54,394 bases of DNA, taken from contig NZ_ANOH01000428.1 in NCBI RefSeq assembly GCF_000346505.1, positions 1 through 54,394 on the forward strand, written 5' to 3'. Below the pieces are notes generated by a model. That model searched no databases, was not told the DNA's origin, and saw nothing but the letters and a program-made list of their open reading frames with translations. The stretch's first letter is position 1. Each line of letters begins with the position of its first letter. Below are positions 1 to 54,394 of the stretch, piece by piece. Made by a program: the position numbers and the translations under genes. This DNA comes from Aporhodopirellula sallentina SM41. GTDB taxonomy: Bacteria; Planctomycetota; Planctomycetia; Pirellulales; Pirellulaceae.

Positions 1-300
1 GGCCATTCCTAAGTTGACGGGGTATTTCGTTTCCGGTGTCAAACCGACCGCGACGCCTTCTTTCAAATGCAGTCTCAACCCGCAACCGGTCGCACAGAAT
101 CCACACGTCGCTGTCGTTGTGGTATCCGCCGCCATCGACGAGTGCGTCATCCCGAGCCCATGCTCACCGGGATGCAGCAACAGCTCCCGGGTCATGGTTC
201 CTTCCCGGCGAACCAATACCTGCGGCAACTCAAAAGGAGCTTTTGCAACAGGTGACGAAGTCAAATCAACGGGTGTGGCCGGCGTGGTATCCATGCTCAT
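1..300 (-). CDS. nasA: Assimilatory nitrate reductase catalytic subunit, N-terminal part (runs off the window)
   Basis: Only the first 100 codons are inside the window; the gene continues past position 1. The translation starts MSMDTTPATPVD and contains CGFCATGC at about residues 67-74, the start of the Cys cluster that binds the N-terminal [4Fe-4S] centre of molybdopterin oxidoreductases. It then reads GVAVGLTPETKYPVNLG, as in NasA/NarB-type enzymes. The family reduces nitrate to nitrite in the cytoplasm. The ATG overlaps the stop of the upstream fused iron-sulfur/anchor gene in an ATGA, so the two are translationally coupled. Position at the end of an nrtABCD operon supports nitrate as substrate. 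Another molybdopterin oxidoreductase is possible, because the cofactor-binding and catalytic regions are outside the window. Confidence 0.8.
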   Translation of the reverse strand, partial: MSMDTTPATPVDLTSSPVAKAPFELPQVLVRREGTMTRELLLHPGEHGLGMTHSSMAADTTTTATCGFCATGCGLRLHLKEGVAVGLTPETKYPVNLGMA

Positions 301-2150
301 TTCAGTGTCCCCGGCATGCGGTCGTAAACAACACTCATGAAATACAACAAACGCTCTGACGATTCACCGACGAGCAACGCCGCAGCAGCAAGCGACACGG
401 ACAACACCGCGCCGACGTTCCAACCGACAGCGATCGCAGCCATTGAAAACATGCATGCCACGATGCCCACCCAACCACCGGTCAGCCGAATGCGTGCCAA
501 CGGACTCAGGTGGGTTCGAACCAGTCGTCGACTGCGTTCATCGAATGTTTTGACGGAAGAACCCGATCCTCGATCGCCTTGATTGGCGAGATACAAGTCC
601 CACTCCCAGAAAAGTTTGCCTGCCCCTGTCATCGCCGCCATCAGCAACAACGCATTGGCAATCGTGTTCATCTCGCTGGTCAGGATTACAGCCAACGCCG
701 TCATCGGAGCCCCCACGATCACGCCCGTGATCAAAAACCGAGGGATCGTGCGGCTCCAACGCCATAACTCACGCCGAGTCGCGATGTAGATCATTGCACT
801 GCAGTAGAGCCCCGCGATTCCGAGAACGACTGATGCGACCAACGTAGCCCCCGCGACCCACTCAGGCACCACAACCCATTCCGGAATACGCTCGGTTACC
901 GCGTCTGGCGTCCACGCGGCAATCACGGGTAACCAAAGCAGCACCGTGGCGAGCAATAACGCTCCTACGAATTTTCCGAGCACGACGGCCTCGCGGCTCA
1001 GCCATGATGTTCTCAATCCGAGGAACACCCGCCACGCACGCAGCGGTTGCCCCAGGTGCAGCGGAGCGATGTTCATGCCGATCATGGCGACGACCAACGC
1101 GCCCAAGGCGGTCATCCGTGACGTCTCCACAGGCATCGTACCTCCACGAGCCCACAGCCCCAACGCAATCAAGCGTTCAAACAGGATCATGCCCACCGAT
1201 ACCTGAGTTGCGATCAACAGCAACGCCAACGGCCAATGACTCTCGGCGACTACATCGATTTGAGAGTCCTGCGGCACCGCCTCGGCAATTAAGTCGGATC
1301 GGTTCGAAACATAGCGAGTGGTCGGACGTGTCCAATCGGACAACGGAGCCTCCGGCACCAAACGCTCGTCCAATGATGTCAGCGGGCGAGTGCTATCAAC
1401 CGTTCGGATCGAGATTGCTTCATTGGGACACGACTGAACACACGCGGGGGCTTCCCCCGTCTTGAGCCGTTGGTGGCACATGTCGCATTTGCGAACGATT
1501 CCCAAACGCTTGCTGTATTTCGGCACTTCATACGGGCACATCATCGTGCAGTATTTGCAACCGATACACTGATCATCGAGGTGCCTGACGATCCCGGTTA
1601 CCGGTTCCTTGACATAGGCTTTGACAGGACATCCGTTCAGACACCCTGGGTCTTCGCAGTGGTGACAGGCCGTTGTGACATGCTGAATTCCCGAACTCGC
1701 GATCGTTACCGGGGATTGCTCGAGATCAATGGCGGTAGGGATGGCGAGATCACTGGGCTCATCGGCAGACTCATCCGCCAACGATCCGATCGTCAACGTG
1801 CCTACCTTTCGCCAGCTCTCGGCTTCCTCGAGCCCGTTCATCGTGTGGCAGGCGACCACGCACGCCTTGCAACCGCTGCACGTGTCGAGGTTGACTTCGA
1901 ACGCGAGTTGTTGCCCCGGTTCGGGTGGAGTGACAGGCAACAACTGTCGGTAGTAGACAGACTGAGCCGGTTCGATCTCGCCCCGTGAATGAGCCTCTGA
2001 AAATTGCTCCACCGCGGTCAACGATTGCTGCTCTTCGAGCAACATGCCGACGAGGTCAAATCCAGAGTCGCTCTGCGAGAACGGCAACGAAGATCGCGAT
2101 GACTGCGACCTAGGCTTGTCTTTCGTTTCGGCGGGTAGCGTGCTGGACAT
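297..2150 (-). CDS. Fused DmsB-DmsC-like protein: four-cluster ferredoxin domain plus membrane quinol anchor
   Basis: A protein of about 617 residues joining two subunits that are usually separate. The N-terminal half has four cysteine groups typical of DmsB/NrfC proteins: CSGCKACVVAC, CHHCEDPGCLNGCP, CIGCKYCTMMCP and CDMCHQRLKTGEAPACVQSCP. The C-terminal half has about eight hydrophobic segments and the DmsC-like stretch HLGQPLRAWRVFLGLRTSW. DmsC anchors oxidise menaquinol and DmsB wires electrons to a molybdenum subunit. The ATGA overlap with the downstream nitrate reductase makes that enzyme the likely electron acceptor; this pairing is inferred from context. The start chosen is ATG at 2150; an upstream TTG at 2180 is in frame but less likely. 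Confidence 0.82.
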   Translation of the reverse strand: MSSTLPAETKDKPRSQSSRSSLPFSQSDSGFDLVGMLLEEQQSLTAVEQFSEAHSRGEIEPAQSVYYRQLLPVTPPEPGQQLAFEVNLDTCSGCKACVVACHTMNGLEEAESWRKVGTLTIGSLADESADEPSDLAIPTAIDLEQSPVTIASSGIQHVTTACHHCEDPGCLNGCPVKAYVKEPVTGIVRHLDDQCIGCKYCTMMCPYEVPKYSKRLGIVRKCDMCHQRLKTGEAPACVQSCPNEAISIRTVDSTRPLTSLDERLVPEAPLSDWTRPTTRYVSNRSDLIAEAVPQDSQIDVVAESHWPLALLLIATQVSVGMILFERLIALGLWARGGTMPVETSRMTALGALVVAMIGMNIAPLHLGQPLRAWRVFLGLRTSWLSREAVVLGKFVGALLLATVLLWLPVIAAWTPDAVTERIPEWVVVPEWVAGATLVASVVLGIAGLYCSAMIYIATRRELWRWSRTIPRFLITGVIVGAPMTALAVILTSEMNTIANALLLMAAMTGAGKLFWEWDLYLANQGDRGSGSSVKTFDERSRRLVRTHLSPLARIRLTGGWVGIVACMFSMAAIAVGWNVGAVLSVSLAAAALLVGESSERLLYFMSVVYDRMPGTLK

Positions 2151-2216
2151 ACTTAACTTAAAAGCGACAAAACGCGTCAATCAGTTCAGTTGACTGAGGC
2201 CAACCGATGCACTGAC

Positions 2217-2239
2217 CGGTGCCGCACTCATCGGCACCG
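2217..2239. other. Hairpin in the spacer between the GAF gene and the fused DmsBC-like gene
   Basis: Eight-base perfect arms CGGTGCCG (2217-2224) and CGGCACCG (2232-2239) enclose a 7-base loop. Outer GAC/GTC bases can extend the stem with a small bulge. No T-run follows on the minus strand, so it is not an intrinsic terminator. A role in mRNA stability or processing between the two operon segments is a guess. Confidence 0.35.
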
Positions 2240-2282
2240 AGGTCTGATGAGACTGCAGTGATTGGGCTGAAGACTGTTGGAT

Positions 2283-3212
2283 CTAAAACAAGAACAACGT
2301 GATGCTCGTGAGCGTGGCACCTTCGAAAAAAGGAATTGCCAATCCGGACGTAGGGCCGGGTGCGGCAACGTCTTCGTCGCGTCCTGCCAACAATTCGCTC
2401 GGGTCATCCGTAACGAGCGCCCGCATCTCCTGTTTCAAACGTGAAAACGGAGACAACTCCCCCGACCGGCACGTACCGATTGGGAGTGCGTAATCATCGC
2501 CGAGGTTGTAATACGCAGCCGAAACGAGTTCGAACTCATCTCGGTCTTCACACACCTTCCAAACTTCCATCCCCCGAGCGATCGGAGTTTGAGAAGAACT
2601 GATCAACACCGCCGTTGAACGGAATTGTTCCGCGGCGACCGGGATCCCCACCGCCGTCCTCAACAGATCCGCTGACGCGCCCGCTGCCCGCAGGAACCCA
2701 GGGTGATTCCCCAGGTCGTCATGAATCATCGAGCATCGGCCATCCCAAACCTGCCCCGGCAGCCCACTGCCTCGTTCAAAACGGACGAATGAACTGACGT
2801 TGTGAAACCGTTCCATCTTGCCGTAGTAGCCGTCCTTCAGAGCGACTTCGTCATAAATCCCGATCGGCTCCCATACCTCAAAAACACCAATTGGTGATTC
2901 GCTCGTTTCGACTTCCCCTTCGGCACCGCGTGCCAACAGCACGACCACCGACACGACTTTGCCGTCGTAATAAACGGGAATCGAAATTCCAGCCGATGCT
3001 CTGCCGGGCAGGTCATTCGAGGCGACCTCCGACGATCCCGACTGGACCGCGGACTCGGCGAGCGGCAGCAATTCGGGACGATGGTTGGGCAACGGATTAC
3101 CGGATTCATCGATGTCGAATACCGCGACATCGCTCAGGAAACACGCTGACGGAAGAGAGGAGATACTCAATTTGGACGACCAGTGGTCGATGGTATGAAA
3201 AGAAGTAGACAT
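2283..3212 (-). CDS. GAF-domain protein within the nitrate operon
   Basis: A 309-residue soluble protein with no signal peptide and no DNA-binding or catalytic domain that I recognise. Residues around GSGLPGQVWDGRCSMIHDD followed by LRTAVGIPV match the core of GAF small-molecule-binding domains. A second, weaker repeat of the same kind (SAGISIPVYYDGKVVSVVVLL early and SGLAIPFFEGATLTSITLF at the C-terminus) suggests up to three GAF-like units. It sits between nrtD and the fused electron-transfer gene, co-directional with short gaps (40 bp upstream, 132 bp downstream). The context points to sensing of nitrate, nitrite or redox state for the pathway, but ligand and partner cannot be read from the sequence. 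Confidence 0.6.
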   Translation of the reverse strand: MSTSFHTIDHWSSKLSISSLPSACFLSDVAVFDIDESGNPLPNHRPELLPLAESAVQSGSSEVASNDLPGRASAGISIPVYYDGKVVSVVVLLARGAEGEVETSESPIGVFEVWEPIGIYDEVALKDGYYGKMERFHNVSSFVRFERGSGLPGQVWDGRCSMIHDDLGNHPGFLRAAGASADLLRTAVGIPVAAEQFRSTAVLISSSQTPIARGMEVWKVCEDRDEFELVSAAYYNLGDDYALPIGTCRSGELSPFSRLKQEMRALVTDDPSELLAGRDEDVAAPGPTSGLAIPFFEGATLTSITLFLF

Positions 3213-3252
3213 TTTGGTTCACATGGGTAAAGCGGTTGATGGAAAGGACCTC

Positions 3253-4113
3253 TCAAACGGCCTCGGCCACCTGTTGCTCTTCCGCTTCGTCTTGCTTTTT
3301 CGCCTGCTCGCGTGCCTCGGCATCGGCTTTGAGTTTTCGGTGATCCTGCTCCTCAAGGAACTGAATCATCTTGCGTCGATACTCGTAATACTCGGGATGG
3401 TCGAGCACATCGGCTCGCACTCGTGGACGTTCAAACGGCAGGCTGAAGATTGCCCCCACACGTGCTCGCGGCCCGTTGGTCATCATCACGACGCGATCGC
3501 TCATAAACAGCGCTTCATCCACATCGTGCGTCACCATCACCGTGGTCACTTTGTCACGAACCAGGATCTCAAGAAGGATTTCCTGAAGCTCCATACGCGT
3601 CAGCGAATCGAGCATTCCGAACGGTTCATCGAGCAGCAGCATCTTGGGCTTCAGTGCGAAAGCACGCGCGATACCGACACGCTGCTGCATCCCCTGACTA
3701 AGATCCTTGGCCCTTTTGTGCAAACTGCCTCCCAAACCGACCAGGTTCAGGTAGTAGCTCGCCAAGTCGATTCGGTCGTTTTTCGACGCGTTGCGATAGA
3801 CCTGATTGACACCGAGCATCACGTTGTCGAGTGCGGTCATCCATGGCATCAAACACGGCGACTGAAAGACAACACCGCGGTCGGGTCCGGGACCGTCGAT
3901 CTCGCGTCCGTCGATCGCAACACCGCCGGTCGTGATCGGGTTCAAGCCCGCGACCATCGTCAAAACCGTGCTCTTTCCACACCCGGAGTGTCCGAGCAAG
4001 GCGACGTACTCGCCACGTTCGAGATTCAGATCGAAATCCTCGACGATAACGACCGGCCCCTTGTGGGTGTCGTAGGTTTTGCCGAGACGAAAAAGTTCAA
4101 CGTATCCACGCAT
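3253..4113 (-). CDS. nrtD: Nitrate ABC transporter ATP-binding protein (second of two)
   Basis: A 286-residue ABC ATPase of the NrtD/SsuB/TauB family. Visible motifs are Walker [10 protein letters not shown], signature LSQGMQQRV (Q in place of the usual G of LSGGQ), Walker [13 protein letters not shown] and the switch histidine in [12 protein letters not shown]. The C-terminus is a charged K/E/A-rich tail after [10 protein letters not shown]. It lacks the NrtA-like extension that cyanobacterial NrtC carries. The ATG at 4113 is preceded by an AGAGGT Shine-Dalgarno-like site. It lies 40 bp downstream of the other ATPase gene, and the two presumably form a heterodimer that powers the NrtB permease. 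Nitrate as substrate is taken from the linked reductase; related systems carry sulfonates or cyanate. Confidence 0.82.
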
Positions 4114-4153
4114 CGTGGCATACCTCTTGGTAAATGTGTGGGGACGCTCGCCT

Positions 4154-5101
4154 TTAGCGAGGCGGTTGGTTGTGGATCGCGCGACCCTTCCGGTTCAAGT
4201 CTTCCGGTTGGATATCGGGCAACCGGAACTTCAAATGCTTGGTCGCGGCCTGCTCGGCAGTGCGCGCCTTCTGGCGAACGGCGACGAGGTAGTTCGTCAC
4301 CGCGTTTCGCAACGCTTTGAAGTGTTCGCAGTCATTCAGTTCTGTCTTGTTACGTGGCCGATCGATACCCACGGTGAACGCGGGCCCGAGAGAGGCCGAC
4401 GGGCCGGGATTGAGCGGAACAATCCGATCGGCGAGCAAGATCGCTTCGTCGACGTCATTGGTGATCATCAAACAAGTTTGACGTTCCTCTTCCCAAATCT
4501 TCAGAATCTCATCACCGAGTTGGGAACGCGTCAGGGCGTCGAGCGCCGAGAGCGGTTCATCGAGCAGCAGCATTTTCGGCTTCATCGCGAGAGTCCGAGC
4601 AAGCGATGTACGCTGACGCATACCGCCGGACAACTCGTGCGGCCGACGATGAGCCGCATGGCTCAAACCGACCATGTCGATAAACTTTTCAACGTGCTCA
4701 CGGCGGGCTTCCGAAGACCAATCCTTGAAAACCGAATTGACCGACAACGCGATGTTCCCGCGAACGGTCAACCATGGCAGCAACGAATAGTTCTGGAACA
4801 CCAACCCACGATCAGGCGAGGGGCCCGTCACCGGTTCGCCCTCCATCGTGATGGTGCCTTTGTCAGGCTTGATCAACCCAGCAACCAACTGGGTGAACGT
4901 TGTTTTGCCACTGCCGCTGAAACCAACAACGGCTAGGAATTCTCCTTCGCGAATATTCAGGTTGATATTCTGAAGGACCTCCGAATGCGTCACACCACTG
5001 CCATAGCCTTTGCAAACACCTTTCATTTGCAAGATTGGCGATGGCGCCGGCGTGTCGGGCTTTCGAATCGCGACCGGTTCAGGACGCAGAAGGACACTCA
5101 T
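4154..5101 (-). CDS. nrtC: Nitrate ABC transporter ATP-binding protein (first of two)
   Basis: A 315-residue ABC ATPase with Walker [10 protein letters not shown], signature [10 protein letters not shown] and Walker [13 protein letters not shown]. The switch-histidine position reads ITNDVDEA, so Asn replaces the usual His of the H-loop (TH-D-DEA). That could make its own catalytic site weak, as often happens in one half of a heterodimeric ABC pair. The N-terminus has about 25 extra residues before the ATPase fold. ATG at 5101 has AAGG about 8 bases upstream. A terminator-like hairpin lies in the 103-bp gap separating it from nrtB. It is assigned nrtC by position only, since it lacks the fused substrate-binding domain of cyanobacterial NrtC. 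Confidence 0.8.
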
Positions 5102-5130
5102 AGTGCTGCCTTAAGCTGGCGGAGCAAAAT

Positions 5131-5187
5131 GGAAGAAAAACGTTCCGCAGCCAGCCCGTGTCCCCACACACGACCGACTGCGGAACG
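5131..5187 (-). terminator. Terminator-like hairpin between nrtB and nrtC (possible attenuator)
   Basis: Read on the minus strand, CGTTCCGCAG (5187-5178) pairs perfectly with CTGCGGAACG (5150-5141). A small inner stem GTGT/ACAC sits in the 27-base loop. A T-run TTTTTCTT follows directly (5140-5133). This has the form of an intrinsic terminator, yet it lies inside the co-directional nrtABCD group. Partial termination would give more binding protein and permease than ATPase; that role is inferred. Confidence 0.6.
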
Positions 5188-5204
5188 AAAACGAATCGTT
5201 ATGG

Positions 5205-6320
5205 TTAGGCCGGGGCAGGATTGCCGAAGCTAACCAAGTTGCGGAAAAAGATCATGATCCGATCGAGCACCAGCCCGATCATCCCGATCACAAACACACT
5301 GAACGCGATTCGTGCATATGTCAGTTCACTGCCGTTCTGAAACTCGTCCCAAACGAACTTGCCGAGCCCAGGGTTCTGAGCAAGCATGTCAGCGGCGATC
5401 AACACCATCCACCCCACGCCGAGGCTGATACGCATCCCTGCGAACATCAGCGGCAAACTGGCGGGCAAGATGATTTTGAACAGACGCTGCGCCCACGAAA
5501 GACGGAGCACATCAGCGACATTGATAAAGTCCTTGTCGACACTCGCGACACCGAGAGTCGTATTCACCAAAGTCGGCCACAACGAGCACAGACACACTGT
5601 CGTTGCCGAAATCAGGAACGCCTTATTGAAGAATGTTTCACCCGCGGAGTATCCGGCGTAGTACCACATGATGACGATGAACGCCAAAGGCAACCACGCC
5701 AACGGACTAACCGGCTTGAATACTTGAATGAACGGAGTCAACGCGGCATTGAACCACGGGCTCATCCCACACAACACGCCGAGGGGCACCGCGACCAGCG
5801 TCGCCAACAGGAAACCGAAGAAGACCGTTCCAACACTCGTCCAGATCTGATCGATGAAGGTTGGTGCACTCGACGGCTCGTAATTCACCGCCGACACCGC
5901 GCGTTTCTTCAACGACAACGACTTCGCTTCGAGCGCCTCTTTTTTCGCACCGGTGGCCTTCTCGGCGGCTTCCCCATAGGCCTTTGCTTCGGCCATGTAG
6001 CGAACCGCCTCGCCAACCTTCTCCTGTTTTGCCAAACGATCAGCTTGCTTTTGCTCGTAGTGCATCGCGATCAATTGAGCGCCTGCGTCCCACGTCGCCT
6101 TTGGACTCGGCAACTTAGCACTGTCAGTGACCACCGTATTGGCGGCCATTGCCCAGAACCCAAGGAACAACGCAATCGCAACGATCGGCAACAGGACGTA
6201 CTTGGCAATCCCGACGAACTGTTCTTTCTTATCCTCGCCCGCAGCCAAGCGAACAAAAGGCTCAAAGATCGGAAGACCAGCGACCTCACAAAACTTCAGT
6301 AGACCACCTCGCCAGTTCAT
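5205..6320 (-). CDS. nrtB: Nitrate ABC transporter permease
   Basis: A 371-residue inner-membrane permease of the NrtB/SsuC/TauC family. It has a cytoplasmic N-terminus, one membrane segment ([19 protein letters not shown]), then the usual permease core from about residue 165. The EAA-type loop with [24 protein letters not shown] contacts the ATPases. Between [11 protein letters not shown] and the core lies an extra charged, Ala/Lys/Glu-rich helix region of about 65 residues (roughly 80-145), predicted outside the membrane and unusual for the family. The ATG overlaps the nrtA stop (ATGA, 6317-6320) and has a strong AGGAGGAG ribosome site, so production is coupled to the binding protein. Confidence 0.88.
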
Positions 6321-7792
6321 AGCTCCTCCTTATTGCCGATCGCGAAACTGTTGATGTATCCGATCGGATCACGCCCGTCGTAGGTGTTGCCGTCGATGAA
6401 TTCCGAGGTCGGCTCACGATAACCGTCGTAGTCAGGCGCAGGCATCTCACTCGCATCCATCTTGCCCTCGCTGATCAACAACTCAGCAGCCTGGCGATAG
6501 ATCTCTGGCTTGTAGACTTCTTTCGCAATTTCCTCATACCAATCCGCAGACTTCGGCTCGGTAATCTGCCCCCACCGACGCATCTGCGTCAGGAACCAAA
6601 TGCAATCGCTGTAGTGCGGGTAGCTCGCGTAGTACTTAAAGAACACGTTGAAATCGGGCATCTCACGAACGTCCGTCTTCTGGAACACAAACGTGCCCGT
6701 CATCGAGTTGTCGATCACGTCCTCTTCGGCACCGACATAGTCTTTGCTACTGAGGATCTTCGCGGCCTCTTGTCGGTTAACAAGGGCACCCGAATCGTCT
6801 GTCTCATCCAACCACCTACCGGCACGAATCAACGCCTTGATCACAGCCAAGTGAGTACTGGAATTCTCCTCCGCCCAAGCCTTGGTGACACCAAAAACTT
6901 TCTCGGGGTTATTTTTCCAAATGTCGTAGTTAGTCGTGACCGGGACCCCAATTCCAGCAATCACAGCCTTCTGGTTCCATGGTTCGCCGACACAGTACCC
7001 CTTCACAATGTCTGCTTCGAGGTTTTGCGGCATTTGCGGCGGCGGAACCGTCGACAACTGCACCTCGGCATCCTGAAAACCGTTCAGATCGCTTTCGGTA
7101 TACATCCCCGGGTGGATACCAGCGGCCGCGAGCCAATAACGGATCTCGTAGTTGTGCGTGCTGACCGGGAACACCATCCCCATCGGAAACGGCTTGCCCT
7201 GGTCGGCCAAATAGTCTTTCACGATCGGCTTGAGACTCTCGGCCGAAATCGGATGCTCCGGCGCCGGACTCTTCAGCTTAGGATCATTCTCTTGCATCTG
7301 CTCCCAGACTGCATTACTGACCGTGATCCCATTGCCGTTGTAATCAAGACTGTACGCGGTCACGATCGGCGACTTCGTCCCGATACCAATCGTTGCACCG
7401 ATCGGCTGACCGGCGAGCATGTGCGCCCCGTCGAGCTGCCCATTGATCACATTGTCGAGAAGAATCTTCCAGTTGGACTGCGACTCCAACGTGACATTCA
7501 AACCTTCGTCTTCGAAATACCCCTTTTCTTTCGCAATCACGAGCGGGGCACAGTCAGTCAATTTTATAAATCCAAATTTCAGATCCGATTTCTCGAGATC
7601 CAACATTGCCGCGGGAGCAGCATCTGACTCGTCAATCTCGAGGTCCGATACATCGACCTTGGCTGCAGCAGCCTCCAAATCCTCGAGAGTGATGTCCCCT
7701 GATGAGCATCCCACACAAACTAGCGAGAGCGTCAACAACAGCAGCCAGCCGCTCCCTAGAAAAAAACGAAACCCAACACTGTTTCTCAACAC
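6317..7792 (-). CDS. nrtA: Nitrate-binding lipoprotein
   Basis: Periplasmic substrate-binding component, about 491 residues. A lipoprotein signal ends in LSLVCVGC, followed by an acidic linker. The NrtA/SsuA-type fold begins at [23 protein letters not shown], the classic opening of NrtA/CmpA/NasF proteins. Further family hallmarks are [14 protein letters not shown] and [13 protein letters not shown] chose GTG at 7792 because GAAAGG stands about 10 bases upstream and it gives a well-formed signal peptide; a TTG at 7813 in the same frame would add seven residues. This is the first gene of the minus-strand operon. Bicarbonate (CmpA) is the main alternative ligand, and the linked reductase favours nitrate. 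Confidence 0.88.
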
Positions 7793-8255
7793 AATAAAAA
7801 TACCTTTCAACAACGCCTAACTCTCGACGCTTGCCCAAACACATTGCAGGCAGCGAGGCAATCGAGAACGTGTGCGGACTAACGCATCCATCGGACCAAT
7901 CAGTGAAACCCGCCGCGCATGAAACACACGAAGAGAAAGTTCGCCCCCTTAGACAAAACCAGCAACAATCAGAACCGCGTTAAAATGGGCGAACGCTAAT
8001 TAATCGCATCCGCGTGTAGATTTCAAACCAGCGTGAAATCGCTGGACTTGCTCAAACCCTATGCATAAATCACGAACAGAAGCGCACAAAACAAGCACAG
8101 GTGAGAAGCGAGCTGTCGTACCCTCATACAAGATACTGGGGGGTGCACCGACCGACGCTTTCCTGGAGTAAACCGGTGATCCTAAAGCATCTCGAGATTT
8201 GAGGCGCTTGATCCCTACAGTTGGAGTCGCCAACATCGATTTTCCGCCGGATCGG
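7793..8255. promoter_or_regulatory. Upstream region of the nitrate operon with an 8-bp spaced inverted repeat
   Basis: No gene is seen here. GTTCGCCC (7939-7946) and GGGCGAAC (7987-7994) form a perfect inverted repeat 40 bases apart, about 150-200 bp upstream of nrtA. A compact hairpin CCAGCG/CGCTGG lies at 8028-8045. I do not find a convincing NtcA-type GTA-N8-TAC site or a good sigma-54 promoter. The operon promoter should be in this stretch but cannot be placed. Confidence 0.3.
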
Positions 8256-8391
8256 CTAGTGGTGCGTCACGACCAAGAACGAGGGTTCAAGGCCGTAGCA
8301 AAAGTCGCCAAGACTTTCGGTGATTCACGAGCTCTCCCGAAACGCTTGGCGAGTTTCGCAACCCGAAAACGAGGCTTTGACGCACCACGAG
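8256..8391 (+). repeat. Palindromic element family A, copy 1 (128-bp core)
   Basis: The core runs 8260-8387, flanked by CTAG on the left and CGAG on the right. Ends are the perfect inverted repeat TGGTGCGTCA / TGACGCACCA. Inside are two related short hairpins, one around AAAGTCGCCAAGACTTT and one around GAAACGCTTGGCGAGTTTC. This copy has single mismatches in both inner stems. The same 128-bp unit occurs at 16886-17013 and, inverted, at 49942-50069. It carries no ORF that looks real. It lies in the gap between the vWA gene and the nitrate operon. Confidence 0.85.
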
Positions 8392-8620
8392 GGCTGTTGT
8401 AGCCAGAGGTCAGAGCAGAGACCGTGGGCGAATATCGCGATTTGGTGTCGGCCTCCGGCCTCTCATGATTGGACGTGCGGTCCGCTTCGCGGGAACGCGG
8501 CGATCGACATTACGCGCTCGTGAAATCGGTCCAATGTGAACTGGCCTGGCATTGCAACTCGGCCCGCACAACGCTGTTTGCGGTGACCGTGTTCCTCGAT
8601 GGTGTTTCGCGAGCTCTGCG
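8392..8620. other. Gene-free stretch downstream of the vWA gene
   Basis: No coding signal, clear terminator or RNA gene is visible between repeat copy A1 and the stop codon of the minus-strand vWA gene. Confidence 0.4.
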
Positions 8621-9982
8621 TCAGTTCACCTCGCGGAACTCGCCGCCAGTTTGCTCTGAGAGTCTTTTCAAGAACTCTTCGGTTAGCGGATTCACGCCGA
8701 CTCCGATCGTGTGAAACTTCAGGTGCCGCATTCGGTTGCGTCCCACGATGTCGCGAAGAATTGCATCGGGATGAGTCAACTTCCCAAACGTTGGCTGTCC
8801 GTCAGTCAGCACAAACACCACCTCCAGTTGATCGTCAAACTCGAGGGCATCCGACAAGACACCGTGCGTGTTTGTCTTGTCCCCCAGAGCGATCCGCTCG
8901 ACAAATGCGATCGCCTCGCGTTTGTTCTGTGGGTACGCGGGCAACAACTCTTCCTTCCACGCCTGCACCCGTGTGTCAAACAACATGATCGAAAACTCCG
9001 CCTCCGGTGGCAAATCATCAATCACGCGTACCAACTCACGTTTTGCGTTTTGCAAACGCGTATCGTACCGCGTCGGATGCTTCATGCTGCCGGAACGATC
9101 GATCACGAACAGCATCCGCCCTGCGTTGAGATTGATCCCGTAGTAGTGACTCTTGCTCAGCTTCAGCCCACCGGTGGACTCCGACGAAACGTCGTGCAAA
9201 GTCAACTTTCCAGACATCGCCGCGTCGCCGTTCATCGCAATATTGCCGGCGACGTTACCGTCAACAAAACTCACCGGTCGGACCAGCGAATCCGCAGGGT
9301 GCTGCTCGAGATACTGAGCATAGGCCTTGCGATCCCCGTCAAAGTCACGCACATCGACATCCGCGAGGCGATTGGCGATCTCATGACGCAACTGGCCCCG
9401 CAACTGTGAGTGCAATTGGTGCATGATTTCGATACTGCGTGGACAATGCAGTTGCGCCAGTGCCCTCACCAACGTGAACCGGTATGCGTACTGGTCCTCA
9501 AATTCAGACCGCATGATTTGATCCTGGAGCGACTCCACCGCAGCCTGGATTTCATGGCGGCCGACGAGATCCATTGCGATCATTGAAATCCGTCCATCGG
9601 TATGCTCGATCGCGTCGATGACGGTTGACCTCGCGTCTTCATTCGGACTCGCCGCGAATATCGCCAACAACTGATTCACGCTATCAGGAACAGACGATGG
9701 TTTCGCCGCTGGCTTTGCGGTCGCGTTGTCGCCACCGTCTTCCCGGTCGCTTTCGAAGGAATCGAGCAACAGCCGCGTCGCGGAAGTAACGACGTCCATG
9801 TTTTCGTACAACAGGTTCGGGTTCATGCGAAGCATCGCGACTGTTTTCAACCGCGCCGGTTCACTACGCCCGCTCAAGACGCGTGACATTCGTCGCTGCG
9901 CGGCAGTTTCTCCCACGGCGGGTTGCAACGACATCGCTGCGAACGCGACCAAAAAAACTGCGCAGACCTTCCACTTTCCCAT
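8621..9982 (-). CDS. Secreted von Willebrand factor A (vWA) domain protein
   Basis: About 453 residues from ATG 9982, chosen because it is preceded by GGGGGA and opens a clean signal peptide (MGKWKVCAVFLVAFAAMSLQPAVG); longer in-frame starts would bury that signal. After a helical, HEAT-like middle region with many Leu/Ala repeats (e.g. DAIEHTDGRISMIAMDLVGRH) comes the vWA fold. Its MIDAS motif is VIDRSGSMK (DxSxS), with the later metal-site residues in LGDKTNTHG and FVLTDGQPTFGK. vWA domains bind proteins through a divalent metal. Planctomycetes have many exported vWA proteins of unknown role. It is transcribed alone, away from the NMO-family gene. Confidence 0.8.
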   Translation of the reverse strand: MGKWKVCAVFLVAFAAMSLQPAVGETAAQRRMSRVLSGRSEPARLKTVAMLRMNPNLLYENMDVVTSATRLLLDSFESDREDGGDNATAKPAAKPSSVPDSVNQLLAIFAASPNEDARSTVIDAIEHTDGRISMIAMDLVGRHEIQAAVESLQDQIMRSEFEDQYAYRFTLVRALAQLHCPRSIEIMHQLHSQLRGQLRHEIANRLADVDVRDFDGDRKAYAQYLEQHPADSLVRPVSFVDGNVAGNIAMNGDAAMSGKLTLHDVSSESTGGLKLSKSHYYGINLNAGRMLFVIDRSGSMKHPTRYDTRLQNAKRELVRVIDDLPPEAEFSIMLFDTRVQAWKEELLPAYPQNKREAIAFVERIALGDKTNTHGVLSDALEFDDQLEVVFVLTDGQPTFGKLTHPDAILRDIVGRNRMRHLKFHTIGVGVNPLTEEFLKRLSEQTGGEFREVN

Positions 9983-10143
9983 CACCAATTCCCCCGTGCT
10001 TTGCAGTGCACCGGCCCGTGCTCGACCGATATCAAAGAACGATCTGATTCTAACGAAATAATGTCGCAGGCGAACAGAAAACTTCACTCTGTCGACGATT
10101 CATTTCGTGTCTGATGGCCGCGGCGTAATGTCTCATCCGCCCC

Positions 10144-10183
10144 CGAAAACCCTGCGAAAACAGCGGAAAACGCGGGGTTTTCG
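10144..10183. other. Imperfect hairpin in the divergent vWA/NMO promoter region
   Basis: Arms 10144-10156 and 10171-10183 pair at 12 of 13 positions, built around CGAAAACCC and GGGTTTTCG. The hexamer GAAAAC recurs three times within it. It lies in the intergenic space between two divergent genes, so it could be an operator or a structural element. There is no T-run on either side. Confidence 0.3.
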
Positions 10184-10348
10184 ACACCCGCGATTCGTCG
10201 TGACAGAACATTTACATTCCAGTGACCTGGCGCGAAGACGCCACTTTGGAAGACAGGCATAGACTGACGTTAGAACGCTTCCCAATCGCTGTCGGACGTT
10301 CGCTCGTTCTTCCATCTCGCACGGCCCAAACGCAAGGAACATTGCACC

Positions 10349-11875
10349 ATGGCACCCAAGGAAATTGCCCCCACCGCCTCGACGGAACACGCAGACCACG
10401 ACACAGCACAAAGAAAACCGACCATCATCCAAGGCGGCATGGGGGTTGCCGTTTCAGACTGGCGGTTGGCCCGATCGGTTGCACTCACCGGACAAATGGG
10501 CGTCGTGTCGGGCACCGCGATGGACACGGTTCTCGCACGTCGACTGCAAAACGGTGACCTGGACGGAAAGATGCGGCACGCGCTCGCGGAGTTCCCGTAT
10601 CCGAAGATGGCCCAGAAGATCATCGACCGATACTACATCGAAGGAGGCAAATCCGCGGACGCTCCCTACAAAGCCACACCGGTTGTTTCCCAGGCACCCA
10701 AGCAAGACCAACTCGAACTCGTAGTTGCGGCGAACTTTGTGGAGGTATTCCTAGCCAAGGAAGATCACGACGGGCTCGTTGGAGTGAACTTCCTCGAGAA
10801 AATCCAAACTCCCACACTCGCGTCGCTGTTCGGTGCGATGCTCGCGGGGGTGGATTACGTGTTGATGGGGGCAGGCATCCCGAGACACATCCCCGGCGTT
10901 TTGGACCGTCTCGCCGAGGGCGAAAAAGTCGAATACCCGCTGTACGTGCTCGACGCCCCAGCGGACGAACCGGTGGTCACCACGTTTGACCCGATGGAAT
11001 TTGGCGAAGGCGACATCCCCTGGATCAACCGGCCGAAGTTCTTAGCCATCGTTAGCTCAGCGACCCTGGCAAGCATGCTCGCCAAAAAGTCCAACGGCCG
11101 AGTCGACGGGTTCATTGTCGAAGGCGCCTCAGCAGGCGGACACAACGCGCCGCCACGTGGCAAAATGAAACTGAACGAGCAAGGTGAACCGATCTACGGC
11201 AAACGCGATGCAGTCGACCTCGATGCGATCGCGGCGATCGGTTTGCCGTTTTGGCTAGCAGGATCATATGGCACGCCGGAAGCGGTCCAGCAAGCACTCA
11301 CGACGGGCGCCTCCGGTGTTCAAGTTGGTACTGCGTTCGCCTTCAGCAACGAGTCAGGCTTGCTGCCGGAAATCAAACGCGACGTAATCGAACGATGCCG
11401 CAACGGATCGATTGAAGTTCACACCGATCCACTCGCCTCGCCGACCGGGTTCCCGTTCAAGGTCTTGCAGAAGCGCGGCACCGTTTCGGAAGAATCGGTC
11501 TACCAACAACGCCGTCGTGTTTGCGACCTCGGTTTCCTGCGACAGGCGTACCGAAAAGAAGACGGATCGACCGGTTGGCGTTGCCCCGGTGAGCCGGTGC
11601 AGAGTTTCGTCGCCAAAGGTGGCGAGGAGTCCGCCTGCGAAGGACGTAAATGCATTTGCAACGGATTGGTCGCGAACATCGGTTTGGGACAGACGCGTCG
11701 AGACGGAACGACTGAACCAGCGATCGTGACCTGTGGAGACGATGTGCAATCGATTTTGCAGTTCCTCGCCACACCGGAGGCGACCGAGTACTCAGCCCCT
11801 CAGGTCGTGCGTCACCTGCTCTCGGCAGTGAGTCCGCGGGAAACGTCGCAGTCGCCCGCGATGGTCGCGGTATGA
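10349..11875 (+). CDS. Nitronate monooxygenase / 2-nitropropane dioxygenase family flavoprotein
   Basis: A 508-residue FMN-dependent TIM-barrel protein. The N-terminus IIQGGMGVAVSDWRLAR is the family opening. The phosphate/FMN site appears as GFIVEGASAGGHN, with the family His, and GVQVGTAFAFSNESG. It is longer than typical nitronate monooxygenases (about 330-380). The extra C-terminal part holds cysteines in CPGEPVQ...ACEGRKCICNGL, which I recognise from a COG2070 subgroup and which may bind metal or form disulfides. It has AAGGAA about 11 bases before the ATG. A small intergenic hairpin lies upstream and repeats follow. Substrate is unknown; an enoyl-reductase-like role is also possible. 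Confidence 0.78.
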   Translation: MAPKEIAPTASTEHADHDTAQRKPTIIQGGMGVAVSDWRLARSVALTGQMGVVSGTAMDTVLARRLQNGDLDGKMRHALAEFPYPKMAQKIIDRYYIEGGKSADAPYKATPVVSQAPKQDQLELVVAANFVEVFLAKEDHDGLVGVNFLEKIQTPTLASLFGAMLAGVDYVLMGAGIPRHIPGVLDRLAEGEKVEYPLYVLDAPADEPVVTTFDPMEFGEGDIPWINRPKFLAIVSSATLASMLAKKSNGRVDGFIVEGASAGGHNAPPRGKMKLNEQGEPIYGKRDAVDLDAIAAIGLPFWLAGSYGTPEAVQQALTTGASGVQVGTAFAFSNESGLLPEIKRDVIERCRNGSIEVHTDPLASPTGFPFKVLQKRGTVSEESVYQQRRRVCDLGFLRQAYRKEDGSTGWRCPGEPVQSFVAKGGEESACEGRKCICNGLVANIGLGQTRRDGTTEPAIVTCGDDVQSILQFLATPEATEYSAPQVVRHLLSAVSPRETSQSPAMVAV

Positions 11876-11889
11876 GAGCGGAGTCCAGC

Positions 11890-11989
11890 CGTAGCCGGAG
11901 TCGTCAAGACTCCGGTCCGGAAGACCTCCAAAAACCCTAGCAAGAACGTCCGTTGTGTCGCTGCCTGAACTCTGGCGAGTCCAACTACG
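11890..11989. repeat. Imperfect palindromic element (family C), about 100 bp
   Basis: The ends 11890-11912 and 11967-11989 are inverted repeats matching at 15 of 23 positions, mostly with transition differences, sharing CGTAG and GGA-TCG-CA blocks. The left end also holds a perfect 8-bp hairpin CCGGAGTC / GACTCCGG (11895-11915). It lies just after the NMO-family gene in a convergent gap. Only one copy is seen in this window. Confidence 0.45.
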
Positions 11990-12126
11990 AAGAGTGCCTT
12001 CGGACAATCCAAATTGCAGAACAGACAAGCTTAGACAGGCGGTTGATCGCATGGGAAACCCGGAGGCCAACGACAAGGTACTCGCCCGACGCGCAAGCGA
12101 GTGATTGTGAGTGATCCCACGCTAGC

Positions 12127-12272
12127 CGGGCTGTTGATTCATTCATCTAACAGCAATACCGTTCAATTTTCGTTTAACCCGTGCCCGAAGGGTAGGTTGT
12201 GTTCCGTCAAGCGTCGCCTACGGCTGCCGGTTAAACGAAAACAGGTTGACTCTTTATAAAATCAACAGCCCG
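12127..12272. repeat. Nested inverted-repeat element (family B), 146 bp
   Basis: Outer arms CGGGCTGTTGATT (12127-12139) and AATCAACAGCCCG (12260-12272) are perfect 13-bp inverted repeats. Inner arms TTTTCGTTTAACC (12167-12179) and GGTTAAACGAAAA (12229-12241) are also perfect over 13 bp. A GTAGG/CCTAC pair lies further inside. No ORF fits. It abuts the family E element that begins at 12273. Single copy in this window; the architecture resembles a MITE or large REP-type element. Confidence 0.7.
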
Positions 12273-12376
12273 TAGAGCGTTTCTGATAAGGATGTAGCCG
12301 ATGTCGACAGATTTCGGTGGACTGAATTCAGGCGAATATAGTTACAGGATCAGCCCGTCAGACTTCAAAACGCTAT
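12273..12376 (+). repeat. Element family E, copy 1 (about 104 bp)
   Basis: Begins TAGAGCGTTT and ends near CAAAACGCTAT. Over the first 36 bases it matches the reverse complement of 19519-19626 at about 29 positions, and similarity continues with small gaps to the other end. The shared ends TAGAGCG / CGCTCTA are short inverted repeats (degenerate at the right end here). It directly follows element B with no spacer and reaches to within 30 bp of the prmC stop. Confidence 0.65.
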
Positions 12377-12406
12377 CGCGTGGGCGGATGCCGGCGGGTG
12401 ACGCTC

Positions 12407-13306
12407 TCAAGATTCCGACAAACCGAGTGAGATCGTTCGCTGCAGACCGGCGAGGTCACGGATGCGTTTGATGTCGGTGTAATGCCCGGTGGTTTCGGCG
12501 ATCTGTTTGCACTCGTCGGCAATCATTGGGCTGTATTCAATGATCAGTCGTCCGCCGGGATACATCCAGGCCGGAGCCTGTTCAAAGATACGCTCAATGA
12601 TTTCTGTCCCCTTATCGCCCGACAACAACGCACCGCGTGGTTCGTGTTCACGCACGGTTGCGGGCAATTCGTCGTACTCACTTTGACTGATGTACGGCGG
12701 GTTGCTGCAAATCACATCAAACTTTGCACCTTCTTCGAGTGCATCAAACAGATCGCTCTGCAATAACGTCACCCGATCGGCGAGGCCCAACTTCTCGACG
12801 TTCCATCGAGCGATTTCGAGCGCCGCGAGTGAGACATCTACCGCCGTCACCTCGGCGTCAGGCAGGTTCTTGGCGATGGCGATCGCGATCGCGCCGCTAC
12901 CGGTGCCGATATCGAGAATCCGCAACGGCCGATCTTGGATCGTGGGGGCGAGCAGTTTGGCCCGATCGATCGCTTCGACGACGAGATGCTCCGTTTCCGG
13001 TCGCGGAACGAGGACGTTCTCATCAACGCGGATGGGAATCGAGTAGAACTCGCGGAAACCGACGAGCTGCGCGACCGGGGCTCCCTCGCCGCGACGGCGG
13101 ACGAGTTCGCGAAACGCGATTCGTTCTTCCTCGGAGGGGACTTCGGCGAAGGCGGTGTACAGTTCGATCCGTTCGCAACCACGTGCGTGGGCGAGCAGGA
13201 TCTCGGCATCCAATCGCGGCGATTCACTGCCACGTGTTTTGAAAAAGTCTGCCGTCCACTGCAACAACCGCAGCACGGTCCATGGTTCGGTGCTGGGGTT
13301 AGTCAT
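12407..13306 (-). CDS. prmC: Peptide chain release factor N5-glutamine methyltransferase
   Basis: A 299-residue class I SAM methyltransferase that methylates the glutamine of the GGQ motif in release factors. An N-terminal helical domain is followed by the SAM site ILDIGTGSGAIAIA and the catalytic CSNPPYIS (NPPY), which holds the substrate glutamine. The C-terminus has GALLSGDKGTEIIERI, also typical. Length matches the family (about 277-300). It lies 45 bp downstream of prfA, its substrate gene, on the same strand, as in many bacteria. Confidence 0.95.
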   Translation of the reverse strand: MTNPSTEPWTVLRLLQWTADFFKTRGSESPRLDAEILLAHARGCERIELYTAFAEVPSEEERIAFRELVRRRGEGAPVAQLVGFREFYSIPIRVDENVLVPRPETEHLVVEAIDRAKLLAPTIQDRPLRILDIGTGSGAIAIAIAKNLPDAEVTAVDVSLAALEIARWNVEKLGLADRVTLLQSDLFDALEEGAKFDVICSNPPYISQSEYDELPATVREHEPRGALLSGDKGTEIIERIFEQAPAWMYPGGRLIIEYSPMIADECKQIAETTGHYTDIKRIRDLAGLQRTISLGLSES

Positions 13307-13351
13307 GGGAGCACATCCGTTGCCGAAAGAAGAGAAATCCCTCGATCCGCC

Positions 13352-14434
13352 TTAGTCGATCATATCGCCACGGAGTTGATCGCGGTCGTATTCGATAAGG
13401 GCTTCAGTAACGGGGGTGAGATCGCCACCGATAATCTGATCGAGCTTGTAGAGAGTCAGGTTGATACGGTGGTCGGTGAGGCGGTTCTGTGGGTAGTTGT
13501 ACGTACGGATCCGCTGGCTCCGGTCTCCCGATCCGATCAGACCTTTGCGAGCCTCGGCTTGCTTGGCGTTCTCTTCTTCTCGCTTCTTTTCGTAGACGCG
13601 GGCCTTGAGAACACGCAGGGCCTTGGCCAAGTTTTTGTGTTGGCTCTTCTCGTCCTGACACTGAACCACGATGCCGGTTTCATAGTGCGTCAAACGGATC
13701 GCCGACTCAGTCTTGTTGACGTGCTGACCACCAGGCCCGGACGCGCAGAACTTGTCGACGCGGTAGTCATCCGACTTAATGTCGACTTCAACATCTTCCG
13801 GTTCGGGCATCACTGCAACGGTTGCCGCGGAGGTGTGAACACGTCCTTGGGTTTCGGTTTCGGGCACGCGTTGGACGCGGTGACCACCGGATTCGTATTG
13901 CAAATCGCGGAAGACGTTTTCGCCTTCGAGCGTCAACGTGATTTCCTTGAACCCGCCCATTTCGGTAGGGCTGGCTTCCATCACCTCGGTTTTCCACCCA
14001 ACCTGTTCGGCATGCCGCCGGTACATTTCATAGAGGTCGCGGGCGAACAAAGCCGCCTCATCGCCTCCGGTACCGGCGCGGATTTCCATCACGCACCGTG
14101 TGCGGTGAGAATCATCACCACCGACGGTGTAAGTGAGCAGGTCTTCCCAGAGAGTCTCTCGCTGCGAACGCAACGATTTCATCTCGGTTTCGGCCATTTC
14201 GCGTTCTTCGAAATCGTCAGTCGCCTCTGCCATTTCCTGGCAGTCCTGGATTTCCTCGCTGAGCCGTTTGAACTCGCGATATTTCCCGACGACTTTCGCC
14301 AACCCACCATGCTCACGGGCGGTGGCACTCATACGAGCACCATCGCCGAGCACATCCGGGTCGGACATGTCAGTTTCGAGCTGAACGAAACGCGCTAGCT
14401 TTTCCTCAAGGTTGTCGCGGATCGATCCGCTCAT
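13352..14434 (-). CDS. prfA: Peptide chain release factor 1
   Basis: A 360-residue RF1 that terminates at UAA and UAG. It has the catalytic [15 protein letters not shown] with GGQ, and the codon-recognition region [23 protein letters not shown]. The tripeptide anticodon of RF1 is PxT; here it is PET rather than the common PAT/PVT, a variation also seen as PDT in some other phyla. Distinguishing it from RF2 (SPF) is therefore straightforward. The start ATG overlaps the rpmE stop (ATGA), giving the order rpmE-prfA-prmC. Confidence 0.95.
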
Positions 14435-14676
14435 TTGCCAGCTTTCTTAGCCTTCTTTGGCTTTTGAAGGCTGCCATAAGTACCGGCAGCGAACTTCTTC
14501 TGGAACTTATCGATACGTCCGGCGGTGTCGACGTACTTCAGTTTACCGGTGTAGAACGGGTGACATTCGCTGCAGATGTCAATCTTCAGCTCGGGGCGGA
14601 CGCTTCGCGTCGTGAAGCTGGCGCCGCAACCACACGTAACGGTGGTCTCTTGGTAATTCGGATGGATGCCGTCTTT
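14431..14676 (-). CDS. rpmE: 50S ribosomal protein L31
   Basis: An 81-residue zinc-containing (C+) L31. It starts [19 protein letters not shown] and has the second Cys pair in [12 protein letters not shown]. The C-terminus is a Lys-rich tail of PKKAKKAGK type. I use the ATG at 14676 because it gives the normal L31 start; a longer frame from 14790 adds 38 unlike residues. The stop overlaps the prfA start by ATGA. Confidence 0.95.
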
Positions 14677-14894
14677 CATGACTGTATACACAAAAAAATG
14701 GGCGGATTGGGGCGCGTTGCTCGGCTGAGAACGCGGATTGTTCGAGAATTCGAATCGCAGATAGTACGCGACAAACGCCATTGAGTTCAAGGGCTGCCGC
14801 GTTCAGATCAGCAGTAAAGCCAGTATCAAACGCCGACAAGGGGCCGATCGTAGGGAAGAGGCCACACACCGCGATCCCCCCAACTGGTCACCTA

Positions 14895-14936
14895 CCCGGT
14901 CAAGCAAACCAGATCCCCGGTCGAGCAAACCAGACG
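14895..14936. repeat. Tandem pair of 21-bp units
   Basis: Units 14895-14915 and 14916-14936 begin CCCGGTCAAGCAAACC and CCCGGTCGAGCAAACC and differ at three positions in total. They sit between the divergent rpmE and lepA genes, so they may be part of a promoter region or simple duplication. Confidence 0.5.
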
Positions 14937-15043
14937 AGCGTTCGTCCCGTTTTGGCAATGGCCACCGGAAACGGGATTGGATAGGATTCTCGTTTGGATC
15001 GAATTTCGCTCGGTGATCCCCCTATCCCACAACCTTCCATCGT

Positions 15044-16841
15044 ATGAAACACATTCGGAACTTTTGCATTATCGCCCACATCGATCATGGAAAGTCGACG
15101 CTGGCGGATCGTTTAATCCAAGCCTGCGGCGGAGTCACCCAGCGCGAGTTCCACGATCAGATGCTCGATTCGATGGATATTGAGCGGGAACGCGGGATTA
15201 CGATCAAGAGCAACACCGTCACCCTGAGCTACACCGCGAAAGATGGCCAGGAATATCAGTTCAACCTGATCGACACCCCCGGCCACGTGGACTTCTCCCA
15301 TGAAGTTCGCCGGTCGCTGATGGCGTGCGAGGGTGCCCTGATGGTGGTCGATGCCTCGCAGGGCGTGGAGGCTCAAACGGTCGCGAACCTCTATCTGGCT
15401 CTCGAATACGACCTCGAACTGCTCCCGGTGATCAACAAGATCGACCTTGCCAGCGGCCGACGTCGAACGGGTACGCGAAGAAATCGACTCCGACCTCGGC
15501 CTCGATCCGTTCGCGGCGATCCCGGTCTCGGCCAAAACCGGACAGGGCATCGAAGACGTGCTCGAGGGGATCGCGACGCAGTTGCCGCCGCCCGAAGGCG
15601 ACCCCAAGGCACCGCTGAAGGCACTGATCTTCGACGCGTTCTTCGACAAATACCGCGGCGTGATTTTGCAGTGCCGCGTGATCGAAGGGACGCTCAAACC
15701 CAAAGACACGATCCACTTCATGCACACCGATCGCGATTTCCTGGTCGACGAACTCGGGTACAACCAATTCAAACTCGTCCCCAAGAAGCAGCTCGCCGCG
15801 GGCGAAGTCGGCTACATCGTCGCCGGCGTCAAGAGTGTGCAGGATATCGAAATCGGGGACACGATCACCCTGGCCGATCGCCCCGCCGACGAACCGATCC
15901 CGGGCTACCTGCCCGCCCGGCAAGTCGTCTTCTCATCGATCTATCCGATGAGCACGGACGAATACCAGGATCTCACCAAGGCCCTCGAGAAGCTGTCGAT
16001 CAACGACGCCGCGTTGACGTTCGAAAAGGACTCCTCGGCGGCACTCGGATTCGGCTTTCGATGCGGATTCCTCGGCCTGCTGCACCTCGACGTGATCCAG
16101 GAGCGACTGCAACGCGAGTTTGACATCGGACTGGTCATCTCGGCCCCGTCGGTCAGCTACAAACTGACGCTCAAAGACGGCTCAACGATCGACGTCGACA
16201 ACCCGAGCTACTGGCCCGATCCGACCAACATCGACTCCGCCAGCGAACCGTACATCCGGGCTCAAATCCTCACACCGGAAGAATACGTCGGCCCGGTGAT
16301 GGAATTGTGCCGCGAACATCGCAGCGAAAGCCAAACGATGAACTACCTGGCCGCCGGCCGGGTTGAAGTGGTCAGCGAAATGCCGCTCGGCGAAGTCCTG
16401 TTCGACTTCTACGGCAAACTGAAAATGATCACCCGCGGCTACGGGTCGTTCGATTACGTGCCGATCGAATACCGCAAAACGGACATCGTCAAAGTCGACA
16501 TCCTGGTTAACAAAGAACCAGTCGATGCGTTGGCGTACCTCGTGCACCGCGAAAAGTCTCGCGCCCGCGCGTTGCATTACTGTGAACAACTCGCCGAAGA
16601 GATTCCGCGTCACCAGTTCAAGATCCCGATCCAGGGAGCAATCGGCGGCACCGTCATCGCCCGTTCGACGATCCAAGCGGTCCGCAAAGACGTCACGGCC
16701 AAATGCTACGGTGGCGACATTTCCCGAAAGAAAAAACTGCTCGAAAAGCAGAAGAAGGGGAAAGCCAAGATGAAGCAGTTCGGCAGCGTCAATATTCCGC
16801 AAAAGGCATTCGTCTCGGTGCTGCGGGCGGACAAAAAGTAA
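15044..16841 (+). CDS. lepA: Elongation factor 4, with an apparent one-base frameshift
   Basis: Ribosome back-translocase GTPase. The first frame (from 15044) encodes [15 protein letters not shown] (P-loop), [10 protein letters not shown] (switch I), DTPGHVDF and NKIDL. At 15446-15449 the frame must shift: after L135 the expected [14 protein letters not shown] continues only in the +1 frame, which then runs open to 16841. That part carries domains II-V and the C-terminal basic tail ([17 protein letters not shown]). Total length is 1,798 bp, exactly one base more than 599 codons, and nothing is missing from the family alignment by eye. A single extra T or G in CTTG explains it. Likely causes are a sequencing error, a recent mutation, or recoding with tRNA-Leu slipping from CUU to UUG. 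Confidence 0.88.
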
Positions 16842-16881
16842 CCGCGACCCTACCCTGTCAAAAAAGGGCGTCTGAGCTAAC

Positions 16882-17017
16882 CTAGTGGTGCGTCACGATC
16901 AAGAATGAGGGTTCAAGGCCATAGCGAATGTCGCCAAGACTTTCGGTGATTCACGAGCCCTCCCGAAACTCTTGGTGAGTTTCGCGACCCGAAAACGAGG
17001 CTTGGACGCACCACCAG
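16882..17017 (+). repeat. Palindromic element family A, copy 2 (128-bp core)
   Basis: The core runs 16886-17013, with CTAG before it. Left end TGGTGCGTCA; right end GGACGCACCA, one base different from the perfect inverted repeat. It shares most positions with copy 1 (8260-8387), including CACGA-CAAGAA near the left end and CCAAGACTTTCGGTGATTCA in the first hairpin. It begins 41 bp after the lepA stop. Confidence 0.85.
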
Positions 17018-17052
17018 TACGCCGACGTAGCTTGGTTTTTGCATAGGCCGTA

Positions 17053-17102
17053 GTGGATCTCGTGAAAGATCCTCATGCAGCAGGATCTTCCACAAGACCC
17101 AC
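17053..17102. repeat. Long-stem hairpin element (family D), 50 bp
   Basis: Arms 17053-17073 and 17082-17102 pair at 18 of 21 positions around an 8-base loop CATGCAGC. The inner 12 bp (GTGAAAGATCCT / AGGATCTTCCAC) differ at one position. It lies 35 bp after element A2 and upstream of the MFS gene. It lacks a T-run, so it is better read as a REP-type element than a terminator. A longer reading of the MFS ORF would start inside it. Confidence 0.55.
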
Positions 17103-17188
17103 GATGCGAAAAGAGTGCGAACACAAACGCCAAGTACGCCATCGTCGCCCAAACCCGCTCATCCCCACCCCCGAACGAGTCCCCTGTT

Positions 17189-18487
17189 TTGATCACGCCT
17201 CCGCATCAGAAACGCACTGCTGCGATGGCGTTCATTCTGTTGACGTTGTTCATCGACATCTTGGCGATCGGCATCATCATTCCGGTGCTGCCCGAACTTG
17301 TCAAAGAATTCGTCGGCGGGAACGAATCGAAGGCCGGTTGGTATGTCGGGATCATCGCGGCGACGTTTTCACTGATGCAGTTTTTCTTTGCCCCGGTACT
17401 CGGTGCTCTGTCGGATCGCTTTGGCCGGCGACCGGTCATCCTCGGCTCGCTCTTCGGACTCGGTGTCGACTTCATCATCACCGGATTGGCGACATCAGTT
17501 GGATGGCTGTTTGTGGGACGGTTCATCGCAGGTGTGATGGGCGCGAGTTTCTCGACCAGCAACGCGTACATCGCCGACATCTCCACCAGCGAAAACCGAG
17601 CGAGGAACTTTGGCTTGGTCGGCATGATGTTCGGACTCGGTTTCATTATCGGACCGGCACTCGGCGGACTGCTCGGCGGGATTTCACTGCGACTGCCGTT
17701 CTTCGCCGCCGCCGGGTTGTCACTGGTCAACTGGCTCTATGGGTTCTTTGTACTGCCTGAGTCTCTGCCGCCGGAGAAACGCAGTTCAACAATCACGCTC
17801 CGCAGCATGAACCCGTTCGGCACGATCACCCGCCTGCGTGCTTACCCGATGGTGCTAGGCCTCGCCGCCGCATTTGTGTTCAGTTCCCTGGCCCAACGCG
17901 GCCTGGAAAACGTGTGGGTCCTCTCGATGGGCTTCCGATTCGGATGGGAAGAACAAACCAACGGATGGATGCTCGCGTTGGTCGGACTGATGGCGGTTAT
18001 TGTGCAGGGCGGTTTGGTTCGCCCGACAATTCGACGCCTTGGTGAGCGCCGCACCGTGATGTTTGCCACAACGGTCTCCTGTTTGGCATTTCTCGGCTAC
18101 GGTTTAGCGACCCAAGGTTGGATGATTCCTTGCATCATCATCTTCGGCTCGCTCGCTGGACTAGCAGGTCCTGCGATCCAAAGCCTGATCACCAACACCG
18201 TCGACCCGGCCGAACAGGGCCGCGTGCAAGGCGCGTTGACTTCCCTGTTGAGCCTGACCAACATTCTCGCGCCGTTGATTTTCACCGCCGGACTGTTCCG
18301 CTACTTCACCGACGAGAGCACGCCTTTTCGATACAACGGACAACCGTTTGCCGGGGCACCGTTCGTGTTCGGCTCGTTGTTGTTGCTGATCGCCCTAGGT
18401 ATCCTCTTTCGTGTCTTGAAGCGTTTTCCCGCCAAGGTCGCGACTGAGACACCGGCAGTTGCGGCCACGCAAGAAGTGGCCAACTGA
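17189..18487 (+). CDS. MFS transporter of the tetracycline/multidrug type (DHA1-like)
   Basis: About 432 residues and 12 predicted membrane segments. TM1 is FILLTLFIDILAIGIIIPVLP; motif A is GALSDRFGRRPVILG between TM2 and TM3; GRFIAGVMGASFSTSNAYIAD and GFIIGPALGGLLGG (motif C) mark the drug:H+ antiporter group. The start is uncertain: TTG at 17189 gives a short basic N-tail before TM1, ATG at 17225 begins at the membrane segment, and ATG at 17075 would add an unlikely 38-residue leader inside a hairpin repeat. Substrate unknown. It is followed after 53 bp by the reductase gene on the same strand. Confidence 0.82.
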   Translation: MITPPHQKRTAAMAFILLTLFIDILAIGIIIPVLPELVKEFVGGNESKAGWYVGIIAATFSLMQFFFAPVLGALSDRFGRRPVILGSLFGLGVDFIITGLATSVGWLFVGRFIAGVMGASFSTSNAYIADISTSENRARNFGLVGMMFGLGFIIGPALGGLLGGISLRLPFFAAAGLSLVNWLYGFFVLPESLPPEKRSSTITLRSMNPFGTITRLRAYPMVLGLAAAFVFSSLAQRGLENVWVLSMGFRFGWEEQTNGWMLALVGLMAVIVQGGLVRPTIRRLGERRTVMFATTVSCLAFLGYGLATQGWMIPCIIIFGSLAGLAGPAIQSLITNTVDPAEQGRVQGALTSLLSLTNILAPLIFTAGLFRYFTDESTPFRYNGQPFAGAPFVFGSLLLLIALGILFRVLKRFPAKVATETPAVAATQEVAN

Positions 18488-18540
18488 ACGAGAAACCTAA
18501 TCAGCCAACTCAACCGACAACTGAGCGAGCCAACCGAGCC

Positions 18541-19521
18541 ATGCGAATCCTTGTTACCGGCTGCAGCGGTTTCCTCGGCAGCGAGATCGTTCGCCAATTG
18601 ATTGAACGCGGCAACGACGTGGTTGGACTCTCTCGCCGGGAGACCCCCGACCTCGTTCGGCTCGGCATGCAACATCACCGCGGTGACCTTTCAGACGTCG
18701 AATACGTTCACCGCACGGTCAGCGACGTCGACGTGGTGATTCACACCGCGGCGGTCGCGGGAGTCTGGGGGCCGTGGAAACATTTCTACGTCAACAACGT
18801 CGTGGCGACACGAAACATCCTCGCGGCCTGCCAATCCTCCGGTGCAACGCAGTGTATCTACACGAGCAGCCCGAGCGTGACGTTCGCCGGCGGACATCAA
18901 AGTGGCATCGATGAGTCGGTCGGCTATCCGGAAAAGTGGCTCTGTCACTACCCACGCACCAAAGCAATCGCCGAACGCGAAATCATCGCCGCCGACACTC
19001 CCGGTGGCCTACGAACAGTATCCCTGCGTCCACATTTGATTTGGGGCCCCGGCGACCCACACCTCCTGCCGAGGCTTCTCGACCGAGCCCGATCGGGGCG
19101 CCTGCGTATCATCGGCGACGGTGAAAACCGAATCGACACCGTGCACGTGACCAACGCTGCGGCGGCTCACGTCAGCGCGATCGATGCACTCGCGAGCAAC
19201 CCCGACAACGCCGCGGGTCGGTCGTACTTCATCGCGCAAGACGAACCGGTGAAATGCTGGCAATGGATCTCGCAGCTTTGCGAGAAATTCGACGCACCGG
19301 CTCCAACCAAGAAGATTTCTTACCAAGCCGCCTACGCGATCGGCGCGGGACTGGAATCGATCTACCGTTCGCTGCGACGCAGTGACGAACCGCCGATGAC
19401 GCGATTCGTCGCCGCTCAGCTCGCCAAAGATCATTACTTCGACATCACCGCCGCCAAAGAACGGCTGGGCTACCGTCCGACCGTCACGATGACCGACGGG
19501 CTCGCAAAACTGACAACCTAG
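18541..19521 (+). CDS. NAD(P)-dependent reductase of the 3-beta-HSD / OleD-like extended SDR family
   Basis: A 326-residue extended short-chain dehydrogenase. The Rossmann motif is VTGCSGFLGSEIV, the catalytic pair is YPRTK (YxxxK) with the upstream Ser in YTSSPSVTFAGG, and the stretch LRPHLIWGPGDPHLLPRLL is strongly typical of OleD and related sterol-type dehydrogenases. OleD reduces 2-alkyl-3-ketoalkanoates in long-chain olefin synthesis. No oleA, oleB or oleC is in the window, so the substrate could equally be a sterol-like or sugar-linked keto group. The stop codon TAG (19519-19521) is also the first three bases of repeat E2. Confidence 0.78.
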   Translation: MRILVTGCSGFLGSEIVRQLIERGNDVVGLSRRETPDLVRLGMQHHRGDLSDVEYVHRTVSDVDVVIHTAAVAGVWGPWKHFYVNNVVATRNILAACQSSGATQCIYTSSPSVTFAGGHQSGIDESVGYPEKWLCHYPRTKAIAEREIIAADTPGGLRTVSLRPHLIWGPGDPHLLPRLLDRARSGRLRIIGDGENRIDTVHVTNAAAAHVSAIDALASNPDNAAGRSYFIAQDEPVKCWQWISQLCEKFDAPAPTKKISYQAAYAIGAGLESIYRSLRRSDEPPMTRFVAAQLAKDHYFDITAAKERLGYRPTVTMTDGLAKLTT

Positions 19522-19626
19522 AGCGCATTGATATTTGACGTGCGCAATCCCCATAGCTGGATTCGGCAGGATATCAGAGCACCCCTGCCAGGCGACATCA
19601 GCAACATCGTCTTCAAAAACGCTCTA
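19519..19626 (-). repeat. Element family E, copy 2 (108 bp)
   Basis: Ends TAGAGCG (19519-19525) and CGCTCTA (19620-19626) are perfect 7-bp inverted repeats. Read on the minus strand it aligns with 12273-12376, beginning TAGAGCGTTTTTGA and sharing GATGT-GC-GATGTCG. It occupies most of the gap between the convergent reductase and PilB-like genes. Its left TAG is the stop codon of the reductase gene. Confidence 0.7.
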
Positions 19627-19690
19627 TCCCAAACAACTCTTTCGCCGACCCGCGTTGCTCACGGATCGGCTCTCGCATTTTTGAATCGAC

Positions 19691-21028
19691 CTACCGCCGG
19701 GCAAACACGCGTTTGAGTTCGTCGATGCCAGTGAGACCTCGGGCGATCGATAGAACCGCCTCCGCTTGAATGCCACGGTGTCCTTCGGATCTCGCGATCG
19801 AGAACAACTGACCGGCGTCGCTCGTTTTCACGAGAGCCTGCCGGAACTGCGGCCCAGGACGCAGCAACTCGAACACACCGATCCGTCCGAAGTACCCCCG
19901 ACCGCCACACACGTGACATGGCGTGATCGGCGCCGGCCGGCCGTTTTCGTCAACTTGTTCTTCGATCGGTGGCGGGATGAACGGTTGATACATCACGGGA
20001 ACTCGCCCGGCGGGGATACCGAGCTGCGCGAGCAACTGTGGCGGCGGCTCGAAACCGACTTTGCAGTTCTCACACAACCGTCGGATGAGCCGTTGGTGCA
20101 AGACCGCGCCGAGCTTTTCCGCGACCAGTTTGCGTGATTCGGGATAGCGACTGAGAAACGCGAGCAACACTTCGATCGCGCTGTTGCCGGCGGCTCGGTG
20201 CATCACTTGGCGGTCTTCCTCGAAAACCTTCTCCATGCACAAATGCAGCGACTCGGGCTCGGGAGGGTTGGGGAACATGAGAACATCAGGCTCTCGCAAC
20301 ACCATCCGCTGAACGACCTCCAACTCCGTCTTGCCGGTGTCGCCGCCGAAGAAGTTCGACGTGACGTTAATAATCTCCGGCTCCGGTGATTCGGCTGGTT
20401 CAAACGATTGGAAGTCGCGGATCAATCGGTCGGCCGAATTGATCGCAACGTTCCACAGCGTCGTGACGCCTTCACTTTTCTTTGCCGAGATCAACACGAC
20501 GTTGCCGTGTCCGTTGAGCTGTTCCTTGAACTGCTCGACCATCTTGTCTCGCATCCCCATGTCGGAGAGCGTGCTGAAGGGAACCTTCTCGGCATCGATC
20601 CGGCAAATCACACGTTCGCCCGTAGGCACACCTTGCGACTGGACCGTTAACTCAAATTTGTCCTTGTTGACCTTCAACCCCATCGCGCCCTTTTGAGCGC
20701 CTCGGCGATCGGCCGGGTTCATCAGGCAGAGTTGCTTCAACGCGTACAACATCGCGTCGCCGGTTTCGCGATCAAGCGGCGGGAGTTGTTCCCAGTTCCC
20801 GTCGATTTGATACCGGATCGCGGTCGCGTTTTGCGAATAGTCCAACAACATGTGCGTGGCACGGGACTCAATCGCGTGGCCCAATTGGCCGGCCGCGATG
20901 AGATAACCGGGGCCTTGCCGGGTCGAGATCAACAACGCCTGCGCGTCGGTGCGCTCCTCCACGTGAGGAACGAACTCCACCGGAGCCGCGGTTTGCCATA
21001 ACTGAATTTCGTCAGGTGTTTGTGCCAC
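19691..21028 (-). CDS. PilB/GspE-like protein with degenerate nucleotide-binding motifs
   Basis: A 445-residue relative of type II/IV secretion ATPases. The fold shows in LDYSQNATAIRYQIDG (N2-like domain) and in the C-terminal zinc site CENC ... CHVCGGRGYFGRIGVFELL, which is intact. The ATPase signatures are gone: the Walker A place reads ISAKKSEGVTTLW with no GK[ST], the Asp box is lost (SFEPAESPEPE), and Walker B with its Glu reads DVLMFPNPPEPES. It is therefore predicted not to hydrolyse ATP. It starts with GTG immediately after the pilT stop (TAAGTG) and has AGGGAT upstream, so it is made together with PilT. A structural or regulatory partner of PilT is the likely role. Confidence 0.78.
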   Translation of the reverse strand: MAQTPDEIQLWQTAAPVEFVPHVEERTDAQALLISTRQGPGYLIAAGQLGHAIESRATHMLLDYSQNATAIRYQIDGNWEQLPPLDRETGDAMLYALKQLCLMNPADRRGAQKGAMGLKVNKDKFELTVQSQGVPTGERVICRIDAEKVPFSTLSDMGMRDKMVEQFKEQLNGHGNVVLISAKKSEGVTTLWNVAINSADRLIRDFQSFEPAESPEPEIINVTSNFFGGDTGKTELEVVQRMVLREPDVLMFPNPPEPESLHLCMEKVFEEDRQVMHRAAGNSAIEVLLAFLSRYPESRKLVAEKLGAVLHQRLIRRLCENCKVGFEPPPQLLAQLGIPAGRVPVMYQPFIPPPIEEQVDENGRPAPITPCHVCGGRGYFGRIGVFELLRPGPQFRQALVKTSDAGQLFSIARSEGHRGIQAEAVLSIARGLTGIDELKRVFARR

Positions 21029-22234
21029 TTAGATAATCCCTGGAGCTTTAACGTCGATGCCTTTCAGCGTCATCTTCAGCGCGTCCTTGTTCGGAGCGAC
21101 CGCAAACGCGGTCGGACGATCGATCAGGTCATCGTCAATCAATTGTTTCAAACTCATCGTAAAATCTTGCATCCCGTCTTCGGCACCGATGCGAATCGCG
21201 TCGGGCAGTTTGCTGTCGTGGCCTTCGAGAACGAGTTTTCGAATCATCGGGGTGAACGTCATCACCTCGCAGGTCGGCACACGGGAGACGCCGGGGCGAA
21301 TACTCCTGAGCAGTTTTTGAGCGACGATGCCTTTCATATTCATCGCGATCGCCCCTCGAATCGCACGGTGCATTTCCTCGGGGAACAAATCGAGAATCCG
21401 GCCGATGCACGTCGATGCACTCGCCGCGTGAATCGTCCCGAACACAAGGTGACCGGTCTCGGCGGCGTGAATCGCCGTCATGAACGTCTCTTCGTCACGC
21501 AGCTCACCGACGAGAATAATGTCGGGGTCTTCCCGCACCGCATGCTTCATCCCAACCGAGAAATCGACCACGTCCTGGCCGATCTCCCGTTGGTTAATCA
21601 GCGATTTGTCTTCGGTAAAGATAAACTCGATCGGATCTTCGAGCGTCAGAATGTGTTTGCGATAGATGCTGTTGATGTAGTTCAGCATCGAACCGATCGT
21701 CGTACTTTTTCCCGATCCCGTCACACCGGCGAGCAACACCATGCCCTGTTCGTAGTGGCACAAACTCTCGATCGTGTCCGGCAAAAACAGGCCGCGAAAG
21801 TCGGGGATGAAGTTACTAATCCGCCGGGCCACCAATCCGATGTTCCCGAGCGACTTGAGCATGTTGATCCGGAATCGCCAGCGTACCCCGTCCACTTCGC
21901 ATTGATACGAGAAGTCGGCGCCGCCTTCTTCTTCGAAAATGATTAGGTTCCGTTCGTCCATCATCGGCAACAGAAGACGAACCATTTCCTCCGCATCGAT
22001 CGGGCCACGGTTGAGCGGTTTCAACTCACCGCCGACACGAACCATCGGAGGCTGGCCGACTTTCATGTGCAAGTCAGATCCCTCGAGCTTGACGAGAGCT
22101 CGGAAAATCTTGTCGACCTCGAGCTCCTTCTTATCCTGGAGCAATGAGCTCTTCAAACGTGAGGCAACGGCCTCGGCAGACATATCGCGAACCGGGCCGG
22201 CAGGGGCCGCTTTGGCAGGTTTGGCGTGTGACAT
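21029..22234 (-). CDS. pilT: Type IV pilus retraction ATPase-like protein
   Basis: A 401-residue hexameric ATPase of the PilT family. Walker A is GVTGSGKST, the Asp box is ILTLEDPIEFI, Walker B is DIILVGELRDEET, and the His box is AAETGHLVFGTIHAAS. The typical C-terminal AIRGAIAMNMKGIVAQKLL is present. The N-terminus carries an extra 45 residues rich in Ala, Pro and Lys. PilT powers pilus retraction and twitching. No pilin, PilC or PilM genes are in the window, and the only neighbour is the degenerate PilB-like gene directly downstream. Confidence 0.9.
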   Translation of the reverse strand: MSHAKPAKAAPAGPVRDMSAEAVASRLKSSLLQDKKELEVDKIFRALVKLEGSDLHMKVGQPPMVRVGGELKPLNRGPIDAEEMVRLLLPMMDERNLIIFEEEGGADFSYQCEVDGVRWRFRINMLKSLGNIGLVARRISNFIPDFRGLFLPDTIESLCHYEQGMVLLAGVTGSGKSTTIGSMLNYINSIYRKHILTLEDPIEFIFTEDKSLINQREIGQDVVDFSVGMKHAVREDPDIILVGELRDEETFMTAIHAAETGHLVFGTIHAASASTCIGRILDLFPEEMHRAIRGAIAMNMKGIVAQKLLRSIRPGVSRVPTCEVMTFTPMIRKLVLEGHDSKLPDAIRIGAEDGMQDFTMSLKQLIDDDLIDRPTAFAVAPNKDALKMTLKGIDVKAPGII

Positions 22235-22660
22235 GTTCGGTTGGTGAACCCGTTGAAAAAGAACAGAAGAGAGGACGTGCTAGCTTAGTTGATTGTAGGA
22301 GGACTGCGAGGGGAAAGTAGGCGTCGAGCGTCGTGGAATCGCTCCGGAACGAACGGTTATCCGAACGATGCCGCCGGCACCGTTCGCAAAATCGGTACAC
22401 CCCAACGAGCAATCACCGCCAGCCAGAAATCACGACGCCCAGCCACAACATGCCCCGGGACGCACTGCGATCGAACAGGGCAGGCTGTTCCTCGGTCGCA
22501 ACGCTCACTTCCTCGGACGAGACACTCCCTCCCTCAGACGAGATGCTCTCTCGCGCCCGACTCCCTCGCATCTGATTTTGCGATGGAGACGGTTTGGCAC
22601 GTAACGCCCCGGCTCGAAAGACAGCCTCCGGCAAACGCCAGTCTCCCTACTTGCCGCCAA
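22235..22660. other. Gene-free gap between the AtpI-like gene and pilT
   Basis: No convincing gene. It contains a run of similar short blocks of the type TC-TC-GACGAGA (about 22505-22560), as in low-complexity sequence. The pilT promoter is presumably here but I cannot place it. Confidence 0.35.
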
Positions 22661-23128
22661 TCACCCCATTTTGCTGGCCAAGACGATCAACCGGTAGAAA
22701 CCGAGCGAAAACCCGATCAACAAGCCGGCGATCGCGAAGTAGGGAGTCGCGTTACCCAACCAATGATCGACCGCGTAGCCGGCTCCGCCAAGTATTAACG
22801 AGAAACTCGCCAACTCAAAACCTGCCGACGCCAGATGCATCATCGCTTGGCGTTCGCGAACCGTTGGCGCACGGCCGAGATCGCCTCCCGAGGTTCCGGT
22901 GGCGGGTTTCTTAGGTAACCCGGTGTCCCCCCCGTTGCCGGTTCGGCCACCTTTGTTGACACTGACCCCTTTGTGATCTGCGGCCGAGACGCGGCCTGTC
23001 GCTGAAACCGCCTGGGCATCGCACTGGGTTGATGTGTCTTCGCTGGAAGAGTTTTTTTCCTTCAGGGTGCCCCCGCCAGGGTGGTTCTGTTCAGGTTCGA
23101 ACCGATCGTCGTCCGACTGGGTAGTCAT
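22661..23128 (-). CDS. AtpI/AtpZ-like small membrane protein
   Basis: A 155-residue protein with a long hydrophilic N-terminal half rich in Ser, Gly, Asp and Lys, then two membrane segments: FSLILGGAGYAVDHWLG and YFAIAGLLIGFSLGFYRLIV. The GGAGYAVDHWLG and LGFYRL pattern matches the ATPase-gene-1 family (AtpI/AtpZ), which is normally next to the F-ATPase operon and helps c-ring assembly or ion uptake. Here no atp genes adjoin it. AGGAA stands 8 bases before the ATG. The N-terminal extension of about 95 residues is longer than usual. Confidence 0.68.
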   Translation of the reverse strand: MTTQSDDDRFEPEQNHPGGGTLKEKNSSSEDTSTQCDAQAVSATGRVSAADHKGVSVNKGGRTGNGGDTGLPKKPATGTSGGDLGRAPTVRERQAMMHLASAGFELASFSLILGGAGYAVDHWLGNATPYFAIAGLLIGFSLGFYRLIVLASKMG

Positions 23129-23214
23129 TCGGGAAGTTCCTCGCAGAAAAGACTGGCGAACGCGACTAGCGTGTCTAGGTTGAGATTACGGAAAAAATCG
23201 GTTCTGGAGCGTAG

Positions 23215-23247
23215 TTGACTACACTTTTTGGGCTGAAATGTACATTT
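23215..23247 (+). promoter_or_regulatory. Putative promoter with 12-bp palindrome upstream of the DUF4912 gene
   Basis: TTGACT (23215-23220) with an 18-bp spacer and TGTACA (23239-23244) could act as a weak promoter. The perfect palindrome AAATGTACATTT (23236-23247) covers the -10 position and may be an operator. It lies about 190 bp before the ATG. Confidence 0.3.
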
Positions 23248-23436
23248 TAGGCAGGTAGCCCTAGAACCATTGGTGGTCCCTTGCCATAATGCTTTGGCAG
23301 CGAATTCCCCCTTTACCGCGACCTTTCGGGGCGATCTCGGTTTTTGTGGTATCAGCCTCAACCGGTGGGTTCCCTGCATGACAACTTTTGCACAACCCGG
23401 AGCCCGGCTTCAGGTCGAACTGACGAGGAATCCTTC

Positions 23437-24828
23437 ATGATCACCAACGCAGACCTCAGTTCTCAAACCCGCCGGGAACTCGCCGAGATGGCGAAAAACT
23501 ACGGAATTGTGGGCTGGCATTCGATGCGGAAGGACGACCTCATCGACGAGATTACCAAAATCCAGCGTCGTCTCCGCCGTCAAGCCGCCGCAGCAAAGAA
23601 AAACGAGCCTGCCGCGGAGAGCAAGAGCGGTTCGAAATCCAAACGTCGCGGTGATGTGATCAGCCGCCGCAGCACGTCCGAATCAACGACCAAACGCGTT
23701 TCGACGGCATCGGCCTCCAAGACCGAAATTTCTAAGAAGTCGAAGAAAGCCACTGTCAGCACCAGTGCACTATCTGCGTCCTCGACATCGTCGACCACCG
23801 CGGCGCGAACCAAATCGACCAAGCCTGCTAAACGCACCAAGGCTCGCAAGACCAACTCTCGCAATGACATCCCACTTCCCGAATTAAGTGAACCCAAAGT
23901 GTCGGCCAAAACGCTCCGCATTCGCGCCGAAATGCGTCGACGCCGCGAACTGATCCAAAAACGCAAAGATCTTTCCACCAACACTCTTGTCGCCGGGTCA
24001 GCCGTCACCGACGGTGCCGAACGACACCGCACCAACACCCCACACCGCGACCGCATCGTTCTCTTGGTTCGCGATTCGTTCTGGTTGCAGGCGAGTTGGG
24101 AAATCACGCAGAGCAGCGTCCAACGTGCCCAATCGGCATTGGCCGAGCGTTGGCACACCGCCGTCCCAACGGTTCGACTGCTCAGCGTTGGTGACGTGTC
24201 GAGCAACCGCGCCGAAACGGTTAGCCGCGACATCTCCGTTCACGGTGGCGTCAGTACCTGGTACATCGACGTCCAAGACCCGCCATCGCGTTACCGCGTG
24301 GCGATCGGCTATCTCGCCGACAATGGTGAGTTCCACTGCATCTGCCGCAGCAACGTGGTCGAAACTCCCGTCCCCGGCGACTGCGAACGACTCGACGAAC
24401 ATTGGCAAGACATCGCCGAAGATTACGAGCGCATTTACGCACTCAGCGGTGGGCTTGAATCGGGCAGCGGGGAGCTCCGCGACGCGTTCGAGGACCGATT
24501 GCAACGCCGCATGCCTCATCCGGCCGATTCGGGGAGCATGACCGGTGACCCGTCGCTGCTCCGCCAATCGAAACTGCGACTCGATGTGGAAGCCGAACTG
24601 ATCGTGTTCGGTAAAACAGACCCGACCGCTTCGGTCATGGTCTCAGGCCACCCCGTCAAGCTGCAAAAAGACGGCGCGTTCACGGTTCGACTGGACTTCC
24701 CCGACAAACGCCAAGTACTGCCCATCACCGCCGAAACCCGTGACGGACTGCGTCAACGCACAACCGTGCTCGCCGTCGAGCGAAACACGAAAGTGATGGA
24801 CACCGTGGAACTGCAAGAGAACAACTGA
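23437..24828 (+). CDS. SAP/Rho-N-like and DUF4912 domain protein
   Basis: A 463-residue protein. The N-terminus (about residues 5-45, RRELAEMAKNYGIVGWHSMRKDDLID) is a SAP/Rho-N-type nucleic-acid-binding helix pair. A basic, Ser/Thr/Lys/Arg-rich low-complexity linker follows (about 50-190). The DUF4912 domain is DRIVLLVRDSFWLQASWEI through SRYRVAIGYLADNGEF. A conserved C-terminal piece VFGKTDPTASVMVSGHPVKL resembles an Ig-like repeat. ATG 23437 was chosen for its GAGGAA site 6 bases upstream; the frame is open further up. Function is unknown; nucleic-acid binding is inferred from the N-terminal motif and linker charge. A strong terminator follows. Confidence 0.82.
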   Translation: MITNADLSSQTRRELAEMAKNYGIVGWHSMRKDDLIDEITKIQRRLRRQAAAAKKNEPAAESKSGSKSKRRGDVISRRSTSESTTKRVSTASASKTEISKKSKKATVSTSALSASSTSSTTAARTKSTKPAKRTKARKTNSRNDIPLPELSEPKVSAKTLRIRAEMRRRRELIQKRKDLSTNTLVAGSAVTDGAERHRTNTPHRDRIVLLVRDSFWLQASWEITQSSVQRAQSALAERWHTAVPTVRLLSVGDVSSNRAETVSRDISVHGGVSTWYIDVQDPPSRYRVAIGYLADNGEFHCICRSNVVETPVPGDCERLDEHWQDIAEDYERIYALSGGLESGSGELRDAFEDRLQRRMPHPADSGSMTGDPSLLRQSKLRLDVEAELIVFGKTDPTASVMVSGHPVKLQKDGAFTVRLDFPDKRQVLPITAETRDGLRQRTTVLAVERNTKVMDTVELQENN

Positions 24829-24919
24829 CCCCTTTCTAGACTTTCCCACAGAGCAACCAATCTTTGCTCGGGCGACAATTTACGTCGCAACTGACGTACA
24901 ACAGTGCATCCCCACAATG

Positions 24920-24954
24920 AACCGAAGCCCTTCACGGGGCTTCGGTTTTCTTTT
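24920..24954 (+). terminator. Intrinsic terminator after the DUF4912 gene
   Basis: Stem AACCGAAGCCC (24920-24930) and GGGCTTCGGTT (24937-24947), 11 perfect pairs with a 6-base loop, runs into TTTTCTTTT. It stands about 90 bp after the stop codon. Confidence 0.92.
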
Positions 24955-25059
24955 GCCTTTTCGCTACTCATTGCCCGCCCTACTCCGGCAACGAGTTACT
25001 TGGCCGTCCGAGTGGCGACAATGCTGACACCGATCCCAGAAACAAGATAGGAAAATCTC

Positions 25060-25842
25060 ATGCATCGCTACCGCGTACTTTCCCTCGTCCTGTTCGCCTC
25101 AGTCGCAGTCCTGGCCGCGAGTAGCCCCGTTCTCGCTGACGAAAGCATCGAGGGTTCCGCTTCCGACAGCGCCCCTCTGAATGTTCTGCTGATCACCAGT
25201 GGTTGTTGCCATGACTACGACTTTCAATCCAAGTCGTTGCAACTCGCGGCTGAGAAGGCAGGGGTGAAAGTCGTATGGACGGTGGTGTCCGAAGGAGGAA
25301 AGGGGACAGACGCTGAAATTGACTACTACGACAATCCCAACTGGGCAGATGGATTCGATGTGGTTGTACACAACGAGTGTTTCGCGTCGACGACCTCACC
25401 CGAATACATTCGCAAAATCACATCGGCTCATCATGCTGGGGTTCCCGCCGTTGTGATTCACTGTGCGATGCACACCTACCGCGACGCGAAAATCGATGAC
25501 TGGCGTGAGTTTCTTGGCGTGACCAGCCGCCGTCATGAGCATCAAGCTCACTACGGGGTCGAGGTCGTCGCCCCGGATCATCCCGTGATGCGAGAGTTCC
25601 CCGAACCCTATTCGATGCCGATGGACGAACTGTACATCATCGAAAAAACATGGCCCAACACGAAAGTCCTGGCGAAATCGCAAAGCCAGGTCACCGAGCA
25701 GTGGCACCCTGTCGTTTGGACCAACCGGTACGGCGACGCGCGAGTTTTTGGAACGACCTATGGGCACTCACGCGAAACGTTTCAGGACGAAAACTACCTC
25801 GCGATGCTCATCCGCGGAATGGTTTGGGCATCGGGTCGCTAG
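25060..25842 (+). CDS. Secreted ThuA-like domain protein
   Basis: A 260-residue protein with a signal peptide (RVLSLVLFASVAVLAASSPVLA) and a ThuA-type glutamine-amidotransferase-like fold. Markers are LNVLLITSGCCHDYDFQSK, the central GVPAVVIHCAMHTYR, HPVMREFPEPYSMPMDELY and GDARVFGTTYGHSRETF near the end. ThuA proteins are linked to sugar (trehalose) use in rhizobia. Planctomycetes carry many secreted copies whose substrate is unknown. The AGGA ribosome site stands about 8 bases before the ATG. The next gene begins 68 bp later. Confidence 0.82.
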   Translation: MHRYRVLSLVLFASVAVLAASSPVLADESIEGSASDSAPLNVLLITSGCCHDYDFQSKSLQLAAEKAGVKVVWTVVSEGGKGTDAEIDYYDNPNWADGFDVVVHNECFASTTSPEYIRKITSAHHAGVPAVVIHCAMHTYRDAKIDDWREFLGVTSRRHEHQAHYGVEVVAPDHPVMREFPEPYSMPMDELYIIEKTWPNTKVLAKSQSQVTEQWHPVVWTNRYGDARVFGTTYGHSRETFQDENYLAMLIRGMVWASGR

Positions 25843-25910
25843 CTCGATTGATCGACGGCGGGTTCGTCGGATAGGCTAGGCGGCTTTCTCGATACCCGGA
25901 ACCAACGATC

Positions 25911-27284
25911 ATGCCCCGCACTCTTATTCGTAACGCGTCTGTCGTCTTCCCCGGTGATGGACTGCGTTCGGCGTCCGGCGAGGTCCGCACCGCGAACATC
26001 CTGATCGGCGACGGCAAGATCCTCGACATCGATGCCTCGGACACTGCCGGTTGCGATGAACTCATCGACGCCGCCGGACGCCACCTGTTGCCTGGTGTGA
26101 TCGACGACCAGGTTCATTTTCGCGAACCCGGCCTGACTCATAAGGAAGATCTCGCATCGGCGAGCCATGCCTGCGCCGCCGGCGGTGTGACCAGTTTTCT
26201 GGAAATGCCCAATACCAAACCGCCCGCAATCACGCTCGAAGGCGTTCGAGCGAAAGAGCAACTCGCCGCCGAGAAGTCCCTCGTCAACTATGGCTTCTAC
26301 ATCGGCGCCACACCCGACAACGTCTCGGAACTTGCGAACGCGGTCGACGTCCCCGGCATCAAGATCTTCATCGGCAGCAGCACGGGAAACCTGCTCGTCG
26401 ATGAACAGGAAGCACTCGAGCGGATCTTCGCCGAAACCACTCTCCCGATCTGCTCCCACTGCGAAGACGAAACCACCGTCCGAGCGAACACCGAACGGTA
26501 CCGGGGCACCACCGACATCGCCGACCACTCTCGTATTCGCGACGAGAAAGCCGCGATGATCGCAACCCAACGTGCGACCAACTTGGCACGACGTCACCGC
26601 CACCGGTTCCACGTGCTTCACGTATCGACGGCCGCGGAACTGGTTTACCTGCAAGACCCGTCGCCTTATCTCACAGCCGAAGTTTGTCCCCACCACCTTT
26701 TCTTCAATGTGGACGACTACCCTCGGCTGGGCAGCCGCATCCAGATGAACCCGTCGATCAAAACCAGTGCCGACAACGAAGGGCTCTGGAAGGCTCTCCA
26801 AGACGATGTGATTCAGGTCATCGCCACCGACCACGCACCTCACACGCTCGACGAGAAATCGCAACCGTATCCGAGCAGTCCCTCCGGATTGCCCGCAGTT
26901 GAAAACTCACTCGCCTTGATGCTCAACCAAGTCCACGAGGGCAAAGTGAATTTGGTCCAGGTGGCCCACTGGATGAGCGACGCACCCGCACGAGTTTGGG
27001 GAATGACCGGCAAGGGCCGAATCGCCGAAGGATACGACGCCGACTTGGTTCTCGTCGACCTGAACGAATCCCGCACAATCCTCGACAAAAAACAACACAC
27101 CAAAAATCGCTGGAGCCCGTGGCACGGCGAAACGATGACCGGATGGCCCGTCCGAACGATCGTCGGTGGACAAACGGTCTGGTCGGCGGAGAATGGTTTC
27201 GACGAATCCGCTCGCGGCGGCAAACCTCGATTCGACCATTCACGAGGCGGTTACTGGGCTACCGCAGGCGGCATCGGCGAGTAA
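25911..27284 (+). CDS. pyrC: Dihydroorotase (class I type)
   Basis: A 457-residue zinc amidohydrolase that closes carbamoyl-aspartate to dihydroorotate in pyrimidine synthesis. Motifs seen are [39 protein letters not shown] with the lysine that is carboxylated, [15 protein letters not shown] and IATDHAPHT. The metal site is normally HxH; here it reads QVH, so the first His is Gln. The same [11 protein letters not shown] form exists in Bacteroidetes enzymes, so it is likely a subgroup trait, not damage. Hydantoinase or allantoinase are less likely alternatives. Confidence 0.88.
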
Positions 27285-27336
27285 CCGAGACGCGCACCAG
27301 CGACATGATACCGCAGTCGACACGCTTTCGATTAAA

Positions 27337-27364
27337 TTGACATATCGTGACATGACGATACAAT
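27337..27364 (+). promoter_or_regulatory. Near-consensus promoter with operator-like inverted repeat in the spacer
   Basis: TTGACA (27337-27342), a 16-bp spacer and TACAAT (27359-27364) form a near-consensus sigma-70-type promoter. The inverted repeat TATCGT-GACATG-ACGATA (27343-27360) fills the spacer and touches the -10, the position used by TetR-type repressors. It lies 215 bp upstream of the RND adaptor gene. No regulator gene adjoins it. Confidence 0.5.
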
Positions 27365-27578
27365 CAGTTTAGCCGTCCGTGATCAGCACGTCGCTGTCGT
27401 TAACGAGCACACAGACGCCTGCAATGAACGGCGTCATGCGACGAAACCTCTCGTCGACCGCGCGACGTTTCCCTCAGACGGGACACTTCACGATGATCAA
27501 CCTCGTCGTTTTTTCGCACAAACACCTCGAATATCCGCGATACAACGACACAACGATCGTTTAACCACTGGCCCTGCG

Positions 27579-28679
27579 ATGAAAATCAGCACACTCCAAA
27601 CGTGGCTTCGACACAGCATTCGGTTGGTCGCATTCGTCGGTGCGATCGTCGTTTTGGTCGGTACCGTGGCTTGGCTATCGGGAATGATGGGCGAAAAAAT
27701 CGAACCCGGATGGTCGCCTGCTCAGGGAACTGTGCTCACCGACCAACCGACCGACACGGTTCATGAAGTTGAAAAGTCCTACACCGAGGAAGCCGTCGGC
27801 ACGCTCAAAGCATCCAGCCGCACCATCGTCAGTTCCAAGCTCCTCGCCATGATCGACGAAATCACCGTCACCGCGGGTGACGAGGTTGAAAAAGGCCAGC
27901 TCCTCATACGGCTCGACGACGAAGAATACCAAAGCCGATTGGCACAGGCCCAACGTGCCCTCGAAGCCGCCACGGCAAACCGCGAGCAAGCCGAAAAACA
28001 ATTCGCTCGCATGCAAACGCTGATGAAACAAAACGCGGCGTCGCGATCCGACTTTGATAACGCGAGTCGCGATCTTCAGGTAACGATCGCCGATGAGGCC
28101 AAAGCGAAGCAGGCGATGCGAGAAGCCGAAGTCATGCTTTCTTACACCGTTATCAAAGCATCCAAAAGCGGACGGATCGTTGACCGCAGTGCCGAACCAG
28201 GCGACATCGCTCAACCGGGCCAACCCATTCTGACACTCTATGACTCAACGTCTCTGCGGCTCGAAGCCCCCGTGATGGAACACCTCGCCGTCAAGCTTCA
28301 CGCCGGTGACCAACTGAACGTTCGCGTCGACGCGCTGGACCGAACGTTCCCCGCGATTGTCGATGAAATTGTCCCGCAGGCTGACGCACCGAGCCGTTCG
28401 TTTCTGGTCAAAGCGAGCCTTCCCAAATCAGACGACTTGTACGAGGGCATGTTCGGTCGGCTGTTAGTCCCCGCCGGCGAACGGCGACACCTTTGTTTGC
28501 CAACGGACGCGATTGTCCGTATCGGTCAACTCGAGTTCGTCGATGTCGTCTTGCCGGATAACAACATCGAACGCCGGTTGATCAAGAGCGGACAACTCGG
28601 TGTGCCGGGTCGCCAAGAAGTTCTCAGCGGACTCGACGTCGGCGAACGCGTCGTCCTGCACCCGACAACCTCACCATGA
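27579..28679 (+). CDS. RND efflux periplasmic adaptor (membrane fusion protein)
   Basis: A 366-residue HlyD/AcrA-type adaptor. After an N-terminal membrane anchor (FVGAIVVLVGTVAWLSGMM) come the barrel/lipoyl half (VTAGDEVEKGQLLIRLDDEEY), a coiled-coil hairpin of about 70 residues (RLAQAQRALEAATANREQAE through TIADEAKAKQAMRE), the second lipoyl half (KSGRIVDRSAEPGDIAQPGQ) and the beta-barrel domain. It bridges the inner-membrane pump to an outer channel. The RND pump gene follows on the same strand; no TolC-like gene is in the window. Confidence 0.9.
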   Translation: MKISTLQTWLRHSIRLVAFVGAIVVLVGTVAWLSGMMGEKIEPGWSPAQGTVLTDQPTDTVHEVEKSYTEEAVGTLKASSRTIVSSKLLAMIDEITVTAGDEVEKGQLLIRLDDEEYQSRLAQAQRALEAATANREQAEKQFARMQTLMKQNAASRSDFDNASRDLQVTIADEAKAKQAMREAEVMLSYTVIKASKSGRIVDRSAEPGDIAQPGQPILTLYDSTSLRLEAPVMEHLAVKLHAGDQLNVRVDALDRTFPAIVDEIVPQADAPSRSFLVKASLPKSDDLYEGMFGRLLVPAGERRHLCLPTDAIVRIGQLEFVDVVLPDNNIERRLIKSGQLGVPGRQEVLSGLDVGERVVLHPTTSP

Positions 28680-28845
28680 CATAAGGAAACCCAAGTCACA
28701 CAACCTACTAGACAGTGCCGATCTTCATCCTGTTCCAAGAATAACGATCGAATCAAACGCCCCAAACAATACTCGACCTAACAACATCCGACCAACAGCA
28801 GTCGGCTCACACTCAACGGCCCCGCCCCCGTCAACCGCGACACCG

Positions 28846-31800
28846 ATGGATCACTCCGACTCCCCGCCGATTCTGACACGCATCGTTGAGGTTTTCCTCC
28901 GAGGTGATGTCGCGATCATGTTGATCGTCCTGTCGTTGATGCTCGGCGCAGCGTCTTTGGTGCTGACACCACGCGAGGAAGAACCACAGATCGTGGTGCC
29001 GATGGCCGACGTGATGATCAACGCGCCCGGATTGTCGGCGGGCGAAACCGAACGTCAGGTAACCGACCGGATCGAAAAACTGCTCTATCAGATCGATGGC
29101 GTCGAATACGTCTACTCGATGTCACGCCCCGGGTCGAGCATCGTGACGGTGCGTTTTTACGTGGGCGAAGACCGTGAAGATTCACTGGTCAAACTTTACA
29201 ACAAAATCAATTCATCTACCGATCTCATCCCGCCTGCGGTTGACTCATGGGTAATCAAACCGATCGAGGTGGATGACGTCCCGATAGTCATTGCGACGTT
29301 ATGGTCGAAACAAACGGATCGTTATGGCGATCATGAACTGCGCCGCATCGCTGAGGAACTGCAGCATCAACTCCAAGCGATCCCTAACACCAACCGCGTG
29401 GAAGTTCTCGGAGGACGTCCACGCCGGATCAACGTCCGCCTCGACGCGCAGCGGATGGCGGCCCATCAAACATCGCCGTTGCAAATCGCACGTGCGTTGC
29501 AACAAGGCAACGTGACGCGACGCAACGGCAACTTTGAACAACAAAACGAATCCTTCAACGTCGAAACCGGAACCTTCTTCCGCGACGTTACCGACCTGGA
29601 GAACATTGTCGTCGGCGTCAACGGTGGTCGACCGGTGTATCTCAAGAATGTTGCCGAGGTCATCGACGGCCCTGCAGAAGCAGAAAACTACAGTTGGATC
29701 GGCTTCGGCCCTGCCGACGAGACAGCCCAACTAAGCCTCGACGTTCGCGATCACGATAGTGAATCGGCGTCACCACGATCACTCGCCGAAACCTTTCCCG
29801 CCGTTCACATTTCCGTCGCCAAACGTAAAGGCACCAACGCCGTCAACGTTGCCCACGCGGTCGATGAGCGGATGCAGCAACTCGCCCGCTCGCACCTTCC
29901 TACTGGTGTCGAGTACCGAATCACCCGCGACTACGGCGAAACGGCCAACGACAAAGTCAACGAACTGGTCGAAGGATTGGTCGTCGCGGTGCTCACCGTC
30001 ATCGGGCTGATCGGATTGACCATGGGATGGCGTCCGGCGTTGGTGATCGCGTTGGCCATTCCGGTCTGCTACAGCCTGACGTTGTTCGTCAATTTGATGG
30101 TCGGGTATTCGATCAACCGGGTGACGATGTTCGCGCTGATCCTGTCGCTCGGGTTGTTGGTGGATGATCCGATCACCGACGTTGAGAACATCGCCCGTTA
30201 CTTCGCGATGAAGATTCTGCCGCCGCGGCAGTCTGTTTTGAATGCCGTCCAGGAAGTCCGCCCCGCGTTGCTGTTGTCCACCCTCGCGATCATCGCGAGT
30301 TTTCTACCGCTGGCGTTCATCACCGGCATGATGGGTCCCTACATGGCGCCGATGGCGTTGAACGTTCCGCTGACGGTTTCGATATCAACGTTGGTGGCGT
30401 TTGTAATCACGCCCTGGTTGGCGATGGTTTCGCTGAAACAAATCAACAACTCGCACAACAGCGACGACACCTCCCAATCGACCGAAAGCGACCACGCCGA
30501 CGGATACGACATCACGAAAATGCCGTTGTACCGTATCTCGCGATGGATTCTCACGCCGATTCTGCGTGGTCGTTTGATGGCGTGGGGAGTATTGGCCGGC
30601 GTGGGCATTCTTCTCGCCGCGGCGATGCTGCTGCCGTTGATGCGAATGGTCCCTGTCAAAATGTTGCCTTACGACAACAAGAACGAATTTCAAGTTGTCA
30701 TCGACATGCCTGAAAACGCCACTTTGGAACGAACCGACGCGGTGGCGCGCAGAATTGGTGTTTATCTCGGTGGGCTCTCGGAGGTAAAGGACTACGAGAT
30801 TTTTGTCGGAATGGGCTCACCCATTGACTTCAATGGATTGGTACGCCACTACTTTCTTCGCAGTGGCTCCAACGTAGCCGACATTCGTGTCAATCTCGTC
30901 GACAAAGATCACCGAACGCAGCAATCGCACGAACTGATTCTACGGATCCGAAATGACATCGCCCGTCTCGCCGAGTCGATGGATGCGAACGTCAAACTCG
31001 TTGAGGTACCGCCCGGACCTCCCGTGCTCGCATCCATCACGGCGGAAATTTACGGACCGCCCGACGCAAAATACGACGAACAGATACGGGTTGCCCGCCG
31101 AGTCCAACAACGAATGGCTCTCGAACCCGGACTCGTGGACCTCGACGTCAGCGCCGAGGACGATCAAACACGATACATCTTCGAGACCGACAAACCCAAA
31201 GCCGCGCTCTCGGGGATCTCCACGCAAACGATCGCCGACACCGTTGCAGCCGCTCTGAGCGGGGATCGAACAACGGTGCTGCATCTCCCCGACGAAGTCG
31301 AACCGCTCTGGGTGGAGTTGCGGTTGCCGCGACACGAACGATCGGCACTCGATGAATTGGAAGAAATCTACGTTCAGGGAGAAAACGGCCAGATCGTGCA
31401 GCTCGGTTCCTTGGGAACGTTTCGCAAAGCCATCGAAGACAAGACGATTTATCACAAGAATCTCCAACGCGTCGTCTATGTGTACGCGGAAGTCTCCGGA
31501 CGCCCACCGGCCGATGCGATCATGGACATCGAATTCGATCGCCTCATTGCTGCTCGAGCCGATGACAGCGTGCATGCATCGGACGAGACCGCGAACTCAC
31601 CACGTCCACTCAAGGATCGAACATGGTTGTCGATGGGGGGCAACGTTGCCTGGAGCGTGCCGGAGGGATATTCCGTCGTTTGGTCCGGCGAAGGCGAGTG
31701 GGACATCACTCTCGACGTCTTCCGTGACCTTGGAATCGCGTTCGGAGCGGCACTACTCGGAATCTTTGTCATCTTGATGTTTCAAACCGGATCACGGTTG

Positions 31801-32259
31801 CTGCCGGTGTTGATCATGTTGGCGATCCCATTGACCATGATCGGGATCATGCCTGGTTTTTGGCTGCTCAATGTTTTCACCGACAAACCCATTGGTGGGC
31901 ATCCCAACCCCGTATTCTTCACCGCGACTGCAATGATCGGGATGATCGCGTTAGCAGGGATCGTTGTCCGCAACTCGGTCGTGCTGATCGACTTCATTCA
32001 CCTAGCACAGAGCGAAGGGCACGGCCTGCGTGAAAGCATCATTCGATCCGTTGCCGTGCGGACGCGGCCCATTCTATTGACCGCGGGAACGACGTTGCTC
32101 GCGAACTGGGTGATCACCCTGGATCCGGTTTTCTCGGGCCTGGCGTGGGCAATCATCTTTGGCATCCTGACTTCGACCGGTTTTACTCTCGTCGTTATCC
32201 CAGCAGCCTATTGGCTGCTGTACCACGAACAAACTTCATCAGCGGATAACGCGAACTGA
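28846..32259 (+). CDS. RND-family efflux pump (AcrB/HAE-type)
   Basis: A 1,137-residue inner-membrane pump with 12 predicted membrane segments. TM1 is AIMLIVLSLMLGAASLVL, and two large periplasmic loops follow. The TM4 proton-relay pair is present as LGLLVDDPITDVEN (DD). The later half contains FTATAMIGMIALAGIVVRNSVVLIDF and TLLANWVITLDPVFSGLAW. The ATG at 28846 is the only plausible start; upstream sequence of the open frame overlaps the adaptor gene and does not look like pump protein. It has no clear Shine-Dalgarno site. The pump presumably exports drugs or toxic metabolites; the substrate cannot be read. Confidence 0.9.
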   Translation: MDHSDSPPILTRIVEVFLRGDVAIMLIVLSLMLGAASLVLTPREEEPQIVVPMADVMINAPGLSAGETERQVTDRIEKLLYQIDGVEYVYSMSRPGSSIVTVRFYVGEDREDSLVKLYNKINSSTDLIPPAVDSWVIKPIEVDDVPIVIATLWSKQTDRYGDHELRRIAEELQHQLQAIPNTNRVEVLGGRPRRINVRLDAQRMAAHQTSPLQIARALQQGNVTRRNGNFEQQNESFNVETGTFFRDVTDLENIVVGVNGGRPVYLKNVAEVIDGPAEAENYSWIGFGPADETAQLSLDVRDHDSESASPRSLAETFPAVHISVAKRKGTNAVNVAHAVDERMQQLARSHLPTGVEYRITRDYGETANDKVNELVEGLVVAVLTVIGLIGLTMGWRPALVIALAIPVCYSLTLFVNLMVGYSINRVTMFALILSLGLLVDDPITDVENIARYFAMKILPPRQSVLNAVQEVRPALLLSTLAIIASFLPLAFITGMMGPYMAPMALNVPLTVSISTLVAFVITPWLAMVSLKQINNSHNSDDTSQSTESDHADGYDITKMPLYRISRWILTPILRGRLMAWGVLAGVGILLAAAMLLPLMRMVPVKMLPYDNKNEFQVVIDMPENATLERTDAVARRIGVYLGGLSEVKDYEIFVGMGSPIDFNGLVRHYFLRSGSNVADIRVNLVDKDHRTQQSHELILRIRNDIARLAESMDANVKLVEVPPGPPVLASITAEIYGPPDAKYDEQIRVARRVQQRMALEPGLVDLDVSAEDDQTRYIFETDKPKAALSGISTQTIADTVAAALSGDRTTVLHLPDEVEPLWVELRLPRHERSALDELEEIYVQGENGQIVQLGSLGTFRKAIEDKTIYHKNLQRVVYVYAEVSGRPPADAIMDIEFDRLIAARADDSVHASDETANSPRPLKDRTWLSMGGNVAWSVPEGYSVVWSGEGEWDITLDVFRDLGIAFGAALLGIFVILMFQTGSRLLPVLIMLAIPLTMIGIMPGFWLLNVFTDKPIGGHPNPVFFTATAMIGMIALAGIVVRNSVVLIDFIHLAQSEGHGLRESIIRSVAVRTRPILLTAGTTLLANWVITLDPVFSGLAWAIIFGILTSTGFTLVVIPAAYWLLYHEQTSSADNAN

Positions 32260-32260
32260 A

Positions 32261-32497
32261 CTATTTTAGCGCGGAGAGATCAGCACCGTGGTTGATATGA
32301 AAAACCTCCTTATCAAACACCAATGCAGGTACGGATTGAACGCCAAACGTCTCCGCCTCGGCGACGCGATCTTTTTGTTCTCCGAGGTGAATCACCTCGA
32401 CGTCGTAACGAGTCGGATCCAAAGCGCCTGCGACAGTTTGTTCCGCGCTGATGCAGACGGGGCATCCGGCGTGATAGAATCGAGCTTGCGTTTTCAT
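32261..32497 (-). CDS. Small thioredoxin-fold protein with a CPVC motif
   Basis: 78 residues. The active site is YHAGCPVCISAEQ (CxxC), followed by the strand VEVIHLGEQ and the cis-Pro loop GVQSVPALVF. The size fits glutaredoxin/thioredoxin-like proteins. ATG 32497 has AAAGGA just upstream; a longer frame from 32524 is unnecessary. It is transcribed divergently from an HxlR regulator with 150 bp between them. It ends 1 bp from the convergent RND pump stop. Confidence 0.8.
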   Translation of the reverse strand: MKTQARFYHAGCPVCISAEQTVAGALDPTRYDVEVIHLGEQKDRVAEAETFGVQSVPALVFDKEVFHINHGADLSALK

Positions 32498-32607
32498 ATC
32501 GGTGTCCTTTTTCAATTGAGTCAATCGCCATCATCGGCGGAAACTGGAATACGCGAACTCTAGACTCATGCGTGACGCTTTCTACCGTGCACCTTTCGGT
32601 GCCCTAC

Positions 32608-32621
32608 TTACCAATTGGTAA
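32608..32621. promoter_or_regulatory. 14-bp perfect palindrome between the HxlR and thioredoxin-like genes
   Basis: TTACCAATTGGTAA is perfectly symmetric and lies 27 bp before the HxlR start and about 110 bp before the thioredoxin-like start. A GCACC/GGTGC hairpin (32589-32602) is next to it. HxlR dimers bind palindromes in such divergent promoters, so this is a good operator candidate. Confidence 0.5.
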
Positions 32622-32647
32622 CAATTCGGAGACGAGGAGCAAACTTT

Positions 32648-32956
32648 TTGAGTAATTCTTCTCAAGACGTCGACGTCGCCACGATTCTTCAGAACGTGTT
32701 GGGCTGTAAATGGACGCTTCACATCCTTGCCCAGATCCGTCAAAACGTGAATCGCCCCGGCGAATTGGTCCGATCAGCCGACGGTCTGACAACCAAAGTC
32801 CTCAACGAACGCCTTACCAAACTGATCCGCTTCGGCATTCTGCAGAAGACCAGTTATCCGGAGGTCCCACCAAGAGTCGAATACGAACTCACCGAATTCG
32901 GAAAACGGTTCTCGAACCTACTCGATGAAGTCGATCGCCTGCAGAACGAATTATGA
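32648..32956 (+). CDS. HxlR-family transcriptional regulator
   Basis: A 102-residue winged-helix protein with the family hallmarks NVLGCKWTLHILAQI, then VLNERLTKLIRFGILQKTSYPEVPPRVEYELTEFG. HxlR/YodB-type regulators often sense quinones or aldehydes through a conserved Cys; here the only N-terminal candidate is the Cys in LGCKW. TTG at 32648 has GAGGAG about 9 bases upstream and starts a typical N-terminus; ATG at 32615 is an in-frame longer option. The divergent thioredoxin-like gene is the likely target. Confidence 0.82.
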   Translation: MSNSSQDVDVATILQNVLGCKWTLHILAQIRQNVNRPGELVRSADGLTTKVLNERLTKLIRFGILQKTSYPEVPPRVEYELTEFGKRFSNLLDEVDRLQNEL

Positions 32957-33120
32957 CACTGTCCCCTTTTATCAGCGGTTGTGCATTGCGATAACTCGTT
33001 TCCAATAAACGGCAATGACACATCGACCTCGCCCCACTCCCACCCTCGAATGATTTGCATCGCAGTCAATGCGTCTGACGATTCGAATCTCCCCATCCAC
33101 CCCCTGTCTGAAGAGAGAAT

Positions 33121-33855
33121 ATGAACCTCCAACTGACACTGATTCGCCGTTCCTGCCTGATCGCAATTGGGTGCGCCATTTTGGCGTTTCACACATCGTC
33201 CACTGGGATGGCACAGGACCGTGCCGCGACGGCTGTTCCGGCGGGGATCAACGATAAATTCAAAGACCCTGAACTGAACGTCGATGAATGGTTGCAACGA
33301 TTTGAGGTCGAAAGCCGTGAGGTTTACGGCGCACGCAAAGAAGTTTTGCAGGCATGTGAGATCACGCCCGGCGATACCATCGCCGATGTCGGTGCCGGAA
33401 CGGGCTTCTACAGTCGCCTGTTTGCCAAGCGAACGGGACTGGACGGTTGGGTGTATAGCGTCGACATCTCACCGAACTTTCTACAACACATTGCCGCCCG
33501 GGCAACGGCCGATGGGATCGTGAACCTAACCCCGGTTCTCGGCACGGACGTCTCGGTTCGACTGCCCACCGAATCGGTCGATCTAGTCTTCATCTGCGAC
33601 ACCTACCACCACTTCGAAACTCCGTCGGCATCGCTGGCGTCAATCTACCGAGCGTTGAAACCCGGCGGGCGACTGGTCCTGATTGACTTTGAGAGAATCC
33701 CCGGTGAATCGCGGGAGTTCATTCTCGGTCATGTACGTGCAGGTAAGGAAGTCTTCCGGAGCGAGATCGAGAACGCAGGATTAGAGTTTGTCGATGAAGT
33801 CGACGTGCCTGCGTTTGAAGAGAACTACCTGCTGCGTTTCCGCAAACCTCAGTAG
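33121..33855 (+). CDS. Class I SAM-dependent methyltransferase with an export signal
   Basis: A 244-residue protein. An N-terminal segment SCLIAIGCAILAFHTSSTGMA looks like a cleavable signal peptide. The methyltransferase core follows with SAM motif I IADVGAGTGFYSRLF, acidic YSVDISP, and IYRALKPGGRLVLIDF. SAM is a cytoplasmic cofactor, so an exported enzyme of this fold is odd; either the leader is a membrane anchor with a cytoplasmic domain or the fold has another use. It stands 38 bp before cydA in the same direction. The role is unknown. Confidence 0.75.
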   Translation: MNLQLTLIRRSCLIAIGCAILAFHTSSTGMAQDRAATAVPAGINDKFKDPELNVDEWLQRFEVESREVYGARKEVLQACEITPGDTIADVGAGTGFYSRLFAKRTGLDGWVYSVDISPNFLQHIAARATADGIVNLTPVLGTDVSVRLPTESVDLVFICDTYHHFETPSASLASIYRALKPGGRLVLIDFERIPGESREFILGHVRAGKEVFRSEIENAGLEFVDEVDVPAFEENYLLRFRKPQ

Positions 33856-33893
33856 CCAACTCTGACCGCCCAACGATTCCAAAAGGGACAACC

Positions 33894-35366
33894 ATGGACG
33901 TCGAGATTCTCAGCCGGCTGCAGTTCGCCGGCACGATCATGTTTCACTACTTGTTCCCTCCGTTATCAATCGGTTTGGGCCTGCAACTCTTTTTATGCGA
34001 GCTAGCGTACTTCCGAACCAAGGACCTCGCCTGGGAAGCCGCCGCGAGGTTTTGGACCCGCGTCTTTGCGGTCAACTTTGCGATGGGCGTGGCGACAGGC
34101 ATCGTGATGGAATTCGAGTTCGGGACCAACTGGGCCGCCTACTCGCGGTTCGTTGGTGACGTGTTCGGATCCGCACTGGCCGCCGAAGGAATCTTCGCCT
34201 TCTTCCTCGAGAGTGGATTCCTGGCCGTGCTTGTTTTTGGTTGGGATCGGGTCGGTCCCAAGATGCACCTGTTCAGCACCCTGATGGTTTTTCTCGGGTC
34301 GATGTTCAGCGCGGTGTGGATCGTCGTCGCCAATAGTTGGCAACAAACCCCTTCGGGCTACCACATCGTGTGGCACGATGTTCAAGGTGAAATGATGCCG
34401 CGTGCGGAAGTCACGGATTTCTGGGCGATGGTATTCAATCCGTCTTCGGTCGATCGCCTGACGCACACGTTGATCGGCGCGTTTGTCCTGGGTGCGTTTT
34501 TCGTTGCCTCGGTATGCTCGTTCTATCTACTGAGAAATCGACACCTCGAAATTTCGAAACGATGCCTGTCGATCGCACTCCCTTCGGCTTTGCTCTTCAC
34601 GCTTCTCGCCGCGGCGACCGGGCACGATTCAGCGCAGAAATTGGTTGAAACTCAACCGGCGAAACTCGCCGCGATGGAAGCTCACTTTCACACGAGCGAC
34701 GAACCGACCGGGCTGACATTGTTTGGATGGCCGGATACCGAAAACGAAACCGTGCGATTTGGAATCGAGATACCGTACCTGCTGAGTTTGATGGTTTACA
34801 ACGACCCGACCAAGCCCGTCCCCGCCATGGACCAAATCCCGGAAGACGAACGTCCGCCGGTTTGGTTGCCCTTTCAAACGTTTCACTTGATGGTTGGACT
34901 GGGGACGTTGATGATTCTCATTGCCGGATCGTCCTGTTGGTTTTGGTACAGGGGATCGTACAGCACTCGCCGTGGTGTGCTGTGGGCGATGGTTGCGATG
35001 CCTGTCGTCGCGATGACCGCCAACCAAGCCGGTTGGATCACCGCGGAGGTCGGGCGGCAACCATGGATCGTTTACCCATCGGTCCAAGACGGCGTGGAGA
35101 TGATGGGACTACGGACGGCCGATGGGCTCAGCGAGTCGGTGACCGCCGAACAAGTTCTCAGCTCGATCATCTTGTTCGGCGTCATTTATTCGATGCTGTT
35201 CGCCGTTTGGATCTTTGTGCTCAACCATAAAATTCAGCACGGCCCCGAGTCGCCTGAAGAACTCGCGGAATACAAGCAAAAACTGCATGCCGAGTCGATG
35301 AGCGAAGCGTTCGGTCACCACGGCACGTCTCGAGCCGGCGGGATGATGGAGGACGGCACCCGATGA
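33894..35366 (+). CDS. cydA: Cytochrome bd quinol oxidase subunit I
   Basis: A 490-residue membrane protein with nine predicted membrane segments. Haem-ligand His lies in [17 protein letters not shown], and later His in [16 protein letters not shown]. The quinol-loop signature [17 protein letters not shown] follows. The Q-loop between them is short to medium. The enzyme reduces O2 to water with high affinity using quinol. The ATG has AAAGGG 8 bases upstream. The gene ends in an ATGA overlap with cydB. Confidence 0.93.
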
Positions 35367-36391
35367 GTTACGACCTACTGACACTGATTTGGTTTGGACT
35401 GTTAGGCGTGCTGCTCTGTGGGTACGCGATCCTGGACGGTTTTGATTTGGGCGTGGGCATTCTTCACCCGTTCATCGCGAAAGACGACACCGAACGACGC
35501 CTCGTCATGAATTCGATCGGACCGCTTTGGGATGGCAATGAGGTTTGGTTGGTCACGTTTGGCGGGGCTTTGTTCGCTGCGTTTCCGGTAGCCTACGCGA
35601 CCGTATTTAGCAGCTTCTACACGGCGTTCTTCTTGCTCTTAACATGCTTGATTGGTCGAGCCGTGAGTTTGGAGTTTCGTTCCAAAGTGGTCAGCACGAC
35701 GTGGCGACGAGTTTGGGACTGGGCGTTCTTTGGGTCGTCGATTACCGCGGCACTTCTGCTCGGAGTCGCCGGCGGCAATGTGATGGCCGGTATGGAACTC
35801 GGCCCCAAATATCACTACGAAGGCAGCTTGCTCAGGCAAGTCTACTGGTACCCGCTGCTCGTCGGTGCGTTGACGGTTTCGCTGTTTTCGCTGCACGGAG
35901 CGATCTACCTGTATCTGAAGACCGAGAACGAATTGCAAACACGGGTGCGTGCTGCAATCACACCGTTGTTCTTCGTCTTCGCCGGTCTCTACCTCGTCGT
36001 GACGTTCGCAACGTGGTGGCACGTCCCGCACGCAACCGAAAACCTTTCCGCACACCCATGGTTATGGGTTGTCCCCGTTCTGAACGCCTTGGCGGTACTC
36101 AACATTCCGAGAGCGATGCATTGGGGAAAACCGGGCTATGCGTTCTTCAGTTCGTCGATGGTGATCTTGGCTCTCGCGACGCTCTTCAGCGTGGAGATCT
36201 TTCCCAATTTCATGATGTCGACCATCGATCCTGCCTACAGCATCACGCTCGAAAACGCACGCAGCAGCCGTGACACGCTCGAGATCATGCTGATCATTGC
36301 TGGAATCGGTTTCCCGTGCGTGTTGAGCTACACCGTGATCATCTACTGGATCTTCCGCGGGAAGGTCAAACTCGACCCACACAGCTATTGA
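35363..36391 (+). CDS. cydB: Cytochrome bd quinol oxidase subunit II
   Basis: A 342-residue partner of CydA with eight or nine membrane segments. The family start LLCGYAILDGFDLGVGIL is clear, as is IGPLWDGNEVWLVTFGGALFAAFP. It overlaps the cydA stop by ATGA. No small CydX gene is visible after it; the 56-bp gap to the convergent kinase gene has no ORF of that type. Confidence 0.93.
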   Translation: MSYDLLTLIWFGLLGVLLCGYAILDGFDLGVGILHPFIAKDDTERRLVMNSIGPLWDGNEVWLVTFGGALFAAFPVAYATVFSSFYTAFFLLLTCLIGRAVSLEFRSKVVSTTWRRVWDWAFFGSSITAALLLGVAGGNVMAGMELGPKYHYEGSLLRQVYWYPLLVGALTVSLFSLHGAIYLYLKTENELQTRVRAAITPLFFVFAGLYLVVTFATWWHVPHATENLSAHPWLWVVPVLNALAVLNIPRAMHWGKPGYAFFSSSMVILALATLFSVEIFPNFMMSTIDPAYSITLENARSSRDTLEIMLIIAGIGFPCVLSYTVIIYWIFRGKVKLDPHSY

Positions 36392-36447
36392 TTCTCACGC
36401 TCGACACCGAGTCTATCAGCCCTCGCGTAGTGAACGTTAAAACCGAT

Positions 36448-38862
36448 CTACGCGACGGTCATGGTCTCGACATCGTTCGGTGTTTTCTCGCTCTCGTCGC
36501 CACCGAGCTGTCCACCGGAGGAGTCGTCATCGCCGATTCGCCTGACGACCCACCACAATCCAAACATCACCAGTAGGATCGACGCGATGGCCGCGATTCC
36601 CTCGCGAAACAGCGAACTGCGGAGTTGACCAACCGGACCGAGCACTTCGGACAATCGATACTGGACGAGCACCAACAAATCAGTCGACCGCTTCGGCGTG
36701 AAGGTTGCTTTGGCGTTAGATTCAGTATCGTTGTCGCTGTCGGTCGACGATGAAGATGCCGATGCCTCGGTGTCATTGAGAGCCGCGATTTGGCTCGGTG
36801 CTTCCGGCAAGGTAACCGGCTGCATGGCCGCGATCCACTGTCCGGCATAGGACTCGCCTCCGGGAGCGGACGCCATCGGATCGCGGTAGTCGACATCGCC
36901 GCCTTCGAGCAACGCATCGACCAGTTCCGACGCGACTTGATAACGCTCCTCGGACAGCGTGGCACCCTGACGTTGTTGTTCGTCCATGAGTGGATGTTGC
37001 AGAACCGTCCCACGCAACTTTCCTTGCCGAGCCTCGACGAGCACTGCGACTTGACTGCCCGATCGCCCATTGGGCGCCGCACCGTTCTCACGAAGCAATT
37101 CGAAATCACCCAGATTGATCGTGGCAACAAAAACCGCGTCGACTTTCCCCGGTTGCGTCTTCGGATCGAGACGCACCGGCGTGCTGATCGCGATCTTCCA
37201 CAGGCCTGTCGCGGTGCTGCGGAACGCGGACGAGAGATGAGTCCTTTGCAACGGCGAAACACTCGAAATCGGCAACTCCTCCGGCGAGAAATCACGGTCG
37301 CCGTTGAAGTAAGCACGATAGGCATAGTTACGCCCCGCACTGTTTTGTTCTCTCGCAACATGCCGACCGTACGCGATCGAAAAGATCGTCCCGGATGAAT
37401 CGACCACGAACAATGACGCGAGTCGTTGCCGGTGCGTGGTGAGACCTTGCTCGGACGTGTAGATCTGCAGCCGGCTGTCGAGATAATCATTGAGCCGGTG
37501 ACGGACCGGCGAATCCAAGATCGCATCGCGAACGTCTGCCTTTTCGAGCGCCGCCGCGGGCGTTTCCGAAGACGCAATCTCTTCCAAGGACGACTTCATC
37601 ACGGGGTCGTCGAGCGTCTCGCGCAGCAGTTCTTCGAACGCGTCCCGTTTGGACTCTCGTTCGGTGAGTTGGAAGTACCGTTCGATTTCGGTCTCGAGCG
37701 TCTGTGCGGCAAACCGAGCGGCGAGCTGGTTACTGCCGAACGCTTCGGTTCGCAGAGCCGTCGTGGCGGACTCGGTCGCGCGGTTGATGCTCCGCATGGC
37801 GAAAACGCAAGTCGCCAACAACAGCAAAATAGGGCCAACAATTCCTAACAGCATCAGCGGGCGACGACGCTGTTTGTCTTCGCGGCGTTTCAAATCGCCC
37901 AGCACCTGCTGCATGTTCGCGTAGCGCTTCTTGGGCTCGACCGCGAGTGTCTTTTCAAGGATACGACGCAGCGGTCGATCGATCCCTCGACGTGACAACG
38001 CATCCACCGCCGAAGGGGCCGCAGCGATCGCTTCGCGGTATCGAGCCAAACGTCCCGGCAAGGACCCTGCCGTATCGAGCTGCGAGAGTAACGATTGGTC
38101 GCGGTGAGGCGCGTTGCCGGCCAACATCCGATACAAAAGTGCCCCGGCGGCGTAAACGTCCCAGCGACTGTCGGGGGTGGAATTCAAATCCGCCTGTTCG
38201 GGTGCCATGTAGAACAGCGTTCCCATCGCGGGCGTCTGGTCGTGCGACATCCGACTCTGCCCAAAATCAGCCAACTTGGGTTCGTTGTCTGCCGCGAGCA
38301 AAATATTGGCCGGTTTGACGTCACAGTGCAGCACCCCTTTGCCGTGACAATGGTTCAGCCCGACGCAGATTTTCTGAAACATCTCGACGGCTTCACTGAC
38401 CGGCAATCGGCCACGCTGCAGCAGCATCTCTTCGAGCGAGCCACCTTCGACGAGTTCCATGACGTAGTAAGGCGGATCGGCATCCCAACCGACCTCGAGC
38501 ACCTGAACGACGTGCCGGTTTGCCGACAACTGAACGAGGTTTTTGACCTCCCGAGAGAGCAGCGACCAATTCACTCCGCTGCGGTGCAAATAAAATTTGA
38601 CCGCGACGCCACGTCCGGTATTCAGGTCGCGACCGATCCAAACCTGGCCAAACGCCCCCGCACCGAGAAAACGTTCGACCCGCACACCGGGGACCTCCGC
38701 CGGTGGCATGGTCGCCTGCATCGACAAACGCCGCGCCGCCGCCTGGCCGACCGCACCCTGATCTTCGGTACGATCCGGCTCGGGGCCGGGGGAGGGATTC
38801 GGCGGGGAAGGTTCAGTCACCCTGTGGGCACCATGGGGTCGACGAGAATCGGCATGCAACAC
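36448..38862 (-). CDS. Membrane Ser/Thr protein kinase with extracytoplasmic Cache-type sensor
   Basis: An 804-residue receptor kinase. The kinase domain (about 63-325) has GAGAFGQVWIG, Lys89 in VAVKFYL, the catalytic loop HCDVKPANIL (Cys replaces the usual Arg, a non-RD kinase), DFGQSR and APEQADLN. A membrane segment (about 336-356) leads to an external region of about 390 residues with Cache features (RQRLASLFVVDSSGTIFSIAYG and later YAGQWIAAMQPV). A second membrane segment (about 754-773) and a short acidic tail close the protein. Signal sensing outside and phosphorylation inside are inferred. The start used is GTG 38862; GTG at 38817 is equally possible. Confidence 0.82.
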   Translation of the reverse strand: MLHADSRRPHGAHRVTEPSPPNPSPGPEPDRTEDQGAVGQAAARRLSMQATMPPAEVPGVRVERFLGAGAFGQVWIGRDLNTGRGVAVKFYLHRSGVNWSLLSREVKNLVQLSANRHVVQVLEVGWDADPPYYVMELVEGGSLEEMLLQRGRLPVSEAVEMFQKICVGLNHCHGKGVLHCDVKPANILLAADNEPKLADFGQSRMSHDQTPAMGTLFYMAPEQADLNSTPDSRWDVYAAGALLYRMLAGNAPHRDQSLLSQLDTAGSLPGRLARYREAIAAAPSAVDALSRRGIDRPLRRILEKTLAVEPKKRYANMQQVLGDLKRREDKQRRRPLMLLGIVGPILLLLATCVFAMRSINRATESATTALRTEAFGSNQLAARFAAQTLETEIERYFQLTERESKRDAFEELLRETLDDPVMKSSLEEIASSETPAAALEKADVRDAILDSPVRHRLNDYLDSRLQIYTSEQGLTTHRQRLASLFVVDSSGTIFSIAYGRHVAREQNSAGRNYAYRAYFNGDRDFSPEELPISSVSPLQRTHLSSAFRSTATGLWKIAISTPVRLDPKTQPGKVDAVFVATINLGDFELLRENGAAPNGRSGSQVAVLVEARQGKLRGTVLQHPLMDEQQRQGATLSEERYQVASELVDALLEGGDVDYRDPMASAPGGESYAGQWIAAMQPVTLPEAPSQIAALNDTEASASSSSTDSDNDTESNAKATFTPKRSTDLLVLVQYRLSEVLGPVGQLRSSLFREGIAAIASILLVMFGLWWVVRRIGDDDSSGGQLGGDESEKTPNDVETMTVA

Positions 38863-39051
38863 GAACTACGATGGCTCTGATGATATCATTGGATGATGAC
38901 CAGTGATGACGCAAGCCCGGCGACGAACCGCGGTGGTTGGGTTAAACTGCTGCGGCGACGGTATTGAAAACGGCCGCCGATTGCGGCCTCCTGTCCGGCA
39001 TTTTGCTTTCCGTCCGACCTTCTGAACTTCTCTTCCGCCCTGCGAGTCGCA

Positions 39052-39822
39052 ATGTCGATTCAAGTCACCTGCACGCACTGCTACAAACGGTTTCAAGTCA
39101 GTGACAAGTTCGCTGGTAAATCGGGTCCATGTCCGGCATGTAAAAAACCGATTAAGGTCCCCGAACTCAGTGAACAGGTCGTCATCCACGCCCCCCGGGA
39201 TGATTCGCCGAAAGACTCGACCGGACGCAGCGTTCTCAAACCAATCGAGGCCAAAGACCCCGAACTCACCAACCGCCTGCTGTTCATTGCGGCGGGTTGT
39301 GTTGCCGGTTTGTTCGCCATCGCACTCGGCTTTCGCTTTACCGGCGGGACACCTTTGTGGGCACAGATTCTCGGTGTGATCCTGCTGGCCCCGCCGCTGA
39401 CCCGGATCGGATACAGCTTTGTACAGGACCGTGAATTGGCACCTTACACGGGCGTCGAACTTCGCAACCGCGTCCTGATTTGTTCGGCATTGTTCGCCGC
39501 GACGTGGATCATCTACGCGTTTGTTCCCGCCTATGTGCTCGAGCTCGATTCCGCCAAAGAGATGTCGTGGACGGTCGCGGGGATCATGTTTTGCGTGATG
39601 GTGTTACTCGGCGCGTTTGCCTCGGTGGCGTGTTTTGAATTGGAGTTCCCCAACGGCCTCACCCATTCAGGTTTCTACTTCACCGTCGTGATCATTTTAG
39701 CTTTGGTTGCTGGGGTGACCTTGGCCGGTGAAGAACCACCAGATCGGTTTGCCGAGCTAGCGAGTCTCTCCGCGCAAACGCCCACGACAGCCTCGACGGG
39801 CATGCCGAGCGTTCACCGGTGA
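39052..39822 (+). CDS. Zinc-ribbon membrane protein of unknown function
   Basis: 256 residues. The N-terminus is a zinc ribbon: VTCTHCYKRFQVSDKFAG then GPCPACKKPIKVPE (two CxxC pairs). About 40 polar residues follow, then six or so hydrophobic segments from LLFIAAGCVAGLFAIALGF to FYFTVVIILALVAGVTLAG. This design is common in planctomycetes but has no known function. It overlaps the HD gene by 4 bases (GTGA), so the pair is translationally coupled. Confidence 0.72.
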   Translation: MSIQVTCTHCYKRFQVSDKFAGKSGPCPACKKPIKVPELSEQVVIHAPRDDSPKDSTGRSVLKPIEAKDPELTNRLLFIAAGCVAGLFAIALGFRFTGGTPLWAQILGVILLAPPLTRIGYSFVQDRELAPYTGVELRNRVLICSALFAATWIIYAFVPAYVLELDSAKEMSWTVAGIMFCVMVLLGAFASVACFELEFPNGLTHSGFYFTVVIILALVAGVTLAGEEPPDRFAELASLSAQTPTTASTGMPSVHR

Positions 39823-41375
39823 AGGACATGCTACCGGAAATTACGGCACTGCGACGCGGAGTATCCCGTGTTCGCATCCCGCAGTCGCTCGACGTTCCGA
39901 TGACGCAGCGAGTGCGGCGAATTGTCGACACGGCGCCGATCCGCCATCTGTCGTCGATCAGCCAACTCGGTCTCGTCTCGTTGGTTTATCCCGGCGCGAC
40001 ACACACACGTCTCGAACATTCACTCGGGGTCTACTCGAACGCGCTTCGGTTGTTAGATCACCTAGCGTCGTTCGATTCACCGACGAACGAGATCGTCTCT
40101 CAGGCATCCGTTGCCCAGGAGGCGTTTATCGTCGCGGCGCTCGTTCACGATGCAGGACACTGGCCCTTCTGCCACCCAATCGAAGACATGGGAAACCTGT
40201 CGTCGCGTCGTGCCGATGGGTCAAACATTCTAGCGATCAAACACGAAGATCGCGTCGACGAAATCCTGCGACAAACAGAAATCGCCTCCTGTCTCGAACA
40301 AGATTGGGCGTGCTGTGCCGATGACGTGATGGCGATTTTACGACCGAAGTCGCTCCCCGAACGACCAGGATGCCAACTCTCGGCTGCAGACGTTTCGTTC
40401 TACGCGAGTTGCCTGAGCGGGCCGATCGACATCGACAAACTGGACTACCTGCAACGCGACAGTTTGCACGCCGGCGTTCCCTATGGCAGAAACTTCGACG
40501 CCGAGCGGATCATAGCATCGTTGTGCATCCATCCCACCGAACCCAAACTCGCGATCACCGAAAAGGGTCGAACGGCAGCCGAGATGATGGTCTTCGGCCG
40601 GTACGTGATGTTCAGCGAAGTGTATTGGCATCACACCGTTCGCGCGGCGACCGCGATGCTGCAGCGTGTCCTTTTCTCACTGCTGCACGAATCCTCGCCG
40701 GTGCACAAGTCCCCGCCAGTGCACGAAGACGAATCACAGAACGCCGCAACTCAGCAAACGAACTCTTCATCGGACGACTCACTCCAAAACATTGCTTCGT
40801 GGTCCCATTTGTCAGAACCCGAATGGATTCACCGTCTACGGACCGCGGCGGCGCAACCTTGCAAACAGAGCGAATCGTCGCCGACGCAACAGGCCCGTGC
40901 CGCCCTCGCCGAAGGGCTGTTCGGTCCGACGAGAGGACTTTGGAAACGGGCCGCGGAATTCAACGTCGAATCCGGCGGTGAAGTGCATTCGCTGCTCGCG
41001 CGACGACCGTATTGGTGGCTCGTTGCCTGTTCTCGGCGTCTGGCGCAGCGGATCAGTCGTGCGATCAATCGCGACGTCGACCCGGCGATGGTTCTGATCG
41101 ATGCTCCGCCGGTAAAACTCGAAGTCGACATCAACATCGACGTGGTCGGACGCAGCGTGGCAAAGGCAAACGCTGCCGTGATGACGCTAGGCGACGTTTC
41201 GCCGGTCGCCTCTGTGCTCGCGAATCGGCAATTCGACAACCATGTCAAACGCGTACGTGTTTTCGTTCCTGAGGATATTCGCACGGACCTCCGCCGGCAT
41301 TCGGAGAACCTGCACGCGGCGATGGAAGATTGGCTCACACGAGCCGCGGAAGAAATGGAAAACGAGATCGCGTAA
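39819..41375 (+). CDS. HD-domain phosphohydrolase (SAMHD1/dGTPase-like)
   Basis: A 518-residue protein with the HD catalytic core: VYPGATHTRLEHSLGVY (Arg-His), AALVHDAGHWPFCHP (HD at about 110-111), and the downstream metal site IDIDKLDYLQRDS. This spacing matches SAMHD1- and YwfO-type nucleotide hydrolases. The GTG start is inside the upstream gene's stop (GTGA). The C-terminal 200 residues are specific and contain a low-complexity SSPVHKSPPVHEDES loop. Substrate (dNTP or other nucleotide) is not set by the sequence. Confidence 0.85.
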   Translation: MKDMLPEITALRRGVSRVRIPQSLDVPMTQRVRRIVDTAPIRHLSSISQLGLVSLVYPGATHTRLEHSLGVYSNALRLLDHLASFDSPTNEIVSQASVAQEAFIVAALVHDAGHWPFCHPIEDMGNLSSRRADGSNILAIKHEDRVDEILRQTEIASCLEQDWACCADDVMAILRPKSLPERPGCQLSAADVSFYASCLSGPIDIDKLDYLQRDSLHAGVPYGRNFDAERIIASLCIHPTEPKLAITEKGRTAAEMMVFGRYVMFSEVYWHHTVRAATAMLQRVLFSLLHESSPVHKSPPVHEDESQNAATQQTNSSSDDSLQNIASWSHLSEPEWIHRLRTAAAQPCKQSESSPTQQARAALAEGLFGPTRGLWKRAAEFNVESGGEVHSLLARRPYWWLVACSRRLAQRISRAINRDVDPAMVLIDAPPVKLEVDINIDVVGRSVAKANAAVMTLGDVSPVASVLANRQFDNHVKRVRVFVPEDIRTDLRRHSENLHAAMEDWLTRAAEEMENEIA

Positions 41376-41464
41376 AACTGTCGCGGCCAACGCCGATCGG
41401 CAGATGAGTCCTCGGATCGCTCCATCGTGCGTTTCCGCCCGTGAAGTCAATCAACGGGAACTGC

Positions 41465-42547
41465 CTATCCGATGGCGCCACGATCACCGGTTGTTGCCAG
41501 CGTCAGATCGGCCGCATAACAATCGATCAATGTGTTCAGATTGGCACTTCGGTCGATTTCGCGAAACACACGGATCGTCCGATCGAGTCGCCGGGCACAG
41601 TCGTGATCGAATTGACCGTGGCGAGCCGAAGCCCGAAGCCGGCTGCGATAATGCTGCACCGCGATCGCACACACATCCCGCAACGCGGCGCGGCGCAGCG
41701 GTGCATCTTTCTTGCTGACCTCGTTGAGGTGCTCGTTGATGCACCGGGCAACAATCACCGGATCGGGAACCGGTGTGTCGAGCTGCGAGAGCAGCTTTCC
41801 ACGAATCTCACCGCTCTGCCCGCTCGCCAACCGCGCGGCCACCTGCATGTCGCCCGCCGCCAATTCGATCGCTTCGTCGAGTTGCTCATCACTGAGCGTC
41901 GGTGGCGGTTCCCCTTCGCCGGCGATCGCCTCCAAATGGCGACGCAACAACTCGCGTCCTTCGGCCCCGACCGGACTGCTAAACCGCATCGTTTGACAAC
42001 GGGAACGGATCGTCGGTAACTGCCGTTGCTCACTCGTTCCGATCAAGATAATGATCGCATCAGAGGGCGGTTCTTCGAGCGTCTTCAGAAGACAGTTCGC
42101 GCCTTCTTCGTTGAGGAAATCGGCGTCGTGCAAAATGGCAACCTTCCGCTCGCCTTGCATCGGACGCATATGAACGTCGTGGCAGAACCCTTCTTGCAGC
42201 CGCGCCTCCACCGGGCCGATCAACGCCTCGAGCGGGATCAGGCTGCGATCGGCCGGTTTGGCAACTTGAATCAGATCAGGATGCGTCGCCGCGCGGACCT
42301 GTGCACAATCGGGACACTGACCGCAGGGGTTCATGTCCGCCGAAGAATTGCGACGACAGAGAATCGTTTGGGCGAGCAGCAGCGCCGCGGAAGTCTTGCC
42401 GACTCCGGGCGGTCCGACAAACAGCAAACTGCCGCCGAGCCTCCGTTTTCGGATTGCGATGGCGATCGATTCCCGCAGGCGATGGTGACCGATCAGGTCG
42501 TCCCAGCAGCGAGGGAACGGTTGCGGTTCAATGCGATTAGCAGCCAA
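41465..42547 (-). CDS. holB: DNA polymerase III subunit delta prime
   Basis: About 360 residues, the clamp-loader delta' AAA+ protein. It shows Walker A LFVGPPGVGKTSAALL, zinc cysteines CGQCPDC, and the sensor-type FLNEEGANCLLKTLEEPP. Delta' usually has a degenerate P-loop, but here GKT is complete, which makes it resemble the DnaX family; no tau domain follows. I start at TTG 42547, 20 bp after the rpiB stop. Longer frames reach 42658 but overlap rpiB with an Arg-rich, unlikely N-terminus. It is the last gene of the group with rpiB. Confidence 0.85.
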   Translation of the reverse strand: MAANRIEPQPFPRCWDDLIGHHRLRESIAIAIRKRRLGGSLLFVGPPGVGKTSAALLLAQTILCRRNSSADMNPCGQCPDCAQVRAATHPDLIQVAKPADRSLIPLEALIGPVEARLQEGFCHDVHMRPMQGERKVAILHDADFLNEEGANCLLKTLEEPPSDAIIILIGTSEQRQLPTIRSRCQTMRFSSPVGAEGRELLRRHLEAIAGEGEPPPTLSDEQLDEAIELAAGDMQVAARLASGQSGEIRGKLLSQLDTPVPDPVIVARCINEHLNEVSKKDAPLRRAALRDVCAIAVQHYRSRLRASARHGQFDHDCARRLDRTIRVFREIDRSANLNTLIDCYAADLTLATTGDRGAIG

Positions 42548-42566
42548 AGTCGGTCGATGCCTCAGA

Positions 42567-43079
42567 TCAAGACGCGCGAGACGAAACCGATGCGTCCGAC
42601 GCCGGCGGGCAATCCGCCGACTGTTCGTCGGCGGTGCTGACCGTGGACTCGATCGCACAGATTTTGTCGACGCGGGTACCGTGCCGCCCGGCTTCGAATT
42701 CGGTTCGCAACCACATCAGGACGAGATCATCGATCGGACGCTCGCCGATCAAGTCGCCGGGAAGGCAGAGAACATTGACATCATTGTGCCGCCGTGAAAT
42801 TTCGACCATCACCTCGTCATAACACAGCGCGGCCCGGACACCTGGAAATTTGTTGGCAACAATTGACATACCGATCCCGGTGCCGCAGATCAAAATCCCG
42901 CGGTCCAGATCGCCTTCGGAGATGCGTCCAGCAACCTTCATCGCGAAATCCGGGTAGTCGACCGGATCCGCGGTATCGGTGCCTTCATCGCAGACGTCGA
43001 ACCCCGCAGATGTCAATGTTTGCAGCAATCTCGCCTTGATATGTACCCCGCGATGATCACTCGCTATCCCAACTCTCAA
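42567..43079 (-). CDS. rpiB: Ribose-5-phosphate isomerase B
   Basis: A 170-residue enzyme of the pentose phosphate pathway. It starts MRVGIASDHRGVHIK (DHxG motif) and has GILICGTGIGMSIVANK, with the active-site Cys in ICGTG. A 20-residue Ser/Ala-rich C-terminal extension is longer than usual. TTG 43079 is preceded by a strong GGAGGG site, which overlaps the end of the upstream fusion gene. Only 11 bp separate them. Confidence 0.93.
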   Translation of the reverse strand: MRVGIASDHRGVHIKARLLQTLTSAGFDVCDEGTDTADPVDYPDFAMKVAGRISEGDLDRGILICGTGIGMSIVANKFPGVRAALCYDEVMVEISRRHNDVNVLCLPGDLIGERPIDDLVLMWLRTEFEAGRHGTRVDKICAIESTVSTADEQSADCPPASDASVSSRAS

Positions 43080-43090
43080 AATAACCCTCC

Positions 43091-44395
43091 TCAGGAATTG
43101 CTCGATTCGTCCTTGCTACCGGGCCCATTATGGCCCTCGAGAGATTCTGTGTCAGATGTTTTTGGGAAAAAATCGTCATCTAATGCGTCGAGCCACTTCT
43201 CCAGCTCGTCCCGAATTTGATCCGCACACTGCTCGTAAACGTCCACCGGCATGCCGACAGGGTCACTTACGTCCCCCCCGTCACGACGGAGCGTGAAGAC
43301 ACGGTCCTTGCGATCCGGCCACGCAGCCAGAATCGCATCCCGGTGCCTCCGAGTGAGCGTCAAAACCAGGTCCGCCATCGACATCAGGGGGTCATCGAGC
43401 GGCTGGCTGCAGTGGCCCGTGAGATCCAATCCGCGGCGGCCCATGACCTCCACCGACTGCGGGCTCGCCCCGCTGCCTCGTTGAGCGGCCACACCAGCGG
43501 AAAGCACCCGAGCGACGTCCTCACGGCCGAATCGGCGGTGCAGGAGGTCTCTCAACAGGGTTTCCGCCATCGGGCTCCGGCAGGTATTGCCGGTGCACAC
43601 GATGACAATCACTGGTTTCGCAAACTGATTCATAGCGGCTCGCTGGATCACCCCTTCGCGGAGGAGATGCCAAGAATTTCCTGTAACTTGAACAATCGTA
43701 CCCACACCACCATAACGACTCACGCCGTCATCGAGCAGGACGGGCAGCGGATTGCCTCCCATAACACTGCACAAATGAGCATCGAGTCTCTCCGCCGTCG
43801 AGATCGCTTGACCGCCCTCCTGCGAAAACTCAGCCCAGACGAGCGGCGCCGACAAATACCGGTGGATATGGCTGAGCAATCGGTGGTTGGAAACCCGAAA
43901 CGCGATTGGTAACGACGATCCCGTGGACTCCCCGGAATCGGAATCAGCCGGTGCCGCAAAACGCTGCAGGACGGACAATACCGATTCGGGCAACATGCCC
44001 GCCGCCGAAACCGACGGATCGCACTCGGAAATCAGCGTCAGCGGGCCCGGAAAACAGCGTTCGCTCAGCCGCCGGGTCAGTTTCGTCCGCGGGACGAGGT
44101 AATCCCCCGCCGCATCGCTGCTGCGAAGACAAAGTGCGAGTTGTCCCGGCACAATCCCGGGGGAGAGTCGATCCGCCGTCGTCGCGGACGAACCGGTTTC
44201 CTCATCGGAATCATCGCGTCGGGTCGCGTTGACCATCGCCGCGATCCGTTCAACGGCCTCCGGGCAGAGCGCACTGGCGACGACTCCGTAGACCGTCTCG
44301 CTGGGCAGCCCGATGATGTCCCCTTCGACGAGTGTTTGGACGCTGCGGTGGACGATATCTCGCGGGTCGTCGGTTTGCTGCAGGTCGTAAATCAT
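43091..44395 (-). CDS. Fusion of a TsaC/Sua5-like domain and a YwlE-type protein phosphatase
   Basis: A 434-residue two-domain protein. The N-terminal half (about 1-250) has the YrdC fold with GLPSETVYGVVASALCPEA and FPGPLTLI. But residues that TsaC uses for ATP and threonine are missing: no KxRP at the expected site (NATRRDDSDE) and no SAN in the second half (VWAEFSQEGG). The C-terminal half (about 262-400) is a low-molecular-weight phosphatase with P-loop C267-TGNTCRS and acid D378-P379. Thr271 replaces the Ile of tyrosine phosphatases, the residue that marks the Bacillus arginine phosphatase YwlE. rpiB is next, giving the ywlC-ywlE-ywlF order. Phosphoarginine removal is the likely reaction. 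Confidence 0.82.
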   Translation of the reverse strand: MIYDLQQTDDPRDIVHRSVQTLVEGDIIGLPSETVYGVVASALCPEAVERIAAMVNATRRDDSDEETGSSATTADRLSPGIVPGQLALCLRSSDAAGDYLVPRTKLTRRLSERCFPGPLTLISECDPSVSAAGMLPESVLSVLQRFAAPADSDSGESTGSSLPIAFRVSNHRLLSHIHRYLSAPLVWAEFSQEGGQAISTAERLDAHLCSVMGGNPLPVLLDDGVSRYGGVGTIVQVTGNSWHLLREGVIQRAAMNQFAKPVIVIVCTGNTCRSPMAETLLRDLLHRRFGREDVARVLSAGVAAQRGSGASPQSVEVMGRRGLDLTGHCSQPLDDPLMSMADLVLTLTRRHRDAILAAWPDRKDRVFTLRRDGGDVSDPVGMPVDVYEQCADQIRDELEKWLDALDDDFFPKTSDTESLEGHNGPGSKDESSNS

Positions 44396-44560
44396 TCGCG
44401 GTGAATTTTGGGGAAGAGAAGCACCAAGGATTCTATTTGCAATTCGACTCGATCCGTTCGCCCAAAACTACAGATACGTTCGGATCCGCAGAGAAGCTCT
44501 GTTCCGCCGTTCGGCTCGAATTCACATAGGCTCGGGTTTGCTGGGCCGGTCGGTTATCCT

Positions 44561-45580
44561 ATGTCGATGACGAATGCCTATCCAGTACGCGAAGAACGCC
44601 CCAACCGTCGAAAATGTTTGGCGACGTGGGCTGCCGCTCTCTCCGTTCCGCTGATCCTTCCCGCAACCGGCTGCGTTTCGACGGGCGGGCCGAGCCCAGT
44701 GGATCTCGTCTGGGGCCGCCGGGGACTCAGCGACGGTCGCTTTCTAAAACCTCGCGCGATCACCATCGACCCCGATGACAACCTGTACATCGTCGACACG
44801 ACCGGTCGCATCCAAGTGTTCGACGTCGACGGCAATCACCTGCGAACCTGGAAAGTTCCCGACACCGCCAACGGACGCCCCACCGGGTTATCGTTCGACA
44901 AACGAGGCGGTTCCGGCGAAGCCAACGGGCCCCCCGAACCGCGCTTGCTCGTCGCCGACACACACTACTATCGCATGTTAGTTTTCAGCCCCGATGGTGA
45001 ACTGCAGGACGATCAACAAATCGGTGGCGTCAGTGGATCGGCCGACGGTGAGTTCGCGTTCGTGACCGATGCGGTCAGTGACCAACAGGGCAACGTCTAC
45101 ATTGGCGAGTACGGTGCCTCGGACCGGATTCAAAAGTTCTCCGCCGACGGCGAATTCATTGCATCGTGGGGCGGAACCGGCGAAGAACCAGGACGTTTCC
45201 TACGGCCGCAAAGTTTGGTCATCGACGGCGAGACACTTTGGATCGCCGACGCATGCAATCATCGCATCGTCCGGTATGACCTCAACGACGAAACGCCACA
45301 GATGATCGGGATCTGGGGCGACGAAGGAAAATCCCCCGGCAAACTGCATTACCCGTACGACCTCGCGATCGACCGCGACGGAACGGTTTTGATATGCGAA
45401 TACGGCAATCAACGCATCCAACGATTTACCGCCGAAGGTGAACTCGTCGGCGTATGGGGTTCGCCCGGACACGATCCCGGACAGTTGTATCAACCTTGGG
45501 GCGTCGTGATCGACTCCTCCGGTCGGGCCCACGTCCTCGACAGCAACAACCACCGCGTCCAACGAGTCACCGCAATCTAA
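44561..45580 (+). CDS. NHL-repeat lipoprotein
   Basis: A 339-residue protein. The N-terminus NRRKCLATWAAALSVPLILPATGC combines a twin-arginine-like RRKCL with a lipobox ending in ATGC, so it may be exported folded. At least five NHL blades follow, each with a strand such as LYIVDTTGRIQVFD, LLVADTHYYRMLVFS, WIADACNHRIVRYD, LICEYGNQRIQRF and HVLDSNNHRVQRV. It forms a six-bladed propeller that typically binds other proteins or polysaccharide. ATG 44561 is chosen over longer frames. It stands divergent from the fusion gene and convergent with DUF502. Confidence 0.8.
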   Translation: MSMTNAYPVREERPNRRKCLATWAAALSVPLILPATGCVSTGGPSPVDLVWGRRGLSDGRFLKPRAITIDPDDNLYIVDTTGRIQVFDVDGNHLRTWKVPDTANGRPTGLSFDKRGGSGEANGPPEPRLLVADTHYYRMLVFSPDGELQDDQQIGGVSGSADGEFAFVTDAVSDQQGNVYIGEYGASDRIQKFSADGEFIASWGGTGEEPGRFLRPQSLVIDGETLWIADACNHRIVRYDLNDETPQMIGIWGDEGKSPGKLHYPYDLAIDRDGTVLICEYGNQRIQRFTAEGELVGVWGSPGHDPGQLYQPWGVVIDSSGRAHVLDSNNHRVQRVTAI

Positions 45581-45625
45581 GGCGGTTTCAAAAACGATGA
45601 GCAACCAGTGTCGACAGAGACTCGA

Positions 45626-46672
45626 CTACTGAGCCTGGCCCGCAGGAACCGATGTATTCACACTGGCCCCATTCATGACCGCTTTGCCGGAGTTTTCTTT
45701 CGCTGGCAAATCGAAACGTTGTTGAGGCGGAACGACCACACCGCAACTGACAACGAACTGGATCGCTTCATCAATCGTCAAATCCAAATCGATCGCTTCG
45801 CTGCGTCGCACCGTAACGGTGAACCCGGTCATCGGCATCGGACTGGTCGGCATCAAGACGCTCAACATTGGTTCGCCGGCCGCCTCGGATATCTCACGCA
45901 TGCTGTTGCCCGTGACGAATCCCAACGACCAAATCCCTTCGCGTGGATACTGAATCGCCACGACTCGGTTGAATTCGATCTGACGATCATCAAACGCAAA
46001 GTCGGTGATCTGTTTGACGCTACCGTAGACCTTGTTGACGATCGGAATCCGCAAGATCGTTGCGTCGAACGTGCTCAAGAACCATCGCCCGATACCGCCG
46101 GCAAAAAGACGCCCGAGGAAATACAACAGCGACAGGAACACGATCAAGAAAACAGGGACAACCACCGATCGTGGCATGTACCGCAGTTGAACGTAACGAT
46201 CCCAGTAGGCGGCGGCTGAATTCGGCGCGACCGCGGTCAACCCGAACTCATCGATCTCGTTGTCGACTTCCTGAACCACGTAACCGGGCAGATAGCGACG
46301 CCCGGTTGGGTCCGGTACGTAGTACAGTCCTTGATAGGTGAATCCGCGTCCCTTGCCGCCTTCGGCGATCGCTGACTGAGGGTCTCGCAAAGCCCCTTTG
46401 GGGACGCTCTCGCGAATATCGGCGAGACTCAAGACCAGCGTTTTACGGATGCCCGTTTCGACCGGGGCGAGGACATAGTTCTCGATCGCGTTCCACGCCC
46501 AAATCAACACCACGATGGTTAACAGCGGCGGCAGGACGACCCCCAGACCTCGCAACACCGCACGACGGGCACCACCCATCGCTGTGGTCGGCGCAGCAAC
46601 CAAAACAGCCTCTTCCGAAGCAGCGGTCGAATGCGATTCGCCGTGAGCAGGCGGGTCCTGAGGGTTTGTCAT
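45626..46672 (-). CDS. DUF502 family membrane protein
   Basis: 348 residues. A first membrane segment is LRGLGVVLPPLLTIVVLIWAW and the second is VVVPVFLIVFLSLLYFLGRLF. Between them is an external insertion of about 110 residues (YQGLYYVPDPTGRRYLPGYVV). The C-terminal DUF502 part has RIPIVNKVYGSVKQITDF and the strand VVAIQYPREGIWSLGFVTG. The family is widespread in bacteria with unknown function. The promoter region carries a palindrome at 46703-46714. Confidence 0.82.
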   Translation of the reverse strand: MTNPQDPPAHGESHSTAASEEAVLVAAPTTAMGGARRAVLRGLGVVLPPLLTIVVLIWAWNAIENYVLAPVETGIRKTLVLSLADIRESVPKGALRDPQSAIAEGGKGRGFTYQGLYYVPDPTGRRYLPGYVVQEVDNEIDEFGLTAVAPNSAAAYWDRYVQLRYMPRSVVVPVFLIVFLSLLYFLGRLFAGGIGRWFLSTFDATILRIPIVNKVYGSVKQITDFAFDDRQIEFNRVVAIQYPREGIWSLGFVTGNSMREISEAAGEPMLSVLMPTSPMPMTGFTVTVRRSEAIDLDLTIDEAIQFVVSCGVVVPPQQRFDLPAKENSGKAVMNGASVNTSVPAGQAQ

Positions 46673-46702
46673 GAAGTCAGCCGGATCGGATTGGTCCAGT
46701 AT

Positions 46703-46714
46703 CGAAACGTTTCG
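46703..46714. promoter_or_regulatory. 12-bp palindrome upstream of the DUF502 gene
   Basis: CGAAACGTTTCG is perfectly symmetric and lies about 30 bp before the ATG of the DUF502 gene on the minus strand. A related CTATCGAAAA follows. It may be an operator, but the half-site is short. Confidence 0.3.
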
Positions 46715-46926
46715 CTATCGAAAAGAACGCGGTACTAAAACGCGTTTGCGGTCAAACCGGGGTGAAGAAAAGCCCCAGACTACAAAATCCGGCTCACCCC
46801 ACAATCTGCCCATTTGGAAAACTGTAGCACGTGAACGCGGATGTAAAAGCGATAACGGCGACAAAGTCGGTCGGGTTGAACCGAATATCCGCTTTTTTCT
46901 CTACCACGCAACGCCAATCATCTCGG

Positions 46927-48033
46927 TCAATCGTCTCGCAACGCCATCGCGACGACGGCGAGCGAAACTTTGCCCGCACCGGCCTCCAACAGCACCCCCG
47001 CGATCTCATCCGCGGTCGCTCCCGTGGTCATCACGTCATCGACGAGGACGATCTCACGGCCGGCAATCAGCTTCCTCGCCCTCGCCCGAACTCGAAACGC
47101 ACCGCGCACATTCGCACGCCTTTCCTCGTCATCGAGCAACGCTTGTTTGGAAATGGATCGGCACGCCCTCAACAACGCCGCATACGGCAGCCCCCAGAAA
47201 CTCGCGGTGTACTCCGCGAGAATCCGAGTACCGCTGCCGCCTCGACGCACCTGACGCAGCCACGGACTCGGAACACTGGTCACCACGGGAACGCCTCGCG
47301 GCGGCAGACGGTTTCCACTGAGGACAATCCGCCCGGCCTCTCGGGCGAGCGAGCGCACCATGGATCCAGCCGAGGTCGGCGCGGGGTTCTCGGTTTGTTC
47401 CGGATTCTTCCCCGGCGATTCCGGCTTCTCCTCCAATTCCGGCCACCGCGACAAACAACGCGCGGCCAAACGACTCGCCAAATCACGAGCCACGACGGAG
47501 TTGTGAGGGTATTTCGCTGCCACCACCGCATCCCGCGCCACGTCGTGATAACGATACAGCGGGGTGATTCGTTGAAACCGATGAGCCCGCTTGGCGTTCT
47601 TGCATCGCGCGCAGGGAGCATCATCCGGTGCCGCCTCGAGATCCGGTGAATCCTCGAGTTCGGTTGGCAAACCGAGGTCGCGATCGATGCGGTCGGCCGA
47701 GGGCACGCGGGGCGTTCGAGCCGCTCGGGGCCATCCGCATTTCCCGCACGCCGTCTGCATCATCGGTGCCGACTGAATCAATGACGCTTCGCAAACCCGG
47801 CAGAACGTTCGGTACTGCCTCGGCGGCACAGCTCGCCCCGCCCCGGTTCCACGCTCTGCCCCTGTCTCGACCATATCGGTCGCGGCTCCACAGAGGACGC
47901 AGACCGGTGGGAACACCAACGGGGCAACTGACTCCCACGCCTGCAGAACCGATTGCCGCGACCGATGAGCGAGACGTGCGACAGTGGAGCTTTGGTGATT
48001 CAAACGCAGTCTCTCCCCTGCGTCCGTCGGCAC
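46927..48033 (-). CDS. comF: ComF-family phosphoribosyltransferase-like protein
   Basis: Up to 368 residues. N-terminal cysteines (PPVCVLCG, CRVCEASLI, CGKCGWP, PCARCKNA) form the zinc part usual for ComF, here with long insertions. The PRTase core ends with IVLVDDVMTTGATADEI, the PRPP loop. ComF links to DNA uptake and processing in Bacillus; in most bacteria the role is unclear. The start is not certain: GTG 48033 or the TTG at 48003, which has GGGGAG upstream. No other competence genes are in the window. Confidence 0.78.
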   Translation of the reverse strand: MPTDAGERLRLNHQSSTVARLAHRSRQSVLQAWESVAPLVFPPVCVLCGAATDMVETGAERGTGAGRAVPPRQYRTFCRVCEASLIQSAPMMQTACGKCGWPRAARTPRVPSADRIDRDLGLPTELEDSPDLEAAPDDAPCARCKNAKRAHRFQRITPLYRYHDVARDAVVAAKYPHNSVVARDLASRLAARCLSRWPELEEKPESPGKNPEQTENPAPTSAGSMVRSLAREAGRIVLSGNRLPPRGVPVVTSVPSPWLRQVRRGGSGTRILAEYTASFWGLPYAALLRACRSISKQALLDDEERRANVRGAFRVRARARKLIAGREIVLVDDVMTTGATADEIAGVLLEAGAGKVSLAVVAMALRDD

Positions 48034-49275
48034 CGTACACGAAACCCGCTGGTTGCACGAAACCCGCTAGCGACGGGCGTCAATTCGTCGGCATTACGCG
48101 AGGAATTGGCGACATTCAGCGGCGTCGGTATTCGAAAAGTCGCACCATGCCAAAATTTCCCCCGAGCCGCCGATGCGACGTTTTGGCTCCTCATCGAAGC
48201 AGAAAACATTGACGAACCCCCCGTGAATTGCTTCGTTTTCGCGAAACGTCATCCGCTCGCTCGAAAACATATTTGAGAATTTTACAAATTTTCCTGCTAG
48301 CCGCGCGAACCTTCTGCTGAAATAGTCTTCTAAACCATCGTCTCACCGATGGCCCTTTTGGGGTATTGCCATTCGGGGCAGCGACCTCCTCGGGGGAGAC
48401 TCGGACATTGATACCGAGGCTCGTGAGATTCATTTCCAATATGTGCTCCAAAACCGCACCATCTCAATAGGTGCCGGGAGGATCCGATGCGAACTCTGAT
48501 TTCCAAACTGAACGTCATTCGTGCGACCCGCGTCAGCGGCATCTTGTGCAATGGTTTCGTCGGAATGGTGTCGCGCATTACGACCCTCACCGAGAGACTC
48601 GCGGATACCAGTTGGCGGGCCTATGCGGCTCATCATGCTGAACGCCCCGAGATGTTTTGGAAGCCTCTTCATGCCAGTGTCGGCAGCATCCCTGCCGTCA
48701 TAGGACGTGAGAAACATTCAGCGTTCTCACGCGGGACGGACCTAACGTGTCCGTCACAGTCGCGATGTTGGGGTTACCCCCAATCGATGGAATTCAAAGG
48801 CCGTTCGGTACTCCGAACACGCATGCCGGCGAATTCGACAGGCACGGGATTCCACGCAGCGGGCTAACGCCCAAACGACGGAAACCGCGTTTTTTGACTC
48901 GATCGATTTCATCGGGCTGGCCTCGATAAATCTTGGCCTCGATGGATGTTGCCCCTAGGCGACCTCTCCCGTCGGTCCTGACCGCTGACTCGTTTCAGTC
49001 AATTTCGAACGAACTTCGCACCCACGGATAGGCCCTATCCGATTCGGCGCCCCAACACCTGTTCCTTCAGGCCATGTGACTGTTCCGACAGTCGTTTCAC
49101 CATGAAGGCAGAGAAGAGGCTCCCAATCGCAGATCGGTCCAAACGGCCGAATCAGCCCATCCGTTCGAGTGAAGATCGCCTGACTCAATCGCACTTCCTA
49201 CATCGAATCTTTGAATCACTTCACTGGCAGTTTGAAAATTGGAACGCCCCTTCGCCTCAGGGGGAGAAACTCATC
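48034..49275. other. Long intergenic region between comF and the ECF sigma gene
   Basis: About 1.2 kb with no confident gene. It holds promoters for both divergent neighbours, a short hairpin CCATCG/CGATGG at 48335-48352, and a symmetric GGATAG-GCC-CTATCC at 49028-49042, which could be a regulator site. One small open frame (48487-48867) is listed separately. No RNA gene was recognised. Confidence 0.35.
48487..48867 (+). CDS. Possible small hypothetical protein
   Basis: 126 codons with a GGGAGGA site 5 bases before the ATG. The first 60 or so codons have GC-rich third positions like the neighbours, but the last part is less gene-like and rich in Arg, Ser and Cys. I recognise no domain. The good ribosome site is the main reason to list it; it could be a decayed gene or chance. 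Confidence 0.22.
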   Translation: MRTLISKLNVIRATRVSGILCNGFVGMVSRITTLTERLADTSWRAYAAHHAERPEMFWKPLHASVGSIPAVIGREKHSAFSRGTDLTCPSQSRCWGYPQSMEFKGRSVLRTRMPANSTGTGFHAAG

Positions 49276-49941
49276 ATGACGATTACGTACAACACTGAAA
49301 CACAAACTCCGATCTTGCCGATCAACTCTGCCGTCGACCAAGCACCGTTGACGGTGGCACAACTCGTCGTCCAAGCCCAATCGGGTGACCGGGACGCGTT
49401 CGGAGAATTGTTCGAACGATACCGGCCCGCGATTGTCGCCTTGGCAATGCAGCGAGTCCGCAACGCCCACGAAGCCGAAGAACTCGCGCAAGACGTTTTC
49501 ATCCAAGCGATGCAAAAAGTCGACCAACTGCGAGTCCCGGAAGCATTCGGCGGATGGTTGCGGCAAATCGTTCACCGCATGGCGATCAACCGCGTCACCC
49601 GCGGTCGTCTTTCGGTGGCCTGCGATCCAGAAACCCTGGAAGCAACCTGCACCGATGATGCATCGCCTCAAACCGCCGCCGAAGCTCAAGAGCGAGACGC
49701 AGCGGTTCGGGTCGGCCTGACTCGGCTCGGTGACATGGATCAACAAACCCTGCGGGCGTTCTACCTGCAAGGCCAATCGTTGATCGAAATGAGCGACCGG
49801 TTCGACGCGCCCGTCGGAACGATCAAACGACGATTGCACACCGCACGGAAACGTCTCGCCGAAACCATGCGGACGGACTTTCCGGCAACGGTGCCGATGA
49901 ACCTCCCGGTTCATGAGGTCGCCGTTTGCCAAGCCGTCTAG
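49276..49941 (+). CDS. ECF-type RNA polymerase sigma factor
   Basis: A 221-residue sigma-70 family protein. Region 2 is DAFGELFERYRPAIVALAMQRV with the -10 contact helix AEELAQDVFIQAMQKVDQL. Region 4 is LRAFYLQGQSLIEMSDRFDAPVGTIKRRLHTARKRLAE. ATG 49276 has GGGGAG upstream; longer frames to 49102 look untranslated. No anti-sigma gene adjoins. The stop codon TAG (49939-49941) overlaps the CTAG flank of repeat A3, and the element fills the gap to the convergent giant gene. Confidence 0.88.
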   Translation: MTITYNTETQTPILPINSAVDQAPLTVAQLVVQAQSGDRDAFGELFERYRPAIVALAMQRVRNAHEAEELAQDVFIQAMQKVDQLRVPEAFGGWLRQIVHRMAINRVTRGRLSVACDPETLEATCTDDASPQTAAEAQERDAAVRVGLTRLGDMDQQTLRAFYLQGQSLIEMSDRFDAPVGTIKRRLHTARKRLAETMRTDFPATVPMNLPVHEVAVCQAV

Positions 49942-50073
49942 TGGTGCGTCAAAGCCTAGACTTAGGGTAGCGAAACTCGCCAAGAGTTTCGGATGGGCTC
50001 GTGTATCACCGAAAGTCCTGGCGACTTTCGCTACGGCCTTGAACTCTCATTCTTGATCGTGATGCACCACGAG
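49938..50073 (-). repeat. Palindromic element family A, copy 3 (128-bp core, inverted)
   Basis: The core runs 49942-50069. Reading the plus strand, it begins TGGTGCGTCA and ends TGATGCACCA. Its reverse complement matches copies 1 and 2 along the whole length. Both internal hairpins are perfect here: CGAAAGTC-GCCAG-GACTTTCG and CGAAACTC-TTGGC-GAGTTTCG (in element orientation). Flanks are CTAG and CGAG as in copy 1. The CTAG contains the stop codon of the sigma factor gene. Confidence 0.88.
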
Positions 50074-50131
50074 TGCGAGTCTGCGAATGACCAGTTGCCT
50101 CGCGCCCGGTTGTCGCTCGGCATGACATCAT

Positions 50132-50170
50132 TGTCAAAACATCGCTGTTAAAACATCGTTGTCAAAATCA
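50132..50170. repeat. Short tandem 14-bp repeat, nearly three units
   Basis: TGTCAAAACATCGC (50132-50145), TGTTAAAACATCGT (50146-50159) and a partial TGTCAAAATCA (50160-50170). It sits between repeat A3 and the terminator hairpin in the convergent gap, so it is probably neutral. Confidence 0.4.
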
Positions 50171-50210
50171 AAAACACCCCCTCGATTCGAATGAGCCGAG
50201 GGGGTGTTTT
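50171..50210. terminator. Bidirectional intrinsic terminator
   Basis: Arms AAAACACCCCCTCG (50171-50184) and CGAGGGGGTGTTTT (50197-50210) are perfectly complementary over 14 bp, with a 12-base loop. A/T runs on both sides let it act for the sigma factor (plus) and the giant gene (minus), which converge here. Confidence 0.88.
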
Positions 50211-50279
50211 GATAGGTGATTGCTGGCAGACGTTGGGGTGCATTGTCCGCCGCGTGGTCATTCTTCGCCGTTGATCAGA

Positions 50280-53200
50280 TCAGAACAGATCACTGATCGC
50301 CGCGTCTAGGTTAGCCGCGAGCGAATCATCATCATTGTCCGAACCAGCAGACTCCGCCGCGTTGTCGATCGCAATCAATTCGAGCACGTCCAATTCGCCC
50401 TCGATTTCGGCACCTCCGACCACTTTCGCGGTTCCCGAGGAAACCGTCGAAACCGATGCGCTCGTATCGCCATCGACCGAGGCGTGATCTGATGAAGACA
50501 CCGAGGCGATCGGCTCGCTCGACAGTTGAGCTGTATCCTGCGCGTTCAACATGTTGATAACCTGCAACGCATCGACCTCCGTTACGAAGCCGTCGTCATT
50601 GACGTCATAGTAACTATCGTCATCGGCAGGGATCGCACCGATCGGAATACCACCGGCGGACCCACCGAGCCCTTCGTTGAGCAGGTTGATGATCATCAAG
50701 GCATCGAGAGCAGTAACGAAACCGTTGCGATTGACGTCCGTCGGTGCAGCCGGGTTCGTACGCTCGTTCACTGTCGTGTTGAACTCGATGATGACATCGC
50801 CGCTCTTCACACCGTTGATATCTTCCACCTCGATCGTGACGGTGTCTTCCCCGGTATGCCCAGGGTCCGGCGTGTAAACCAACTGCCCGCTCGCATTGAT
50901 TTCGGCAAAACCGTTTTGACCGTTGACCTTGATCACCGTCTTCGTCAGATCGAGCGGATCGGCGGAAGCAAACAGATCATCGAGATCGACAACAGCCGTC
51001 CCTTGCGTGGTTCCATTGTTGAACGTTCCCGTTCGAATCGGATCCATCGTCGGCGTCGGCACGGTGACAATCTGCACGGTCGCTGGAGGGCTCGGTTGAC
51101 CTGAAATTGGTCCACCGATGTCACTGAGCGTGTACTCAAAACTGTCCTTGCCTCCGCCCACGGTTAGGAATTCGTCACCCGGCAGATAGGTAACCTCACC
51201 GGTGACCGCATCCTGACGGAGTTCACCGTAGAGCGGCTGAATCGTTACCGTGAACGTCAACGGATCGATCGTATCACCGGTATCAATGTCGAAGTCGTTT
51301 TCAAAGATCGAGTTTCCGGCCAGCGTCAACGATTTCGCGACAGGTGCTCCCGAAGCGTTTTCCTCGTAATCGAAACCGATCACGTCATCGATAACCGTTG
51401 GAGCATCGTTGGTTCCGGAAATCGTCAAACGAACCGTTGCGAAATTGCTCAGTTCGCCCGCGATGTCACTGACCTGATACTGGAACGAGTCCACAATCGT
51501 CGTGCCCGGACGCAGCTCTTGAATCGCGGACGTCTCGAGCGGATTGTAGGTGATTGTCTCCGTTGTCGGATTGATCGTGATCAACGCACCGAGTGTTGTC
51601 GAAAGTGTCCCCGTCTGCACCAATGTCAACTCATCACCGACATCAATGTCCGTATCGTTGCCGAGCAGGTCATTGATCGTGAACGTCAGAACGTTGTCTT
51701 CCGTCGTGATGAAGTCATTGTCATTGGCGACCGGAGCGTCGTTCACCGGAGTGATGCTGATCGTCAGCTGAACTTCCGCGGTGGTCAGCGCCGGTAAGCC
51801 ATCGCTCGTCAACAACTGCCCATCGTCTGGGTCCGCATCGTCGGTCAGCGAGACACCGATCACGGTGCTTCCGTTGGCCTCTTCCTTGAACTGGAACGTC
51901 AACTCACCGGTCGCATCGATCGATGGCAAAACCTCGAACAGGTCCTCATCACCGGCCGGGACGTTCACGATAAAGCGAGCCGATTGTCCGGTATCCCCCG
52001 CCGAAACATTGTCCGCCCAATTTTCGACATACAGCGGGTCTCCCTCGGTGACGCTGATCGGATTGTCTCCGACGACATCGAACGACGGCGGATCATTCGA
52101 GGAATCAATCGTAATCGTCAGAACAGCCGACGCGGTCGCAACATTCGGTGCGTTATCGTCACCATCATCGGTCACGATCACCTCGAAGGTTGCCGCTCCC
52201 GATGCACCAGGTGTGACATCAAACACGAGATCGTCGCCATCCCGTCGCACGACGGAATCGAGATCACCGGCTGTAAATTCGAACAGATCTTCGTAGCGAT
52301 CATCGGTCGCGACAGGTCGAATCGTGATCGAGGCAAACGACTGAGCAGGGATCGCACCGAGACCATCGATCTCATCGCTCGCACGACCTCCACCGAGTGA
52401 ATCCCCGGCCGGTCCGACTGTGACATCCGCGAACCAATCATCGACCCGCACCGAGCCGACGTCTTCGGGCAACCCGAGCATCAGATCCAACGAACCGAGG
52501 TCCGGTGCGTCGTTGACCGGGGTCACGTTGATCAACCAAGTCCCGAAGATGTTCGGCGAATCCGGCGTTGCGGTATCGCTGATTTGATAGATCACTGCAT
52601 CCTGGCCGGCGAAGTTCATCGCCGGTGTGTAGGTAAACGTCGAACCGATTCGCGTGATCGTTCCGCCACCGGTCGTCGTCACCGCAGGTCCACCATCGGT
52701 AGGTAATCCCGAGAAGATGATGAGTCCTTGGGTCGACTCGTCGATCGCACCACTACCCGCCGGTGCCGTTGGTCCACCTTGGAATTCCGCTAACAACTCC
52801 GCTTCGGTGATGGTGGTCGAACCTTCCTCGGCGATCGTCGCCGAAACGACACCGTCTTCACCCTGTTTCACTTCAGGCGGATCGTTCACCGGCGTGATCG
52901 AGATCGTAAACGGAACCAATGCTGAGGTATTGATATCTCCCCGTCCGGTCGGATCATTCGCACCGCTGTCGACGGCCATGATATTGAAGACGAAGTCTCC
53001 GGAGATGTCCGTACCGGCCGCGAACGTCAAACGTCCGAGCGAATCGACCGCCGGTGGTGTCGTGAAGGCACCGGGATACGCGACCGCAGGATCCGGAGTG
53101 ATCACATAACTCAAACTCTGACCGTTTACCGGATCGTTCTCATCCGTCGCCCCAACAGGCCCAGCCGCCCGATCGGCGATCAGGTTAAACGTCACCCCAG

Positions 53201-54394
53201 CAGGAGCCCCCTCGGTCACCGTCACAACAACGTCACCGCCACTCACACGAGCAGGATCCACCTCAAACAACGGAGCATCATTGACCGGATTGAGGAGAAT
53301 CCTCACACGCCCAGTCGACGTCATCGGATCACTGCGAAGGATCCCCAACTCAAAACTAGTCAGCCCGAGATTGTAGGTCTGCCCGTCATCTTGCACCGTG
53401 TACAAGAATCCGTCGGACCCAACCGTGTCCAAGTTCTGATCCATCCGCGGCGTGTAGTCCAGGTATTCTCGACCATCGACTCCAGGCTCAGTACCACGCA
53501 CGAGCGTGCCACCTTGTGTTGTCGTTGACGGGAACCCGGTCAGTGCCAACGTTTGTGCATCCAACGTTGTCGTTGGAAGCCCCACGACGGTCTGGCCACC
53601 ATTGATTTCGTCGAGCGGGCCTGCCGTAAACAAATCCAACAGACCAGGACGTTCCGATGCGTCTTCTCTTTCGAGGTAGATCCGATACGTTCCACCACCG
53701 TTGATTTGGTTGTCTTCGGTCATGGTGATCACCAAGGTACCGTCCGACTCAATTTGATAGCGGTCGTCCACACTCGCGTTCGTGTCCACCGGAGTCGGCA
53801 CAACCGACGTATCCAAGCGAGGTGCGTCATTGACCGGTTGCACATGAACCGTTGTCGTTACCTGAACAAACTTCGAAACGAAACCGGGGTCGTTGGCAAG
53901 CGAGTAGTCAACGACGTTGAAGACCAATTCCGCGGTACCAACTGCATCGACGGATGTCGTCAAATGCATCGTTCCATCTTCCGTAACAGTTGGCGGAACC
54001 GCGAACAATCCGACCGGGATCGATGACAATGCGGCCTGTAGTTCAAAACGCACACCTTGGGTAGCCAATTCGTCCAACGCGGTCGACTCACTCGGCAAGA
54101 TATTGCTCGCCCAGTCGGTAATATTCCGCTGGCCAAGGTCATCTCGCTCGAGAACAAACACCCCTTCGTTGAAATCAAATCGAGGGGCGTCGTTGACCGC
54201 ACGGGTCGTCAACGTCATCTGCTTCGGTGCGGACCGGTTGTTGGTGTTCGTGTAATCAATCGAACCGACCGCGTCAGGATCAGGGATTTCCGAACCTGGG
54301 ATGCGGGTTGGGCCGAAGTCTTCGACCACGTAACTGAACACTTCCGTCGGATCGAACGGTGTCTGTTCGTTGTAGTCCACGTTCGGCAAGTACT
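50280..54394 (-). CDS. Giant cadherin-like repeat protein with C-terminal dockerin (start lies beyond the window)
   Basis: At least 1,370 residues, open at the right edge. It holds about eight repeats of roughly 100-130 residues, each opening with a VNDAP or variant (VNDAPR, VNDPPE, SNDPPS, TNDAPT) and containing strand motifs such as VTYLPGDEF and IVYTPDPGH. These are the marks of cadherin/VCBS-like adhesion domains, which often bind Ca2+. A type I dockerin follows with two calcium loops, DVNRNGFVTALD and DVNDDGFVTEVD, each followed by a helix (ALMIINLLN and ALQVINMLN). The tail is very acidic. Planctomycetes make many such dockerin proteins, but their cohesin partners are unknown. Surface display is inferred; the signal peptide is outside the window. 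Confidence 0.86.
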   Translation of the reverse strand, partial: YLPNVDYNEQTPFDPTEVFSYVVEDFGPTRIPGSEIPDPDAVGSIDYTNTNNRSAPKQMTLTTRAVNDAPRFDFNEGVFVLERDDLGQRNITDWASNILPSESTALDELATQGVRFELQAALSSIPVGLFAVPPTVTEDGTMHLTTSVDAVGTAELVFNVVDYSLANDPGFVSKFVQVTTTVHVQPVNDAPRLDTSVVPTPVDTNASVDDRYQIESDGTLVITMTEDNQINGGGTYRIYLEREDASERPGLLDLFTAGPLDEINGGQTVVGLPTTTLDAQTLALTGFPSTTTQGGTLVRGTEPGVDGREYLDYTPRMDQNLDTVGSDGFLYTVQDDGQTYNLGLTSFELGILRSDPMTSTGRVRILLNPVNDAPLFEVDPARVSGGDVVVTVTEGAPAGVTFNLIADRAAGPVGATDENDPVNGQSLSYVITPDPAVAYPGAFTTPPAVDSLGRLTFAAGTDISGDFVFNIMAVDSGANDPTGRGDINTSALVPFTISITPVNDPPEVKQGEDGVVSATIAEEGSTTITEAELLAEFQGGPTAPAGSGAIDESTQGLIIFSGLPTDGGPAVTTTGGGTITRIGSTFTYTPAMNFAGQDAVIYQISDTATPDSPNIFGTWLINVTPVNDAPDLGSLDLMLGLPEDVGSVRVDDWFADVTVGPAGDSLGGGRASDEIDGLGAIPAQSFASITIRPVATDDRYEDLFEFTAGDLDSVVRRDGDDLVFDVTPGASGAATFEVIVTDDGDDNAPNVATASAVLTITIDSSNDPPSFDVVGDNPISVTEGDPLYVENWADNVSAGDTGQSARFIVNVPAGDEDLFEVLPSIDATGELTFQFKEEANGSTVIGVSLTDDADPDDGQLLTSDGLPALTTAEVQLTISITPVNDAPVANDNDFITTEDNVLTFTINDLLGNDTDIDVGDELTLVQTGTLSTTLGALITINPTTETITYNPLETSAIQELRPGTTIVDSFQYQVSDIAGELSNFATVRLTISGTNDAPTVIDDVIGFDYEENASGAPVAKSLTLAGNSIFENDFDIDTGDTIDPLTFTVTIQPLYGELRQDAVTGEVTYLPGDEFLTVGGGKDSFEYTLSDIGGPISGQPSPPATVQIVTVPTPTMDPIRTGTFNNGTTQGTAVVDLDDLFASADPLDLTKTVIKVNGQNGFAEINASGQLVYTPDPGHTGEDTVTIEVEDINGVKSGDVIIEFNTTVNERTNPAAPTDVNRNGFVTALDALMIINLLNEGLGGSAGGIPIGAIPADDDSYYDVNDDGFVTEVDALQVINMLNAQDTAQLSSEPIASVSSSDHASVDGDTSASVSTVSSGTAKVVGGAEIEGELDVLELIAIDNAAESAGSDNDDDSLAANLDAAISDLF

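Follow-up and report, generated by a model that had tools for sequence, protein, structure and literature searches.

The three palindromic units in the window, meaning the whole stretch of 54,394 nucleotides of Aporhodopirellula sallentina SM41 analyzed here (contig NZ_ANOH01000428.1), are members of an extensive family of short mobile elements without coding sequence. With a probability of about 0.88, they are MITEs, non-autonomous transposons of the IS630/Tc1-mariner kind. The initial annotation had proposed a MITE- or REP-like element, and both halves of that proposal hold, the ends being of the MITE type and the middle REP-like.

Element copies and family size

The copies and their parts are listed below; the coordinates count the CTAG-type ends as part of the element.

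8256..8391, + strand: copy 1 of the putative MITE; left CTAG, right CGAG; intergenic, flanked by an NMT1-like gene and a VWA-domain gene
8259..8269, + strand: copy 1, left terminal inverted repeat GTGGTGCGTCA
8378..8388, - strand: copy 1, right terminal inverted repeat
8295..8320, + strand: copy 1, core hairpin 1; GTAG tag, loop GCCAA
8337..8362, + strand: copy 1, core hairpin 2; inverted partner, loop TTGGC
16882..17017, + strand: copy 2 of the putative MITE; left CTAG, right CCAG; 40 bp past the lepA stop, ahead of an MFS gene
16921..16946, + strand: copy 2, core hairpin 1; tag mutated to ATAG, loop GCCAA
16963..16988, + strand: copy 2, core hairpin 2; loop TTGGT
49938..50073, - strand: copy 3 of the putative MITE, inverted; the CTAG at 49938-49941 contains the TAG stop of a sigma-factor gene (49102-49941)
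50009..50034, - strand: copy 3, core hairpin 1; loop GCCAG
49967..49992, - strand: copy 3, core hairpin 2; loop TTGGC

As initially annotated, there are three copies of constant length, measuring 128 bp from TGG to CCA in all three. This is below the length needed for a transposase gene. Pairwise, the copies are identical at 125, 118 and 119 of 136 bases. As single-stranded DNA, every copy has a much stronger fold than its shuffles (z -4.9 to -5.7, with none of 200 shuffles reaching it). The facing hairpins were also found, with loops GCCAR in all three copies; the loop TTGGC occurs in two copies and reads TTGGT in copy 2. The placement of CTAG on one common side holds for the + strand of the window and fails relative to the element: copy 3 is inverted, so its CTAG lies at the opposite element end from that of copies 1 and 2. 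The end bearing CTAG is no fixed property of the element.

A whole-genome count, suggested initially as a check on mobility, yielded many further copies, with at least 144 covariance-model matches in the 8.19 Mb draft genome (150 of 3,185 candidates scored). The pattern of hairpin 2, with up to 3 mismatches, matched the genome 240 times, and the reversed pattern once. Length is fairly constant across the family: of the 37 full copies whose ends can be read, 22 measure exactly 128 bp from TGG to CCA, 7 measure 127 bp and 8 deviate more. Above 110 bits, the covariance model found 37 places in this genome and one in 12 congeners (in G002). G003 and G009 are the relatives that align best over the window. 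Equal search effort gave 82 matches here, 6 in G003 and 2 in G009. Lower-scoring members are numerous in congeners (76 matches in G002, 71 in G010, 46 in G011); the full family therefore extends beyond this genome, a point counted against the MITE reading. Rfam gave no match in the window at gathering scores, plasmids and phages held no match to copy 2, and the open-access literature, covered partly by top-ranked matches only, yielded no published description of this family.

Several candidate structures were rejected. Two copies 2.4 kb apart in G023, considered as a composite transposon, proved to be a tandem duplication of host DNA. Four contigs that start within the core (L236, L237, L240, L241) were considered as breaks at a longer transposon, of which their first 260 bases carry no sign. 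Unpaired repeat matches at C189 and C263 lack the element and were read as chance.

Terminal repeats and IS630 relatives

The initial annotation supposed a transposase elsewhere to move the element, and this is supported by an IS630-family element with the same ends in the congener G005. This insertion sequence (L366:536-1763, on G005:C52) is 1228 bp long and has the ends CTAGTGGTGCGTCA and CTAGTGGTTCGTCA. The MITE consensus equals it at 28 of 34 bases on the left and 27 of 34 on the right, the likeness covering CTAGTGGTGCGTCA and about 20 bases further inward. Its second ORF scores 117.6 bits with the NCBIfam IS630 model NF033545 (cut-off 100) and 68.7 with Pfam DDE_3, PF13358 (cut-off 28.6). 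The first ORF carries HTH_32 and HTH_23 and alone stays under the IS630 cut-off. G018 carries four further IS630 copies, with CTAGTGCTTTGTCA ends and similar subterminal boxes. The element here resembles these IS630 members in its CTAGTG..GTCA ends, subterminal boxes and CTAG target, and differs from them in having no transposase, a REPIN-like core as its body and, usually, an altered TA on one side.

Counted against the IS630-MITE reading is that the same 14-base end was seen in one insertion sequence only. A PF13358 search of this genome found no IS630 transposase with these ends; of 3 partial matches one exceeded the cut-off, none lay beside the element and none matched the G005 transposase. 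Their absence is weak evidence because the assembly is a draft of 491 contigs.

Correia repeat enclosed elements of Neisseria are small, high-copy and non-coding, as is the element described here. Compared by the terminal repeat alone, the Correia repeat begins TATAGTGG and ours CTAGTGG; the two diverge after TAGTGG, and the host phyla differ.

The hairpin core

The core consists of two hairpins in inverted orientation, each bearing a GTAG tag and set apart by a short spacer: GTAGCGAAAGTC-GCCAA-GACTTTCGG and a near-mirror partner. The tag is intact in 152 of 217 hairpin instances at loci of this genome. A GTAG tag at the hairpin foot is a published hallmark of REP sequences, of which R. baltica is named as holding different families (Bertels and Rainey 2011, PMC3116915; Di Nocera 2013, PMC3733652). 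Inverted GTAG hairpins, a short spacer and high copy number are likewise shared with REPINs, or HH dimers of GTAG-REPs (same references). The loop, however, has 5 nt here and 2-3 in many published GTAG-REP families, and unlike REPINs the core is enclosed in IS630 ends, with no RAYT link in the loci examined. The element ends also contain CGTC, as do CGTC-REPs (Di Nocera 2013, PMC3733652), although its place here is the outer repeat, some 25 nt away from the tag of the hairpin, and not the hairpin foot.

Between organisms, likeness is 91.7% for hairpin 2 and 26-27%, the random level, for the 30 nt to each side of it. As the core sequence is alike across planctomycete genera in unrelated surroundings, it seems to be a separate module, independent of the IS630 ends. 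The core hairpin loops are in turn targeted by another small element, which inserts there with a 5-bp duplication. Compensating stem changes across subfamilies gave 18 double-change cells in this genome against 5.8 in shuffles (0 of 300), 9 against 0.8 at the named loci (0 of 300) and 2 against 1.1 in relatives (93 of 300), counts that omit the left/right pair and are inflated by shared ancestry. A tentative reading, doubtful at present, is that of a chimera of two systems, in which one hairpin pair, a module of REP type, would sit in several unrelated outer frames in the phylum and also ride in a DDE (IS630) MITE, the module thus being spread by two unrelated transposition machineries. The GTAG hairpins would then be functional, for example as a signal for transposition machinery or host, rather than filler.

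It is improbable that the whole unit is a REP/REPIN (BIME) which a RAYT-type (Y1, HUH) transposase moves in single-stranded form, with the outer repeats as part of the fold. The paired inverted hairpins with their outer GTAG tags, the high copy number and the covarying stems would all suit such a unit, and the genus does have Y1 transposases adjoined by other GTAG hairpins. At two Y1 loci (L385, L399) the gene and a core are 0.7 to 1.2 kb apart. These are, however, 2 of 93 Y1_Tnp loci, where about 1.2 are expected from the density of the family, and neither has the core on both sides, so that no RAYT gene flanked by the core was found in this sample (93 of 106 Y1_Tnp matches from this genome and 10 relatives). 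A home-made Y1 profile found no Y1 gene in 80 named core-bearing loci, and the element ends match an IS630-family insertion sequence instead. RAYT was rejected on these counts as mover of the whole unit, and in the loci examined the core is not linked to Y1 (RAYT-type) transposases.

Junctions, insertion sites and proposed mechanism

Conservation of the aligned element ends stops at the C of CTAG. Over 65 left and 65 right ends, read from outside in, C is present in 91/74%, T in 71/72% and A in 77/63%. The duplication of TA is a hallmark of IS630. In the 37 full copies, TA is intact at both junctions in 6, at exactly one in 24 and at neither in 7, and in none is a non-TA dinucleotide directly repeated at both. 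The small number of copies with two intact junctions counts against the IS630 reading. At L029 the ancestral CTAG is retained on one side and the other reads CACG. One side is altered in 9 of the youngest 12 copies, and in this youngest third TA is altered at 9 of 24 ends against 3.3 expected (p 0.003). Decay was rejected as the cause of the altered TA because even the youngest third of the copies has TA altered beyond the level of the remaining repeat. A scan of 175 length/offset combinations for longer target duplications reached z values of at most 3.7, which were not taken as signal. According to the title of a published paper, IS630 prefers TA within CTAG as its target.

All four junction observations (the predominance of copies with exactly one TA, the lack of a repeated non-TA dinucleotide, L029, and the early excess) would also fit a site-specific recombinase that inserts a circular form at CTAG with a 2-bp crossover, leaving the target TA at one junction and a donor dinucleotide at the other. 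This is considered very unlikely: six IS630 copies in relatives (picked by their CTAGTG ends, four being one insertion sequence) have CTAG at both sides, as have all five copies with both ends shown in the MAG NP86, and a Fisher test (p 0.11) does not reject that the two ends are independent. For the IS630-type MITE, the preferred guess is a survivor bias: copies whose junctions are both intact would jump off, and those damaged on one side would remain.

Empty sites in relatives had also been suggested as a check, and the places fetched from relatives are indeed without the element: none of 51 loci at corresponding or neighboring places, some aligning on one side only, matched at E 0.01, whereas the same search matched 23 of 23 loci of this genome. 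Copy 3 sits at GCCGTCTAG, where G003 reads GCCGTTTAG, and the sigma-factor gene has its stop codon at the same position in both nearest relatives. By eye, a stop or CTAG-like tetramer was seen at the relative's insertion place for L019, L025, L156, L024, L029, L138 and L009. An exact empty site aligned on both sides was obtained for one copy, L029, with a left match of just 8-9 bases, which is also counted against the MITE reading; L010 was rejected, the relative's CTAG aligning 11 bases away. Copy 1 has no empty site because gene order is broken there in G003 and its two sides lie on different contigs in G009. Divergence of the intergenic region in G003 obscures any exact empty site for copy 2.

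A frame of at least 600 nt ends in the element edge in 16 of 65 copies, and element ends lie at stops (16 of 91) about twice as often as ends at other CTAG sites (17 of 204). An alternative raised in part by the initial annotation is that selection retains a regulatory RNA structure or a terminator at the ends of genes. It might draw on this abutment of gene 3' ends and on the strong folding, and is the least credible reading, given the lack of Rfam matches at gathering scores, the absence of the element at the places fetched from relatives, a stop-codon enrichment that target choice could largely explain, and pairing in 26 copies no better than in shuffled columns (89.1 vs 89.2% and 88.7 vs 88.8%), on which a conserved RNA fold kept in every copy was rejected.

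In the mechanism proposed for the MITE, an IS630-family transposase acting in trans would bind the CTAGTGGTGCGTCA...AGGGT ends, excise the element and reinsert it at the TA of CTAG, as reported for IS630. Since CTAG sites are scarce here and some of them hold the stop codon of a gene, a fair share of insertions would hit a TAG stop precisely and preserve it. The REPIN-like module would take the place of the transposon body, the core being most likely a mobile unit of REP type that the MITE has taken up, and copies would drift once inserted.

A planctomycete repeat is thereby tied, through its ends, to a named transposon family, and a REP-like hairpin pair appears to ride in an IS630 frame with no RAYT-type link in the loci examined. 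With its many copies, nearly element-free closest relatives and landing on stop codons, the family is a good natural system in which to study the spread of small elements that leaves genes unbroken, and to ask if REP hairpins do work or are carried along.

Copies, structure and fold

The three-copy palindromic repeat described in the initial annotation was confirmed. Pairwise identity is 125, 118 and 119 of 136 bases, and all three copies fold far more stably than shuffled sequences (z -4.9 to -5.7). The copies, located from sequence, are:

Window 8256-8391, + strand: MITE copy 1
Window 16882-17017, + strand: MITE copy 2
Window 49938-50073, - strand: MITE copy 3

The window has no Rfam match at gathering scores. 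The proposed whole-genome search revealed many more copies in G000, the genome from which the window comes (8.19 Mb in 491 contigs). BLAST with copy 1 found at least 43 places (40 of 228 candidates scored), a covariance model built from 26 copies at least 144 matches (150 of 3,185 candidates scored), and the pattern of hairpin 2, with up to three mismatches, 240 matches; the reversed pattern matched once.

Both ends read CTAG-TGGTGCGTCA from the outside inwards, and conservation drops sharply at the C of CTAG (65 left and 65 right ends). The core is a mirror pair of GTAG-tagged hairpins: hairpin 1 is GTAGCGAAAGTC-GCCAA-GACTTTCGG and hairpin 2, in mirror order, CCGAAACTC-TTGGC-GAGTTTCGCTAC. Hairpin 1 can also pair with hairpin 2 over their full length, apart from two mismatches at positions that are perfect pairs within the local hairpins. 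Pairing in the 26 copies showed no excess over shuffled sequences (local, 89.1 vs 89.2%; long-range, 88.7 vs 88.8%), and single copies therefore drift. Compensating stem changes across subfamilies were above shuffles in G000 and in named loci (core-bearing stretches from a wider genome collection), and were not above shuffles in the relatives' loci.

Core hairpin loops in G000 contain a second, likewise small element of 117-309 bp, with GGGCTGTTGATTTATTCG / CGGTTTGTCGATTTAATC as its ends:

L028, L052, L057, L063, L121, L123-L126, L128, L129, L157, L158, L165, L166, L168, L169, L245 and others (G000): second small element

The hairpin loop was the site of 21 of 26 distinct inserts, a share biased by the fetching of loci around the MITE; an exact 5-bp loop duplication (TTGGC or its like) was present at 17 of these 26, which were drawn from 29 rows, three loci having been counted on both strands. 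A similar insert occurs in the hairpin 2 loop of Neorhodopirellula pilleata, of another genus (L345; TTGGC, then ...GGCTTGTTGACTTAATCG).

Relation to IS630 insertion sequences

Twelve relatives were searched with PF13358, and inverted repeats were sought around each of the 20 matches, which were spread over 10 relatives. A congener contained a complete insertion sequence:

L366:536-1763 (G005): IS630-family insertion sequence, ends CTAGTGGTGCGTCA / CTAGTGGTTCGTCA

Its two ORFs carry HTH_32/HTH_23 and DDE_3 domains, and the second scores above the NCBIfam IS630 cut-off. With the following 20 bases, its ends match the MITE at 28 of 34 (left) and 27 of 34 (right) positions, and the element model detects both (model positions 1-32, E 0.0045; 104-136, E 0.044). 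The initial suggestion of a mobile element moved by a transposase encoded elsewhere is supported by these ends and the IS630-family ORF. CTAGTG-type ends were present at 6 of the 20 PF13358 loci, with CTAG on both sides in all six. Part of PMC2170065 describes ISY100, related to IS630, as inserting almost exclusively at TA, which is duplicated; the title of a work cited there names an IS630 preferring TA in CTAG.

The element is very probably an IS630-type MITE with a REPIN-like core (probability about 0.88). This kind of MITE is already known; among the open-access papers listed, none describing IS630 ends combined with a REPIN-like core was found.

Distribution and insertion sites

The best-aligning relatives across the window are G003 and G009. 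With 83 candidates scored in every genome, the covariance model gave 82 matches in G000, 6 in G003 and 2 in G009, and 76, 71 and 46 in the congeners G002, G010 and G011, mostly of other subfamilies. Matches above 110 bits numbered 37 places in G000 and one elsewhere (G002). At least one match was found in 11 of 12 other genomes of the genus, in 4 of 12 beyond it in the family and in 1 of 15 in the order. Closely spaced element runs occur in G002 at L116 (G002:C1:1907162-1908340) and L117 (G002:C1:3753585-3754105); in one of the two, the copies repeat about every 348 bp.

Corresponding places of 23 copies were taken from G003 and/or G009; several congeners supplied those of the window copies together with neighbouring places, and the relatives' loci totalled 51. 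At E 0.01 the element matched 0 of these 51, several of which align on one side only, versus all 23 of the own loci. Gene order around copy 1 (window ~8256) differs between G000 and G003. Near copy 2, lepA (window 15044-16841) comprises two overlapping open frames meeting near 15450, a sign of either a genuine frameshift or an error in sequencing; the G003 orthologue is a single frame.

At copy 3 a sigma-factor gene ends GCCGTC-TAG, the TAG being part of the element edge; G003 has GCCGTT-TAG, and the stop codon in G009 is TGA. By eye, the stop at the insertion codon in relatives is TAG in both at L019, TAA and TAG at L025, and TGA in G003 at L156. The insertion place, also by eye, reads CTAG in G003 at L024 and L029, TTAG and CTAA at L138, and CTAA in G009 at L009. 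L029 aligns on both sides, the left match being short: GAAACGCT-CTAG-CC in G003 vs GAAACGCT-CACG-element-CTAG-CC in G000. A frame of at least 600 nt ends in the element edge at 16 of 65 copies examined. Such stops account for 16 of 91 element ends and, at other CTAG sites of the same loci, for 17 of 204 ends. CTAG occurs 38 times in the window (expected, 203 from base composition or 47 from a Markov estimate). The coincidence with stop codons is largely due to CTAG being the target.

Among 37 copies with both ends readable, TA is present on both sides in 6, on exactly one in 24 and on neither in 7; none has a direct repeat of a non-TA dinucleotide, and independence of the two ends was not rejected (Fisher p 0.11). 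The 12 youngest copies (both sides 3, one side 9, neither 0) have 9 of 24 ends altered vs 3.3 predicted from the rest of the repeat (p 0.003). CTAG is intact on both sides of six IS copies in relatives, which were chosen by their ends, and of the five copies with both ends shown (among 60 of 97 rows) in NP86, a core-bearing MAG. We can only guess that one-sided alteration reflects survivor bias, copies with intact junctions leaving and those with one damaged junction staying.

The core as a REP-like unit

Parts of PMC3733652 and PMC3116915 give GTAG at the hairpin foot, in inverted pairs, as a mark of REP families and HH dimers, an arrangement shared by the MITE core. Ordinary-looking pairs of REPs and Y1 (RAYT-type) transposases exist in the genus, 12 of 33 Y1 loci having some GTAG hairpin in a simple scan with no shuffled control. 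Relatives' Y1 transposases at L252, L253, L254, L257, L262, L265, L267, L271 and L272 have GTAG hairpins of their own (e.g. GTAGCTCGGGGCGGAAGCCCCGAG, GTAGCCATTGGCGTTAGCCAATGG). A further GTAG-tagged hairpin-like stretch of a different family, GTAGTGGATCTCGTGAAAGATCC, lies just past copy 2 (window 17050-17072). The core was near 2 of 93 Y1 loci (of 106 matches; about 1.2 expected from core density), flanking Y1 on both sides at neither, and a home-made profile found no Y1 gene in 80 named core loci.

The exact 26-base core half was found in at least 80 stretches of an 84,980-genome collection. Among the matches listed, hosts are planctomycetes as far as titles allow judging; they include Kuenenia, Fuerstiella and Pirellula-type genera, which we take to belong to this phylum. 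The mirror half lies within 60 nt at 61 of 85 occurrences (up to five substitutions allowed). Between organisms (49 rows with full flanks, 831 pairs) it is 91.7% alike, a figure inflated by the five-substitution limit, with 26 of the 49 rows from one species; identity in the 30 nt outside the core is 26.5 and 27.3%, as low as between unrelated sequences. The frame around the core is CTAGTG..CACTAG-like at several loci; in Rubripirellula obstinata it is TTAGTGGCGGGAAAATTG..GCCACTTA, itself set within a longer inverted repeat, and at other loci none was recognised. The core is likely a separate mobile REP unit.
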